A DNA stretch of 64,000 nt from Taxawa tesnikishii (nom. ined.) (taxonomy: Eukaryota > Ascomycota > Dothideomycetes > Dothideales): the NCBI GenBank assembly GCA_030247885.1, contig JAPDRO010000019.1:124001-188000 (forward strand). The letters run 5' to 3'. A program made the position numbers and the translations under genes. This document shows, piece after piece, positions 1 through 64,000 of the stretch (the first letter of the stretch is position 1; every line of letters begins with the position of its first letter). The notes below the pieces were generated by a model that ran no database searches, was not told the origin of the DNA, and saw only the letters and a list, made by a program, of their open reading frames with translations.

Positions 1-690
1 CTGAACATCACAGTCGCGGATACGTGCTTTGTTACATGCCCCAAGACAGGCCTTAAAGTCATCCTGACGTACCTTGAGGAAGGTTGGTTGGGCAAGACGC
101 AGAACAGGGTTGAGGGTGTGATCTACAAGTGCGATGTTGAGAAAGACAAGACGACGAGGATACAGGACGTTCCTGAGAAGGACGTTGTCGGTCGGATAGA
201 GGGCGCATGGACTGACAAGATCTACTTTTCCAAGGGCAGCACACCCATGAAGAAGGTCTCGGTAAGTTCCTTCAAACTCCACAGTCCTAACCCTCTACGG
301 AACCGCAACAACAGTACTGACTCCATCAAACAGGACAAGGACAAAATCCTCCTTGCCGACTTAAACCCGCTCTGGCCCGCCGCAAAGATCGTCCCACCAG
401 CAGAGCAACAACTGCCCAACGAGAGCCGCAAGTTCTGGGATGAGGTCACCACTGCAATCCTTGATAAGCAATACTCGCAGGCTACATCGAAGAAGCAGGA
501 CCTCGAGGAGCGGCAGCGCGAAAAGGCCGCCGATCGCAAAGCCCGCAATGTGGAGTGGAGGCCGCGCTTTTTCACCGATGCCACAAAACCCAATGGACGG
601 CCTGAGTTGAGCGAGGAAGGCAGAAAGGCTATCGACAACCTGCACAAGGGTGAATACCACTTGGATCCCAGCAAGGAGACCGGAGCGTGA
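1..690 (+). CDS. Oxysterol-binding protein (OSBP/ORP family), C-terminal part
   Basis: The gene enters from the left edge, so only the C-terminal half of the sterol/phospholipid transfer domain is present. Frame 1 is open from base 1. One intron (262-333, GTAAGT donor, CAG acceptor, 72 bp) splits it; because 72 is a multiple of three the unspliced frame also stays open. Family marks are the KTGLKV...NRVEGVIY strand region, the GAWTDKIYF strand, and the charged C-terminal helix (DLEERQREKAADRKA) followed by WRPRFF, which ends ORP proteins. The family moves sterols and phosphoinositides between ER and other membranes. The paralogue (Osh1-7 type) cannot be fixed without the N-terminus. The frame is intact to its TGA. 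Confidence 0.85.
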   Translation: MNITVADTCFVTCPKTGLKVILTYLEEGWLGKTQNRVEGVIYKCDVEKDKTTRIQDVPEKDVVGRIEGAWTDKIYFSKGSTPMKKVSVSSFKLHSPNPLRNRNNSTDSIKQDKDKILLADLNPLWPAAKIVPPAEQQLPNESRKFWDEVTTAILDKQYSQATSKKQDLEERQREKAADRKARNVEWRPRFFTDATKPNGRPELSEEGRKAIDNLHKGEYHLDPSKETGA

Positions 691-1128
691 GCGGGTACTC
701 GATTGCGGAGGATTCCACCAAGGGATGAGCGAGATACACAATGGAGGCTTGAACCATATGTGGGTAAGGTGGGAATGCACACGGGTGGGCGTTTTATGGC
801 GTATGGAGCTGATTCAACTTGTGGGTTTTGTGGCCCCCTGGACACGAATTGGATGGACATGCATCGAGTCGCCGTTGAGAGCTAGATATACTGATATGCT
901 AGAACTGTTGTTGCGCAGGCTCGGCTAAGATGTTGCTCAGTACGGCAGTCCTTGGCGACCAGGAGCTTTTCCATTTGCGTTGCGTGGAAGCCGCAATGAT
1001 TTGATGGAAACGTTATTGCAAGGTTTGTGGTTCACTCTACGGCTTACTAAACTCACATAAGTGAATTCACGTAAAGACACCTCCCTCTTCCTCTCTCGCC
1101 TTTAGGACACGTGCACGACACTGCCATT
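691..1128. other. Intergenic, 3' flank of OSBP gene
   Basis: There is no credible coding region. The open frames here are short and biased like random sequence. It probably holds the OSBP 3' UTR and the promoter of the next, uncertain gene. Confidence 0.5.
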
Positions 1129-2183
1129 ATGGAATCACAACACCGCCATCCGCCCCCATCACTACTGGGCATGCCAGCCGACATCCTACTCATGATACAC
1201 GAGCATCTCCTCAGTCCAGAACAGGGTGGCAGATGTACAAGCATTCCTCATCCGGAGACTGAACGGAGTGCCGGACGGTGTATGGATATCCATGCATGTG
1301 CAGCCAGTACAATACAGACCACATGCCTTACTACGATCAAGCGCCCCATTACAACAGCAAGGACATGTTGGTGACCTTCTTTGCGGGCAAGGGCAGTAAT
1401 AGGATCTACCGCACTCAGCGGCTTCGCATCTTCCCTTGGACCCGTGGGCTGGACCTGTCAGATCGAGTTTGCGGACCAGCATCCTCCGAACGTCTGGAAA
1501 CACCTCTTATGCCACCATCAGGACGGAGGTAGACTGGCAATGACTATATGCGTAGTATTTGCATGGAAGAAGCTGACGGACTGAGCAGGCGGATCTCCCA
1601 GCGCACTTGAGAAGCGCTGTCAGGCAGCTGGAGGCGACAGGCGTACAAGATTACTCGGCGAACTCTCGAGCAACAGCTGAACGAGCAGTCTTCAGACGCT
1701 CCCATGAAATTAATGAAGGCTGGATTGTGGTCCTGCAGAGAGCAAACCGCGTCAGGCTCGCAAGGCGATGACGAGTCACCTGCGGGCAATGTGAGGACTG
1801 AGACCCACAATGCTGTAGAGCGGTTCAAGATAGGCGGCCATGGAGAGCACACCCAACAGCAGGGCACCGAGAGGATTGGAGCTACCTCGACGGGGCGCAA
1901 GAGCATCTCGAGTCTGACGCTAGTAGAGAAGAGAAGGACTCGTGCGAAGGGAGACCGAGCAATGTCCAGGCACTCTCAAGGTACGGATGGGAGGAGACAC
2001 GAGGATACCGAGCGAGGTCCAGAAGTGCTTACGGGCGTCTTGAAGAAGAAGATCGAGACTGACACAAGCGTTGCTGCAGGGGATGTTGAGAGGGGCGCCA
2101 AAGGAAAATCGAGCAATCAACTCTTCAGTTCACACCTCGACCGCGATGTCCACCGACAGCATTGTCACTGCCGTAACGAGTAG
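1129..2183 (+). pseudogene. Unknown gene, F-box/LRR-type N-terminus, frame interrupted
   Basis: An ATG at 1129 opens with LLGMPADILLMIHEHLL, which resembles the 'LPxELxxxIxxxLL' start of the many fungal F-box-like proteins. Downstream, protein-like stretches continue in other frames: 1227-1395 (contains RRLNGVPDGVWISMHVQPVQ), about 1400-1528 (WTCQIEFADQHPPNVWKHLL), about 1589-1760 (HLRSAVRQLEATGVQDY), then a hydrophilic Lys/Arg/Glu-rich frame to a stop at 2183. A possible intron lies at 1529-1588. Either a real gene carries several single-base losses, as elsewhere in this window, or this is a decayed copy. The function is unknown and the F-box resemblance is weak inference. Confidence 0.35.
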
Positions 2184-2800
2184 GGTAGGATAGGGGCTCT
2201 TTCACAAATCTTCGAAATGTGACTCCCTACCCATGGGAGAAAATTCACGGAGGATGGGAAACATCTGGAATTGTATACGGATTTCAAGTTTACATTGTCG
2301 TTTCTCTGAACACAGAATGACAGCGGCTTTCACATGCTCAATCCATCTACTTGCTTCTGCGCCGAACAGCCTTGTCGTGTTCTCTGTCTGCTATGCTCCT
2401 TTCCCGACCGTCCAAGTTGTGGTCAAGGACATCAAGATGATGAAAAGAAAGACCTTATCCGACGCTAAGGTACCATCACAGTCCAAATCTCACAACGAGT
2501 CATTCACTTAGAGACCACGACGAAGCACGCAGCGTGAAACATAAAGAATCTCAAATTCGCCCAAACAAATACAAGGTATTCACAGTGTAGCAATCATCCC
2601 CCCTCCTCGTCTTCTTTCCTCCTTTCGTATCCTCCATCGCAACTGAGTCGTTTAGACCCACTCGATTGGACAAACCGACCCCCTTTCGGAACATCTGTCC
2701 CCACTTCCCAGATATAAGCAGAAAAAGCATTCAACCCCAGACCTGCTCTTCTCTTGTCCCTGCAGCAAACACCCTCGCCAAGTCTCTGATTCCATACTCT
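2184..2800. other. Intergenic between unknown gene and aconitase 3' end
   Basis: No supported gene. Short open frames only. The part next to 2800 is probably the aconitase 3' UTR. Confidence 0.5.
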
Positions 2801-5467
2801 TTACGAGGCGTGCTTCTTGGCCATCGTGTTGAGGGCGCTTCCGTTCTTGAACCACTCGATTTGGCCCTCGTTGAAGGTGTGGGAGAGCTCGATGTCAAAT
2901 GCCTCGCCGTCCTTGGGGTGTACCCGCATGGTCATTGGCTTACCAACGGCAAGCTGGGTGCACATGAGGTCGATCTTGGCGTCAGGTGGGATACGATCGT
3001 AGTCGGCTGGGTCGGAGAAGGTCAGAGGAAGCATACCCTGCTTCTTCAGGTTGGTCTCGTGCTACGTTTGGTATTAGTTGATGTGTCAAGTGAGATCAGG
3101 TCGTTAGAGCGCAGAACTTACGATACGGGCGAAAGAGCGGACGATGATGGCGAGACCACCAAGGTGTCTGGGCTCCAGAGCGGCGTGCTCACGGGAGCTT
3201 CCCTCACCGTAGTTCCAGTCACCGACGACGACCCACTTGATGCCCTTGGACTTGTAGTCACGGGCGGTGGCTGGGACGGCACCGACTTCACCGTTGGTGA
3301 TGTTCTTAACCTTGTTGGCCTCACCGTTGGCAGCGTTGACAGCACCAATCAACATGTTGTTAGAGATGTTGTCCAAGTGACCTCGGTACTTGAGCCATGG
3401 ACCGGCCACTACATCATTGTCAGCGGAATTCGTGTAAATAGCTACAATAGAATACATACTGGAGATGTGGTCAGTGGTGGTCTTGCCCTGGGTCTTGATC
3501 AGGATTGGCATATCGAGAGCGTCCTTGCCGTCCCAGGCCTGGAATGGCTCGAGAATCTGCAGACGATCGGAGCTTGGGGAAACAGCAACCTTGACGGAGG
3601 CGCGGTCCTCTGGTGGGGCCTGGTAGGTGTCCTCACCTGGGTCGAAGCCGGCCCTTGGGAGTGAGTCACCGCTTGGTGGCTCGAGCTTGAACTCCTTGCC
3701 GTCCTTGTCCTTCAGGGAGTCGGTCAGAGGGTTGAAGTTCAAAGAACCAGCAAGAGTCATGGCCACGACGAGATCTGGGGAAGCGACGAAGGCGTGGGTA
3801 GCAGGGTTGGCATCGTTACGGCCAGTGAAGTTACGGTTGTAGGAGGAGATGATAGAGTTAGGCTCGCCCTTCTTGACGTCCCTGCGATCCCACTGACCTG
3901 TAAGAACAGTTAGCAAAGACATTCATAGGAATAGGGAGGATCGTATATTTGCCTATGCAAGGTCCGCATGCGTTGGCCAGGACCATACCACCAAAGTCCT
4001 CGAAGGTCTTCAGTTGACCATCGCGGGCGATGGTGGCACGGATCTGCTCGGAACCTGGGGTGACGGTGAACTTGGCCTGGGCCTTGATGCCGTGGCCCAG
4101 AGCCTGCTCGGCGATGGAAGCACCGCGGGACATGTCCTCATAAGAGGAGTTGGTGCAAGAACCGATCAGACCAACCTTGAGCTCCTCAGGCCACTTGTTG
4201 TCGGCAACGGCCTGCTTGAACTTGCTGATCGGGGTGGCAAGATCGGGGTGAAAGGTCCGTTGATATGTGGCTCAAGCTCGTCAAGGTTGATCTCGATCAG
4301 CTGGTCGTACTCGGCGCCCTCATCCTCACGCAGCTCCTTGGCGTATTCGCGGGCGAAGTCACCAATGTGCTGACGCTTGGTGGCCTTCAGGTAGTCGTAC
4401 ATACGGTCGTTGAAGGGGAACATAGAGGTGGTAGCACCAATCTCAGCACCCATGTTACAGATGGTACCCATACCAGTGCAAGAGAGAGAGGTAACACCAG
4501 GTCCGTGGTACTCAATGATAGCACCAGTACCACCCTTGACGGTCAGGATACCGGCGACCTTCAGGATAATGTCTGTTGCTCGATTAGTGGCGGATTCGGA
4601 CTGTCGTGAGAAAGATCACTTACCCTTCGGTGCGGTCCAGCCAGACATCTTGCCAGTGAGACGGACACCGGTGACCTTGGGGGCCTTCAGCTCCCACGGC
4701 AAGTTGGCCATGACATCGACAGCATCGGCACCACCGACACCAATAGCAGCCATAGCAAGACCACCAGCGTTGGGGGTGTGAGAGTCGGTACCGATCATCA
4801 GACCACCAGGGAAAGCGTAGTTCTCCAGGACAATCTGGTGAATGATACCGGAACCGGGCTTCCAGAAACCAATGTTGTACTTGGCGGTGGCACTAGCCAG
4901 GAAATCATAAACTTCCTTGTTGATCTCGTTGGCACGAGCAAGATCCTTGTCACCTCCGACCTGGGCCTCGATCAAGTGGTCACAGTGGACGGTAGTAGGA
5001 GTAGCGACAGAGGGCATGCCAGCAGACATGAACTGCAGAATGGCCATCTGAGCGGTGGCATCCTGGCAAGCGACACGGTCGGGGCGGAGCTTCAGGTAGG
5101 ACTTGCCACGCTCAATCTCCTGTCCGTGAGGGTCGTCAAGGTGAGAGTACAGAACCTTCTCGGCGTATGTCAAAGGCCTGTTCAGGCGCTGGCGGACGAT
5201 GGAGAGGTTCTCGTGCATCTTGGCGTAGTTGATGTAGTGGCCCTTCTCCCAGTTGGTCATCTCGACCTTCTTGTTGAGAGCCGCATCGTTGACGGTGGCG
5301 AGGCCGCGACGGCCCAGCTATCGTGAGGCGTTAGAGAAGTTGTTGTTATTATCATCATCAGAGAGCTCGAAGCTCGAAGCTCGAAGCTCGAAGCTCGAAG
5401 CTCGGAACAGAGCAGGGTTTGGCTCGCTACGTACCACTTTCCGCGCTGCCGCCCGTGCAGACAGCAT
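2801..5467 (-). CDS. ACO1: Aconitate hydratase, mitochondrial (aconitase)
   Basis: A TCA-cycle enzyme (citrate to isocitrate) with a 4Fe-4S cluster, in the mitochondrial matrix. Six exons: 5467-5435, 5317-4624, 4572-3953, 3897-3460, 3408-3122, 3061-2801. The first exon gives an Arg/Ala-rich targeting peptide ([11 protein letters not shown]). Cluster ligands are visible in [10 protein letters not shown] and in [12 protein letters not shown]; the swivel domain has [12 protein letters not shown]. About 777 residues after correction, as expected. Intron 3952-3898 is GC-AG. Near 4245-4248 the frame slips: GPFTP runs out of frame, and one more C in a CCCC run would restore the expected [11 protein letters not shown]. 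For so conserved an enzyme I infer a sequence error. Intron 1 carries a 7-bp tandem repeat. Confidence 0.95.
5364..5405. repeat. (AGCTCGA)x5-6 tandem repeat in aconitase intron 1
   Basis: Six 7-bp units in a row, the last ending in G instead of A, inside the first intron of the aconitase gene. Each unit contains the palindrome AGCT or TCGA. The copy number is likely to be variable. Confidence 0.9.
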
Positions 5468-5858
5468 TGTGAGGAGTCAGTCAGAAACAAGTCAGAGTCG
5501 ACGCTGACTGGTACGCGGTGCCCTTGTTCTGTAAAAGGGAGGGTCGAGGCGATGGAATGGAGAGGGTTGAAGAAGACTGAAGGGCGGAGATGTCAAGGAC
5601 AGAAGCAGCTTGGAAGGAGGATAACAGCACCTCTTTCAAAAGAGCTTAGCAGCATGCGGGAAACGTCAGAAGACGCTCCCGAGGTAATCTGGGCCAATCA
5701 GGACAAACGCCATTACAGTTGCCGTAGTTTTCCTTTTCCCTCGATTGCCAAGTTGCAGAAGAGCCGGGACGTGCTGGGAGCGAACGCGCACGTGGAAGGC
5801 CGGGAGAGCCGGGAGAGCTGGAGGGTGCCCTATACTATTGCAAGCCGCCTATCGCTCG

Positions 5859-5893
<35 letters not shown>

Positions 5894-6350
5894 GAGGAAT
5901 GCTGCACACTTACGTTCGTATAAGACACACGGCAACAACGACACATCTTCACGTATTGTTGCGACGGGCGTTTTCTGTCGACACGAAACAGCTCGAACCA
6001 CTGCCGTGGAGCGCAACCGAGTCGCTGCGCCTCGGACACCGTGTCACTGCGGATGCGCGTTGCTTCCGGCCATCTCTCGCTTCTCTCGCTTCTCTCGGCC
6101 CAAAGGCAACAGGCTCCATCAAATTTTCGTTATAGCTTCAACCAGCTTTTCCATTTTACGCGCTACCGGCGCGTTCCAGATCAGACTTGCCGGGTGCCCA
6201 CTGTCCGTGCGCTCGCATAGCTGGAGACGCCTCTGAACCCTGCAATAATTCTTCTGACCAGTAGCTTGGCTTCGACTGCGAGAAAAGAGGGAAGCGACGC
6301 AAACAGTTCGAAACCCCCAATATCGGATCTGGCAGAACGACGACGGCACC
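5468..6350. promoter_or_regulatory. Divergent promoter region of aconitase and BUD20, with CA repeat
   Basis: No coding region is supported. The 883 bp separate two divergently transcribed genes and must hold both promoters. A (CA)n microsatellite of about 15 units lies at 5862-5891. Short open frames across it (5552-6236) are low-complexity by-products of the repeat. Confidence 0.55.
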
Positions 6351-6799
6351 ATGCCTGCCATCCGCGGATCAGACTCGAAGAAAAAGACGCGCCGTCATAC
6401 GCGCGACCTCGACCAGATTCATGCCGACATCCACCAGGATCAGCACCTTGCTCAGTACAAGGCCACCAAGGCCGCCGAAGACCTTCCAGGACTTGGGCAA
6501 TATTACTGCACTGAATGCGCAAAGTGGTTCGAGTCGGAGGCAAATCTCGCTGCGCATACCAAGGGCAAGCCGCACAAGCGAAGGTGGGCATAGTCGGAGC
6601 AGTCGCATGTGAAAGCCCTGGACAAAAACTGATTGTGCTGTTGCGCAGGCTACGACTCCTAAAGGAAGAGCCATACTCGCAGAAGGAGGCTGAAGCTGCG
6701 GCTGGGCTCACCACAGACAATGGCAAGCGACGTCAAGCGAATATCCAATTGGAGCAAGAGATGGCCATCGAGGAGCAGGCGCCAGCGCAGGCTACCTGA
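6351..6799 (+). CDS. BUD20: C2H2 zinc-finger protein Bud20-like (60S ribosome biogenesis)
   Basis: Two exons, 6351-6583 and 6649-6799, give 127 residues. The basic N-terminus (SKKKTRRHTRDLDQI) is followed by one zinc finger, YYCTECAKWFESEANLAAHT with the second histidine in KPHKRR, and then the conserved LLKEEPYSQKEAE tail after the intron. This order matches yeast Bud20 and human ZNF593, shuttling factors needed for export of pre-60S particles. The intron (65 bp) interrupts the Arg codon after KPHKR. The start is the first ATG and gives the conserved short N-terminus. No frame problems. Confidence 0.92.
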
Positions 6800-7313
6800 A
6801 ACAGTAAAATGGAAAAAGTACATCAACACCCGTTCGGCTGCGGCAATGTCGCCAGTTCAGGGCATGATGGATTAACCGAAAGGAATTCCCGGCGGTGAGG
6901 TGCGGGTGTTGGTCAGCGACGACATGCTGCAGCCGCCTTTCACAGGCAGCTTTAGGGAAGAATGGGTATGCGGCGTTTTGCGGCCTGCGACGCACTGCAT
7001 GGCTGGAAGAAGGACGTCGGAGGAGTGGAGCATGCACCGACCAGAAAGGCAAAGGGCTTGACTGCCGCACGTAGTAGCGGTACAGACGGAGGATAGAGGA
7101 TCAGCTGCGTTCGAGAGGGAGAGGTGTTGGCAAGGCGAAGCGGGTGTATCCAGTTAGGCAGGGACTTGGCGCCGCGGTTGCCTTTTCAGGCAACTTCGCG
7201 AAGCTGCTACCTACGAGCATCGTCATGCAGTTGAACAACACCAACATAGATAAGAACAGTCTTGTTCGCCAATTTCGAATCAAACAGAAAACTTATCACT
7301 GCCTCTTACAATC
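6800..7313. other. Intergenic between BUD20 and MOG1
   Basis: No gene supported. It holds the BUD20 3' end and the promoter of the co-directional MOG1. Confidence 0.5.
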
Positions 7314-8181
7314 ATGACCACCTTCAAGCGTGCAGATCTCTTTGGCGGCGCCATGACGGTCGAGCTCCCGCAAAACTTCCACGACGTGAGGTGAGTCCGT
7401 TCCATATGCGACTCGGCACAACAACCAAGCCGTCTATTTCCTACAACCAGAAGAGAAGACAAGGAGAAGCCACGTTCCGAAGGAGAAGAGAAACCTCGCG
7501 TATGCAGAGAGGGGCATGTACTGACCCGCCACGACAGCGACATCCGCCAAGTCCCTGACAACCAAGAAGTCTACCTCGACAAGGACGGCTTCACCAGCAT
7601 CGTCTTCGACATCCTGGAACGGGTCGAGCGACCTACTACCGATGGCTCCAATCCGGATCTCGAAGCCTTGAAGTACCACCTCAGCGACATCCTCTCTGAA
7701 GATATCGAGAGAAGCAAAACCTGGACAACCGCAACCGCTGTGTTGGACAAGTTACCGTACGTCTCTCCCTCCACTCGCATCTTCTCCACTCCTCCTTGCC
7801 CCTTCGCCTCCCCTTGTAGCAAAAGAGAATGCGTACTCATCAAGGGCCAGACCCAACACACCAACTTACACCCTCTTCGCCACACATGAATCATCACCTG
7901 AAACTGTTGCACGGGGCAAGGCACCCGACTTCACGGCCATTCTACTAGTTCTGATCCGTCTCCAAGCACAGGAGACGGACATTGTGATTACAGTGAACGT
8001 GCCGCACGCCCCGAGCGAGTACCCGAGGGAGGAAGTCGACCCAGCGGCGGGAAAGCAGGGCCGCCTGCTCGAGGCCGCGCAGCAGTACCGCGATAGGATT
8101 CTGCAGACCTTTGAGATTCGCGATTGGGATCTTTTGTGCAGGAATGAAACACGCCGCAGGGGTGGGAAGGAGGTTATTTAG
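7314..8181 (+). CDS. MOG1: Mog1-like Ran GTPase-binding nuclear import factor
   Basis: Three exons, 7314-7390, 7538-7756 and 7851-8181, give 208 residues. The N-terminus FKRADLFGGAMTVELPQNF, then RQVPDNQEVYLD and the SIVFDILERV helix, are the Mog1/PsbP-like fold signature; the third exon has ILLVLIRLQAQETDIVITVN. Mog1 binds Ran/Gsp1 and promotes nucleotide release during nuclear import. The second acceptor was chosen at 7848-7850 because it alone joins the frames and yields YTLFATHESSPE. The gene converges on the SprT/HMG gene, with 188 bp between the stops. Confidence 0.9.
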
Positions 8182-8369
8182 ATTCGAGGGGAAAGAGTAG
8201 AAGAGTGAATCCTCGTAAAATCTGATTGGACTCTTTGGATGGAAAGCAGAGGGGTATATAGCCTTCGCTCCAGCAACACAAGGACAACAACCACAACAGC
8301 AGCAGCACACCGTATCCCCTTCTTAGTCATCATCCAAGGTAATAACCTCCAGCGCCTTCGCCACATCGC

Positions 8370-10207
8370 TCAGGTCCAGCGCAGCTCCTTCTTCGATCTC
8401 TCCACCTCAGCAGCAGCTTTCTGCTCCCTGTACCTCCTCCCCAACACCTCCATAACTTCCTTGTGACTCGCCTTTCCCATCTCCTTCTTTACGTTCGCAA
8501 AATTCTCCTTGACAAACGCCGCATACCCACACACGCCGTCTCCCTCTCCGGCCTTTTTCCTCGGCACCGGCTTGACTTGCACCAACCGCCCCCTACACAC
8601 GCCGCAAAGGTGCTTCTTGGGATCGATACTTTTACTGTGCCGTTTGTGCTCGTGACCACACATCTCTTCCACGCACTGCCAGATATATTTGTACTCAATC
8701 TGGTAACTGTGCTTGGTCGTCACCTCCACACCCCTACTTCCGAAGAGAGAAGTGCACTTCGCACCCCACGCCTTGAATGACTTGCCATGCGGCTGGTCTT
8801 TGATCCCGCTCACCATAAAATTGGCCAAGTGGCAGAATTCGTGCGCAATGACGTTCAACAGCCGTTCTTCATCGTCGATTACCTTTTCCGCCAGCTCGAT
8901 CGAGGCCGTGTGCTTGTACGTCGTCTGCACATCGCCGGATGAGTTGTGCGTGCGTGTTGTTTCGCGCTTCCAGTTCGCGCGTCCGGCGGTCGTGTTGAGC
9001 GTCTTGGACCAGATGATGCGCACGCCTCCTGTCCGAGCAGCCAACTCCGCGATCTTACCGTCTGTGACGGAGTGATCGAGCTCATCTAGAAACGAGGCGG
9101 CGAGTGCGTGTTTGCGGCTCTCGAAGCCCTTCTTGGCTTCTATCTCTGCTTTTGTTCGCTTGATCGGGCTCTGCAGCTTGCGCGGCGAGGAGATGGGTGT
9201 TGAAGAGTCGTCGTCGAGCATGAAGCGCGATTTCTTGGGCGAGAGAAGTGGCTTTTCTGGCGAGTATTGGTCGTTCCATTCGTTGACTTGGTGGACGCTC
9301 CAGAATGCGTCGATGCTAGGGCGGTGTGGTGGTGTCGGTATGCGAGATTTCTTCTTGGAAGGAGAGACGAGTCGGGATTTAGGAGGTGAAGTGGGAGGGG
9401 TGGTGTCGATGGCCGTTCTAGTTCTGTCGCCTTGGGCTTTTGTTGCGCAGTTGGTGGAGAGCTGTGAGATTGTGTCAGCAACGTCTCCAATCTTTACACA
9501 CATCTGGCTTTCGCGTACAACCGAATTGCCGTCAAAGAGTCGTTCTCTTTGTCTGACAAACTGGCAGGCTGAACGACAGACTTCAGAGCGAACTTTCCAG
9601 ACGGATCTGAGTCAACAGCATCCCTGTGTGAGGGTCCCTGCCGCGGATTGGTCTTCCTAGGCGATGGAAACAACTTTCGCGCAGTAGGCAATCCGAATTC
9701 TGAATCCTCTCTGTCCGATTCTTCATTGGATGAACCGCACCATATGCTTTCTTCGATGTCCTCCTCTTCCTCCACCTCGACCTCATCGCCCAGGAGTGCT
9801 GCATAGTCCACCGTCTTTCGCACACCACGTCGTGGCGTGGCCCTCGCTTTCGCATACGTCTGAAGCTTGGATGAGCGCAGTTCCTCCTGGTCCGGGTCTC
9901 GTTCAGTGTGAGCAGCTGGTAATTTGAAGACGGATTTAGACTTCAACGGACGTCCTGCTTTGACTGTGGTAGGCGGCCGCAGTTGGAGCGGCGCCAGCTT
10001 CTGGTCTGATACAGGGAGCGCATCTTTCTTTGCAGATGCACTCGTTGTCTTCTTGGTAGGTGAGAACCTGGTCTTCGGATTGGTAGTTTCGCTTGCTAAA
10101 GTTGGCTTTGCAAGTCTCGGTGGAAGCAATGTTCGGATGTGTTTGTTAATAATTTCCTCTAGATCTGGCAGGTCGTCCTCGCTGTCTGATACGTGTGTGC
10201 GCGCCAT
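8370..10207 (-). CDS. SprT-like metalloprotease with HMG box (GCNA/ACRC type)
   Basis: The ATG at 10207 opens an acidic, disordered N-terminal half (SDSEDDLPDLEEI, later acidic and Ser/Pro patches), followed by a SprT domain with zinc site HEFCH and a downstream zinc ribbon (CVEEMCGHEH...HLCGVCRGRL). It ends in an HMG-box-like helix region (YAAFVKENFANVKKEMGK). This order is that of GCNA/ACRC and of the S. pombe HMG-box/SprT protein, which act on DNA-protein crosslinks; activity here is inference. About 612 residues. Near 9500 the frame changes: either a short intron, or one missing base after KAR, which joins MCVKIGDVADTISQ smoothly. I prefer the missing base, given the pattern in this window. 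Confidence 0.85.
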
Positions 10208-10553
10208 AGCAAGAGTAACTGATGTAGATATCTGATGTTCTGGAGTGTTATGGCGTATGTTTACACAGGTGTTTGGCACTAAGTCGCCGGGAGAATTGCC
10301 GAGGCTAATCCGAGAACGCTCTCAGGCACAAGTCAAGTCAAGGTGCCTTTCAAGATACATGAAAACAAAGGGAAGACAATGTTGTGTCTCAAAATCCAAC
10401 TGATGTTTGTATCTATATAGATCATGTAACGAATGACTTACTGGGAACAGAAGCCCCACAGCTTACAAGACTGGACATCGACTCGCCAGAACACTCACAG
10501 TTTCCTCACCCCATATTCTGTTCTCTTCTGTCTCGATAACTGGGCAATCAGGC
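10208..10553. other. Intergenic, SprT/HMG gene promoter side
   Basis: It holds the promoter of the leftward SprT/HMG gene and the 3' end of the leftward SET gene. No open frame of note. Confidence 0.5.
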
Positions 10554-11047
10554 TCAAGCAGCGCTCGCCAGTTCCAGGATGTGCTTGTTGATGAACCACT
10601 TGTTCAGCTCCTCCTTGCTCAGCACCTTCGCGCCCTGGACGTCGCGCACGCACTGTCCTTTTCCAGCACCGCAAAGACAGTCGAAAGGCCTGTCGAACTC
10701 CCACTCAGTGCTCGGATAAAAGAACGTAAGATCGTCACCCTCCTTCAAGTCCCTATCTCTCGCAACACGGACTTCCATTTTCTCGGCATCAATCTCGACG
10801 GATGGGGTGCATGAATGGTTCATATAGAGCAGAGCGCTGTTGAGCTCGATGTGGTCATTGGCCGAAGTCTGGACTGTGGACCAGCGCTTCTTTGGTGCGG
10901 GGTGGCCGTGGTAATTGGGCAAAAGAGCGAGCCGGCAGGGAGGGAGACCTTGGACACGATGGCATGGCCGGCTGGTCGCGTAGCATAGGCGACCAGGTCG
11001 GAGAGGTTGTTGGTCTCTAGGGAGTAGGCTGGCTCATCGGATGACAT
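10554..11047 (-). CDS. Small SET-domain protein
   Basis: A single exon of about 164 residues. The C-terminal half has the SET core YMNHSCTPSVEID and FFYPSTEW, followed by a post-SET motif FDCLCGAGKGQC. The N-terminal half (LSDLVAYATRPAGHAIVSKV, LPAGSLFCPITTAT) matches the start of small fungal SET proteins. SET domains methylate protein lysines; this one is too short to predict a substrate. The two halves lie in different frames: at 10899-10902 a CCCC run should have one more C to link PITTATP to APKKRWSTVQTS. I treat that as a sequence error. Confidence 0.75.
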
Positions 11048-12062
11048 GGTCGTTGTTGCGGTCGTTGCAGACGTGGTTCGAGGGCTCAATGAATTTGTTT
11101 GAGCAGGAGACAAAAGAATTTGGGCACAAACCACATGAACAGCAAGCGGTATAGAACACTCTTGTCTGCAACAAAATGGATAGACTGGTTGAGAGAGAGG
11201 GAAATTGAGCCACACTGTACCTGCAAGTGGTTTTATTAACTTCTGCAATTGGGTCCTTTGTCCGAGCCGCCGACGCCCGAGGTTATTAAGAAAAAGGTCA
11301 GGTGTATCCAACGCCCGATGTCATTGATGCGCCCACTAGAAGGTTAGAACCGTGTCTAGGTCGATGGGGAGTGAGGGGGTTGGGGGACACGTCTAATGTT
11401 TGGGTCAAACAAACAGTGCAAACAGGGCGTGCGCCAAACAAACGTCAACCACACGACAATCATCTTCCCTATACTGACCCACAATGAGAACTCGACATGC
11501 GGTTTGTGGCCAATTCCATTCAGCTCGTTGCTGCTTCAGTGCACGGGAACACAAGATGATGCGGGTACCTGTGTTCACCACGGGTCTGTCCGCTACCATC
11601 GTGAGTCCCTTGTATTGCCTTAAGCAACGCAAAGACACTCCGAGATGAATGTGAACGAGGATTGGATTATGACAAGATTTGCAAGGGATAAGCTGCACGA
11701 AAGCGATCTGGGAACCGCATACCAGGCTCTGAACAAGTATGAGGAGTTCATACAGGAGTGTCCGCATAGAACGGATGGCAGGTGATCGTGCCGCACAACG
11801 CTTCATAGTCCGAAGTGTGGTCGAGAGAGAAGAAGGATGTCGAATGATTCTGTTGGTGAGATCCGTGTTCTTGCGGCTGATGTTCCCATACACCAGGTTC
11901 GGTATTTCAACACAGCTGTAGCATCCGGGTGGCAGATGAAGCTAGCCAGACAGAGAGCAGAAGACAAATCTTGGGGTTGGATCGTTTATTGCTCATAAAT
12001 AATGAGAGTTTCGATGCTGTCCGTGGCTTAACAAGACCTGAATCAAGAAACCAATTGTGTCA
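11048..12062. other. Mostly gene-free region; possible small unknown ORFs
   Basis: No gene is clearly supported. On the plus strand an ATG at 11645 starts a protein-like stretch (ending KYEEFIQECPHRTDG) and another frame continues with AAQRFIVRSVVEREEGCR to about 11921. They do not join by a simple one-base correction, so this could be chance. The minus-strand frame over 11405-11893 has no protein-like character. Confidence 0.3.
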
Positions 12063-13232
12063 TCACATGTAAACATCATCTTCTTGTTCGTCCCCACCCC
12101 CGTCAACCGGACTCTTCTGAAACATTAACCAGCCGGATGCTGGTTGTAAGATATCAACCCCAAGCTCTCCGTCCTGATTTTCCTGCCCACTGCTGTCGTA
12201 AGCGATGCCAATCGAGCCAGCGACCATGATCGTTTCGATCTCTTTTCCGTTGTCGTCAACTTTTACTGGCACTCTGGTCCATCCCGGCGGCACATCATCC
12301 TCGCTCACATGGTGATATAAGATTCCATCAAGTTCGAGAAACTCTTCTGGTGTGTAAGAGAAAGACCTAGCATAACGCTTGTGAAGCGACTTGCCGTCCT
12401 GGTCCCAAAAACAGAAAGCAACAATCCAGCCAGAATATATTGTTGCTCCGCTCATCTGATTGTTCACCCCTACGATCCGTTGCCAGAAGTCGACCGTCTC
12501 AGGCGAAGAGGGTGCATCAAAACTGTGAACAAATCGTGATATTATAGGGCGGAGCAGCTTCACGAAAGCTGTCGGTTCCTCTCCGAAATCGAGCAGCTTC
12601 TCCAGGCGTGTGAGGATGGTCTGCCAGTCTTGTTTCTTCCCCAGTAGCGTGACAGTGGGCAGTCCGCAAGCCAACATGCAGGTGTAACTGAAGTACTTTT
12701 GTAAGGTACTCATCATCACTATCGAAGCAGTGACGACATCGTGCTTTGTCGTAGTCGAAAAGTTCGGGATTATCCATTCTCTCAACACCGGGTCCACCAC
12801 GTTCTTCTCCAGCTCACGGCCCATGTCCTCGGCAAAGACTCCAAAATCCATCATGAACCGGTCGCCAGTGTCATAGATCAGACACAGTTCTTTCTGGCCT
12901 TCGTGTGCAACGAATTTCTCGCGCATTTCCTCAGCATGAGCGTTGACGTACGCTGAAAACTGGGTGAGGATAGCAAGCCAAACATCTTCTGGCCGGATGT
13001 GTAGATGATGATGCCGGGAATAGGCCTTGATAGCGGCTCGGACAAATCCGTTGCTGCTTGGGGAGATGCTTGAATCGAGATCCTCGAAGGAAGATTGCAG
13101 AGGCTCGTACCAACGCTGTTCTTCTCTCGTACACGTGAGGGACAGGATACTACCGGCATTGAACGGCAAGCCCTGGTCACGGGATGGAACAATCGAAGCC
13201 CCGTGACTGGACGGTTTGATGGTCACGGGCAT
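12063..13232 (-). CDS. DUF4419 domain-containing protein
   Basis: An uninterrupted single exon of 389 residues from the ATG at 13232. The family signature is clear: NGFVRAAIKAYSRHHHL, then RPEDVWLAILTQFSAYVNAH, later FWQRIVGVNNQMSGATIYSG and WIVAFCFWDQDG. DUF4419 proteins are common in filamentous fungi, usually of this size, and have no established biochemical role. No signal peptide or membrane segment. The acidic C-terminus (GGGDEQEDDVYM) is probably disordered. The frame is clean, unlike many neighbours. Confidence 0.88.
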   Translation of the reverse strand: MPVTIKPSSHGASIVPSRDQGLPFNAGSILSLTCTREEQRWYEPLQSSFEDLDSSISPSSNGFVRAAIKAYSRHHHLHIRPEDVWLAILTQFSAYVNAHAEEMREKFVAHEGQKELCLIYDTGDRFMMDFGVFAEDMGRELEKNVVDPVLREWIIPNFSTTTKHDVVTASIVMMSTLQKYFSYTCMLACGLPTVTLLGKKQDWQTILTRLEKLLDFGEEPTAFVKLLRPIISRFVHSFDAPSSPETVDFWQRIVGVNNQMSGATIYSGWIVAFCFWDQDGKSLHKRYARSFSYTPEEFLELDGILYHHVSEDDVPPGWTRVPVKVDDNGKEIETIMVAGSIGIAYDSSGQENQDGELGVDILQPASGWLMFQKSPVDGGGDEQEDDVYM

Positions 13233-13649
13233 ACTGATATTGCACGCTCTTGTTTTTTATTCTTGGCTGGAACTGGGTGGAACTCGAATATCGAGGCGAA
13301 GCTGGGCTTTTAATATCCGCACGGCAAGGCTGCCTAACATTCATGCCTGCAGCTTGGCGCAGACTGCGGTCAAGTACCTCCCCTGTTACGAGTTTCAGTG
13401 GCCAGTGTGATTGGTTAGAGACACACCGGAATACCTGCGCGTCTGACAGATTGCCTTGCACAGCCTCACAGCCCGCGGGGTACAATACCAGCTAACAGAA
13501 ACTGCAACCGTATGGGGATGGCAACCCTTTCCTGCTGGCAGTTTGCCAGCTCTGATCTTCGCTGGAAAGAAACTGGTAATCTCTACCAGTAAGAGCGTAC
13601 GCACACATCTTCACATGTCATCACTAGCTATTCGAACGTCAAACCCATA
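13233..13649. promoter_or_regulatory. Divergent promoter of DUF4419 and HET genes
   Basis: 417 bp between divergent starts. No further gene seen. Confidence 0.5.
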
Positions 13650-15452
13650 ATGGCAGCACAGCGTTCGAAACTAGTCTACGCACCTCTGGACCACACTCAG
13701 ATACAGATACGGGTACTTGTCATAGCTCCGGAGTCCGTGTCTGATGCCGTTATCTGCCGATTGGAGCTCATCGAATTGAACAAGTCTTTCGTCCCTTACG
13801 AGGCTCTTTCCTATACTTGGGGCACTGGCAAAGCTACAAGATGGATCAAGGTAGACGGACAGCCCTTCCCTGTGACGCCGAATCTAGATTTGGCGCTGAG
13901 ACGCTTACGGTATCCTGGAGAGGAGCGGTGCATCTGGGTGGATGCCATCTGCATCAACCAGTCCGATATAGCGGAGCGAAACTCACAAGTCTCGTTGATG
14001 CACCACGTGTATAGACTTGCAGCTAGGGTCATAGTGTGGCTCGGACCTGCATCTCACGACAGTCATCTGGCGATGGACCAGATCGAAAGGCTTGCCAGGC
14101 AATTTGATGATTTTTACAGTCATCAACCGGGCAACCGACATGTTTCAAATCGTGGCATTGCACCAAGTCCCATAATCCATTTATTCAACAGGCCTTGGTG
14201 GCGACGCGCATGGGTCCTTCAAGAAGTGGTCTGCTCTCAGAGAGTCCTTTTGATATGTGGTGAGCGAACAACATCCTGGGAGAACTTGGTGAAGGCCGGC
14301 CAGCAACTGGGTTTTGCCGGAATGGAAGCGGTCGATGCTTGGACTTTTGCCGTTGCACAATTAGGAATGATTGCTGATGTATGGATTTCGCGAGCCGTGG
14401 ACACGCACCGCGTTTTCCACAAGCTGGAAGCGACTTTGGTATACACGCGCAATCGTTCGGCAACCGATCCTCGCGACAAGATTTTTAGTATTTTGAACCT
14501 TGTACCCGAAAGCGAGTGGCCAGGAAAGCCGGATTACTCGAAAGATACAGCAGAAGTTTACTCGGCAGTAGCAGCGCATATCATCCTTAAGACAAGAAGA
14601 CTGGACCTCTTGCGGGTTTGTGAATTGCCAGATTACCCGATATCCGACAGACACCTGCGTCCATCGTTTCAACAAGGGGCAGTCTTGAACCTGCCCACTT
14701 GGGTACCCGATGGTCCGTGTCAGTGACAGAGGAAACGTGTTGAACGCAGTCGGTATCCACTTCGATACGGTGGCGTTTACTTCACCTCCTGTTTGCGTGC
14801 AACGATTTTCTGATATTGAAAGAACTGGAATTTTGGACAGGCTCGAGCGGATTGCAACCGGCTGGCAATCTGACGGCAGAGTGGAAGGGCTAGAAGATCG
14901 TCAACACATGGAACCCTTCTCAAGCATCGTGTCACTAGGCTGCTTTTCGCACGATGAGACGGAATTCCAGGATTTCTGCAAACGGTATTGGAGGTGGCGG
15001 AAGGGTCAAGCTGAACCTGAGGAGGGCAATAGGACCTGCAGAGAGGTCTTTTTGCGATCATGAATCGGGTCATCTACAAAACCGTCAATGGCCTGCTAGG
15101 TCTTGGACCTCTTGCTGCACAGCCTGGGGATGTGGTCGTTGTCCTGCTCGGTTGCCAAGTACCGCTTCTGCTCAGGCCGCGAGTGAAGTGCACGCTTGTC
15201 GGCCAAGGCTCATACAGGGGACCTGACCATGGCTCACTCAATTCTTCACAGGCCTTCCCTGACAGTTCATCGTCAAATACAGGAATTGATGGGTATACTG
15301 TAATCGGCGAATCCTGTCAGTTACCAAGCCAGCATTCAATGCCGAAAGATTTTACTGATCTTATTGCAGATATCCAGGGCGTCATGAACGGAGAGATTCT
15401 AGCATCTTTTGAGGAAGGAGAGACAGAACTCGAGGAGTTTCAGATTCATTGA
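13650..15452 (+). CDS. HET-domain (heterokaryon incompatibility) protein, frame interrupted
   Basis: The HET domain is whole: VPYEALSYTWGT (about residues 48-60), IWVDAICINQ (about 94-103), ARVIVWLGPA, and RPWWRRAWVLQEV. The C-terminal region also shows the family pattern: GNVLNAVGIHFDTV, a GLLGLGPLAAQPGDVV stretch, and a final VMNGEILASFEEG. An in-frame 54-bp intron (15316-15369, GTCAGT donor) turns the end into GESYIQGVMNGEIL, as in homologues. The reading frame is broken about twice between the HET domain and the C-terminus. Some HET-domain proteins trigger incompatibility cell death on non-self contact; whether this copy is functional cannot be told from the sequence. About 580-600 residues in all. 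Confidence 0.8.
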
Positions 15453-15834
15453 AGCCTTGTCGAACAAGCATGCAGTGTCACATGTCACCGAATAGAGACA
15501 GAAGGGAAGCAGAGAAGTGTGAGGGAGAGTGTGAGCGCGGAGGACTAGATCAGTATATATAAACCCAGATTATCTAAACGTTTTCTCCATTTTCCCCAGA
15601 ATCTCTGTGTACGGACTGTTACCCGTCGAATTGCTCCCGCGGTTAGCAAACACGGATATGATAGCCTGTCGTTGCACGAAGAAGCGATAGGAGGTATGTC
15701 AGTGCTTTTTATATTTCAATAGTGCGCTAAGTTACCATCTTTGTGCATTACTCGATAGAGAGAGCACACCATCGCGTGATCCTGCGCATCACAATGGAGC
15801 CTCCCAAGATCCACACAGAAACAATACAGCCGAG

Positions 15835-16502
15835 CTATATCGCAGATCCCAGTAACCGCACAAACACGACGATGATGCTGGCGACTTCTTCGCCTCCGCC
15901 ACGAACTCGCCCCGAATGATGTTGCACGGTGCAAATCTGTTGTTGCTAATAGACGCGTGGGCGGGCTCGAGATAGATTCACCTTGTTGGTGCGGCTGCTG
16001 ACTAGGTGGATGTGTTCCTCTTCTGGACATGGACTAGACGAAGGCTCTGCTGCAATGGTTTCTGACATTGGACCATGGCGATTGAAGTGCTCTAAACAAG
16101 CGGTAAAGACGTCGCCGGCAGGCTGGCGATCAAGGTACCGCACTACTTTGGACAAGGCACTGTTGAGTCGCCTTCGTACGTATCACCTGCAGACAGGCCC
16201 TCTGCCGGATAATGTCTACCAATATGCAAAGCCGTGGTGTAGAGGCCAATCCCAGAACATCAACCATCTTGAATGTCATAAAGATATTTGCGTCCATTTC
16301 TCTCACCGTGCGTCAAACGTAAACAGAGAGGCAGAATTGGATCGTCCGAGTGCCCGAGACTCTGCGGGTTAGGGACGTTGCGATTCGCATCCCCTAAACA
16401 AGGAATTGCAGCAGCGCCACACGCAACCCCTACATGTGCTGTAACTTGTGGCAGGAGAGCTGTGACGTTGATAACCACACGCTGAAAACAAACGTCTGCC
16501 AT
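15835..16502 (-). CDS. Unknown protein, three-exon model, possible C-terminal membrane helix
   Basis: I do not recognise this protein. A consistent model is 16502-16307, 16186-15982 and 15936-15835, with GTGAGA and GTGAAT donors and CAG acceptors. It reads through exons 1 and 3 without stops but needs one extra base near 16147-16152 (minus-strand CCAAAG) to connect PCPK to VVRYLDRQPAGDVF. Visible features: an N-terminal hydrophobic, Cys-containing stretch (HVGVACGAAAIPCLGDANRN), a middle part CLEHFNRHGPMSETIAAEP, and a final hydrophobic helix VASIIVVFVRLLGSAI before the stop. About 167 residues. Supported only by frame and splice consistency. Confidence 0.4.
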
Positions 16503-17285
16503 GATTTAGGACAAAAACTGGGCGTGCTCTGAGATAGCCAACGGACTTCGTCTTCGGTCAGATATCCTGTATTGGAGAAAATTATGGCGACGCTGAGCAT
16601 GCTCAGATCAGAGGTAGATGATCATGCTGCTGCTGTTCGACAGCATCAGCATGAGCGTTGCCATGGGCGCAGGCCGAGCAGAACCCATTTGGGATCTTTG
16701 GTGCATTCTAACGAGTTATGACTGCCTGTACCTAGGCAGTACTTAGATCAGCTGATAGTCACGTGCCAGTTAGAAAACCCTCGGTTGTCCAGATCCTCTT
16801 TCACAACAGACGTCGATGCTACGAATCATGCCGTGACCGTCTATCGAGAATGAGAACCTCACCTCCTATGCTTCAAAAGGTCTCTTTCAGCTGGATTTCT
16901 TTTCCAACACCGTTATGCCTAGGGATCGCTATGGCGAGACGAAGGGAGTATCTTGCGTCTGCATTTTAGGGATATCTGCGGACATGCGGCTTGCAGATAT
17001 AGAGGCGAATAAGCCCAGCGGCGAAGTCTCTATACTGGTTATGGCAGTTGAGGTGAACGATCGGTTAGGACATTGGAACCACCACTTCGACGATCTCTTC
17101 ATGGCCCTTGATGGCCATGCCCATCAGATGAGCGAACACTGTTGCATCAACCTGACATAATACACGATGAAGTACCAACCATACGCTTACGACACACCAC
17201 TAGCGGCCCATTTCCGCTTGCTGAACGCCTTTGCAAATGCCACAAAAGATCTCTCCTCCTCTCTGCCATCCTCGCTCTCACAACC
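16503..17285. other. Gene-free region between unknown gene and POM152 3' end
   Basis: No supported coding region. Short frames on both strands (for example 16763-16969 and 16915-17160) show no domain or codon signal. Confidence 0.45.
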
Positions 17286-20200
17286 TCAATACGTCAACAT
17301 CTTCCCGCCCTTCTTCCCAAAGTCCACTCCCGCCTTCGTATAGGCGCAATACCTATCCTTGATAGCCACGACTTCATATGTGCCCTCCTCGCTCGCTCTA
17401 ATCGTCATACTGTACTCCTCGCTGACCTCACTCCTCATCTCGAGCACCTGGCTCTTGTGCCCTTTGCGAGCATTCGTGCTGCGTGTCCACGTGAACTCAA
17501 AGGGCGGCGTGCCTCCGAAGTCGAACGTGATTTCTACCTCACCGCCCTCGTGGATGTCCACATATGACTCACGGCCCTTGGATACACGCACAGATGGCAT
17601 GCCATGAATGCGCCGCAAGATGTTGTAGTTGGCGCGACATTGCGATCCGGAGTCGGTAAGACCGGTGATAGTAAAGGTGCCAGGCTTCTCAGCCAGACGC
17701 CGGAAGGGAGTGCTGCTAGAGACCGCCTTGCGAGAGATGCCGTTGAAATCGTAGTAGACATTGAAAGGCGCCTGACCGGAGAGCGCATACGAGATGCGGT
17801 CGCCGACGCAAAAGTCGTCTTGGTGCTCGAGCGGCGCGATAGTTGGCGCATCGTGGACAGAGATCTGAACGCGTGGAGAGGATGAGTCAAGAACACGCCC
17901 GCATCCGCGGCTGTCTTGCACTTTACGAATGGAAACGGCGCTGTTCCCGAGATGGAGTGATTTGTGCGGGATCCGCAGCTGGTGGTTAGTTGATGCAATG
18001 TGCGAGACGCTGATGATTTCTGGTCGCGCGGTGCCGTGATGCTTGATTTCGAAGTCCACGCTGAACGGAGGTTGGCCTGTGAGAGTAATGGGGATGACTT
18101 CTTCGCCGGCAGATTCCACGGAGCAGTAGCTGTATGTCTTGCCCGGGTTGGTGAAGCGTGCGGTAGGACGTGGATTGACGCGCTGTTGAAGGATGAGGGG
18201 CGAGAATTGTCGGACATCGTGGTCGTAATTGTAATCTCCAAGCTCGGTAAACTTGTATTCGACAACACCGGGCTGGGTGGTATCCAGGCGGACCGAGGAC
18301 GACCCCAAGGCTGCGTTGAGCGTTTTGACACGCATTGCATTCGAGCCCTTGTCTGGCTTGATGCGTTCCTCGTATTTGACTTCGAACGGGGGAACCTGAT
18401 GGAGTCAGTATTGAGGAGCAAGATATCGTAAGCAATGCTTGACTTACCACTGATGTGGAGATCAACAGAATCCTCCTCGCCCTCACAGACCTCGTGCTTG
18501 ATGTACTTCTTGCCAACTTGCTCGGCATACGAGCCTTCCGCGATCCGCATTTGAGGCCTGGTCACCCACTTCACTTCGAACTTGTTGGTGCTCTCATCAG
18601 GAGCACCCGGACAGACGGCGTCGCTGACCGACATGATTTCGTAGGTACCTTCGTCCTGCACTTCGATGCCGTCGTTGTTGCGCGACATGGTAGCCTGAGT
18701 TTCATGGCCTTTGTGCCGGTATGTAATCGTCCAGGGTGCATCGCCACTGAGTCTGACCGGCAATCGCACCTTCTTGTCTTCCAATGTCTTGATCGAACGA
18801 CCGCCTTCAACCTGGCCGAAGGAAGCCTTTGGTCTTTGATGACGGACGTGGATCTTGGCATCATCCTTCAGGAACTCCTTGCAGCCCATCCGATCGGTGA
18901 CACTAGCCAAAGCCAGCGTGTAGTCGCCGCCCTTCCTAAGAACGTCTGTACAGATATCCGTCTCCTCCTTATCAATATCGCGCATTTCGTGCCGCTTACG
19001 ATCGTTGCCGCGCACAACTTCGTATTCCAGACTGAATGGTCCCTCGCCGCGGAACCGGACGGTGTAACATACTTGCTCATCGATGCACACCTGTTTTGGA
19101 GACGGGTGGACGATGTGCGCCGAGGCTGATGGTTTGACGTCTTGCTCGACGACAAGACCTTCGCCATGCAAGGCGTGACCTTTGTAAACCGCGTCGCTGA
19201 TCTCCGTGAACTCGTAGGTGTAATGACCTGCTCTCTCTGGTGCAAGTTCAATTTGACCCCTGAGCCCTTCTATAGTCTTCATGGCGATCTTAGAATCTCC
19301 CCTGCCATGGTCCACCCGAGTCACCTTGTACTGCACGTTGAAAGGTGGCGTTCCTGTCAAATGCAGATCGACACGCAATCCAACGGCCTTCTTAGCACAC
19401 TTGTCAAAGATTTCTTCCTGATCAATACGCAGGCTGGGCTCTGGTGGGTTTTGCAAAAGGCAAGACGCAGGCTCGTATACTTCTCCAGAGCAGAACTCTG
19501 TTTTCACCCTGGTAAGTGTGTACAGACCAGGGTGTTGGACAGTTGGGTTCGAATGCGCGTTCTTGATTACGATCTGTCTTCGCAGAGCTGAATCGCTGTG
19601 ATCGCCGTTGGGTAGAAGCTTGTCCTCGGGGGTGAACAAATACTCCACTTCATATGGCATGTCAAGGAAGCCACCTCTTCCTGTGGAAGTCTTGACTACA
19701 GGAATACCTGCGCTCATACCTTTTGCAACCTTGAGAGGATGCTGTGGATCACAGCCATTCAACTGTACTACCGGTCTTTCGTGGACGGTAATGACCTGGT
19801 GCAGATGTGATGCTTTGGCCCTGGTCCTATCCTGGTTGTCATGCTCGCGTTGGGTGTAAGAAACTGCGTTACCGAAGGCGTCCGTAACTTCTTCCAAGGA
19901 GAAGGCCCACTTCCCACTCGTTCCCAGGCTTTCACCAGTGGCACCGTAACAGTTTGCGCGCGAGCCCAAGAGATGTCCACATTGCCGCGCAGCGTCAAAG
20001 CGTCTGAGGTTTGGTGTGAAAGGGGCGACACAAAATCCTCCGGCTGAATGCTTTGAAAATGGGCTTCATGTTCGATCTGATTGACGACCTTCCGGTACTT
20101 GAGTCTCAGTGGTGGAGTTCCGGTCACTTTCAGCTCGAGATTGGAGAGATCACCCTTGCAACGATGTGCGTCTGTAGGTTCGACCATAGCTTGTGGGCAT

Positions 20201-21179
20201 TGAACGATTAACGTATCCGATACCCGGCGCCTCTGAACCTCGAGCTTTGACTCATCAATGACCTTCTGGAGAACGTACATGCCCGTCTTCTTAACTGGGA
20301 ATCTTAACATCAAAGGTTGATTAGGGGCATGATGCGGGAAGCCCTTGCGGCTTCTTTTGTCATCTTCCGGATCTGCGACGCAGTGATATGGGTGGTTTCG
20401 TTCTGCATAGTATCCAAGTCAATGCGGAGCAGATCGATGCTGATTGGTGTCGTTTGATTGATTTGAATAGGGAGGTGAACTTGTGGTCTTGACGAGTCGA
20501 GGCAATAGTGCTCACGGCCCGGGTTCAGGATAGCGGATCTGCGACGTATGTAAGCAGTTGTTCGTTACAAAAACTGAAATGTCATATACCCTTCCGGAAG
20601 AATGTGGACCACCGTTCTACCCAGGATCAGGGAAGCATTGTGAACAACGTCTGAGTGTTTGACGTGACGCTCAGAAATGGCGAGTTCACGGTCATAGAAA
20701 ATCTTCGAGATAGCAACCAGACCAGCGCCAAGCGGTATGGGTATCCTAAACATCAATATGCCGTCCAATATAGCGTGCGCTATAAACAGGACGGTCATGG
20801 TCATGGAGGACCACTCCAGCCATGGTATCCTCAGCTCCGGCAGCCCAAAGAGAAATATGCCGTCGAACGCTACCCATTTCATGAAGAGCCATAACGACTC
20901 AGTCTCCTCCTCTTGCAAATAATGAAAGTCGTAGAGTCGCCATGCCAGAAGTGCGACGTAGAAGGCGACAACGTACAGCCTCTGTTGAGGTGCGTCTATG
21001 GTCTCGAATGGTATTAACGGTCCGCTGTCACCATCGCTGTTCTGTTGCTGCTGCTTGAGCGCATTGACATCCGGTAGCGGTGACCTCAGCTGGGACGCAC
21101 TTCCTGACGCTCCGTCTCTCCGGCCAGTGTTCTGCGGTGTCGCAGGGTACGCGGATCGAAGACGAGGTGTGCCGTTCAT
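17286..21179 (-). CDS. POM152: Nucleoporin POM152, transmembrane ring component
   Basis: POM152 anchors the luminal ring of the nuclear pore complex. The start at 21179 (MNGTPRLRSAYPATPQ) is the family's usual N-terminus. Transmembrane segments follow at about residues 65-85 and 95-175. The long luminal part is a series of Ig-like repeats, each with a GxxPF motif (TGTPPFNVQYK, RGEGPFSLEYE, TGQPPFSVDFE, SGQAPFNVYYD, GGTPPFEFTWT). Exons: 21179-20590, 20538-18448, 18395-17286; about 1,264 residues, normal for the family. Frame breaks: one missing base at 20324-20327 (a CCCC run before the PNQPLMLRFPVKKTG stretch), one near 19934-19937 (before GESLGTSGKWAF), and an unresolved exon 2/3 junction near 18448/18395. 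Confidence 0.93.
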
Positions 21180-21949
21180 CGCATCATGCGCACGGGATTC
21201 TCCAGCGAGGTGGCTGTCAGTCCAGTGAGCGTGTTGAAAGGCTTGTGTGGGTAGTTCTTCAAGTGCCAGTGAGAGTCCTGAATTGGCTGGGTCCGAATTG
21301 TTGGTGATAGGTTCAAGTCGTGTAGTTTTGTTTGCACTGTTCTGTTCTGCTTTCCTCCAGACGCGAAGCACGCGGAGCTTCGAAACATCGACGGGGGTTC
21401 TGGCGGGCCGAGCCGACGCGTTGACGCTAGCGTTCACGCTCGGTGGCCGAGTTCAAATCTCCACGTGAGGTAGCGATGATGCTGCTGCTCCTGCTGCTAT
21501 AACCAGGAGTATTTCATGTGGAGATCTTATTTGTTGGCACGTCAAGTACCGAACATTGACGCGATCGCCTACAATTAGTGAATGAACGAAAGTGTTGTCA
21601 GTATGAATTTCACTCCGTGGCCACTTTGACACGCGTCTGACGCGCCCAAGATTCACGTCGGTTCTATGCGGTATTCATGGTCGATACTCTGCGGATTCAC
21701 AATGCTAGCAAGCTGTTGCAATCATGGCCTCGATCTTGTCGTCCTCTGCCGTAGGCTCTAAGGACTCTCCACTCTATATTGTTCGGTTTTGCTATGCGCG
21801 TTTGGTTTGCTGATCGCTCTCCTTTCAGCCTGTTTCACAAATACCTCCCTCCCCATTTATCAACGTCTGCAACAGGCTCCTTCCTTGCCATCCCATCATC
21901 TCAACTCCATTATCCGTTAAAGATAACATATCAATAATCCAATACAAAA
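21180..21949. promoter_or_regulatory. Divergent promoter of POM152 and UCH gene
   Basis: 770 bp between divergent starts. The POM152 frame stays open upstream of 21179 to about 21437 without another ATG, so I read it as 5' leader. Nothing else is supported. Confidence 0.5.
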
Positions 21950-23717
21950 ATGCCGCCAAAATCAAAGAGAAGGCGCCTGAACAACGAAACCGTCAGTTCT
22001 ACGAATGGCGAACTCGCACGGCGAGCGCCGGATCGTGCTACATGGCCTGGATGGTGCGAGGTCGAGTCAGAACCGGTGAGTGGGAAGAACTTCAATCTTG
22101 ACCCTTCGGCTTCGCAGTTTGTGGCATCACTGGTCTCACCAAGAAATATCTAATGTGCTTCGATATACGCTACCGTGGCCAGAGTGGTCACACGTATGAA
22201 TAGCAACATGCGGCATGGCCATCCTTGCGATAGTTTGCGCTTTTTCCAACACAGACAGGCATGCTGACGCGAAGCAAAGGCGTTCTTCAACGTCATGCTC
22301 GACGAAATGGGTGTCCGAGGGATCAAAATCCAGGAAGTACTGGGTCTAGACGATGAGCTCCTCGCAATTCTACCCAAACCAGTCCACGCATTCATATTCC
22401 TATTCCGATACCGCGAAGTCGACAAGGACAAACAAGAGACCAGCTGTCCGCCGGACGTGTGGTTTGCGAACCAGATGCCCGAATTTGCGTGCGCTACCGT
22501 CGCACTTTTGAACATCGTCAACAACATCCCGGACCTCAATCTCGGTCTCCACCTGCAGTCTTTCAAAGGGTTCACCAAGGATCTTGACCCCATTTCCAGA
22601 GGCGATGCAATCACGAATTTCGATTTCGTTAGGAGGATACACAACTCCTTCGCCAGAGAAATCGACATGTACAACGTGGATCTACTCCTCAAGTCCAAGC
22701 ATGAAAGGGCACAGAAAGACAAGAAGAACGCTGCAGCAAGAGAAGCTCGTGCTGCCAGCGCAGCAGAAAAGACCGCAGCCAAGGTTATCTCAGAATCGGC
22801 GCAAGACCTAACGACAGCGCCGGCAGCAGCTCCTCCTCCAAGGAGATCCGCCCGAACGCCCAAGCCGCGCGTCAAACTTAGCGACATCCCCTCGATAACG
22901 AAATTTCCGAAGATGACGAGGGTTTCCACTTCATCGCCTACATGCCCATCAAGGGTTCAGTCTGGAAACTAGATGGTCTGGACTCATTTCCACAGAATCT
23001 GGGTTCCCTCTCCAACGGTGACTGGCTCAGCATCGCCAAACCCGCGCTTGAGGCCCGCATGGCAATGTACTCAGAGGGGCAAATTGAGTTCAGCCTGATG
23101 GCCGTGGTGTCAGATCCCCTCATCGAAGCGCGGCGCGAGTTTGCCGAAAACGTGGCCGCGATCCGGGCCACGGAGGGAAAGCTGACGGAATGTGATTCAG
23201 CATGGAGAGATCTCATCAGCAAAGAGGATGGAGTGGAAGAGGCACTTGTCACGGGCATGGACATCGAGCACGGTCTCAGCGACGCTGATATTGCCGGCGC
23301 TGCTGTCCCTCCAGATGTCCAGAAAGAGCTGCAAACCCAGGCGAGTCGCAGAAAAGAAGACGTGGACGTCACGCAGGATCTACTACAATTACGGCAGCGC
23401 CTCGTGCGCATACAGGCAGGATGCAGAGTTACGGTGAGGGACCGCATGGATGCGGATCGCGCTGATGCTGACAAGGCGATGCATCGGAGGTGGGATTATG
23501 GGAAGTTCGTTGCGGAGTGGTTGCGGGCGTTGCATGATAACGAGGCGTTGAAGCCGCTGGTTGAGAGCGTGAAGGCAGGCGGAGGAGAATAGGAACCCCC
23601 ATAGACGGAAAGATTTTGCAGCTTCAAGCCCAGTACAACGCTCTGCAGCAGCGCGATGTCGAGCTTAAGCTGAAGATGCGCAGACTTCAACGTGTCAAGG
23701 GTGACACTGGTGCATAA
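21950..23717 (+). CDS. Ubiquitin C-terminal hydrolase, UCH37/UCHL5-like
   Basis: A cysteine protease of the UCH (C12) family that removes ubiquitin, often bound to the proteasome. Exon 1 is 21950-22075 and exon 2 starts at 22280 (204-bp intron, AAG acceptor). WCEVESEP joins AFFNVMLDEMGV. The catalytic Cys lies in MPEFACATVALLN and the catalytic His in EGFHFIAYMP. A Lys/Ala-rich insert with RRSART separates them. At 22888-22891 a CCCC run needs one more C to keep the His in frame. The first-frame stop is at 23592, but a further one-base loss near 23580 would continue into a coiled-coil tail (GTPIDGKILQLQAQYNAL...MRRLQRV) ending at 23717, giving 521 residues. Confidence 0.88.
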
Positions 23718-24041
23718 AGCAATATGTTTTTTCTGGGTGGGTCCATGTGTTGTGTGGAGGAGGAGGAAAACGCGGAAGCACGAAGAGCGCATGCATTCGG
23801 GTCTCAGAGAGACTAGTCCATTCTTGCCGAATGCAGACCCCTGGCATTGATTGCATGCTACAGGCCAAGACCCTAGCGAAATACTTTCATCTCCTTCTCA
23901 TTACAGAACATGCTACACAACTACCGTCGCTCGTCGTCCTCGTCGTCCTCGTTGTCGTCCCCTCCCTTCTGGTATCGTTGCCACACTCCTACTGTGGTAT
24001 CGTTCATCCTCGTACTTGCAATATATTCACAAGAGAATGCA
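23718..24041. other. Intergenic between convergent UCH and rhomboid genes
   Basis: 324 bp of 3' flanks of two convergent genes. It contains a (CGTCGTCCT)-like pyrimidine-rich stretch near 23930-23965. No gene seen. Confidence 0.5.
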
Positions 24042-24976
24042 TTACCTCCGCGACAGAATTCCTCCAAACCTCCTCAATCCAATGGCGTAAACAACCGTAC
24101 CAAAGATTAATCCCCCAGGTGTCCTGCATGTGCGGTCCTTGAATCCTGAGAGTCCAGATAGTATCCATCGATGGCCGCATATCCAACAGTGATGGCCCAC
24201 AGCGGGATATTGATCGGGATGAACATCAACTGCATCGGCGCTGTAGGAAAGAAGCACGTTGCCACAGCTGCAAGACCCATGACTGCACCGCTTGCGCCCA
24301 GAGCACCGCCATGGTACTGTGAATTGAGCCTCGGAGGTCCGCCTTGTTGTGCAACCTTCGCCTTCTGCCGCACCACGAACCCATAACTGCCCGCTACGCC
24401 CGCGCCAACCGCAATGCCCAGAACGCCCACACCAGTAAGACCTGGAACCCAACCCAGCATGCTGCAAAAGGTATTCATGGCGAACATGTTGAAGACAAAA
24501 TGCCCTAATTGCTGATGCGTGAAGGCGGAAGTCAGGACCGTCCAGTAGCGACCACTGTCCCAGGCAGAGGCGGAGATTATTGTGTTGTCGCGCAAGCGGT
24601 ATAATAGTCGGGAATTGCGTGTTGCGTAGGCATACTGCCAGGCGCCGAAGACGAGAGAGTTCACGCCGAGGATGAGGTAGAAGGCGTGCTGAGCGGAGAA
24701 CGAGGAGCTGGCGGAAGATCGACCGTAGTAGCGACGGGAGAAGACGGGATTGAAGGGAACGTATGTTGATGAACCGAGGGGGTAGGGGAGGTCGCTTCTC
24801 GGGCGTAGAGCCGAAGTTGATAGAGTGGCTTTCGACGTAGGCTTCTTGGTACTGTAAGCGTGTGAAGAGAAGAAGTTGAGCCTTGGTACCTGGTCCATCG
24901 TCTTGATCGGTCGGATTGGTGACAGACGATGGACACCGGTAATGGACCTGGCGCTGCGTAGGTAGTTGGGCATCAT
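24042..24976 (-). CDS. Rhomboid-family intramembrane serine protease
   Basis: First ATG at 24976 (MMPNYLRSARS), about 311 residues. The N-terminal 90 residues are basic and Ser-rich, like a mitochondrial presequence. Active-site elements are visible: HFVFNMFA, the catalytic serine in GALGASGAVMG, and the catalytic histidine in AHAGHLG, with at least six hydrophobic segments. Mitochondrial localisation (Pcp1/PARL-like role in cleaving inner-membrane proteins) is inference. At 24112-24116 a G5 run ends the frame right after AHAGHLG; one more G continues as GLIFGTVVYAIGLRRFGG to the stop at 24042, which restores the last transmembrane helix. Confidence 0.82.
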
Positions 24977-25842
24977 GGCAAGCGAACAGACGATGGAGAG
25001 AGAGGGAGAGAGAGTCGGAAACGATGGATGCTTGAGGTTACACAAGGTCACAAGGCGGGAAAGCAGAAGCACTCAAGGCATGAGCATCTTGCGGTGACAG
25101 CTGCAGCGGCAGCGATGAGGCAGCACTCAGTTGTAGTCGCAAAAGTGGCGTACAACGAGAGGGACGCTTTCAACACATCTGTATAGATCGGACAAGCAGC
25201 CACAGCAGTGAGGTTCGAGTGTCTGCATGCGCTTCAACTGCTTACACAGCGATTAGGGTTCCGGGTGTCGTTGCGCATCGAATCCCGCATTGAGCGCCAA
25301 GCCTTGGACCTGCATCAAGCTGGAAGCGCACTGTGAAGCACTGAAGTCCCGCTCTCTACAATGTGCCTAACCGTCTCCATCCTCCCATTACATTGATCCT
25401 CACCGCCACCGAGACGTACGTGCAACCACCTGCCTTGCCCTTCTATGCTGCCCAACATAACATTTTCCGGCTTCCGCGCGCATTCCACCTTTGCACGTGC
25501 CCGCTAACTGATCCGCAGACGAGCAGGAACGACGAAACATATTCACGAACATTCTCCCTCCCTCCCTCCCTCCCATTGCCCGAGGATTACTTCTACGACT
25601 GCTCTCTCAAATCTTTGAGATTACCCGAACCCGCATACAGTACTCGGTCATCGGTATCACACAACCGCGCGCTCGTGCCTAAACACACCCCTTCTACGCT
25701 CCGAGCCGCATCGCACAGGCTCCGTTCACAAGCCATCTACAACCGCCCACTCAGCGCACCTTGAGCGCGTAATCTCTGCAGACCTCGCCGGTCGAAAAAC
25801 CCGCACGAGTCACTTCACAACTTCCACACCTACACAGCCGCA
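24977..25842. promoter_or_regulatory. Divergent promoter of rhomboid and DHH1 genes
   Basis: 866 bp between divergent starts. A pyrimidine-rich tract (CCCTCCCTCCCTCCC type) lies around 25555-25578, upstream of DHH1, as is common in fungal housekeeping promoters. The frame open over 25363-25764 lacks any recognisable domain and is more likely 5' leader. Confidence 0.5.
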
Positions 25843-27566
25843 ATGGCCTCAGAACTTGCAAGCAAGCTTGACGCGACCAGGCTAAGGTATCTTGGCGTCA
25901 AGGAGCGTTGAAAGGCAGCTATACTGATGTGTTGAAAGTGATGCGTCCGGTGACAACAGCAACTGGAAGGCGGGGCTCAAGGCGCCACCAAAGGATGCAA
26001 GAGTACAAACAGAGGTTGGTGGCACATGCGCTTTGCTTGTTACACTGGTTCTGACGTCTCGTTCAGGATGTCACAGCAACCAAAGGTCTCGAGTTCGAGG
26101 ACTTCTACATCAAGCGGGAGCTCATGATGGGTATTTTTGAAGCAGGGTTTGAGAAGCCCTCACCCATCCAAGAAGAAGCCATCCCTGTCGCACTCACTGG
26201 AAGAGATATCCTGGCGCGAGCGAAGAACGGTACCGGAAAGACTGCTGCCTTCGTCATCCCTATGTTGGAGCGCATCAACCCTAAGAACAGCAAGATTCAA
26301 GCACTCGTCCTCGTACCCACAAGAGAATTGGCACTACAAACATCCCAAGTTTGTAAGACTCTTGGAAAGCATCTGGGAATCAACGTCATGGTCACAACAG
26401 GAGGAACTGGTCTCAAGGACGACATCATCCGCTTGAATGAAGCAGTACATATCGTCATTGCGACACCGGGAAGGATTCTTGATCTTGCCAGCAAGGGCGT
26501 TGCGGACCTCTCTCAGGCACACACTTTCGTCATGGATGAAGCTGACAAGCTCCTGTCTCCCGAGTTCACATCGACCATCGAACAACTGCTTGCATTCCAC
26601 CCCAAGGACCGCCAAGTCATGCTCTTTTCCGCCACTTTCCCCGTGATTGTTAAGGATTTCAAGGTAGGTGTGGTAATCTTGCTGGATCCCGCAACGCACT
26701 AACAGGAGCCACAGGACAAGCACATGAACGACCCACACGAGATTAACCTGATGGACGAGCTCACCCTCCGCGGTATCACTCAGTACTACGCCTTCGTCGA
26801 AGAGAAGCAGAAGGTCCACTGCTTGAACACCCTCTTCTCCCGCCTTCAGATCAACCAGTCCATCATCTTCTGTAACTCGACTACCCGTGTGGAGCTTTTG
26901 GCCAAGAAGATCACCGAGCTCGGTTACTCTTGTTTCTACTCCCACGCCCGCATGCTTCAGCACAACCGTAACCGCGTCTTCCATGACTTCAGGAATGGTC
27001 ACTGCCGCAACCTTGTTTGCTCCGATCTCTTGACTCGTGGTATCGATATCCAGGCTGTGAACGTTGTCATCAACTTCGACTTCCCAAAGAACGCTGAGAC
27101 CTACCTCCACCGTATCGGTCGTTCGGGACGTTTCGGACACCTTGGTCTGGCCATCAACCTCATCAACTGGGATGACAGGTTCAACCTCTACAAGATCGAG
27201 CAGGAGCTTGGCACTGAGATCCAGCCAATCCCAGCGTCCATCGACAAGAAGCTCTACGTGTATGATACTCCGGAGAACATCCCGCGCCCGATCTCTAGCG
27301 CGCCTCAGCAGCGTCAGATCCAGAACGGACAGCAGCCGCAGGACGGTCAGCGTCAAGGCCAGCGTCAGCAGAACTTCGGTGGTAATTATCAGCGGGGTGG
27401 CCGTGGTGGCGGTCAGTACCAGGGCCAGAGGAGGGGTCCTGGCCCGAATCAGCAGAGACAGCAGGGTGGTTACCCACAGCAGGCGCAGCAACAAGGTGGG
27501 TATCCGCAACAACCTCAGGGAGGTCACCCGCAACAGCAGGCCCCGCGACCTTCTGCTCAGGCATGA
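25843..27566 (+). CDS. DHH1: ATP-dependent RNA helicase DHH1 (DDX6 family)
   Basis: Four exons: 25843-25886, 25939-26014, 26067-26663, 26715-27566; 522 residues, no frame problems. All DEAD-box motifs are present: Q motif GFEKPSPIQ, motif [19 protein letters not shown], motif [11 protein letters not shown], motif III LFSATFP, and motif [12 protein letters not shown]. The [14 protein letters not shown] and [13 protein letters not shown] stretches are specific to DHH1/DDX6, the P-body helicase that promotes decapping and translational repression. The C-terminus is a Gln/Gly/Arg-rich disordered tail ([14 protein letters not shown], then PQQ repeats), expected for granule assembly. Small introns of 50-52 bp are typical of this genome. 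Confidence 0.96.
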
Positions 27567-29302
27567 TGTGCTTGAGTAACGTCACATCTTTGGGCAATGC
27601 GGATTGGAGAAAAGTGGCGTTTTATGGCGTTTTCGACATTCCACTGGAATGGTGTTGATCCTGGGGCTTCGGGAAACTGGACGTGTATCATGCCACCGAT
27701 GTCTCTTTTGGTCTTTCTTCTTTTGTGCTTCATTGTTCACGACTGCCCGGCTTTCATCTCTTCGTTCTCCTGGTTCGGACAGTCGACACATATACCTCAT
27801 CACTCTCGGTCGTCGCAGGACTCCTATCTATCCGAGTTGTTGGATGGATCGCTCGACACTGCAGCATCTGATTTTCTGGTCTTGCCTCCACTCCAAGACC
27901 ACCATCCGACAAAACGATCTTCGTTGTCTTGCCCTGGGGACTCGAACCTGTCGTCAGTCATCCCTACACCTTCATACACCACCTCCGAATCATCCAGCCA
28001 TCTCCCTTGTACGACAATCTCAGCACAACACAGCAACGTCACACCGTCGACAGCTGAAAGACTCTACTCAGACGTGTTATCCTCCTCGTAACAACATCTC
28101 CTGACATCGTTGATCATCCGCCTCTTCACTCATTCAGAGGCGAACCCGATCAGTCCATGCACGGCCATCTCGCCTTCTCTCCCTCGTTCAGCTCCAACAA
28201 GTTCTAACGTTCATCACGCTCGCTACGGCCTACGATGCCCTGATTGGGTGGCTGAAGGGCACGATGTTGATGCATGGTAGAAAGTAAACTCGTAAAAAGA
28301 AGTTGAAGGATCCTATTGAGTGTTTTCCCCGGACTGGTGGTGGATCCCTAGCGGCGGCTTTTGGATGAACAATCCGGCTCATTGCTCATTGAGCAAAGAC
28401 GCATGGATGGTTCAGGGACCGCTTGGTCTAGAAAGATACTCAGTGCAAAACACGTTATCCTTCAAGACTGCTTGCGCCTTATGTTTTGCCTGTGACACTG
28501 TAGGCTGTAAGGTATGTTACTTCAAGGTCGCGTCGCATTTGTGGCAATGTAGCGCACGACTTCTCTCGCATGTGCCGTCCTTTTGCCGATAGAACTTGTG
28601 AGGTTCTACTGCGAAAAGAAAGCCTGGCTGGCATGGTTACAGAGCAAGTGAGCTGCGATCCCCTCACCACTATCTTCACCCAATGCGGCCTATGTGATGC
28701 TCTTCCCTGTACCAGAACCCCGCCATACTGGCCAGTCATGCTACTGACAGTAACCAAACATGGAGGTTTTCGATAAGTTCGGTCGGTCACTCGTGCTGTG
28801 GGTTAGCTATGGAGCGCGAAGGTTGCGCAACCTTTCTCGGCCGCCGTGATTGAGAGCATAAAGAGCCGGTTAGAAAGGCCCAGAGTAATCACTTCGCAAC
28901 GGTTCAAAGACCATGGCTAGAGCTCCTCATCCTATCAAGGTTCTGTGACAAAGCTGCGTTGGGACTGTCTCTTGAACTCGTCTCAATTATATCCCTGCCC
29001 GATCTCGACTAGATGAGTGCAACACGCAAAGTCAGCTGCTCGTCACGTGCGAGCGCATCGTTACAAACGGAGATACGAACCGTCGGCCGCTAAAGTGATC
29101 AACGGTAGGCAAGAGCATGACCCTGCAAATCCTCCATCGTCGGACGCGCGATGACGTATTCTGTGTATAGGCTCGTCTCACCTGAGGTCTCAAGATATAA
29201 CAGAGCCTATATCCCTTCTTGTATTTGCTTATTATAAAGAACGTTCCCCGCCCTCGGACACCTTCAAAACGAACCACAGTCATAAACAATCTCTTAGCGA
29301 AC
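27567..29302. other. 1.7-kb region without a supported gene
   Basis: The start is probably a long DHH1 3' UTR. Overlapping frames at 27597-28104 (plus strand) have no domain and no conserved look. About 29170-29300 has a promoter-like AT-rich segment before the next gene. Confidence 0.45.
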
Positions 29303-29646
29303 ATGTCCGGAAACGCCGATATGGACAAGAATGTCGACTTCACTGATGAGCTCCCTGACTCCGTCAACGACGTCCAGCTCGGTGGACAGAAGGGTGCGTC
29401 TCCCTTCTTCCAAACCTTTCTTTGCCTTCTACTGACATGTTGTATACAGGGCTTCTTTCACCTCTCGGCGACCCGCTCGGAAAGGTCTTGAACACAGCAA
29501 CCAAGCCCCTTGGCCAAGTTGTGGGCTCGTTCGGCGACCCATTGCCTGCAAACAGGCTGAAGAAGGACGGAGATGGCGGTGTGGACCAGAAGCCTGTTGG
29601 TGGACAAGAGCAGACGGGACAGAACCCCTTGGGGCTGTCCAAGTAA
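29303..29646 (+). CDS. Small conserved hydrophilic protein, 95 aa
   Basis: Two exons, 29303-29393 and 29450-29646 (56-bp intron, GTGCGT donor, CTGAC branch). An acidic N-terminus (MSGNADMDKNVDFTDELPDS) is followed by a motif-rich middle GLLSPLGDPLGKVLNTATKP and GQVVGSFGDPLPAN, and a Gly/Gln-rich tail. The PLGDPLGKVL-type motif occurs in small uncharacterised proteins of many ascomycetes, as I recall; I know no function. No signal peptide or membrane segment. Confidence 0.75.
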
Positions 29647-30247
29647 AGAGTGGAGGGACAATATGACTGAATGGTTGTATTATATGACTATGAACTTGAA
29701 GAAGGAAAGGAAATCAGTATGGATTCTATTCTTGTCGCATGACATCCCATCCCTTAGAGATATGTCTCTGATGGTGGAAGAGCATGTTTCCTCAGAGCCT
29801 CATCGCTCATGCCGGAACCGTTTCCTTACAGACAGCGCAAAGCTTGAAGCCCAGGGGTTATGGATTCAAAGAGGACCGTATTCGGTAATGGGAAAATGTG
29901 AGGGGTCCTGCGCATAAACTCCAACAGCTTTGTCATCTCTTACCCCAAGATGGCCCCGAGATACATCCTTAAGCAGCTCCGGGACGTCGTTCAAGGACAG
30001 ATTGTGGAGCTAACTGGAAGGTATGCTGAATGCAGAAATAGAACATTTCGATAGGTGAACACTCAGTCGTTTCGCCTTAACCGACGGGGTTTGTAATTCA
30101 TCGTTTGTAAACACCTGCCATTATTGCCTTGGTTTGCCTCAAGCTATCCTCAAGACCAGTGCATAGTCCCAAAATCCATGCCTTCGTAGACCGTATGGTC
30201 GTTCCTTTCGTACCTTGCCACTCACCTCTTCGACCACCGATGCAACT
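29647..30247. other. Intergenic, convergent 3' flanks
   Basis: 601 bp between convergent genes. No supported coding region. Confidence 0.5.
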
Positions 30248-31238
30248 TCAAGCCCCCGGCGGCCTCCCCAGCTCATTCTTGTATAACCCCGCCTGCTCCA
30301 CTTCTCTACACCACAGCTTCCACGGCCGACTCGCATGTCCTTGATTCGCCGTCCAAGCATCCTTACACTCTCTGTCATTCAGATACTTGATCCCTTCTAT
30401 CTGAATCTTACTGCCCTCTCCTCCTTGCGGCCGACTTTCTCGCCCACCAGACCTGTGTTATATCCGCCCTGCAGTAATAGCGCGGTGGTCTGCACGCGGG
30501 CATTGGTGCAGGTGTAGACGGCACGGTAGACGGCTTCCTCGATGGATGCGCCGACACAGGTGAACCCGTGTCCGCGCATCAGAACGGTTGGGTGAGCGGG
30601 GAACGAGGGAGGAATCGAAGGGGTCGAGGAGAGATAATTTTTGATCACGTTGGAGGTTTTGGAGATGAGCGTGGAGGGGTGAAAACCGGCTGCGAGGGCA
30701 GCGCCGAGGTGTTGGTTTGTTACTAGTAGGTCGTGCCGATTGTCGGACGCGGTGTAGTGGAGCGCGATGTCGAAGATGGGCACTTGGGAGCCTGTGAGAT
30801 GTGGTCAGGGTTGCATGTTTGGTTGGTGGTCGAAGACGATACGATTGAGCTGTACCTACCCATTACACCGCCCATATGGAAAACAGGCCTTAGCGGTACG
30901 CTGCTGATACTGAATGGCACCACTGCTTCGGAATGGCTGTGCACCACGCTCCTGACATCCTTGTACTTCTTATATAGCTCAGAGTGAATGACCCTTTCCG
31001 CGTAACCCCTCGGCACGTCTTCGCGAACCGGACTCGCATCCTCGACGTGGTACTCGACTAGATCAGACAGCGAAGACACAAGCGCAGGTGCGAGGCTCCC
31101 GGACATGAAGAAGGTGTCCGGGTTGTTTGGGTTTCGCACCGAGACATGGCCGTAGGCATCGACCACGTTCTGATGGTGGATGATGTGGTTGGCAGTGATG
31201 AGGCTGCTGAAGATGGATTCGGGCGGCGAGTCTGGCAT
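30248..31238 (-). CDS. Class II aldolase/adducin-domain protein
   Basis: Start ATG at 31238 (MPDSPPESIF). Two exons, 31238-30860 and 30791-30248 (68-bp intron joining GGVMG to SQVPIFD). Family elements: NVVDAYGHVSVRNP, the zinc-binding HSHSEAVVPF, and MRGHGFTCVG with its metal-binding histidine. Fungal members of this zinc-dependent fold are little studied; related enzymes handle sugar phosphates, and the substrate is unknown here. Near 30421-30430 one base is missing: without it the protein stops early in an Arg-rich tail, with it the usual C-terminus follows (EGIKYLNDRECKDAW, then RPWKLWCREVE) to the stop at 30248, total 307 residues. Confidence 0.85.
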
Positions 31239-31884
31239 CGTGTTTGTTGCAGTGGCCAGATAAAAGATACGCGGAGGAAGCAAGTTGACTTGGCAGTATA
31301 CCGTGATGGATCACTGATGACGTCTGCCTGCGGGGCAATCCGAATTAGGAAGGTGGGGAGTAACTCGCACAGGTTGCGGGGCTGCGGAGTTGTTCGTGCA
31401 GCATTGGATGCCACCATCTAGTTGTTCATCCTACTTCGACAATGTCGGACGGACAGACAGTCAGTCAGACATACACTCCAGACGAACAGTTCAGTTAGAC
31501 ACACCAGCGCTCTGCAAGGTTTGGGTGCAGGGAAAGGCACGTATTATATTTATGTATATAGATATATATATATATAAGTATATATATGAATATATACATA
31601 CAACTCCAACGAGGGAAAGCTGCCGCCCTGTTGCTGAGCTTGTTCAAAGAGCTGATGCCGAAGCTGGAGCTGAAGCTGAAGGCGGAGTCAACCGGAGGCT
31701 TGATGGTGCATCCGTCTGCACGTCGAGAGTGATTACGAAAGGATGAGATCGTCAATTGGCAAGAGTAGTGCTTCGTACAAGTCCCCGTCCCCATCCCCGT
31801 CCCCGTCCCTATCCTCCTGTTCACCATCACCAAATCTCCAACACATTGCCCCGATCACGCGCTCCCGATATCACAGCTGCCAAA
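31239..31884. promoter_or_regulatory. Divergent promoter with AT and CCCCGT microsatellites
   Basis: It separates the class II aldolase and ABM/Dabb-like genes. It contains an AT-rich microsatellite (TATA-type alternation) at about 31540-31601 and imperfect 6-bp CCCCGT/CCCCAT repeats at about 31781-31815. The repeats may vary between strains. Confidence 0.6.
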
Positions 31885-32589
31885 ATGGTCTGCACAGAGA
31901 TCGCAACCCTTCCCCTCATCTCCGGTTCCGACATTGAGGACCAAAACAGTCCTGCCGGCCGAGTTTGGCGCGAGATGTACAACACACTGCAAGGCCAGAC
32001 AGGCTACCAGCAGGCCTCTTACGGTAGAGGCGTTGAAAGTCCAAACGTCGTCCTCCTCTTCGTTAGTAAGTAATCAACCATCAAGTCCCCTTGCAGTCCC
32101 GCTTCGCTAACCACGCCAAAAGACTGGGATTCCCTGAAGCATCACCAGGATTTCATGGCCTCTACCGACTACGCACCCTTCTTCAACAACCTCAAAGGCA
32201 TCCTGGACCCTGATAATCCACCCTCGATTACGCACTACGAGTTCGCATCCCCAGGAACCCTATCTCAGGCCCTCGGTGCGCCCGCTACGGAGCTTGCCAT
32301 GTTCTACTTTGACAACAAGTCTGACCAGTTCGAATCGGGACTGCAACCGGTTGCCGAGGCCTTCGACAAGCACGCTGAAGGCTTCATCGCTGTGGACCAC
32401 GCGTGGAGCATTGAGAAGGTCAAACACCAGGGCAACGAGCTGACGCAGTGTCTGGTTCTCGTCGGATGGCAGAGCGTGGAGGCACACCAGAAGTTCGCGC
32501 AAACAGACACCCTGAAAAGCATCTTTAAGGATCTGGCGCAGCAGACCAAGGGTACGGATATGTACCATGTCATTATGAAATCGTTCTAG
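31885..32589 (+). CDS. ABM/Dabb-like (dimeric alpha-beta barrel) protein
   Basis: Two exons, 31885-32065 and 32123-32589 (57-bp intron, AAG acceptor), 215 residues. Features: YGRGVESPNVVLLFVNWDSL, the HHQDFMASTDYAPFFNNL helix, and later NELTQCLVLVGWQSVEAHQ with KFAQTDTLKSIF. Two repeats of 'strand, WxSxxxHxxF' are the pattern of antibiotic-biosynthesis-monooxygenase-like or stress-responsive Dabb domains. Such small fungal proteins are usually uncharacterised; the fold assignment is inference from pattern only. The frame is clean. Confidence 0.65.
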
Positions 32590-32818
32590 GCCGCATTGAA
32601 AAGCGTTCTGAGACAAGGGAAGAGCGAAGGTTTTGTGACAGCGCACAGTTGCTCAGATAAAACACAACAATCGAGATGAGACTCTGCTGATCCCGGATGG
32701 TTTGCGTAGCTCCACTCAGGTTCATTTGGGAACAAACGGAGCGTAGTGTTGCGCGTCGTGTGGTAAGCCCGAGTTCGTGACACTCATCAAGTCACAGGGC
32801 AAAGATACTGTCGCCGAA

Positions 32819-35492
32819 TCATCGCATGTTGCCAGCCGGTGGGCGTGAGGCATAATAAGGCCTTTGGTTGTAAGTATTGAACATGGGAAAGCTACCCAGA
32901 TCAACGTCCGAGACATCGTAGCTGCCAGTCGTGCTGCTCGTCGTAGACGGTACAGCTACAGGCGCAGGGGCAGGCGTAGGAGCAGGAGGGAAGTATTGGT
33001 CCCATTCCGCCTGTGTGTACCGTCAGTCTCACGCCACAATCAAAAGCTCTGGACATTCAATCCGCTTACCCAATCAATCTCCGCGAGTGTTTCCATCTGC
33101 ACATCGTTCGTCGTAGCTGCGCTTCCTGGCAGGGACGTCTCAGGACTACCTACGCTATCCGTCCGAGGCGCTAGGGGCGGAGGACTATATTGTGCAGGGT
33201 GCATCTGTTCAACGCCTGGGCCGAAGTTGTCCATTTTGACCTCGTTCATTCTTCCAGCGGCTTGGATACCAGGCTTAGCATCGGCGTTCACACGCGTGTT
33301 CTCATCCTTTGACCAGCTCCACTCCCCCATCACAGCACGTAAGTTGGTCGTCGTTCTCATTTTGCGCATACTCTGATACACTTCCATCCGATCCCGCAAT
33401 TCCGATATTACACCTTCTGCTTTGAGTCTGGAAGGCATACTGGCTGGAAGATCGAAGATGTAGTCAAGGGTCTTCCAGATTCGCGTGGCTTCCAGACAAT
33501 CAGGAAAGGTATAGACATACACCAGAAGAAGCAGGGCTGAATGGTACTGGAAGAAAGCACCACGGTACCAGGACCACGGCTTAAGCTTTGGATGGGCGTC
33601 CATATCAAGCGCCCCTTCATTGCAGATGCACGATGCCTCAACCAGGATGTTCTTCAGCCGGCCGGGAACGCTCTGCGCGGCACCATAAAAGTAACGGTGA
33701 AGGACCATGATGAAAGGCCGGTTGCTGAGAACGCTATAGATACGCTTGGCCATCATCTGAATTGGCACACTTTCGTCCAGGATTGGGAAGTATTTGGCTT
33801 CCATTGCGGCGCGAAACTTCTGGATCTTGCCTAGCACAGACGTGAGGCTTATCTTCTTCTGGTCAATGCGAGGCATATCAACCCAGAGCTGTCGGTGTAA
33901 CTCGATGCATTCAAAACGGATCTTGCAGAGTGTCATGTCGGTAAACTGCGGCAGATCTTCGGTTGGCAAAGTGGATCCGAGGAGGTCGCTTTCGTTGACG
34001 TTTGGCGGGATTTTGGAGTCAAAGTCTTCCTTGTGTATTTGCGGTCGGGGCCCTGTTGCTTCACAAGTGCGGATGTCCAGGAAGCATAGCTGGTACCAGA
34101 TGAGCCGTCGCACGTGTACTTCAACAGGTGTCAGGCCGTAATGGGAGCCATCTCTGTGCAGACCCATACACTCCGCCAGCCGAATGGCTGTTCCTGTCAG
34201 AGCTGAATGCGCCCTGGAAATCTCAGCGCGACACAATGGTATCTGTTCGGTGTCAGCGAGCGAGCGAGCAGTCCAGTCAACTTTCGAGTCATACCAAGTA
34301 CATGACGAAGGCCTGCATCGTGTCGATCTTCGTGGTCCGTAAGAAGTTGGCCTTGGACAGCGCTAACTCAGTGCTAGACTTCAAGCGGTCCACGAGGTTG
34401 TTCTTGGTGGTCCCGAAGTGCTGCAAAGCCTCGTCGTCTCCTAGTGTGACTGCAGCACTGAACAATGCCGCTAGTACGACTGCTTGCAAGGGTGCAGGCG
34501 GTTCAGTAGCAATACTGATGTGATCCCAAAAGAAAGCGTACTGCTTCTCGAAGGTCGGTCTATGCACAATACGTGCTATTTGATGCACCGCAAACCAGTA
34601 TTGCATGATCAGCTTGTCAGCAGTGTTCTTCGACGGCAAGAAGTCTGTTGAATATGAAGTCATTCGCGGATCTGGAAAGAAAAAGTTTGATGCTGGAGCG
34701 ATATAGTCCGGTCCCGGAGCCAGGTATGAATCTGGCTGTGAAGCACCTCGCCACTGGATGTTGTTGTATCCAAATGGCAGAGTCGTACCCGACAGCAATG
34801 GTTCTTTGCTGCGGGCATCGCCCAAGGTGGCCGTTAACTGTAAGGTTCAGTCACAGACCACACGGCCTTAAGCTGTGTGTTTCTTACCTCCTCAACCATC
34901 TTCGGCCGTACGAACCCACCGATGCGCTCCGCAACGCGCATCTTGCCTAGCTGGACCCCGAGATCCATAATCTCGTCATCCGCATCATCATCGTACACCT
35001 GGTCCAACGCTGCAAGTGGCGTAGGCTCGAGGTCTTTTCGTCTTCCGGAACTGGTAGATCGTCTTCGTCGCTTTCTGGGTCTTCAGCCGTGGCTCTTAAC
35101 GAGCCTTGCCGCGAGGGCGCCTTCTCCGCGCTTGCCCTCCGGGCTACATCTCGTTCAAGCGTCTTCTCTAGACTACCCATCTTCTCCTTAATCTCCACAA
35201 GCTTCTTCTGCGATACTGAATCGAGAGCCGGAGCCAAGTACAGGCAGTCGCGCCTGAACTTGGAGCAGTTGGTGCATGGTGCTTGTTTGTCGCATTTGAG
35301 CTTCCTGCGACGGCATTCGAGACAAGACGCAATCACACGATTGCGACGGCGGATCTTGGGCGCAGAGGCTACAGGCGATGTCGCACTGGATGTCGAGTCC
35401 GATCGCTGGAATGCAAGCGAAGCGTCGAACGAGCCCTGCTGACCTGCAGCTGTTGCGGCCGTAGCGGGCGATGGAAGGCCGCTGCTCGCCAT
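32819..35492 (-). CDS. Zn2Cys6 transcription factor with fungal-specific domain
   Basis: Four exons: 35492-34888, 34837-34295, 34242-33070, 33010-32819; about 837 residues. The binuclear zinc cluster CLECRRRKLKCDKQAPCTNC...C is at about residues 57-83, after a Ser/Ala-rich leader and a basic RRRNR. A linker and acidic patch (PESDEDDLPVPEDEK) follow, then the middle homology region with HRPTFEKQY, AIRLAECMGLHRDGSHYGL and RRLIWYQLCFLD. The C-terminus is Pro-rich (PAPTPAPAPVAVP). It is a nuclear regulator of unknown targets. At 35031-35032 one base is missing (CC should probably be CCC) between DEKT and LEPTPLAALDQVYDDD; the splice model then closes exactly. Confidence 0.9.
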
Positions 35493-36564
35493 ATAACACG
35501 CGCCGACCCCGGATGGAATCCTGACCCAAGATCAACCTGAGATGACTCGGATTCAATCTGTATCTGCACTCTCGACAGTGGGCAAAACGACGCAGCGGCG
35601 CCAACGGATATGTGCTTGATGACAGCGCAAGAACTATCTCGGTGCCTAGCTAGGGTCGAGCAGGCTACAAGACGCGTCGCAATATCGAGTCAGCGCCAGG
35701 GCATCTCGCGACTCGCAGGGAGAAGAGGTTATGACTGCGGTCGAACAGTGGTGCAACGCGCACAGCCCCAAAATGTCTATGGAGGGGCGCTGCCGTTGGT
35801 TGCTGGAGAAGGATTCCGGGCCTCCTCCGATAGGGAACGTCAGGGTTTTAAGGTCAGCTTCTCTCCCGTCAGCGGTCCGGATGCATGTGCTTAGTCTTTC
35901 GCTCGTCCCTGGTGCACGAGCGACAGTGTTACGCACTTCTCAGATGTAGACGTCTCTTTTGACAGTCGAGTGTGTTTCTTCTTCAAAGCAAGAATCAGAA
36001 CCCTATCGCTCCTTGAAGTTCTAGGTTATTCTGCCGATTCATCGACCCGCAACTTAGATTGCACCAATCGCAAACGTTTCCGCGTTAGTCTTGGATCCTG
36101 GATTGCTTGGTTTCTAGCACAAAACGCTGACACATTGCTCCCGCGTATGCTTAATAACACAGATATCTACAGGATCTATGCACATGCGGCAACACAAGAC
36201 TACCGACCCGTCAATGGTTGACGCGTCCATCTCTTGCTGTTGAACCGTAACAGGTGCTTCCGTCTCTTAAGCGGTCAAGCTTCCCGAAGAAGCTGTTAGT
36301 CCACGTATGTATCAGGGCTGTCTCCGCTGCTTCTCCGCCGCCGCCTCCGCTTTTGTCGTTCACATTCTGGCGAGCTCGTGCAACCAGTCACGAGATCGAA
36401 GCATTGTCATGGATACTTCTCGGCGTTGTAGCTCGTGGAGAACTACCACACATCCGTGTCGGACGGGGAACCATAACCCTGTTTTACAAAACGTGCTTCC
36501 CCGTAACGCTACTCGACCCGGGAATGCTCCGGGCGTTGATGGCAATGTGTATACCGTAATATGC
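35493..36564. other. Gene-free region of about 1.1 kb
   Basis: Upstream region of the Zn2Cys6 gene and 3' flank of CTP1. Short frames on both strands (35610-35936, 36254-36559) have no recognisable domain. Such long upstream regions are usual for regulators. Confidence 0.45.
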
Positions 36565-37564
36565 TCAGATGTACTTCTTGTCCGGATCGACCTTGTCCAA
36601 GAGCTCCATGGTCTTCTCATACCTGCAAGGCTGTCAGCGTTGCTCCAGGGATACAAGCGTAAGGTTCCTTACATGGTGAAGACAATGCCACCGCTCAAGA
36701 TCAGCCTGCCAAGTCTGGGAACTGCGCCTGACCAGAAAGTGAGAACACCCTCTTCTCTGAAGATACGAGCGGCACAGTTAAAGCTGTTCTTGTACTCTTG
36801 CTTTGCCTCAATAGACTGCATCCGCGTTTTGATGGTGTCAAGTGGCATGGTGGCATATCTGGGCAAGTCAACACGACACGTCCTGGGGACTCCAGCGTAT
36901 CGCACTTACACTGTGATGATACCCGCCATGCCTCCAATGCCGAATGTGCTGATAGCTCCCAGTTTCTCCCCTGGAGCAACATAACTTTGCGCCAGCTGCC
37001 TCAACGAGGTGTAACTGCTGAAGCGCACGGCGGAATTGGCAGCCTGGCGTGCTGTTGTCGGAACAAATCCCTGAAAGAAACCTCGTATGCCCTTCTCTTG
37101 CGCAATTAGCCTGCTTCCGTGCAAGAACCCCCGTACCTCGGATTTGGCGATTTGCGGTCGTCAATCAGTTGTGTCTTGATACTTTCGAAAGGCGTAACGG
37201 CCAACAAGCTCTCCGTGACTCCCGCTCCGAATCCAGCAATGACTGTGGCCGGCCCACTGATTGAACCGTCCTCGTTCGACAGCATATTTTTGTAGGCGTC
37301 GTATGCGACGAACCGTATCCCCGCCTTGAGTGAGTTTCCAATGATCAGAGTCGTGCATCCAGCGTACCACTCCGGACCGAACCTGGGCCATGGTAGTTTC
37401 TTTCCCTCTGCAAGCCTGCGGTTGAGTTGTGTCCGAGTCTTCGCGAACTCCGCAGGATATGTGATGGCGATTTCCACTGCGCCGGCTGTCGAACCTGCGA
37501 TAATGGAGCGCAGAGCGGAGGGCTTCTGCTTCTTCTGACCTTCGGGCGCGGCGGCGGCACTCAT
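36565..37564 (-). CDS. CTP1: Mitochondrial citrate (tricarboxylate) carrier
   Basis: A member of the mitochondrial carrier family that exchanges citrate/isocitrate/malate across the inner membrane. The start at 37564 (MSAAAAPEGQKKQK) fits the family; the frame stays open upstream, but that is leader. Exons: 37564-36910, 36858-36673, 36622-36565; 299 residues. Three carrier repeats are visible by their PxExxKT/PxDxxKT motifs: YPAEFAKTRTQ, TPFESIKTQL, MPLDTIKTRMQ, and by GSTAGAVEI-type glycine helices. RGFFQGFVPTTARQAAN is typical of CTP1. At 37128-37132 a G5 run should be G6 to join NPRYGG to FLHGSRLIAQEKG. Confidence 0.93.
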
Positions 37565-37841
37565 CTTGCCTTGGCTCTTCCTCTTGAAACTTGGACAATT
37601 GTGGTTCCAAGGGTGTGCCTGCACCTTAGGGAGGGAATGGTCAGCGGATTGAACTGGGGTGGAATGGAATTGTTTCTTGGGGCCTCGGAAGAGTGACTTC
37701 ACATGCCGGCGAGAAGCTTGGACCACCATGTATGAATGGAAAGAGCAGATCATTCCATCGCATTGTTGCTTCAGGATACGACAACTTTTTCCATCCACTT
37801 GCATATCCCTCCCTGTACCACTGACAGCTTCTACATTCAAG
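37565..37841. promoter_or_regulatory. 277-bp shared promoter of CTP1 and MAM33
   Basis: Two genes for mitochondrial proteins start divergently 277 bp apart. The stretch must hold both core promoters. No motif was assigned. Confidence 0.6.
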
Positions 37842-38952
37842 ATGATGTCCCTTCGCTCCCTTGCCCGTGCTCTTCCACGTACTACCTTCCGCCTAACCAC
37901 ACTCGCCGCACGCAACGTGCAAAGACCAGCACAGCTACACGCAGCATGGAAGTCCGCACCCAGAGCCGTCGCAGCTTTCTCAACTTCCAGGCCGCGCTAT
38001 GAGGGTAGGAGACGGCTGCATTTGTTCCCTACATAGATGATTTACTAATGCATCTCTTCGTAGCTGCTGAGGAGCTTGTCGCAAAGCTGAACTCTGAGAT
38101 CATGTTCGAGAAGGACAACCAGGACGACGCATACAGGAGCAACATCAAGGAGTACCTCGACAACAGCGACTACACCCTTGAGGATACTCCTGGCCAAGAG
38201 GAGGTTGTCCTTACCCGCACTTACGGCGATGAGAAGTGAGTCCTTCACCTACAACCAACTACACCAAGCAGCTAACCCAGCGGCTTCCACCAGGATCAAG
38301 GTCACCTTCTCAATTGCCGACTTCAACACCATGAACGAGGAAGTCGAGTCTGACGACCCCGCTCTCTTCGACGAAGACGACAACGCCGTCAGTGACATTA
38401 GGGACATGGACTCGCAATCCGGCGGTGCCAACACCAAGGGCTCCATCAACCAGGGCAGGACATCGGGCGGTAACGTTCGCGTAGCGCCGGAAGACAGTAT
38501 TGCTCCAGCCGACAGACCCGAGCTTGCAGATGAGGAGGGTGACGAGCAGCCGAGCTTCCCAGCTCGCGTCCAGGTCACAGTGACACGCGAGGGCAAGGGC
38601 GCATTGGCGATTGAGTGCGTGGCACAGGACGGCGAGATGCAGATCGACAACGTCTACTACTTCCCAAGCGCGGATCTCGCGGACGCGAAGACGGCAGAGA
38701 AGGATTGGCAGCGGAGGAGCCTTTACACCGGACCCCCATTCGGCCAGCTAGACGAACAGCTGCAGGTGCTGCTGGAGAGATACCTTGACGAGAGAGGAAT
38801 CAACACCAGCATGGCACTATTCATCCCTGACTACATCGACATGAAGGAGCAGAAGGAGTACATCAACTGGCTGGGCAGTAAGTGGCACTAACGTTCCAAG
38901 ACTGCAAGAACAAGCTGACAGTTCCGCAGAGATGAAGTCCTTCGTCGAGTAG
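37842..38952 (+). CDS. MAM33: MAM33/p32 family mitochondrial matrix protein
   Basis: Four exons: 37842-38004, 38064-38235, 38294-38877, 38930-38952; 313 residues, frame clean. A strong mitochondrial presequence opens the protein (MMSLRSLARALPRTTFRL, Arg-rich, no acids). The acidic mature protein follows: AEELVAKLNSEIMFEKDN, a beta-strand IKVTFSIADFN, a disordered acidic loop, then VQVTVTREGKGALAIEC and YTGPPFGQLDEQLQVLLERY, as in p32/gC1qR. The family forms a doughnut-shaped trimer and supports mitochondrial translation. The last exon codes only seven and a half residues (MKSFVE and a split Lys). Confidence 0.93.
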
Positions 38953-39607
38953 AAGTATCCTTCCCTTCGCATGAAGCGGTTTAATCTCCTGTATTATTGT
39001 ACAATTTCCCTTTCCCTCACGTATACGGCGTTGTCGGAAGCACACGGCGAGAGTTGCTTCCGTAAGATACTGGTAGCGAGCGTAAATGACCATAAATTTT
39101 CCCACTCCAAAGGATTTCCGTACGTCCGGTATACCCTACTGCGGGCCGGCTTGATACAAAGGCGCATGGCACCGACAGTGCTGGGTATACTGGCTGATAT
39201 CTACGCGATTCCGGTATTGCTGGTTGGCCTCACTGTCTCTGGACAGCGACAGGTGCAGCGCCCTCTTGAACGGCCGCTTCAATAGCGAACGGCAAACCTT
39301 AGCCTTTTGTAGTAATCTTCATGGTCGCCAGAATGGCCAATAATTTACTATCACCATGCAAACGTGGCACAGGATTGCAGCATGTGCAATAGTTGCTCTA
39401 AACCAATGCTCCGTAAGAAGAGCCACGGTGACAGGAGCAAAAGACGGCGGTGGTAACGTATCAGTAAATTGTGTTTTTCAAAGTCGATCATTATGCTAAA
39501 TGTTACAACACCAAATCAAATGTTTGGTATCCCTCAGCTGTGTCTCTCCAACCTCAACGCAGTTTTAAGGGCCCTCTCCGACTGGACGTCATCCTCTTGA
39601 GCTCATC
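38953..39607. other. Intergenic between MAM33 and COG5
   Basis: 655 bp, no gene supported. Confidence 0.5.
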
Positions 39608-40921
39608 ATGGCGACCGAAGATAGCTATGTTGACTACGACACTTTTACTGATCCGGAATTCTCACAAATATCTTTTGCGAATGCCCTTATACTTGCAACG
39701 AACGACCCCAGCGACACGCCTCTAGACCTCTCGACGCCTCTGTCGCGCGTCCTGTTCGATGTGCAAGAAGTCGACACTCATATTGACGCACTCACCACAA
39801 AGTCTGCGCTTCCACTCCTACAATACACCCAAGACCGCGCGAGTGCAAGTACAAAGATCCTGGATGAGGTTGAAGCACAGGTCGCCAGCCTGACTGAAGG
39901 CTACAACCGACTGCAGAAGGACGTGATTGAGAGATACCAGGCAGCCGATCAGGTTCGGCTTGCGGCAGAGAGGCTCGTACAAACGCTCAGACTTGGTCGC
40001 TCAATTGCTCGATGTCTACAGTACGGTCGGCAGCTCGAGGGCCAGATGAACGAGCTTGATGCGTCCGCGAAAGATAACAAACGAGATGGCCACAAAGCCA
40101 TTGTACCCGCTGCATACACGCTGCTCTCTTTTCGACAGTTGTTCGCCGCCACGGGACCTGGGGAAGAGGGCGAGGCGCTGGACAAGGTCACTGTCATTGC
40201 CACATTACGAAACGACCTTATCAACCCTTCTGAGAGAGCGGTACTCTCGCGAGCCCAGCAAACAGTGCGAGAGTTCTCCATGTCCTCGCTACTCGCATCG
40301 AACGCTCCACCCGGCCAGACCACCCACCCAAACACATATGCCCAGACCGAAGACACCAAATATCGGACAACATCAGCGCTCACAGCGCTTTACTTGCTTT
40401 CGCCGGCCAAACCAGGGCAAAGCTCTACCTCACTCGAACCCATCCTTCTCATCTCAGCCCTGCAATCATACCTTCAGACAGCGCTCACATCTTCGCTAGC
40501 ATCTCTCTCGCGCGCTCTTGCAACCTTGCCCACGCTCGACCGCACTCTCTTGGAGATTTCGGCCCGCTGTCAGAACATTGTGGCTTTGGAGGCGTTGCTT
40601 TCATCCACAAAAGCACCAGACACATCGTCAGATTTCCTGCAACCCCTACTACACTCATTAGACACCTCTTCGCTTCCTTCGTTCTTCTGGCGCTCGTTGG
40701 CATCATCCCTCACGGGCCGCGTCCAAGACATCATAAATCGCGGAGGAGTCAGCGCCCGAACCCTGCGGACCAATCGGGACAAGGTCGCGAGCGCCGTCAG
40801 GGAGTGCGTCAACCGGGGCAGTAGGCTGCCCGCAGCTGGTCTCGGTGGTGCCACGGTGGGGAACTGGGAGAGAGAGGCTGCGGTTATGGTGGGCAGTATC
40901 GTAGGCGTGCTGGGACGCTGA
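39608..40921 (+). CDS. COG5: Conserved oligomeric Golgi complex subunit 5
   Basis: An uninterrupted single exon of 437 residues. The N-terminus (DYDTFTDPEFSQISFANALI, then LDVQEVD-like LFDVQEVDTHIDALTT) and the coiled coil TKILDEVEAQVASLTEGYNRLQ match the COG5 vesicle-tethering domain; LGRSIARCLQYGRQLEGQ follows. COG5 belongs to lobe B of the COG complex, which tethers retrograde vesicles at the Golgi. The C-terminal half has the LAASxLxRVQDIINRGGVSARTL pattern. Normal length for filamentous fungi. Confidence 0.9.
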   Translation: MATEDSYVDYDTFTDPEFSQISFANALILATNDPSDTPLDLSTPLSRVLFDVQEVDTHIDALTTKSALPLLQYTQDRASASTKILDEVEAQVASLTEGYNRLQKDVIERYQAADQVRLAAERLVQTLRLGRSIARCLQYGRQLEGQMNELDASAKDNKRDGHKAIVPAAYTLLSFRQLFAATGPGEEGEALDKVTVIATLRNDLINPSERAVLSRAQQTVREFSMSSLLASNAPPGQTTHPNTYAQTEDTKYRTTSALTALYLLSPAKPGQSSTSLEPILLISALQSYLQTALTSSLASLSRALATLPTLDRTLLEISARCQNIVALEALLSSTKAPDTSSDFLQPLLHSLDTSSLPSFFWRSLASSLTGRVQDIINRGGVSARTLRTNRDKVASAVRECVNRGSRLPAAGLGGATVGNWEREAAVMVGSIVGVLGR

Positions 40922-41941
40922 GGAGGACCTAGCATTCGGACAGTGCTTTTTTTGGGTGCAGTCATGTGTTCTGAGAATATCGTCTTCGTGCACGATACCC
41001 GGTATGCCGGCGTTCGGGGGCAGCCCAATCAACTCATGTTCGGTTCTCTCATTAGTGTCAAAGAAATGCATAGTAGACTATCGTAATGCGGAGCCTTCTT
41101 GTGAAAGGACAGTGGTTTCGAATGTAGAACAGTTACTGTTCGTTCCATCTTGCATAACCAGCCTCTGTGGATTATGGTTAGAGAAACTAACATTGGTTCT
41201 TCCATATTTTGCTCATCATAGCAGTATAAAGAGATATCGCAACGCGAAGCATTGATACTGTGAGACAAGATCTTCATACATGTTGAAAAGTTTCACCATG
41301 CCTTGGGCGCTTATATCGCCAGAGGTCCACATCAGCCACGATCGTTTCAAATGCAGAATGCAACTATGGGGATGACTTATGTTCAGGACCGTATAGGTGT
41401 GTGTGAATGACTGTTTAAACCTGCAGTGGGGTCAACCTATCCCCGTCTGTAATAATAAAGCTCTGAAGAATCGTGTAGATGGATGAACAAAGCGTGTACA
41501 ACAAGATGGTCCAGTGTCATAACATGTAGTGCCACCGTAGTGGCAAAACAGCTGCCGCCTCAATTCATTGCTCTCAACAACCCTCCCGATACCAGACCAA
41601 CGACTAGTGCAAAACAACGGTCTCTTTACTGAAGTACCAAGGGTGCTAAGACATTACTCCTGCAAGGCAACTGAAGTCACCGCGGAGAAACGACAGCAAG
41701 CATTGCATCCGCCGCATCTTCACAGTTTGCACGTATGCGAATGTGCTCGCATTAGTGCTGCCTTATGATAGTACCTAATCAGCCTATCCAACAATGCTAC
41801 GCTCGACATGGGGTCCAAGACCATGGCGCGTCTCCCATGTGTTGCCGCATCTCCCGCATTTGTGTCGTTTCTCCACCCGTATGCGTGGTCTTATTTCCGG
41901 TTCATTTCCTCTGTGTTCCTTCGCTGCACCCGGAACGCCCG
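40922..41941. other. Intergenic, convergent 3' flanks of COG5 and TAF5
   Basis: 1,020 bp without a supported gene. Short frames on both strands show no domain. Confidence 0.5.
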
Positions 41942-44900
41942 CTAAGGCAGATAGGCACCTCCAGCCACGACGAGATTCATCTGGGTGAACCGGACCTTGT
42001 ACACCGGGCTCTTCTTGGTCGGAAATGCTGAGATTTGGTCAAGGGAAACGGTGACCTCCTTTCCTTTGCCCTTCTTAGCACCAGCAGCAACACCCGTCCC
42101 GTCAATCTTGGCGCCAGCACCGCCTTCAGCAACCACCTTGCCATCAGCCTTGCCGTCAGTCTTGCCATCCGAGGATGCGACGTCCCACACGCGTACAGTG
42201 CCGTCAGCGCCGCCGGAGACGAGCACGCTGCTCTCGACGCTCCAATCAAGACTCCAGACGCCACCTCTCCCGTGTCCCCTCAACCTCTTATTCAATCGTC
42301 CCGTCGCGAGATCCCAGATCAAGATCTCCCCTCTGTCATCCGCAGAGGCGACGAGCTTGCCGCTGGGTGCACAGCTCAGAGCCGTAATATTGCCGACGTG
42401 GCCTGTGAAGAGTCTGACTGCATTCCCTCGCTGGATGTCCCACATGCGCACGCTGCGGTCGCCGTTGCCCGAAGCTGTGAAGACGTACGCCGCATTGGGG
42501 TGCCAGGCGCAGCACTCGACGTCGCTGTCGTGGCCGACAAAGAGGCGCAGAGGAGAGATGGTCGCAGTGGACCAGAGACGGGCGGTGCGGTCGGCAGAGG
42601 CGGAGAGGAAGTAGTGTCCCAGGGGCGAGAAGCGGACGTCCCAGACAGGGGAGGAGTGGGAGCGATAGGCGACAAGGTTAGTGAAGGTATCGAGGGACCA
42701 GAGTCGGATTGTACAGTCTGCGGAACTGGAGAGGAGGTAGCGGGGATGAGATGAGGAAGATGTGTTTGTTGTGCCGTTGGTGCCATTTGTCTGGGTGGTG
42801 GCGAGTGGCAGAGCGACAGAGGGGAGAAGGACAAGGCGTAAACAGGACCCGAGTGGCCTATGAGACGGCGTGAGGATGACGGTTGCTGGTTTGGTGGGTC
42901 AAGAGGAGACGTGAGAGGTCTGTTGTCTAGAGACCAGACTCGGATGTAGGACTCAGAAGTACCCACGGCCACGAGGGCGTTATCACCGGAAAATTCGATG
43001 CAGTTAAGACTGAAATTGTGTTAGCAGACGAAAAGTTGAAAGACCTTTCTAAGAGTACGCCTACCTGTCGAAAGTGTTGTGAAACGTAAACATCGTTACA
43101 CTGACGCCGGGACCAACGCCGCCGGTGCGACCTTCAATTCTGAAGCGGTCACGGTTCTCTTTGACCCTCTGCACCTCCATTGCGACATCTCTAGCGAGCG
43201 ACGGCGGAAAGGGTATCTGATCGCGTGAGGGTACGTCGTCGGTTGGTTCCCGCTTGATACGCTGCTCGAACTCCTCGACCAGTGTGTTACGTCCAGGTGC
43301 AGGTGGATGCGCAGCGTCGTGTTCTTGGAGCTCAGCTTTCACGTCTTCCATGAGCTCGGGTTCCATCGGCATCGGGCCGAGTGCGAGCTTAGCCAAAACT
43401 GGAGGCGCGTTTCGATCGGTATTTGCGGAACCGGGGTTATGACCTGGTATGCCTTCGTCTTCAGGCGGTACGTCTTGATCACTTGTCTTGTTGAGAAGTT
43501 TCGAGAGACTACGCTCCGCCCCTACAGCTACTCTGTCGACGGTAACGATGTGCAAGGAGTTGTTGATCAGGGCGGTGATGACAGAACCACCCCCACGCTC
43601 GTTGGCCTCCAAGAACTGGATAAGCGTTGTGAATGCCATGTTACTGAGAGTGACACGGTATTTATTATTGCGGTAGATCTGCGCAATGTTGTTCGTCTGT
43701 AGATGCTCTGGTAGGCGTAAGGTGGAGAGCGCACGCAAGTCGTCTTCATGCTCCTTTTGGAATGGCTCCTTGTAGGTATCGAGGAAACGTTTTGAGTCGT
43801 TGGGGTAGAAGTCGGCGACGAGTGTGAGGAGACTGTATACGAACACCGGCCAGAGGAGTCTGCTCAATTCCGGCTTGTAAATGTCGAGTACATTGTCGAT
43901 CCACCTGGAGATCAGGTCGTATCCCCTGAAATAAGCGTCGCCGCCTGCATCCTCGGCACGACCGTGAATCGGCCGACCTTCAGCATCTTGATGTGCGGAT
44001 TCTTTCCTCAACATAGCTTCTGTTCGAGAGTAGCCCTTCTTAGCAAGATATTCGAGCACCTGTTGAAGGAGATAGTTAGCCTTTGCCCTTTCGTCGGTGG
44101 GTAGTGAAGCGCGTGCGTCTCGTCTGTCTTGCGCGATGTTGCCAACGCGATATGAAGGTGGCTGTGTCTTGCCCAAAGGACCAACAACCGGCTTTGGATA
44201 TCCAGCTGTGGTGGCAGGGCCCCATGTGGTGACAGAATAGGTTTGCATTGGGATCGGGCGCGATGTTGCTATGCTTCGGCTTTGACCAGATGCTGCGTGA
44301 CGCGGTGTTTGCTGGCCAGACCCTCTTTGACGCGGCATCATGGTGGCTGGATTCTGGCCTCTCACAGGAGCTTCACTGGCTGAGGAAGCGTATCGCAATG
44401 CCGATGTGGAGCTGAGCGCCGAAGCTGGAGGCTGCGAGCTTGAAGTGGGAGGCCGTGAGCTTGCTACCGAAGGCTGTGACCGTCGCTGTGAGGGGATGTT
44501 TGCTGTGTTCGTGGGGTCGTTGGATATGGAAGTGTCGGTGTATATGCGGGCCGAGTGCCAGCAAGAGGAGATCGAGCCGTGTCGAACACACCGGGCCCGG
44601 TAGCCGCGTATGGGTTTGGAGAAAAACTGGTCCCCAAGTTGATCGGCGGTGCAGCTAGTCGTGACGACATACTTTGCGACGCTGGGAATGCGCCTGCGTT
44701 GTTATGAACGCTTATCGATGCCCAAGACACACTGTTGGCAGGGATGGTGTTTGATGTGGTCGATGGGCCGTAGGCATCGGAGGCTGGCGATAGGCGCTGT
44801 AGTGGCTGTGGACCTTCCCGACCTTGCTGCTTGCCGGACGGTTTCTGGTCTTGCGACGCTTGTCCTGGTTGTGCTTGTCGCATGCTGGGGGTGGGTGTAT

Positions 44901-45511
44901 TGGGCGACGCTGGCGACAGGAACGGTGTAGCCAGAGATCTTGCAGGTTGCGCAATGAGCCTCGAGGCAGGCGAATCGATGCACCTCTTGACAGGTGTGAC
45001 GGTGTTGTCCCTCGCCATGGCTGAGAGCACGCGCGAAGATACGTTCGCGTGTGGCAGGTTGCCGAAGGCCGACAAAGTGAATGTGAAAGACGAACGTTGT
45101 TACGTGTTTGAACCGAGGTTCACCACGGGTAGATGTTGGTGAATGAACGAAGGAAGGAAAGGAGGAAGGTCAGGGAAGACCTTCTACACGCGCTCCCACA
45201 ATTGGCAGTCGTGTCCTCAGTCGGGGATCAGGCCGAGGGTTTATGTACAGGTGAAGGGCGCGGCGCAATCACTCCATGTTCGCTTTTACGGCGGGATGAG
45301 TTCAAAGTGAAAAACTACCTACAATCTGGTTCAGATTCTGCTGCTGTTGCTGCTGTTGTTGTGGTGGTTGCTGCTGCTGCTGCTGTCCTCCCTGCGGTGG
45401 TGGCGGGCCCTGCTGCGGAGGTGGGTGGTGGGGAGGAGGAGGGTGAGGCATCTGGCCAACACCCGGCCCAACGCTGGCCGTCCGCTGCGGCGGCGGACCT
45501 TGGCCTGACAT
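41942..45511 (-). CDS. TAF5: TFIID/SAGA subunit TAF5 (LisH, NTD2, WD40)
   Basis: TAF5 scaffolds both TFIID and SAGA. Exon 1 (45511-45323) codes a Pro/Gln-rich leader ending NLNQI; exon 2 (44059-43065) starts with V-LEYLAKKGYSRTEAML, the LisH motif, followed by the NTD2 domain (YDLISRWIDNVLDIYKPEL, FVYSLLTLVADFYPND). Exon 3 (43009-41942) holds six or seven WD40 repeats (ALVAVGTSESYIRVWSL, LLSSSADCTIRLW, FTASGDRSVRMWD, LVSGGADGTVRVWD). About 750 residues. The first intron is 1,263 bp, very long for this genome, and carries its own open frame. At 42821-42824 a CCCC run lacks one C (between ALSFSP and SVALPLATTQTNG). Confidence 0.93.
44060..45018 (-). other. Open frame inside TAF5 intron 1: possible alternative N-terminus
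   Basis: An ATG at 45018 (MARDNTVTPVKRC) opens a Ser/Pro/Gln/Thr-rich disordered frame that runs about 320 codons and continues straight into the LisH exon (ERAKANYLLQQ then VLEYLAKKGYS). One missing base at 44492-44495 (CCCC for CCCCC) must be restored to keep the frame. A second transcript starting inside the intron would then make a TAF5 with a different N-terminus. Alternatively the region is only a long intron with chance openness. Composition and length favour coding; splicing data are needed to decide. Confidence 0.45.
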
Positions 45512-45894
45512 GCTAGAACAAGGACTTGATGAAGGAAAACTGCATTGGTCTGGATTGGAGTGAGGTTTGTGGGTACAAGTACAACAACGCTTCCATACAG
45601 CGCAGCCGCAAGTCGCGTTGCCAAGGAAAGTGTCGAGCCCTGGCGATGACCACCGCTGCAGATTAGATGGGAACCGTCACCGTCGATGCACACAAGTGCC
45701 ATCAGATCTGCAAACGTATTCAACGCTCGAAGCTGACTTCCATTCCTCATCCCACCCGTCGAGCGTTCGCTGTCTACCGTCACGCATTCACCCGATCAAC
45801 GTCTCCATGGGCTGAACATACATCTCACGACAGGCTTGCGATCCTGTCGACCAGAACCACATCAACCACATCCGCGATCGCGACGACCCCAATT
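45512..45894. promoter_or_regulatory. 383-bp shared promoter of TAF5 and MED11
   Basis: Head-to-head starts of two RNA polymerase II initiation genes. The MED11 frame is open upstream to an ATG at 45667, so an extended MED11 start cannot be excluded. Confidence 0.55.
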
Positions 45895-46491
45895 ATGTCG
45901 CAACCCACCATCACCCCAGCGAACCGCATCCGCGAGCTCAGTGTCATCAACGCCGAAGTCCATCAGATGCTCTCCGCAGCCGGCAATGCCATCAACGCTC
46001 TAACGAATGCCCCTCTACCTGCGGCCGCATCCGGTGACGATCTGACCATGGAAGACGACGATCAAACCCACAAAGCGACAGCGACAACACAAGAGCACAG
46101 GGCAGCCTTCGAGAAGAGTACGCGCGCCTACTTCACCTCCGTGCAAGCCATCCTCGCACGCCTCCGTCGCCAAGCTTACGCGCTCGAGGAAGCTGGCATC
46201 ATTACCGCGCAGGCTCCTACACTCTCTACTACCTCCACCCTCAATCCTGCCGCGCCGGCTGTGCCATTTGGACAGGGTGCAGGTGTGAGGAGAGCGCCTG
46301 GCCCAGCGCAGAAACAGGAGGCTGTGCAGGAAGAACAGATCACGAACGGAGGACTGGGCAATTTGGACGTAGGCTGGTTGAACTCGAGGGGGAATAGGGT
46401 GGGCGAGGAGAAGGAGGCCGAATTGATTAAGGAGGCGAGGGAGATGTTGGATGAGGTGCTTGAACAGAGGAAATCACAAGGCAGGGATTGA
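45895..46491 (+). CDS. MED11: Mediator complex subunit 11
   Basis: A single exon of 198 residues. NRIRELSVINAEVHQMLSAAGNAINALT is the conserved N-terminal helix of MED11, which pairs with MED22 in the Mediator head module. HRAAFEKSTRAYFTSVQAIL and RLRRQAYALEEAGII form the second helical pair. A fungal-specific tail follows, ending in a charged helix (EKEAELIKEAREMLDEVLEQ). I chose the ATG at 45895 because it starts just before the conserved helix; an in-frame ATG at 45667 would add 76 unconserved residues. Confidence 0.9.
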   Translation: MSQPTITPANRIRELSVINAEVHQMLSAAGNAINALTNAPLPAAASGDDLTMEDDDQTHKATATTQEHRAAFEKSTRAYFTSVQAILARLRRQAYALEEAGIITAQAPTLSTTSTLNPAAPAVPFGQGAGVRRAPGPAQKQEAVQEEQITNGGLGNLDVGWLNSRGNRVGEEKEAELIKEAREMLDEVLEQRKSQGRD

Positions 46492-47419
46492 GAGACTGAA
46501 GGCAACCGTTAAGGTGGCACAACCTGCGATCCTGGCAAGGGGCTGATGGCACCCCAGTGGCGAGGGCGTGTTGAGCTGCAGGAAGTGGTCCTTCAAACCT
46601 ACTGCGCCGCCGCCTTGAGCGAAGACGGGCATTTGCCAGGCACGTGTGCCGGAGTGTAAGCAAGCAATGTTGGAGCGAAGGAAGGCAGAGCAGAGGAGGT
46701 CGAGAGTCACCGTGGAGCGAAGAGGAGTGGAGGAACAAGATACCCCGAAAGTTATACTGCATTACATGACAAGCGCGATTGAGGAAATATCACATCTGCC
46801 GATGGCTGGTTATGTCAGCAAAGACGAAGTCGCGGTGACGTGGTGGGGTTGGAGTTACAGATCTGTTCTTCCATACCCTTGTGGACCGGGGGCCCTTTGT
46901 GCAACGTACTACGCCCTTTCCTTCAACAACTCAGGGAAGTCAGTGATGGGGTTTTATTCTTTTGTCAAACCCGGTTCCAGTCCGAGTGTTCCAAGTATGT
47001 TCTTTTATTTTTCTCCACTGTTGTACTACCCTCTTCAAGCTACCTGAAAGCACACAACTGCGCCCCAGTTCCCACATTCTTCACCTGAGCTATTCGTATT
47101 TTTGAGCTGTTCTCTCTCAGCCACCTCCGCAGTAGGACAGTACAAACTGTGTGCACATGAAGAAGGCAACCCATGATAATTGATGATTCGATCAACGTGA
47201 TGCAGGGCAGTGGCTGTCCGTAAAGCGGCTCGCAGTTTGCTGTAGCAACAAGCAACGCTCAAGCAATCAAGGCGCAACCAAACCTCAAGCAATCGACGAG
47301 TCCGTGCCTATAAAAGCTCACCTCGCACTCCCACTAAAGCAGCGTCTTTCGACTGAACACACAACAGCGATCTAGCACAGGTCTTCGTACACGAAACAAA
47401 GCACACAAGGTTCGCGATC
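46492..47419. other. Gene-free region downstream of MED11
   Basis: 928 bp. Frames at 46646-47047 and 47035-47292 carry no recognisable domain. The last 100 bp look like a promoter and leader for the small gene at 47420. Confidence 0.45.
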
Positions 47420-47722
47420 ATGTCCCCCAACAGGAACAACTTCAACACTCGCGCCAAAATGTCTGAAGCGGACGCCAGCCGCATCCAGTCACCTTAGCTA
47501 CCATAGTTCCTGAACCCCGCACAATCAAGGCTCCCAGTACTGATGAACGAGCAGGCAAGGAGCGGAGGCGATATGGGATCCACTGGCTTCGGTGCTAGAA
47601 TCCAGAGCGTTGCGGCCAACAATGCCAACAAGGGCGGCAACGGCGGCGGAAACAAGGGGAAGAATGGAGCGGCTTTGGCGAGATTAAGTAACACGGGAGG
47701 GCGCAAGCAAGGGCAGTTGTAG
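47420..47722 (+). CDS. Small Gly/Asn-rich protein, possibly SMP-type
   Basis: An ATG at 47420 gives NNFNTRAKMSEADASRIQS, and a later frame continues as GGDMGSTGFGARIQSVAANN and a Gly/Asn/Lys-rich end. Small fungal proteins with 'K-M-[ST]-x-x-D-A-S-R-I-Q-S' and 'GF-x-[AS]-R-x-QS' repeats resemble the plant seed-maturation (SMP/LEA) motif. The two parts are probably joined by an intron at about 47492-47560 (GTCACC donor, CAG acceptor), but the phases do not fit exactly. About 75-80 residues. The family assignment is inference. Confidence 0.4.
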
Positions 47723-48321
47723 GTCTGTGAAGAGGGTGCACAGATGAAGACTGGAGAACTTTTGGATTGCGATGTAGGATGATTGGGGCATTGTCTTGCC
47801 ATGTCCGTCAGTCTGTTATCGAGACTGCTTCGTACGTGCGCCAAGTCTTCTCAAAACGGTTTGTATCGTCAAAGGTAGCAAACAGCAATGACGAGTGTTC
47901 GATCATGCAGAACTCTTTTGACGCAACGAAGCAGAACGAGTATATTTCCTTAGAGTTTGTTGCACGGAAAAGCGCTCTTGGAGCAAGCAATACTGAGCAA
48001 GCAACCGGTCCACATCTACGAAAGGGATCCAGGTGGATGAACGGAGACGACGAGACGGAACCCATTGATAGGCACACGACTGATCGAGCTTGGGCTGCCT
48101 TGTGGAAGAGGAACATGAAGCTACACATGACATTTTTCTGAAGGCACTGCTACGGCTCCAGAAATCTGCAAGATCTCTCCTATGTGTGCATCGGTACATT
48201 CCACGCTAGCAGGATGCTGTGCTCCCGCTTGCATCTAGTTCCACTTCTGACGAAACATTGAAGGGAATGGGGAGGAAAGGAGCTGCGAAAGGAGACTACT
48301 GGTGACCGGACTCTCGCAGAT
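47723..48321. other. Intergenic
   Basis: 599 bp; the plus-strand frame 47767-48141 has no recognisable domain. Confidence 0.45.
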
Positions 48322-48862
48322 TCATTTCTTCACGGTTATGTTAAGATTGATTGCAAAGTTAATGTTGCCCAGGCATATTTGGAACTGTATCCACCTTGTT
48401 AACTTTCTGATTTCCAACAACACCACACACCCGTCTTTCATTCCAAGTCTTTGGGGTTGAGTGGATTCTACTTACACCGAAGGCATTGTTGCAGCAAATG
48501 ACCGTCTGCTGGCAGCTCGTCGTTGCCTGTGTGCAAGTGTTTCCCTCACCCTGGGTACTGCAGCAATATGGGATTCCGCTCGAGCACAGACTTGCTTGCG
48601 AGGAGCAGGTCGCACGCTCCTCGAGCTCACTACCGCTGTCGCGACGTCGGAGAGCTTCAATTGCAGCCGTGTTTGGGATTGGCAGGTGCGCAAACATTGA
48701 TGGATCGTTGAAGGGATTGGGTTGTGCTGCGGCGGAGGCATCAGCGATGGCGATAGGCAGCGGAAGGGCGTCTGGTGAGGCGTCTGCAACAGGGATGGCG
48801 AGGGAGATGTGTGTGAAGAAGAGGAAGGAGTTGAGGAATGCGACAATGGTTGAGGTGAACAT
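48322..48862 (-). CDS. Hydrophobin-like secreted cysteine-rich protein
   Basis: ATG at 48862, exons 48862-48476 and 48384-48322 (91-bp intron, GTAAGT donor), 149 residues. A clear signal peptide (FLNSFLFFTHISLAIPVADA) leads into an Ala/Pro-rich linker with a possible KEX-like LRRR site, then the cysteine core: TCSSQASLCSSGIPYCC, NTC, TSC, QTVICCNNAF and, in exon 2, FQICLGN. That is the hydrophobin order C-CC-C-C-CC-C with one extra cysteine in front and unusually short loops. Hydrophobins coat aerial hyphae and spores; class assignment is not possible from spacing. The second exon was recognised by restoring the last cysteine. Confidence 0.75.
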
Positions 48863-50875
48863 GCCGGATTGGTCGAACTGCCGAAGATGCAGTCCTGGGA
48901 GCTGAAGAAGGATACGAGCGGCTTGGTGCCTCAACTGTGATCTCTGTTTAGCAGCTGCATCGAGGCAAGCTGATTCTTTATACCTGATAGTTTATCGTTA
49001 CAAAAGCTGATCTAGACAGTTTCTTCGATCCTGCTTCTCTTCTCGTTCTTGCCCCGCAAAGATGGCAGGATTCTTCCTGGACGTGCGTCTAGGCCTTAGG
49101 GCGCCGCCAGATTTGAGGTTGCCGTCTGGATCGTGCAAAGATGAGAACCAGCTGCACGAATTGCTCCATCGGGAGCTCCTGAGACAGGATGTCGACGTAG
49201 CAAGCCACGAGTGAGTTCGTGTGTTCTTATCGGCCCAGAAGTAGTGATCTGGATCAGTCCACTTCATCTCCCCTAGCAGCAACGGAAGCACGTTCCCAGA
49301 GACCGGATAAACGTGCGACGGGAGCAAAGCATTATCGTCGCCGTGACCTGCATCTCCTGCTTTCGGTCTGGTTCCTGCTTGCCGAGAGCTCTGATGCGGA
49401 AAGGTTGTGGAGTTCATAGTCTGTTCTAAGCGGGCTGCACTGGGTTGTTGGATCTAAGCGAGCTGGAGTCGCCGAACAGTGCAACCTGTATGCCATGCTG
49501 TGCGCTGCATATAGCAAATCAGGATGCTTCTCCCTACTTCAACCTCCGAGAATGCAGGGTGTGGTCGTCTAGCCGCCTCCGCATTCTGCTTTTGTGCTTC
49601 TGTAGAGATCAGCCAGTCATGTTGAACGGCCTAATATCTCCACATTTTCCCTTTCGAGCTCTTCTCTCCTGTCAAGCTTTCTAGGCGATCCCTCCTAGCG
49701 CTTATTTCTCTATCACGTACAACAGGGCTTTCTACAAGGTACGTTGTACCCTGTAACTGCAACATGCCGTCTGTTGAGCGCCGCAGCATGCGAACTTGAG
49801 CGGCTCCTGGGGGTTTTTTTCAAACACAACAGAAGTTCGTCTTCGTTGTATACACGCAAGTGTTGGAAACACTAGCTGCTTGTAAGCAGACCAGAGCTGT
49901 TTAAAAACTCGTGTAACCTTGATGCGGGGAGACTAGCGAGCCAAGGATACACAAGCACAGCATCGACAGTAATGCGTACAGAAACGTGGCGAACATCTAA
50001 ATTAGGAGACAAGAAGCGCAGACTTTCTTTGTCTGCACATTTCGTGGCGCTCTCGTTGGTCGTTCCACTATTCCGGTCCTTCTCCTAGGGGTGGGTTGAC
50101 TTGCTGTCGGGATGAGCGCTTTCTCTGCACTACAAAAGATGCGATAGGGTTGACGGGAAATGAGATTTGTCTGGGGTGAGCAGTCGCCATGGGTCAATCC
50201 ATGGCTGTTCCAGAGGACTTTCTCGGTATCAATGGCAGTGCTTGCGGGGACTTCTCAGGTGCGTTACAGCCATTGATTGACTGGACAATTGCTGGCTGCC
50301 TTTGTGGATTCTGCACTTGGGCATCGTTAAGCTGCTCCGTTCCCGGCATCATGCACGCCAGCTGTGCCCTCTACGGACATCAAAGCACCAGCTTCAGCTC
50401 TGCCTCCAGCTTGAGTGTCCGCATGACAAGGATACTCTTCTGGTCCAGCTCGCCTCGTGGTATGCAGGAGGGGCGCTCCGAATGGTAAGACTGGCCGAGA
50501 CTGCCTCATACAGCTGAAGATTTGGCAGTTTGACGCTGTGTGGCTTTATCAGACCACACACGCACAGAGAAGTCGGGCGTTGGCTGTGCATCTCGAACTG
50601 CAGGAATCAGGAGATGAGAAGGACGAGCGTGCAGTCGTGCAGTCGTGCAGTCGTGCAGTCGTGCAGTCGTGCAGTCGTGCAGTCGCCGTTGGCCCAAGTT
50701 GGTCCGGTGCTTCCGACAAGAAAGGTCCAGAACCATCAGAGAAGTCTATATAAATCCCCTTCATCGCCCACGTTGTCTGGTCATCAAGCACCAGCAGCAT
50801 CAGCAGCATCACTCCAGCAGCCAAATAGGAAAACTCACTTTAAACTCCTTCAACAAACCCACTCCTCATTCTATA
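48863..50875. other. 2-kb region between two hydrophobin-like genes
   Basis: It contains the divergent upstream regions of both hydrophobin-like genes. Candidate coding: minus strand 49417-49089, where MNSTTFPHQSSRQAG...EMKWTDPDHYFWADKN would continue, after one missing base near 49200, into VDILSQELPMEQFVQLVLIF. Plus strand 50302-50517 is protein-like but unplaced. Neither is recognised. The 8-bp tandem repeat at 50629-50684 lies here. Confidence 0.35.
50629..50684. repeat. (GTGCAGTC)x7 tandem repeat
   Basis: Seven perfect 8-bp units directly upstream of the hydrophobin-like gene at 50876. The unit length is not a multiple of three and no gene spans it, so it is non-coding. The distance to the start codon is about 190 bp, so it lies in the promoter or leader. 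Confidence 0.9.
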
Positions 50876-51357
50876 ATGCAGTTCACCAAGATAATCGCTC
50901 TCATCGCTCTCTCCGTCGCCGGCGGCATGGCTACTCCTATTGCTGAGCCGGGCAAGGCTCCACCGCCACCACCTTCCAAGCCAGCTCCACCACCACCGCC
51001 GCCACCGGCGCCACCAGTGATCAACCAGCAACAAGTGAGTGGTTATCAGATGCGATGAAAGAGAAAATGTTCTCACGCACGCCTCAAGATCTCTTGCGGT
51101 GCCGGAGCAGCTCCGTACTGCTGCGCCCCTACCTCAGCCGGCAAATCACCTGGCACCACTTGCTCGGGCTTCGACTCTAGCGTTGGTTGCAACAACGTTA
51201 TCGTCTGCTGCAACAACAACAACGGCGTAAGAGCATTCTCAAGGACGCCTGTCGCTCATTGGCGATTGCTAACGCCTCCCTTCCTATACAGAACCAAGCT
51301 TGTTCGGCCAGCCTCACCCAGCCAGTCGTGTTCCAAGCTGCCGTCGTCATCTGGTAA
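50876..51357 (+). CDS. Hydrophobin-like secreted protein with Pro-rich spacer
   Basis: Three exons, 50876-51034, 51089-51226 and 51292-51357, 120 residues, frame clean. A signal peptide (MQFTKIIALIALSVAGGMA) is followed by a run of prolines, then a cysteine core in the exact hydrophobin order C-CC-C-C-CC-C (ISCGAGAAPYCCAP, TTCSG, VGCNNVIVCCNNNNG, NQACSAS). The loops are short compared with class I and II. Introns fall at the same relative place as in the gene at 48322 (just after the second CC pair), which suggests common ancestry. It is likely a cell-surface or secreted protein. Confidence 0.78.
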
Positions 51358-52933
51358 TGAGGTCAGGAACCAACCATCGGCGTTATGGCAGCTCGAGTCA
51401 GCACGTGGACTGGTCAAGATCTTTGCGCGTTGGTGGCTCAAAGGACAGCGCTTGACGGTATGACTGAGGTGCTTTGATGAAGCGTGGAGGAAGCAGAAAA
51501 CTCAAAAACATTTCCGGCTCTGCTTGGTCTTATCTTGCTTTCATCTGACTGCGTTCTTGATCTTCGATAGCGCTTCAATGGAGTGATGTTCTGCGTCAAC
51601 CTGCTACTTCCGCTTCTGCGAAAAGCTTGAGTGATGATTTTTCCAGTTGCTTCTGCCACCACTCTTTACTCATGATGTGAGTGCGCAGAACGTTGAGGTG
51701 AAGTTGGCTGTTTGAGATTGAAGGTATGAGATGATATGGCGTGCTCATGGCTTGTTTGCACTATTTGCTCCGAGTCGGAAGTCGCCACGCACGTATCGAA
51801 CACTCGAACCGTGAACCAACCCTCTTCCTCTTCCTCATGCCGCTGACCTTTCGTTCGAAATCTATATTGGAAACGTCGATGGACTCGTGGAAACTTCTGC
51901 CGGCGACTGTGATCCCGCGGAGGTGGTTTTGACGAACTATCAGTGCTTTTACCGCGACTCACTATACACATGGCGCATGGTCGCAGTTGAACGTGCTGGA
52001 CAGGACAAACTTCGCCGTCCGATTTGTTCAATACCACAGTACAGCCACACGATATCTAAATATGCTCTCCGGTCGTTCTTCACTCGACCGCTACCACCAA
52101 TTCCCGTCAACTTCGATGCAAAGAGGGAAGTGCGCAAGATCAAGCTCTCACTGCATTCGTCAAGCTAGTTCCGCGTAAGGAGTAGCACCTGAATGGAGAA
52201 GCTGGCAGCTCGATGCGACACCGTTGGCCTGTCTGTTGGAGACAGACCAAAACGTCACCTGTAGCAGCCTTGTCCCCCGTCATCCCGCCCTGCCAAAGCT
52301 CTCGGACATTACACCAACAGCCATCAAGAGGCTGCGCATGTTTCAGAATGAGGACCTGCAAGAGGCGGCGGTTGTGTTTGCCTTTGACATTGCCGTCTAC
52401 GTGACTCTTATAGGGACAGCCAACCAAATGGCGTGTGCGTAGTGTGTCGGGAGCATTGCCCGCCATATTGCCTCTGAAGGATGGAACGTACGACTGATTA
52501 GAGGGGATCTGGTCCAAACCGACTTGTTTCTACTACGAGGCTTGCCGGCGGAAAGAGTGCCTGACCGTACACCATTGAAGCAAGGCGCCAGCATATTCGT
52601 ACTCTTGCACACGCCTGACATTACTACTACAAGGAACAGCTGCTGCCTAAATATGTAAGACAGGCCGATTGATGTACATGGTAGCGAGATAAGTCTGTGA
52701 CGTATAGGTCAACCAGTCAGAGGCATTGCAAGGATTTCCCTAAAGTGTACCAGCTCGTATAACAGTCGGCGTTTAGGGCCGAGCGCCTGCTTTACTAAAA
52801 CAAGATTCTGCAGCGGGAGCTATTTATACCTGTTATGCCTACTTGAGAACCTGGAATGTTGCTGACCAAGGACTTCCTCTCTTCTACGTGAACACGAGCC
52901 TACCCACTTGTATTTCCGTTACTCGAGTCTGTA
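51358..52933. other. 1.6-kb region without a supported gene
   Basis: Several short frames on both strands, none with a domain. The plus-strand stretch 52224-52442 is protein-like (LSDITPTAIKRLRMFQNED) but has no start or splice context. Confidence 0.4.
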
Positions 52934-54108
52934 ATGAATGAAACAGGTGCAAATCTAGCAAAGAAGCGGCTGCTGATTTATGCGACAATGATCGATCAAT
53001 TCATCCGGCGCGTGGAGAGGGTGGGGCGCGTCAAGCCGAAGCCAATCTACCTGGCGCTCCTGTCACTCGCTGTCCTGGCCCTAACCTTCTTCTTCGCATA
53101 CCCATCCGAACATCCGTTCGAGACGTGGCACCTGAGTTCTGGGAACGTTGCCAGAGACTTTTCAGCTGCCAATTCTACCCTAGGCGTACATGCAAACAAA
53201 CCCGCTTCGCGCGTATCAACACTGATTCGCACATCACACAGTTCCAAGCAATTCTCGCCCTCTCTCAAGGTACCAAATGGCGTGTCGATGGTCTGCACGC
53301 GGCCGCCCGCGTTTCCGGCATCGAGGTTGAGATACCACCACAACCAGGCTGGTCGGCGCCTTTCATCAAAGCATTTCAACAGTTCGGACCTGTAGAAGCT
53401 CGCGGTGCCGCTATGGCTTGGTTGGGACATATCGATCTGCTCAAATACGTGATTCAGAGCGGATACGACTCAGCGCTTATCATGGAGGACGATGTTGACT
53501 GGGACGTGAACATCCGCAAACAGGCCCCTCTCGTTTCTGACGCTGTCCGCAATCTGACAAGGCAAACGAAGGAGGATCAAGCGCCGTATGGGCGCGAATG
53601 GGATGTTCTGTGGATGGGACACTGCAGCGATCCGCCAAACGTTGAGCAACCTATGATCGTCTTTGACGATGCGACCGTGATCAATCGAGATAGATACCGT
53701 GGGCTGAATCGATACATCACCGAGGTCTTACAGGAAGGTCAGCGCAGCGTACACCATTCTTGGAATCCGGTGTGCACCTTTGCATACGCCGTGTCTGCCA
53801 AAGGAGTACGGAAACTGCTAAACCAGGCTTCCCTCGGTGTGGGTGGTGCTTTCGACCTGATGCTCATGCACGCCTGTCAGGATAAAATTGTTGATTGCAT
53901 CTCCGTCAATCCCGAGATCTTTGACGCGTACAATGCTGTAGGAGATAACACGAGCGAAGTCCGTGCTGGTGATGATGGGGAAGCTGTCCATGTCGAAGAC
54001 AAGATGGGAAACACGGATAACATTCGGAACAGCGCACGATGTGCCGGAGTCTATCACACGACATGCCTCACGAACTGGGACGTCAAGACGAACATCACCC
54101 GTCACTGA
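52934..54108 (+). CDS. Glycosyltransferase family 25-like type II membrane protein
   Basis: Exons 52934-53185 and 53242-54108 (56-bp intron, GTACAT donor, CTGAT branch) give 372 residues. A short cytosolic N-terminus and a single membrane anchor (YLALLSLAVLALTFFFAYP, about residues 39-57) place the catalytic part in the Golgi lumen. NSTLGFQAILALSQGTKWRVD is the GT25-like start; the acidic metal site is SALIMEDDVDWDVNIR; YGREWDVLWMGHC and AYAVSAKGVRKLL follow. Fungal GT25-like proteins are sometimes called LPS-biosynthesis glycosyltransferases; the substrate is unknown. The splice removes what would otherwise look like a frameshift. Confidence 0.85.
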
Positions 54109-54935
54109 GCTTCAGGGAATAAGACTGAGAAATCCATGGCAGCGTAAACAGGCATTCTTGGCGGCCTACCGCTTGAACCTTGCAGGACTCATCAGCTTCC
54201 AGATGGAGAAACGTGCAGCGGCAGGGCACAACGAGGCCAGAGCAGCTATGGGACATATCACGGCATTGATGTCGCGCCAAACTACAGCTGTGCAGCGGGG
54301 TAAGGATTGTCTGCACCTCTGCGGTCGCATATGCCAGGAAAACTGGCCCTGATGACTTTGTTTGTTTGGAGTTTAGTACCAGACGTGTGCACAGCTGGAC
54401 CTCACGCACAACGGGTCCGTTCTCAGCGGTCCTAGCAGAAGACAGGCTCTGTGCACAAGACCTGTGAGCTTGGCTCTGTCGCCCAGGGGTAAATTTCCAT
54501 GAATTCAATTCCTTTGCTCACAAACGTCGCCTAATGATATACATGACAACTGAGTGATGTAGAGCGCACAGCCACTCTGTTCGTTGCTGGTCAGATGTGC
54601 CAAATCAAGGCCGCTGGGTGGTCCATCCGTCAATGAATGACCACTGCCCAGGCCCAGGCACACCCACCGATGATCAAAAGCGCCGTTTCATGTTTGCTCT
54701 TCCCACGGCAAAACAAGAGTGCTTGGCTGCGGGCGAAGCTTCCTTGGCCGGATTCTTGTTTTGCTACGTCATTCTGTTGGTTCGGGATGTCCCTCATGCA
54801 AGAACCCAGAAAGAAACCCTCGAGCAATATAAGGCAGTGTATCTCTACGATCCGGCATTCAGTCCTCAATTCAAACCCCATCCCCGATACACCAAAAACA
54901 TATCTCCTCCAAACCCTATAACAACAACAATCATC
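54109..54935. other. Intergenic
   Basis: 827 bp with no supported gene. The last 100 bp, AT-richer and rich in CA and ACAACA, look like a promoter and leader. Confidence 0.45.
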
Positions 54936-55407
54936 ATGTCTGACTACCAGGAGACTACGACCAGAACGCCGCTCGCGATGCGGGCTACGCTGCGGGAGCA
55001 GTTGGTAAGCTTTCGTTCCGTTTGCTTGGCACTCGCCTTGACTCTCTTGGCCCGTTGCTGACTTTCAGTCTCACAGAGGGCGACTACAACCGCGTCGACA
55101 ATGCCGTCAACAGCGAAGAGCAAAACATCGGCAACGACTTCCGCCGCGACGAGCAAGCCGTCGAGAACGCACCAGAAAACGCTGCCCGTGACGTTGAGCA
55201 AGGCTTCGACAACACCGTCCAGGGCGTTGAGAACGTGCCCTCTGATATTGGAGACGGCATCAGGGCGCTGCTAGCTGGATTGGCGACAAGTTCGGTGGTG
55301 CTGAGAACGAGGCAAGGAATGCTGAGAACGACGTGAGCCAGTTCGACCAGGGCGTGGATAATGCCTACAACCAGGGCGAGCAGCAGGGAGAGCAGCAGGG
55401 CTGGTAG
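54936..55407 (+). CDS. Small acidic hydrophilic protein (LEA/stress-like)
   Basis: Exons 54936-55004 and 55077-55407. With two missing bases restored (near 54951-54955 and at 55263-55265) the protein is 133 residues: MSDYQ, DYDQNAARDAGYAAG, then repeated Asn/Glu/Asp-rich segments (NRVDNAVNSEEQNIGND, QAVENAPENAARDVEQG, VQGVENVPSDIGDG), an internal SWIGDKFGGAENEARNAEN, and a Gln/Gly-rich end. No hydrophobic core or cysteine. Such composition is typical of fungal desiccation and stress hydrophilins, but I know no named family. Confidence 0.65.
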
Positions 55408-55489
55408 TGGACTGCGGTTCCCTGTGACTGGACGAGGCGCTCTGATGAGTACGGGTTGAACGATTGATGATATGTATCCCTATGATATG

Positions 55490-56690
55490 AGGCTAGGATA
55501 GCCACCACTCCATAAACAAAGCATCCCGCTTTTCAGAAGCAACGAACACGGAAATTCGTCCTCCTCCCACAACACATTCGCTCTCCTCCCCTTCCTTCAC
55601 CACCCTTCCAGACGTGGGATGCAGCCCGGTAAAAGTGGCCTTCGACCTGCTACCCCACTTCACCCGTGTCGTAGGCATGGATTCGGGGGTGGAGATGATC
55701 GTCAGCCGCGAAGCGGGATCCGCGGTACGAGAGTAGGGTGAAGGCGGGTGGGAAAGCTGAGCGCCTGGGGTTTGAAGTCCGGGCTGCGTAGGAGTGTGCG
55801 AAGGCCTTGGATGTCCCCAGGAGGGGGAATGGAGAGGCCGATGTTGTTGTTGTGGGGATGGCCGTAAGTGTGATTTTTCCTTTGCTGCTTAATTGGCAAG
55901 GGGTTTTGTACGCAAGCAAATCGTAGGGCGTCACAGGAGCATCCGAAGAGTGAACATGACAAGAGTGCCAGCGAGCAGATTTTGAACGGGTCAGAAGTGG
56001 GAACAGCGGAGACGAACGCATAGGTTGATGACTCTTTCGTAGGTGCACTGGTTCGACATGGCCGCCTTCTACACCAGCGTCGCAGAAGCGTTGAAGCCTG
56101 ACGGTACGCTAGCAATTCTCACATGTCCCTCCTTGTACTGCTACAAGTCCCACGCACCCACCTCGCCTTTACCTTCCGAGAGTTTTGGACTCTCTAACGC
56201 ATGCCGGCAAAGATCCCTCGAACCCTGCACATGAAGAGATCCAGTCCATCCTCTCCCATCTGGAAAACCACATCCTGGTGCCTCAATACGTGTCGTCAGG
56301 ACACGCCTTGCAAGAGGTCGCTATCTCAACATCCCTCTTCTCTGAACCTGCTCCTCGCCCAACCCCTCCTTCGCCGAATCCTCCTTCGTCAGAAGCGAAT
56401 GGGATGTCGACGGGGTTCGCCTCCGCGCCGCTATTGGTCGATGGAACGCCGGATCCATTCGTGTTTTAGAGATAACAAGTCCGAACGTACTTAGTAAAAC
56501 CTGGAGTGCTTCGAGTATGGTTATCCGGTGGCGTGAAGCGAATAGGGAAACGGCTGAGAAGGGTGAGGTGGAGGAGCGTATCGAGATGACTGTGAGGAGG
56601 CTGAAGGACATGTTGACGAGAGATGGCAGGAGCGAGTTCAAGGTGAGTCCGAGTACCACGCTGTTGCTGATGCGTAAAGCGGCGGAGTGA
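55490..56690 (+). pseudogene. SAM-dependent methyltransferase (trans-aconitate/Crg1-like), broken
   Basis: Motif I DVGCSPVKVAFDLL with FTRVVGMDSGVEM, then EADVVVVGMA joined by a good intron (55864-56042, GTAAGT) to VHWFDMAAFYTSVAEALKPDGTLAI, the motif of Crg1/TMT1-type methyltransferases. The C-terminal SMVIRWREAN and SEFKVSPSTTLLLMRKAAE are also typical. The parts lie in at least three frames: a switch near 55730, one near 56190 and one near 56470, plus an in-frame TAG near 55792 between EVRAA and ECAKALDV. The density exceeds that of neighbours, so true decay is more likely here than elsewhere, though sequence error may contribute. The start is unclear. Confidence 0.7.
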
Positions 56691-57661
56691 TTGTTGTTAG
56701 TGCTTACGTGGGGGCGTAAGGCGTGCTGGGTTGGTTTGCAAGGATTGCTTCCTAGGTCGCAACAATCGCGAAGTCATTGGTTCCGGATCCCGTCGTGCCT
56801 TCGTCAAGTGTGCCTTTGCAGATGAAGTTCTTGTTGCTTGTTCCATGGTAGTAAGGTTCAGTTTCCCGGCTTTGCTGGACGGATCCTTGAGCTGCTGATG
56901 TTTCTGCTAGCCGAAGCGGTGATCTTGAGTTTTGGCAGTTGCCGGATATAGTAGAGCAACCGATGTTCCTCAGCCGCGAGGACGCTCTTGACGAACAAGA
57001 GGCCGAGAGCGTAAAACATCACGTCGTTCATCGTAAGAGTGCTCGAGTATGTCAAACGGGCGTGTGGTAGGTGGTCGAGACGAGGGGACGGGAAACAGGA
57101 TTGAAGAGAGGGAGACGAGGACGAGAGAGCGAGATAAGTAAAGACGACCTACCATTCGCAGCGCGGGGCAAGGCCGCAGGATTTGGGAATACGAGCGATG
57201 AGCGGTGCTGACAGGCTAGTGAGCGGTATAGCTGGGCCTGACAGTGTGCAGGCTGCAGCGCCCGCGAGCAAGCCACCGACAGTCTGGAGCATGGCTTGCT
57301 TGACGCTAGCGGAGGAGTCCGAGCCGTTGGCTTGCTTGCATGCAATCGGCTGTAGAGCGCTCAGTCTAACCCGATTCCGTAGGCAGATGTGGAGTTGTCC
57401 GAGGCGCAACAGATCGTGGTTGCTCAAGCCCTCATGCCGCTGGCTGTTGCCGACATGATCGTATCCTTATCCTTATCTAAATAACGTGGTCTTGTGCCAG
57501 AATCTCGAATAGGCACAACAGACTGTCCATGATCAAGCTGCCGTTACTTTTCGGTCCGAATCCTCAATTATCGAGAGTTTGCGCGGAGGAAAGCGACCGT
57601 TGTTCTACGAATAGAAAGCACTAAACAGACGACATATTCACTTTATATTTTCGATACGGTC
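56691..57661. other. Region with unassigned minus-strand coding-like stretches
   Basis: Minus strand 57427-57149 (CKQANGSDSSASVKQAML, then VGGLLAGAAACTLSG) and 57040-56858 (VMFYALGLLFVKSVLAAEEH) look protein-like and have a GTAGGT donor near 57150. I cannot build a coherent gene or recognise a family. Confidence 0.3.
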
Positions 57662-58335
57662 CTAGCTTTCGGTTATAGTGCCCGGGAGGACTGCACGCGC
57701 TTTTCGGAGCAGTTCTAACGAGACACACGGCGTGTAGAAGACGTTGTGCGCTCCTTGCGATAGCTCGGATTGTCGGCCATGGCGTGTAGCGTTGAAGGCA
57801 CAATCTTGATTTCTGTGACCCGGTGCACGTGTATCGCCATCGAGTGTCGTAGAAGGAGAGGAATTCTCGGCTGGCAGCGCAACTGTAACACCTTTCTGGC
57901 AACGGGAGATTAGTGTGTATGCAAAGGTGCTGCGGAAATTTGTCGTATGTATTATGTCTATCGTGGAGCTGTCAAGACCCGAATAAGCAGCATCGTTGCT
58001 TGCCAGAGAAGTCATGCTGGCTACAGGGTAAAGGCAGCAGGCCCACTGGTGGACGTGCCGGATGTGAGCATGATGAAGAATGTACGGTCAGGATCCTCAT
58101 CTGCAGGTCCCGACATGTTCTCATCTCCATCTTGCCATGCGAAACGCGTTGCTGCGATTCTGATCCTGGTCCTTTTTGGGACCACGATCGACCGCATTAC
58201 AACAAGTGGAGCAGAGTGGGCCGGGAATGCGTTCAGAAGCAGAATGCAGGTCAGGAACGCGATGCGCTTGGTTGCGGCAACGGAGTTGTGTAGCTGTTTG
58301 GTTGTGGCTCGAGATGGACCGGTTCGAGCGCGCAT
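57662..58335 (-). CDS. Possible small secreted or membrane-anchored protein, unknown
   Basis: An ATG at 58335 gives a basic N-terminus and a hydrophobic segment (RIAFLTCILLLNAFPAHSAP, about residues 25-44) like a signal sequence, then RTRIRIAATRFAWQDGDEN and a stop at 58021. A second minus-strand frame follows at once (58015-57662: STIDIIHTTNFRSTFAYTLI, FYTPCVSLELLRKARAV), and a third, Cys-rich one overlaps it to 57621. One of the two probably follows by splicing; which one is unclear. No family recognised. Confidence 0.3.
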
Positions 58336-59380
58336 CTGTACCGAGGTTGGAAAAGGGCAACCGGCGACTTTTTGTTTCCCGATGCAACACGTGCATGCTT
58401 CAAGCAGGACCTGATCAGATGGGGTGCGATCTGCGGGGTGGGGAACAAGCTTTTGGTCGGTCTGTTGCTTGGCAGACACACCGCGGGGAACGGCTGGAGT
58501 CTGGCCCCTGGATCTCAAAGGCCGACAGCGAAGAGCTGAACTCTGCCTTTCGTCTCCTTGCTTGTCTGTTGCCGATACCGTGACTTTTTGCAGATGGCAG
58601 CGGGACCATGTCTGAGCAGCACCTCGAGCAGGACATGAGAGGATCCAGTAGCGTATGGGAACGCAGGGATTGGGCATCCGAAGCACTTTCACAGGCCCAC
58701 TTGTGAGCCAAGACACGGGGACGGGCAAGCGGGTGAGCTGGATTTAGCACCAGCACCGGCGCCAGTACCAACCGAACCGCCAAGCCAACTCCGCCAGCAG
58801 TGTGGGAGCCGCTCGTTCGGTGCATGTGCTGTCGAAATGTGCCTCTTGTGACAGCGCGCGTTGGCGCCCACTGGGCTGCGTTCGAGCCCATCTACTCGTA
58901 CCGCAGCACCACAGCACCACCCACAGCACTGCTGTTAGCGTGAGCCTACCACACACGTCCCCGCCGACATGCACTTCCTTCTGCCTTCTTCGCCGCCAAT
59001 GCCTCCAGACTCTCAAAACCCTCTCGACGCTCCGTTTCCCCTCCATCCGCCTTGAACATATACCTGCTCCTCCAAGTCTGTCGCTATGGTTGTCTAACTT
59101 CTTCTGCCTGCGAGCATTCACCCTTCGCCTTTCGACCTACCGCCGTACCACCACGCCTGAGACAGCTCGCCAGCCATCGACGCTGTCGTGTACCTCAACC
59201 TCTCACCTGCTTTGTCCGTCTCCTCCATTCTTTGTGCGTGACGGCCGGTATCACGTTCGCTACGACCGAATAACGCACCGTCAAAGCGTGTGCTCTTACA
59301 CCCACTGGATACACCTTCGAGAAACCACCATACCGTTATCTCAACCATTCCCTGGACATAACTTAGAAAGAGCTTCGAAC
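58336..59380. promoter_or_regulatory. Upstream region and long leader of GH43-like gene
   Basis: About 1 kb. From about 58802 the GH43 frame is open for 190 codons without an ATG, rich in Ser, Thr, Pro and His; I read it as a pyrimidine-rich 5' leader. No other gene supported. Confidence 0.45.
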
Positions 59381-60736
59381 ATGGGACGGGAGGAGGCGCT
59401 GGCCGAGAAGGTCGGCGAATACAACCAGTTCGATCAGTCGTCGCAAGAGTTGTCTTTCTTCCAACGGAATTTCTACCGGCCCAGCGATCATGACCGGGAA
59501 GGCGCGATCCAGCACCGCTTCTCTCTTCTCTCCCGCGGGGCTCTCATCTGCGCCGGCGGCTTCTGCATCATCATGCTCGCCGTCCTAGCCACCCTGTTGG
59601 GCGTCTTCCTCGACCGACATCACAAGCAGGTCGAGTATATGCGACGTATGCCCGTACGGCAAGCCCTCGTTGCAAACTTCCCCGACCCGACCATCCTGCA
59701 GCACAACGGGACATGGTACGCCTTTGCGACGAACAATGCAGCAGGCATCCTAGAGCAGCCGACCAACTCTTCATCCTACGAATACGGAACCAGCAACGTG
59801 CAAGTTGCAACCAGCACAGACTTCGTCAACTGGACCCTGCTCAGCTCCTCCTACGACCCGCTCCCACGCACCGGCGAGTGGGTGCAACAAGGCCTCACAG
59901 AGCGACCACCGCCAATCCCGCGTGCCAACGTCTGGGCACCTGCCGTCCTCCAGCGTCCCTCGGATGGGAAGTTCATCATGTACTACTCCGCCTCAGCCAG
60001 CAACGCAACCCGCTCGCACTGTCTCGGAGGTGCCATCTCCAATACTTCCTCGCCCTTGGGCCCCTACGAACCGCTCCCCACCCCTCTCGCCTGCCCAATC
60101 CCCGCCGGCGGCGCCATCGACCCGGCCACCTTCGTCGATACAGACGACAGCATCTACGTCCTCTGGAAAGTCGACGGCAACAACGTCGGGCACGGGGGTT
60201 CATGCGGAAACATGGTGGACCCACAAGTCCCCACACCGATCCGTCTGCAACGCATGCGCTCCGACGGCGTCACCCCGGACGGCGAACCCATCACTATTCT
60301 TGACAGGACCAAGGACGACGGCCCGCTCGTCGAGGCCCCGGAACTGGTGAAAAGCAAGGAGGGCGTCTACTTCCTCTTCTTCAGCTCCGGGTGCACGCGC
60401 GCGCCCACGTACGACTTGAAATACGCCTGGAGCTATAACATTTCCGGTCCCTACACGCGCGCCGCACTGCCCCTATTGTCCACCGGGGACTGGGGGCTTC
60501 TGGCCCCGGGTAGCGTGGGTGTTGCGAGGGCCGAGGAAGATGTGAATGGGACGGAGGTGTGGAGGATGGCGTTCCATGCACGCGTGACGACGAATTTTGG
60601 CCGCGTGAGGAGTATGTGGACGGCTGGGCTCACGTTCAATGGGACGGCGGCTTTTTGCAGAAGGTTTATACTGAGGAGGCGACGGGGTGATGTCCTAGCT
60701 TGGGAAGGTGCCCGAAGAGCACTGATGAGGTTATGA
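59381..60736 (+). CDS. Membrane-anchored glycoside hydrolase family 43-like protein
   Basis: ATG at 59381 (MGREEALAEKVGEYN). A cytosolic N-terminus of about 50 residues is followed by one membrane anchor (ALICAGGFCIIMLAVLATLL), then a five-blade propeller: the catalytic Asp in NFPDPTILQHNGTWYAFAT, IPRANVWAPAVLQ, the pKa-modulating Asp in GAIDPATFVDTDDSIY, and the catalytic Glu in LVEAPELVKSKEGVYFLF. GH43 enzymes cleave arabinan and xylan side chains; the type II anchor would hold this one at the cell surface or in the secretory pathway. The annotated end is Arg-rich (60736); one missing base near 60646 would give GGFLQKVYTEEATG and a stop at 60690 (436 residues), which looks more natural. Confidence 0.85.
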   Translation: MGREEALAEKVGEYNQFDQSSQELSFFQRNFYRPSDHDREGAIQHRFSLLSRGALICAGGFCIIMLAVLATLLGVFLDRHHKQVEYMRRMPVRQALVANFPDPTILQHNGTWYAFATNNAAGILEQPTNSSSYEYGTSNVQVATSTDFVNWTLLSSSYDPLPRTGEWVQQGLTERPPPIPRANVWAPAVLQRPSDGKFIMYYSASASNATRSHCLGGAISNTSSPLGPYEPLPTPLACPIPAGGAIDPATFVDTDDSIYVLWKVDGNNVGHGGSCGNMVDPQVPTPIRLQRMRSDGVTPDGEPITILDRTKDDGPLVEAPELVKSKEGVYFLFFSSGCTRAPTYDLKYAWSYNISGPYTRAALPLLSTGDWGLLAPGSVGVARAEEDVNGTEVWRMAFHARVTTNFGRVRSMWTAGLTFNGTAAFCRRFILRRRRGDVLAWEGARRALMRL

Positions 60737-61364
60737 TTCTGGTGTTTTCTTTTTTTTTTTTCTTTTTTTTCTTTTGTCGGCTTTGAAAGCATGGCGTTGG
60801 TGGTATGCTGGCACTCCCTGGATTGAGAGTACAGGAACATGTGGGCAGGCATCTGCGGCGTTTCAAGGATGCTGCTTGACGTTTTGACGACGGGATAGAG
60901 GCATGGGCATGGTTGTCTACCACCTCTCTTTTGTTGAGTTTGGTACAGGGTATATACCATACAGGACATATCAATGCCTGAGAGCAGATGTTCTCAAAAC
61001 ATGCAAGAGACATCCAACAGCCCCTTCACTTGTCCCTGTTTCATAAGCGGTCAGTCAAACCATCAACCACCGCCACTTTCTCAATGAGCAAGGATTGGGT
61101 GGGGTAGTTGTGATTCATGATGTATAGTAGTTTTGCCGTGGGACGGTAGTGGAAAGGTGGAAGCACCTTTTCCGCGTCTTGCATGCCCATCTTCCATCGG
61201 GACAGTAAACCATAGATCCGGTATGGTCTCAACAAGCAAGGGATGGAACAAGATAACTGTCTGACTCGCACATGCAATCGCCTCTCCCATCTCATCAGCC
61301 TTGGTTCCGCTACTCTCGTTCATCAGGCCCCATCTCTTCCGCTGCCTCCCTACTTGTCTTGAAG
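60737..61364. other. Intergenic with poly-pyrimidine tract
   Basis: It starts with a T-rich run (about 60747-60777, mostly T with single C). No gene supported; the minus-strand frame 61323-61041 has no recognisable domain. Confidence 0.45.
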
Positions 61365-61710
61365 ATGCCTTTCATCGATCCTCTCCCTGAAGCAGCATAC
61401 GCTGCATCCCCTTTCCTCTTTCCCACTTTGATCGGTAGCGATTTGCTCCCACAAGTCCATCCGAAACCGGCCTGGCTCAATCGTGACGGCTTCACCGCAC
61501 GAGAGTTTAGCAACCCATCTACCTCGATACACAAGTGAGGAGACTTGTTCCACTTCAGCTCCTGCAGTGACGACTTTCACGATTTCCACTTCGCGGCATA
61601 CGCGTGTCAATATTCGGGGTGGAACCGCATCGTTACGTCTAGACGGAGCCATTGCACCCTTGGAAGTTGTCAAGAAAGCGCGGATGCTGAAGCAGATGCT
61701 CGGTAACTAG
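61365..61710 (+). CDS. Possible small unknown protein
   Basis: An ATG at 61365 gives MPFIDPLPEAAYAASPFLF and PKPAWLNRDGFTAREFSNP, then stops; the next frame continues with TSAPAVTTFTISTSRHTRVN and ends LEVVKKARMLKQMLGN at 61710. Joining them needs two more bases (or one fewer), so the link is uncertain. The minus strand has an overlapping frame of similar quality (61673-61350). Family unknown. Confidence 0.3.
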
Positions 61711-61921
61711 AAAACGAGACCAGCGAGTGTGCGTCCATGTGGTTGTTATATCCGGGTTCTTCGATTGTAGCGGTGACGTTCCACGATCCACGTTTCGGTT
61801 GAAAGCTTGACATCGTGTTACTGCGATCAGCTTGTCGCTTCTGGCATGTTCCACCAACATCAACAGAAATCTTCGCACTTGGGAGAGACGATTCGGGCTA
61901 AACGATCTGGAACGGTCCCGC

Positions 61922-64000
61922 TCAGGACCAGCGCTGAAGTAAATTGTCCCATTCACCCCAATCCGTTGGACTCAGGCATGTGGCCACGTCGCCAAAGAGC
62001 GGTCCATCAAGGTCAAGAAGTGGATAATTCGACAAAGGCCCTGTGCCTTGCTGCCAATCAGCAGCCGGGTGCCCATAATCTGTAGTATTCTCTGCAGAAC
62101 CAGCCCCATCGCCCTCAAGGTGGGCAGCAGGCTTCGCTTGATGCCAATTTGTCTTTGTTCCAGAAGGGAGTATTGACATAAAGAAGGGCGCAGAGGGTGG
62201 AGGCATCTTCTGACGAGCGAACTCCGCTTCACGGGCTTGCCACGCCTTGACAGCAAGGTTAGTCACAGCCGAATATAAAGCGCTTCTGCTACTTGTCAGG
62301 ATTTCCGGCCAGCAGCGAAATGTGTCGTCGACCGCCTTCCAGGCCCTGTCTGACTGTACTCCGATTGCACGAGTGCGTAGCTCGCTGAGTAGGTATATAA
62401 ACGCATGCCTGGACGCTGTCAGCTGAGCCTTTGACGCATCATAGACAGCTCGAACCATTGGAAAGCATTGCTTATGTGCCAAACAAAGCCTTGCATCGAC
62501 TCGGTGCTCAAGATAAGGTTGTAGTGCTCTATTGAGGAACAAGAGATATCAAACAGCATGTCCTTCTCGTTTTGGGGCATGTTTACTCCCTTGTCAGCAT
62601 ATCGACGCGGATGGTGCGCGCGCAACCGCATAATCCAAAGCGATACCTTAACAACCGATCCGGCCAGCAGGTGCAAGGGGATCGACAGGTCGAGTTTCTT
62701 TAGGATTGATTGTTCCATATGGTTTCCGAATTCATCTAGCAGTCTGTCGGTTTGTGCGAGTGAAACTTCACCACTAGACAGTTTCGCCCAGCCGCTATCA
62801 AAGGTTCCAATTGGGCTGCTCATCCCGCTTCGTATAAACCTCCCGATCTCATAACGCACAAGAACAAAGACCATCTCCGTGGGACCGGTGTACTCGACGG
62901 GGAACACTTTCATGCTGGGATAGAGTTCACTGTCGTTCACGTTCCTCGGCGGCCTCATCTCAAATACATCAGGCACACCTTGTAGCGCTGTCGAGGCCAT
63001 CTCCGCCGCGCGAGCATCCAAGATCTTGATTTGCATGAGCAATCGGCATCGCATCTCTGCCTCGAATAACGACATGCTAGTGTCTGCACCGACGTTCAGA
63101 TGAAGCCCAATGCGCTGTGCAATGCGAATGGCGATTCCAGTTAGTATCCAAAAGGTGCTGTGATCGTGCGTCTCACGTGCAGAGATCTGTAGTTGACAGT
63201 CAAAAACTTCGTCCGACATCAAGTATTGGTTACAGTAGGCCAGCTGCGAATAATGCACTTACCAGGAAAACAGTGTAAGCCTGCAGTGTCATCAACTCTG
63301 AAGAACTTAGATATTTGGCCTTCAACAGAGCGCGGCGAGCACCAAGCTGATATCTCGCAAGAAGTGCCGATCTTGATTCACCAAATGTGCTCTGGCATAC
63401 GGAGTTGGATAATGAGGTTATTGCGGAGGAATAGATGGCGAAAAGAAGAGCGTTAACCTCTCTCGACACGTTTTCCAGATCGCTGCTTGCTTCGAGTACC
63501 AGCTGTTGTACCGAGGGTGAATGCAGAATCTTTGTGAGGGGATGCACGTTGTTGAGAAACGTTTGCCACAAGCGAAACATGTGCACGGTTGAAGGGTGAG
63601 TTGTAGGCAAGGCTGCGCTTTCCGAGTCCACCCCAAGAACAAGGTCGTTTGCACCAGGAGATTGATCGTCGGACAAGGACAGATTCTGCGCATCTTCATT
63701 GCGATCCGGAAAGGGCTCCTGCAGAAGGCCTTTTGGATCGTGGACCTTCGCGTATAGTTAGCAAATGGGCGATGAACAGTAATGAGGGCACCAAACCTCT
63801 TCGGCCAGAATCGCAGTCCACAGATTGCTAGAGGCTAAGTTCAACGTGTGCAAGCGGCTTCCGCAAGATCAACACGTACTTCTCAAACAACCTCGACTTT
63901 CCCTCTTGGACGATGAGCCGACCCATGGCTGCACGAACAGAAGCATCTCCAGCGGGCTCTGAGCTCGAAGAATGGGTTGCGGCCCTCCGATGATCTGATT
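61922..64000 (-). CDS. Fungal-specific transcription factor domain protein, 5' end cut
   Basis: The N-terminus, with any zinc cluster, lies beyond the right edge. Exons seen: 64000-63881, 63827-63797, 63745-63263, 63186-62447, 62408-61922. The fungal TF domain is clear: HPLTKILHSPSVQQLVLEA, ARRALLKAKYLSSSELMTLQ, FWILTGIAIRIAQRIGLHLN, AEMRCRLLMQIKILDARAAE. The reading frames and phases fit exactly throughout. The last intron is only 38 bp (62446-62409; GTCTAT, GCTGACA branch, CAG) but gives the perfect join FQWFEL-HAFIYLLSELRTRA. It is a probable nuclear regulator with unknown targets. Confidence 0.85.

Follow-up and report, generated by a model that had tools for sequence, protein, structure and literature searches.

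Within the 64-kb stretch of fungal DNA analyzed here (the window), many housekeeping genes read as conserved proteins that change frame partway through, and the question is whether the organism or the assembly changes the frame. The preliminary description had proposed that each protein is restored by adding exactly one base, and had ascribed this to undercalled homopolymers in an unpolished long-read assembly. We conclude that the frame changes are almost surely artefacts, representing neither real mutations nor a novel way of reading genes, and we hold with high confidence that they are residual sequencing or assembly errors in a contiguous long-read fungal assembly.

Frame changes were called with a codon-statistics HMM that had an intron path and gave lost and gained bases equal priors; its donor and acceptor weights were general fungal values, not trained on the present genome. 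The main prior was 2e-4, and calls were also compared at 1e-3. At the main prior, the window contains 10 frame changes, each a one-base loss (10:0, p = 0.002), and all ten lie in genes that had already been singled out. The genes considered are as follows.

3861..4615, minus strand: mitochondrial-type aconitase, one-base-short frame change at about 4242-4248 (HMM loss at 4246)
8373..10207, minus strand: SprT-like gene, frame change at about 9539 (HMM loss)
10557..11047, minus strand: SET-domain gene, frame change at about 10899-10923 (HMM loss at three priors, called at 10923)
17289..21446, minus strand: POM152 nucleoporin, frame changes at about 19971 (HMM loss) and 20324-20349
22295..23714, plus strand: UCH37-like ubiquitin hydrolase, frame changes at about 22888-22892 and 23585 (HMM losses)
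24042..24976, minus strand: rhomboid protease, proposed change at about 24112-24116; Pfam match to 2-128 of 143
30400..31238, minus strand: class II aldolase, 68-nt HMM intron at 30792-30859 with GT..AG borders
34888..35492, minus strand: Zn2Cys6 regulator, frame change at about 35009 (HMM loss)
36672..37729, minus strand: mitochondrial carrier (CTP1-like), frame change at about 37128-37152; Mito_carr matched in two frames
41945..45020, minus strand: TAF5, frame change within 42749-42822 (HMM loss at 42703)
54633..55404, plus strand: hydrophilic protein, change at about 55261 (loss at 2e-4) and a weak one at about 54954 (loss at 1e-3 only)
59381..60687, plus strand: GH43 gene, frame change at about 60549 (HMM loss); GH43 10-232 of 288 matched upstream

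The excess of losses extends beyond the window. Over 264 kb of the 29.37-Mb genome, sampled from three contigs, losses outnumber gains 30:4 (p = 6e-6), with 10:0 in the window and 11:3 and 9:1 on the other two contigs (C23 and C7), and they fall on plus and minus strands alike; as far as these three contigs represent it, the genome carries one-base indels throughout rather than at a single locus. The earlier statement that only losses occur holds for the window at 2e-4 but is not absolute, since a prior of 1e-3 returns 16 losses and 2 gains there. Three of the four gains in the 264 kb span less than 1.2 kb, and none of five ORFs scanned at gain calls (one of them cut, with one flanking ORF left out) has a Pfam match.

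On planted errors, the caller shows no preference for losses, recovering 46/66 losses and 50/60 gains with the correct sign. On error-free E. coli, the same HMM nevertheless returned 14 losses and 4 gains, every one apparently at a join between neighbouring genes, so the sign ratio by itself is no proof. We therefore considered whether the fungal losses, like apparently every one of the 18 calls in E. coli, could be joins of adjacent genes, and rejected this because the fungal old frames mostly stay open. At 14/14 E. coli losses, a stop closes the old frame after 0-8 codons, whereas past the fungal losses the median open length of the abandoned frame is 25.5 codons (range 1-108), and it exceeds 10 codons in 26 of the 30; calls of that kind divide 26:2 between losses and gains. 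Genes with unusual codon use, such as the HET gene at 13593, are missed by the HMM, so that all counts are lower bounds and the class it labels noncoding includes some genes. Positions of called changes are also imprecise, the TAF5 call lying about 50 nt outside the interval set by homology.

Overlooked introns could mimic frame changes, and in several places the choice between the two depends on the prior. At three junctions, judged by alignment, the homologous residues leave no space for an intron. In aconitase, residues 328 and 329 of 1aco_A are encoded in two frames by codons that overlap at base 4244, and the alignments to 1aco_A run ungapped over the junction in both frames. In TAF5, residues 443 and 463 of 9ynu_D have codons in two frames only 68 nt apart. 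Outside the window, the gene for the catalytic subunit of DNA polymerase delta encodes the counterparts of residues 574 and 575 of 3iay_A in codons of two frames that overlap by one base, at a junction adjoining an A5 run. Further aconitase-family places exist in the genome, several of them stop-free, which means that this aconitase on its own may be dispensable; the DNA polymerase B family has three other matching places. The in-frame stops within such Pfam matches elsewhere (1 TGA and 1 TAA for the aconitase family; 1 TAA, 1 TGA and 2 TAA for DNA polymerase B) may represent read-through introns.

Elsewhere in the window, the clearest case for an intron is the class II aldolase, which had been listed as a one-base loss: the Aldolase_II halves 3-116 and 147-182 flank the called intron, no frame change was called at 2e-4 or 1e-3, and we withdraw it from the set. 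An intron may also account for the TAF5 site at 44492, where the HMM chose an 89-nt intron at 2e-4 and a loss at 1e-3, and for the first of the two cases claimed in the hydrophilic protein at 54936, of which only the second, at 55261, is called at the main prior; neither of the two pieces of this protein that we scanned has a Pfam match. At two more sites the HMM preferred introns at 2e-4. One is the second POM152 site, where the first Pom152 Ig domain is divided (1-66 and 64-109) over two frames, with Pfam edges that place the change at about 20340-20349, at least 13 nt upstream of the run at 20324. The other is the CTP1-like carrier, where the 77-nt intron proposed at 2e-4 gives way to a loss at 1e-3; this intron would cut out Pfam-matched residues, and the reading is continuous by eye over the frame change. 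The first UCH37-like site is flanked on both sides by Pfam and PDB matches about 210 nt apart, and no GTRNG donor occurs in 22680-22930. Even with an intron path available throughout, the HMM still called the 30 losses and 4 gains, and missed introns would be expected to yield both signs. We regard introns as a very improbable explanation of the set as a whole.

For the remaining genes, domain matches support one side of the change. SprT-like and zinc ribbon matches lie only downstream of it in the SprT-like gene, with no Pfam match upstream, and the SET match is likewise restricted to the downstream side of its called loss. The Zn2Cys6 regulator has Zn_clus upstream and Fungal_trans in later exons, the adjacent downstream piece being without a match. 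The rhomboid match stops one residue before the frame ends; the tail is legible by eye in another frame, has no Pfam match when scanned alone, and no loss was called within 150 nt of the 24112 run at any of three priors. Of the 20 control losses outside the window, Pfam scans covered 12 with both flanking ORFs and one with a single ORF of the pair, and a PDB search covered one other loss. In three of the 12 pairs both sides match one family (DNA polymerase B exonuclease, CRT10 and Arb2-like), in five a single side matches, and in four neither does. Scanning the window for Rfam families and tRNAs gave no matches.

Homopolymers provide a further line of evidence. A run of at least 4 lies within 12 nt of 13/30 losses; in a null set of 12,000 coding positions the share is 13.8% (p = 8e-5). 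The proposed siting at homopolymers thus holds as an enrichment but not as a rule, since 17/30 losses, given the imprecise HMM placement, have no such run within 12 nt; over all 30 losses, the longest run in that distance is 2-5 bases. G/C bases make up 10 of the 13 runs, not a significant preference (p = 0.10). Long runs are scarce: on the sampled contigs, 6 G/C runs of at least 6 are observed against 29.3 expected, and 3 against 17.2 in HMM-noncoding DNA only, length-6 runs being depleted in coding and noncoding DNA alike. Noncoding A/T runs of at least 7 are mildly short (11 versus 13.5 expected). In E. coli, our comparison genome and a bacterium rather than a fungus, G/C runs of 6 also fall below expectation (3 versus 6.5); an excess of length-4 runs was discarded as evidence, as E. 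coli G/C runs share it. All eight G/C runs named in the preliminary description are present, and five of them (4245, 20324, 22888, 37128 and 42821) have homology on both sides of the frame change. An HMM loss falls within 150 nt of four of the eight at 2e-4 and of six at 1e-3, but we do not credit them on nearness alone, because 18/132 coding G/C runs of at least 4 in the window lie equally close to a call.

If the sequence were correct, the genes might be mended during expression by programmed ribosomal -1 frameshifting or transcriptional slippage. The common sign of the losses is what one such mechanism would require, and conserved basic genes are among those affected. Nonetheless, an in-frame X XXY YYZ heptamer lies near 0/30 sites; with a null of 0.8% this is weak in numbers, although no common motif appears either. 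Frameshift sites in Euplotes are tied to stop codons, unlike those here, where the old frame runs on. Runs as short as those near the losses also speak against slippage, and recoding would leave the noncoding homopolymer shortage unexplained. Like the preliminary description, we judge programmed slippage the less likely alternative, and indeed highly unlikely.

True pseudogenisation in a decaying genome would fit the broken open frames of the given sequence, but should be accompanied by nonsense codons. No read-through stops were called at 2e-5 or 2e-4, and two at 1e-3; planted nonsense codons were recovered in 41/60 cases at equal prior. Aconitase and DNA polymerase delta are conserved up to and beyond their junctions, and decay would have to include the latter, for which a second copy is possible among the three other family matches. 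This reading also deserves very little credence. We attach least weight of all, a vanishingly small chance, to a genome that is truly short of single bases, about one per 3-5 kb of coding sequence and even in a gene as fundamental as that for DNA polymerase delta, and in which RNA editing or a motif-free -1 recoding efficiently restores the frame.

Residual assembly error agrees with the two further contigs, the lack of nonsense calls, the homopolymer shortage and the involvement of DNA polymerase delta; their reading as artefact stands, and so for the most part do the reported losses, apart from the aldolase and with the 44492 and first 54936 cases dependent on the 1e-3 prior. Base-calling and consensus would have left homopolymers and some other short contexts one base too short, so that a frame breaks roughly every 3-5 kb of coding sequence, on either strand and in each of the three sampled contigs, while the genes are presumably intact in the living organism. 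The source was probably nanopore-type reads lacking accurate short-read polishing. At this estimated rate, neither the gene models of this assembly nor any pseudogene counts or apparent losses of genes based on it can be relied on, and other findings in the genome that rest on broken frames are suspect until checked against reads.

Comparable cases are known. PMC7500977 describes nanopore-only assemblies of Drechmeria coniospora with mostly homopolymeric errors that break frames, many of which can remain after long-read-only polishing; like ours, these are contiguous fungal assemblies with frame errors in conserved genes. The sign differs, in that insertions introduced by polishing outnumber deletions there, whereas losses predominate here. 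PMC8011154 (Homopolish) reports systematic nanopore consensus indels, chiefly in homopolymers, that shift frames and often survive polishing, and one bacterial isolate in which four polishers raised the deletion counts. Those indels were benchmarked against references, whereas the present ones are deduced from the assembly sequence alone.

At equal priors for the two signs, one-base losses of coding frame (sequence one base short) are called far more often than one-base gains. The calls come from an order-4 Markov HMM of three-base periodicity, which includes states for introns and was trained on the window (G000:C11:124001-188000) plus 100 kb each from control contigs C23 and C7 of the same assembly (29.37 Mb in 34 contigs). 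At a prior of 2e-4, losses versus gains were 10:0 in the window, 11:3 in C23 and 9:1 in C7; summed over the three contigs they were 21:3 at 2e-5, 30:4 at 2e-4 and 47:12 at 1e-3 (two-sided binomial p = 2.8e-4, 6e-6 and 5e-6). The 30 losses fall on both strands (17 minus, 13 plus) and correspond to one per 4.8 kb of HMM-coding sequence (143,617 nt), or about one per 3.3 kb after correction for a sensitivity of 0.70. All ten window calls, each a loss, fall in genes for which the preliminary description had claimed same-sign losses. Three of the four gains cluster within 1.2 kb of C23 (L011:658-2035), in ORFs without a Pfam match, and likely reflect a fast-evolving or wrongly modelled gene. One loss call lies near the end of a single ORF, perhaps transposon-derived, that carries FAR1 and Tc5-type transposase DNA-binding domains (L025:8413-9105, plus strand).

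Gene content in the window is of fungal type (Zn2Cys6, Fungal_trans, POM152 and HET matches by Pfam), with short introns in the HMM parse. The HET-domain open frame (377 aa, window 13593-14723, plus strand, Pfam E = 9e-36) falls inside 4 kb of sequence scored as noncoding by the codon HMM, which suggests unusual codon use.

Planted events, placed at a distance from the calls, were recovered with the correct sign in 46 of 66 cases for losses and 50 of 60 for gains (a single loss took the wrong sign), so the excess is not a detection bias. Joins between neighbouring or overlapping genes likewise favour losses: a 100-kb stretch of E. coli K-12, run with its own model at 2e-4, gave 14 losses and 4 gains, and the annotation places all 18 no more than about 50 nt from a gene end, which attributes them to such joins (the prfB programmed shift, close to the gene start, drew no call). 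We therefore measured how far the abandoned frame remains open: 0–8 codons after the 14 E. coli losses versus a median of 25.5 (range 1–108) after the 30 fungal ones, exceeding 10 codons in 0/14 and 26/30, respectively. Gene joins were rejected as the source of the fungal calls on this difference; fungal calls with more than 10 open codons number 26 losses to 2 gains.

Homology fixes several junctions. In aconitase, the codons for residues 328 and 329 of PDB chain 1aco_A, in different frames, have one base in common, and both alignments are ungapped across the junction; aconitase-family places without stops are present elsewhere in the genome. In TAF5, the codons matching 9ynu_D residues 443 and 463 lie 68 nt apart in two frames, a spacing that an intron does not fit, given the 19 residues in between. 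The first Ig domain of POM152 is divided between two frames (1-66 and 64-109, Pfam), and homology flanks the frame change in UCH (Pfam, PDB) and the mitochondrial carrier (Pfam). The UCH37-like gene also contains an Ala-, Arg- and Pro-rich insert some 70 residues long (window 22680-22906, plus strand), which, judged from alignment ends, separates parts adjacent in the PDB homologues. Outside the window, the gene for the DNA polymerase delta catalytic subunit, which is needed for cell division, changes frame between 3iay_A residues 574 and 575, whose codons have one base in common next to five consecutive A; in a family search, three further places match DNA polymerase B, to family level. Two other control calls likewise split a DNA polymerase B exonuclease domain and an Arb2-like domain over frames.

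Other losses proposed in the preliminary description fared less well. An intron better explains the class II aldolase case (HMM, Pfam), and by the HMM the second TAF5 site (44492) and the first case in the hydrophilic protein (54936) cannot be told from introns. The rhomboid tail in another frame was recognised by eye only; the SET, SprT, Zn2Cys6 and GH43 losses, the second sites of POM152 and UCH, and 55261 (the second case in the hydrophilic protein) are HMM calls backed by a family match on a single side at most.

The eight G/C runs of 4 or 5 that had been tied to the losses are all in the window as described, and losses do associate with homopolymers, though only in part: 13 of the 30 have a run of at least 4 within 12 nt (10 G/C, 3 A/T), compared with 13.8% of coding positions drawn at random. 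Each of the three contigs holds fewer runs of 6 or more than order-3 Markov sequences predict. Over the 264 kb, we observed 6 G/C runs of at least 6 versus 29.3 expected, and 30 A/T runs versus 58.5; in HMM-noncoding DNA, where coding selection should be weak, the G/C figures are 3 versus 17.2. Observed/expected ratios at length 6 are 0.42 (A/T) and 0.21 (G/C) in the fungus versus 0.91 and 0.46 in E. coli, and at length 7 and above 0.82 and 0.19 versus 0.82 and 1.71, the E. coli G/C values coming from small counts (3 versus 6.5 expected, and 3 versus 1.8) in a bacterium rather than a fungus. Fungus and E. coli differ clearly at length 6 and in long G/C runs, but not in A/T runs of at least 7. 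The sample's only G/C run of at least 7 is one of 14 G (G000:C23:1000001-1100000).

Gene decay should yield nonsense codons as well as frame changes, yet none was called in the 264 kb with stop read-through allowed at the same prior, a setting that detected 41 of 60 planted ones. Pfam matches elsewhere do contain in-frame stops (G000:C9:652686-653906, C29:633298-633450 and C10:342480-343691), which may be read-through introns or further errors. Recoding would also restore the proteins, but slippery heptamers occur near 0 of the 30 loss sites and the abandoned frames run on for long stretches, so neither a −1 frameshifting signal nor a stop-coupled shift is apparent.

The pattern of frame changes agrees with deletions left uncorrected in a long-read consensus. 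Since the sign of such an excess varies by pipeline, the platform and polishing state of this assembly are inferred. One published account describes systematic nanopore errors as mainly homopolymer indels, often left by polishers (PMC8011154). For the fungus Drechmeria coniospora, a report on assemblies from nanopore reads alone likewise states that most errors, on inspection, were apparently in homopolymers and altered reading frames, with at most 82% of test genes correct after long-read polishing (PMC7500977); there, insertions from polishing exceeded deletions, whereas here the sign is opposite and losses exceed gains.
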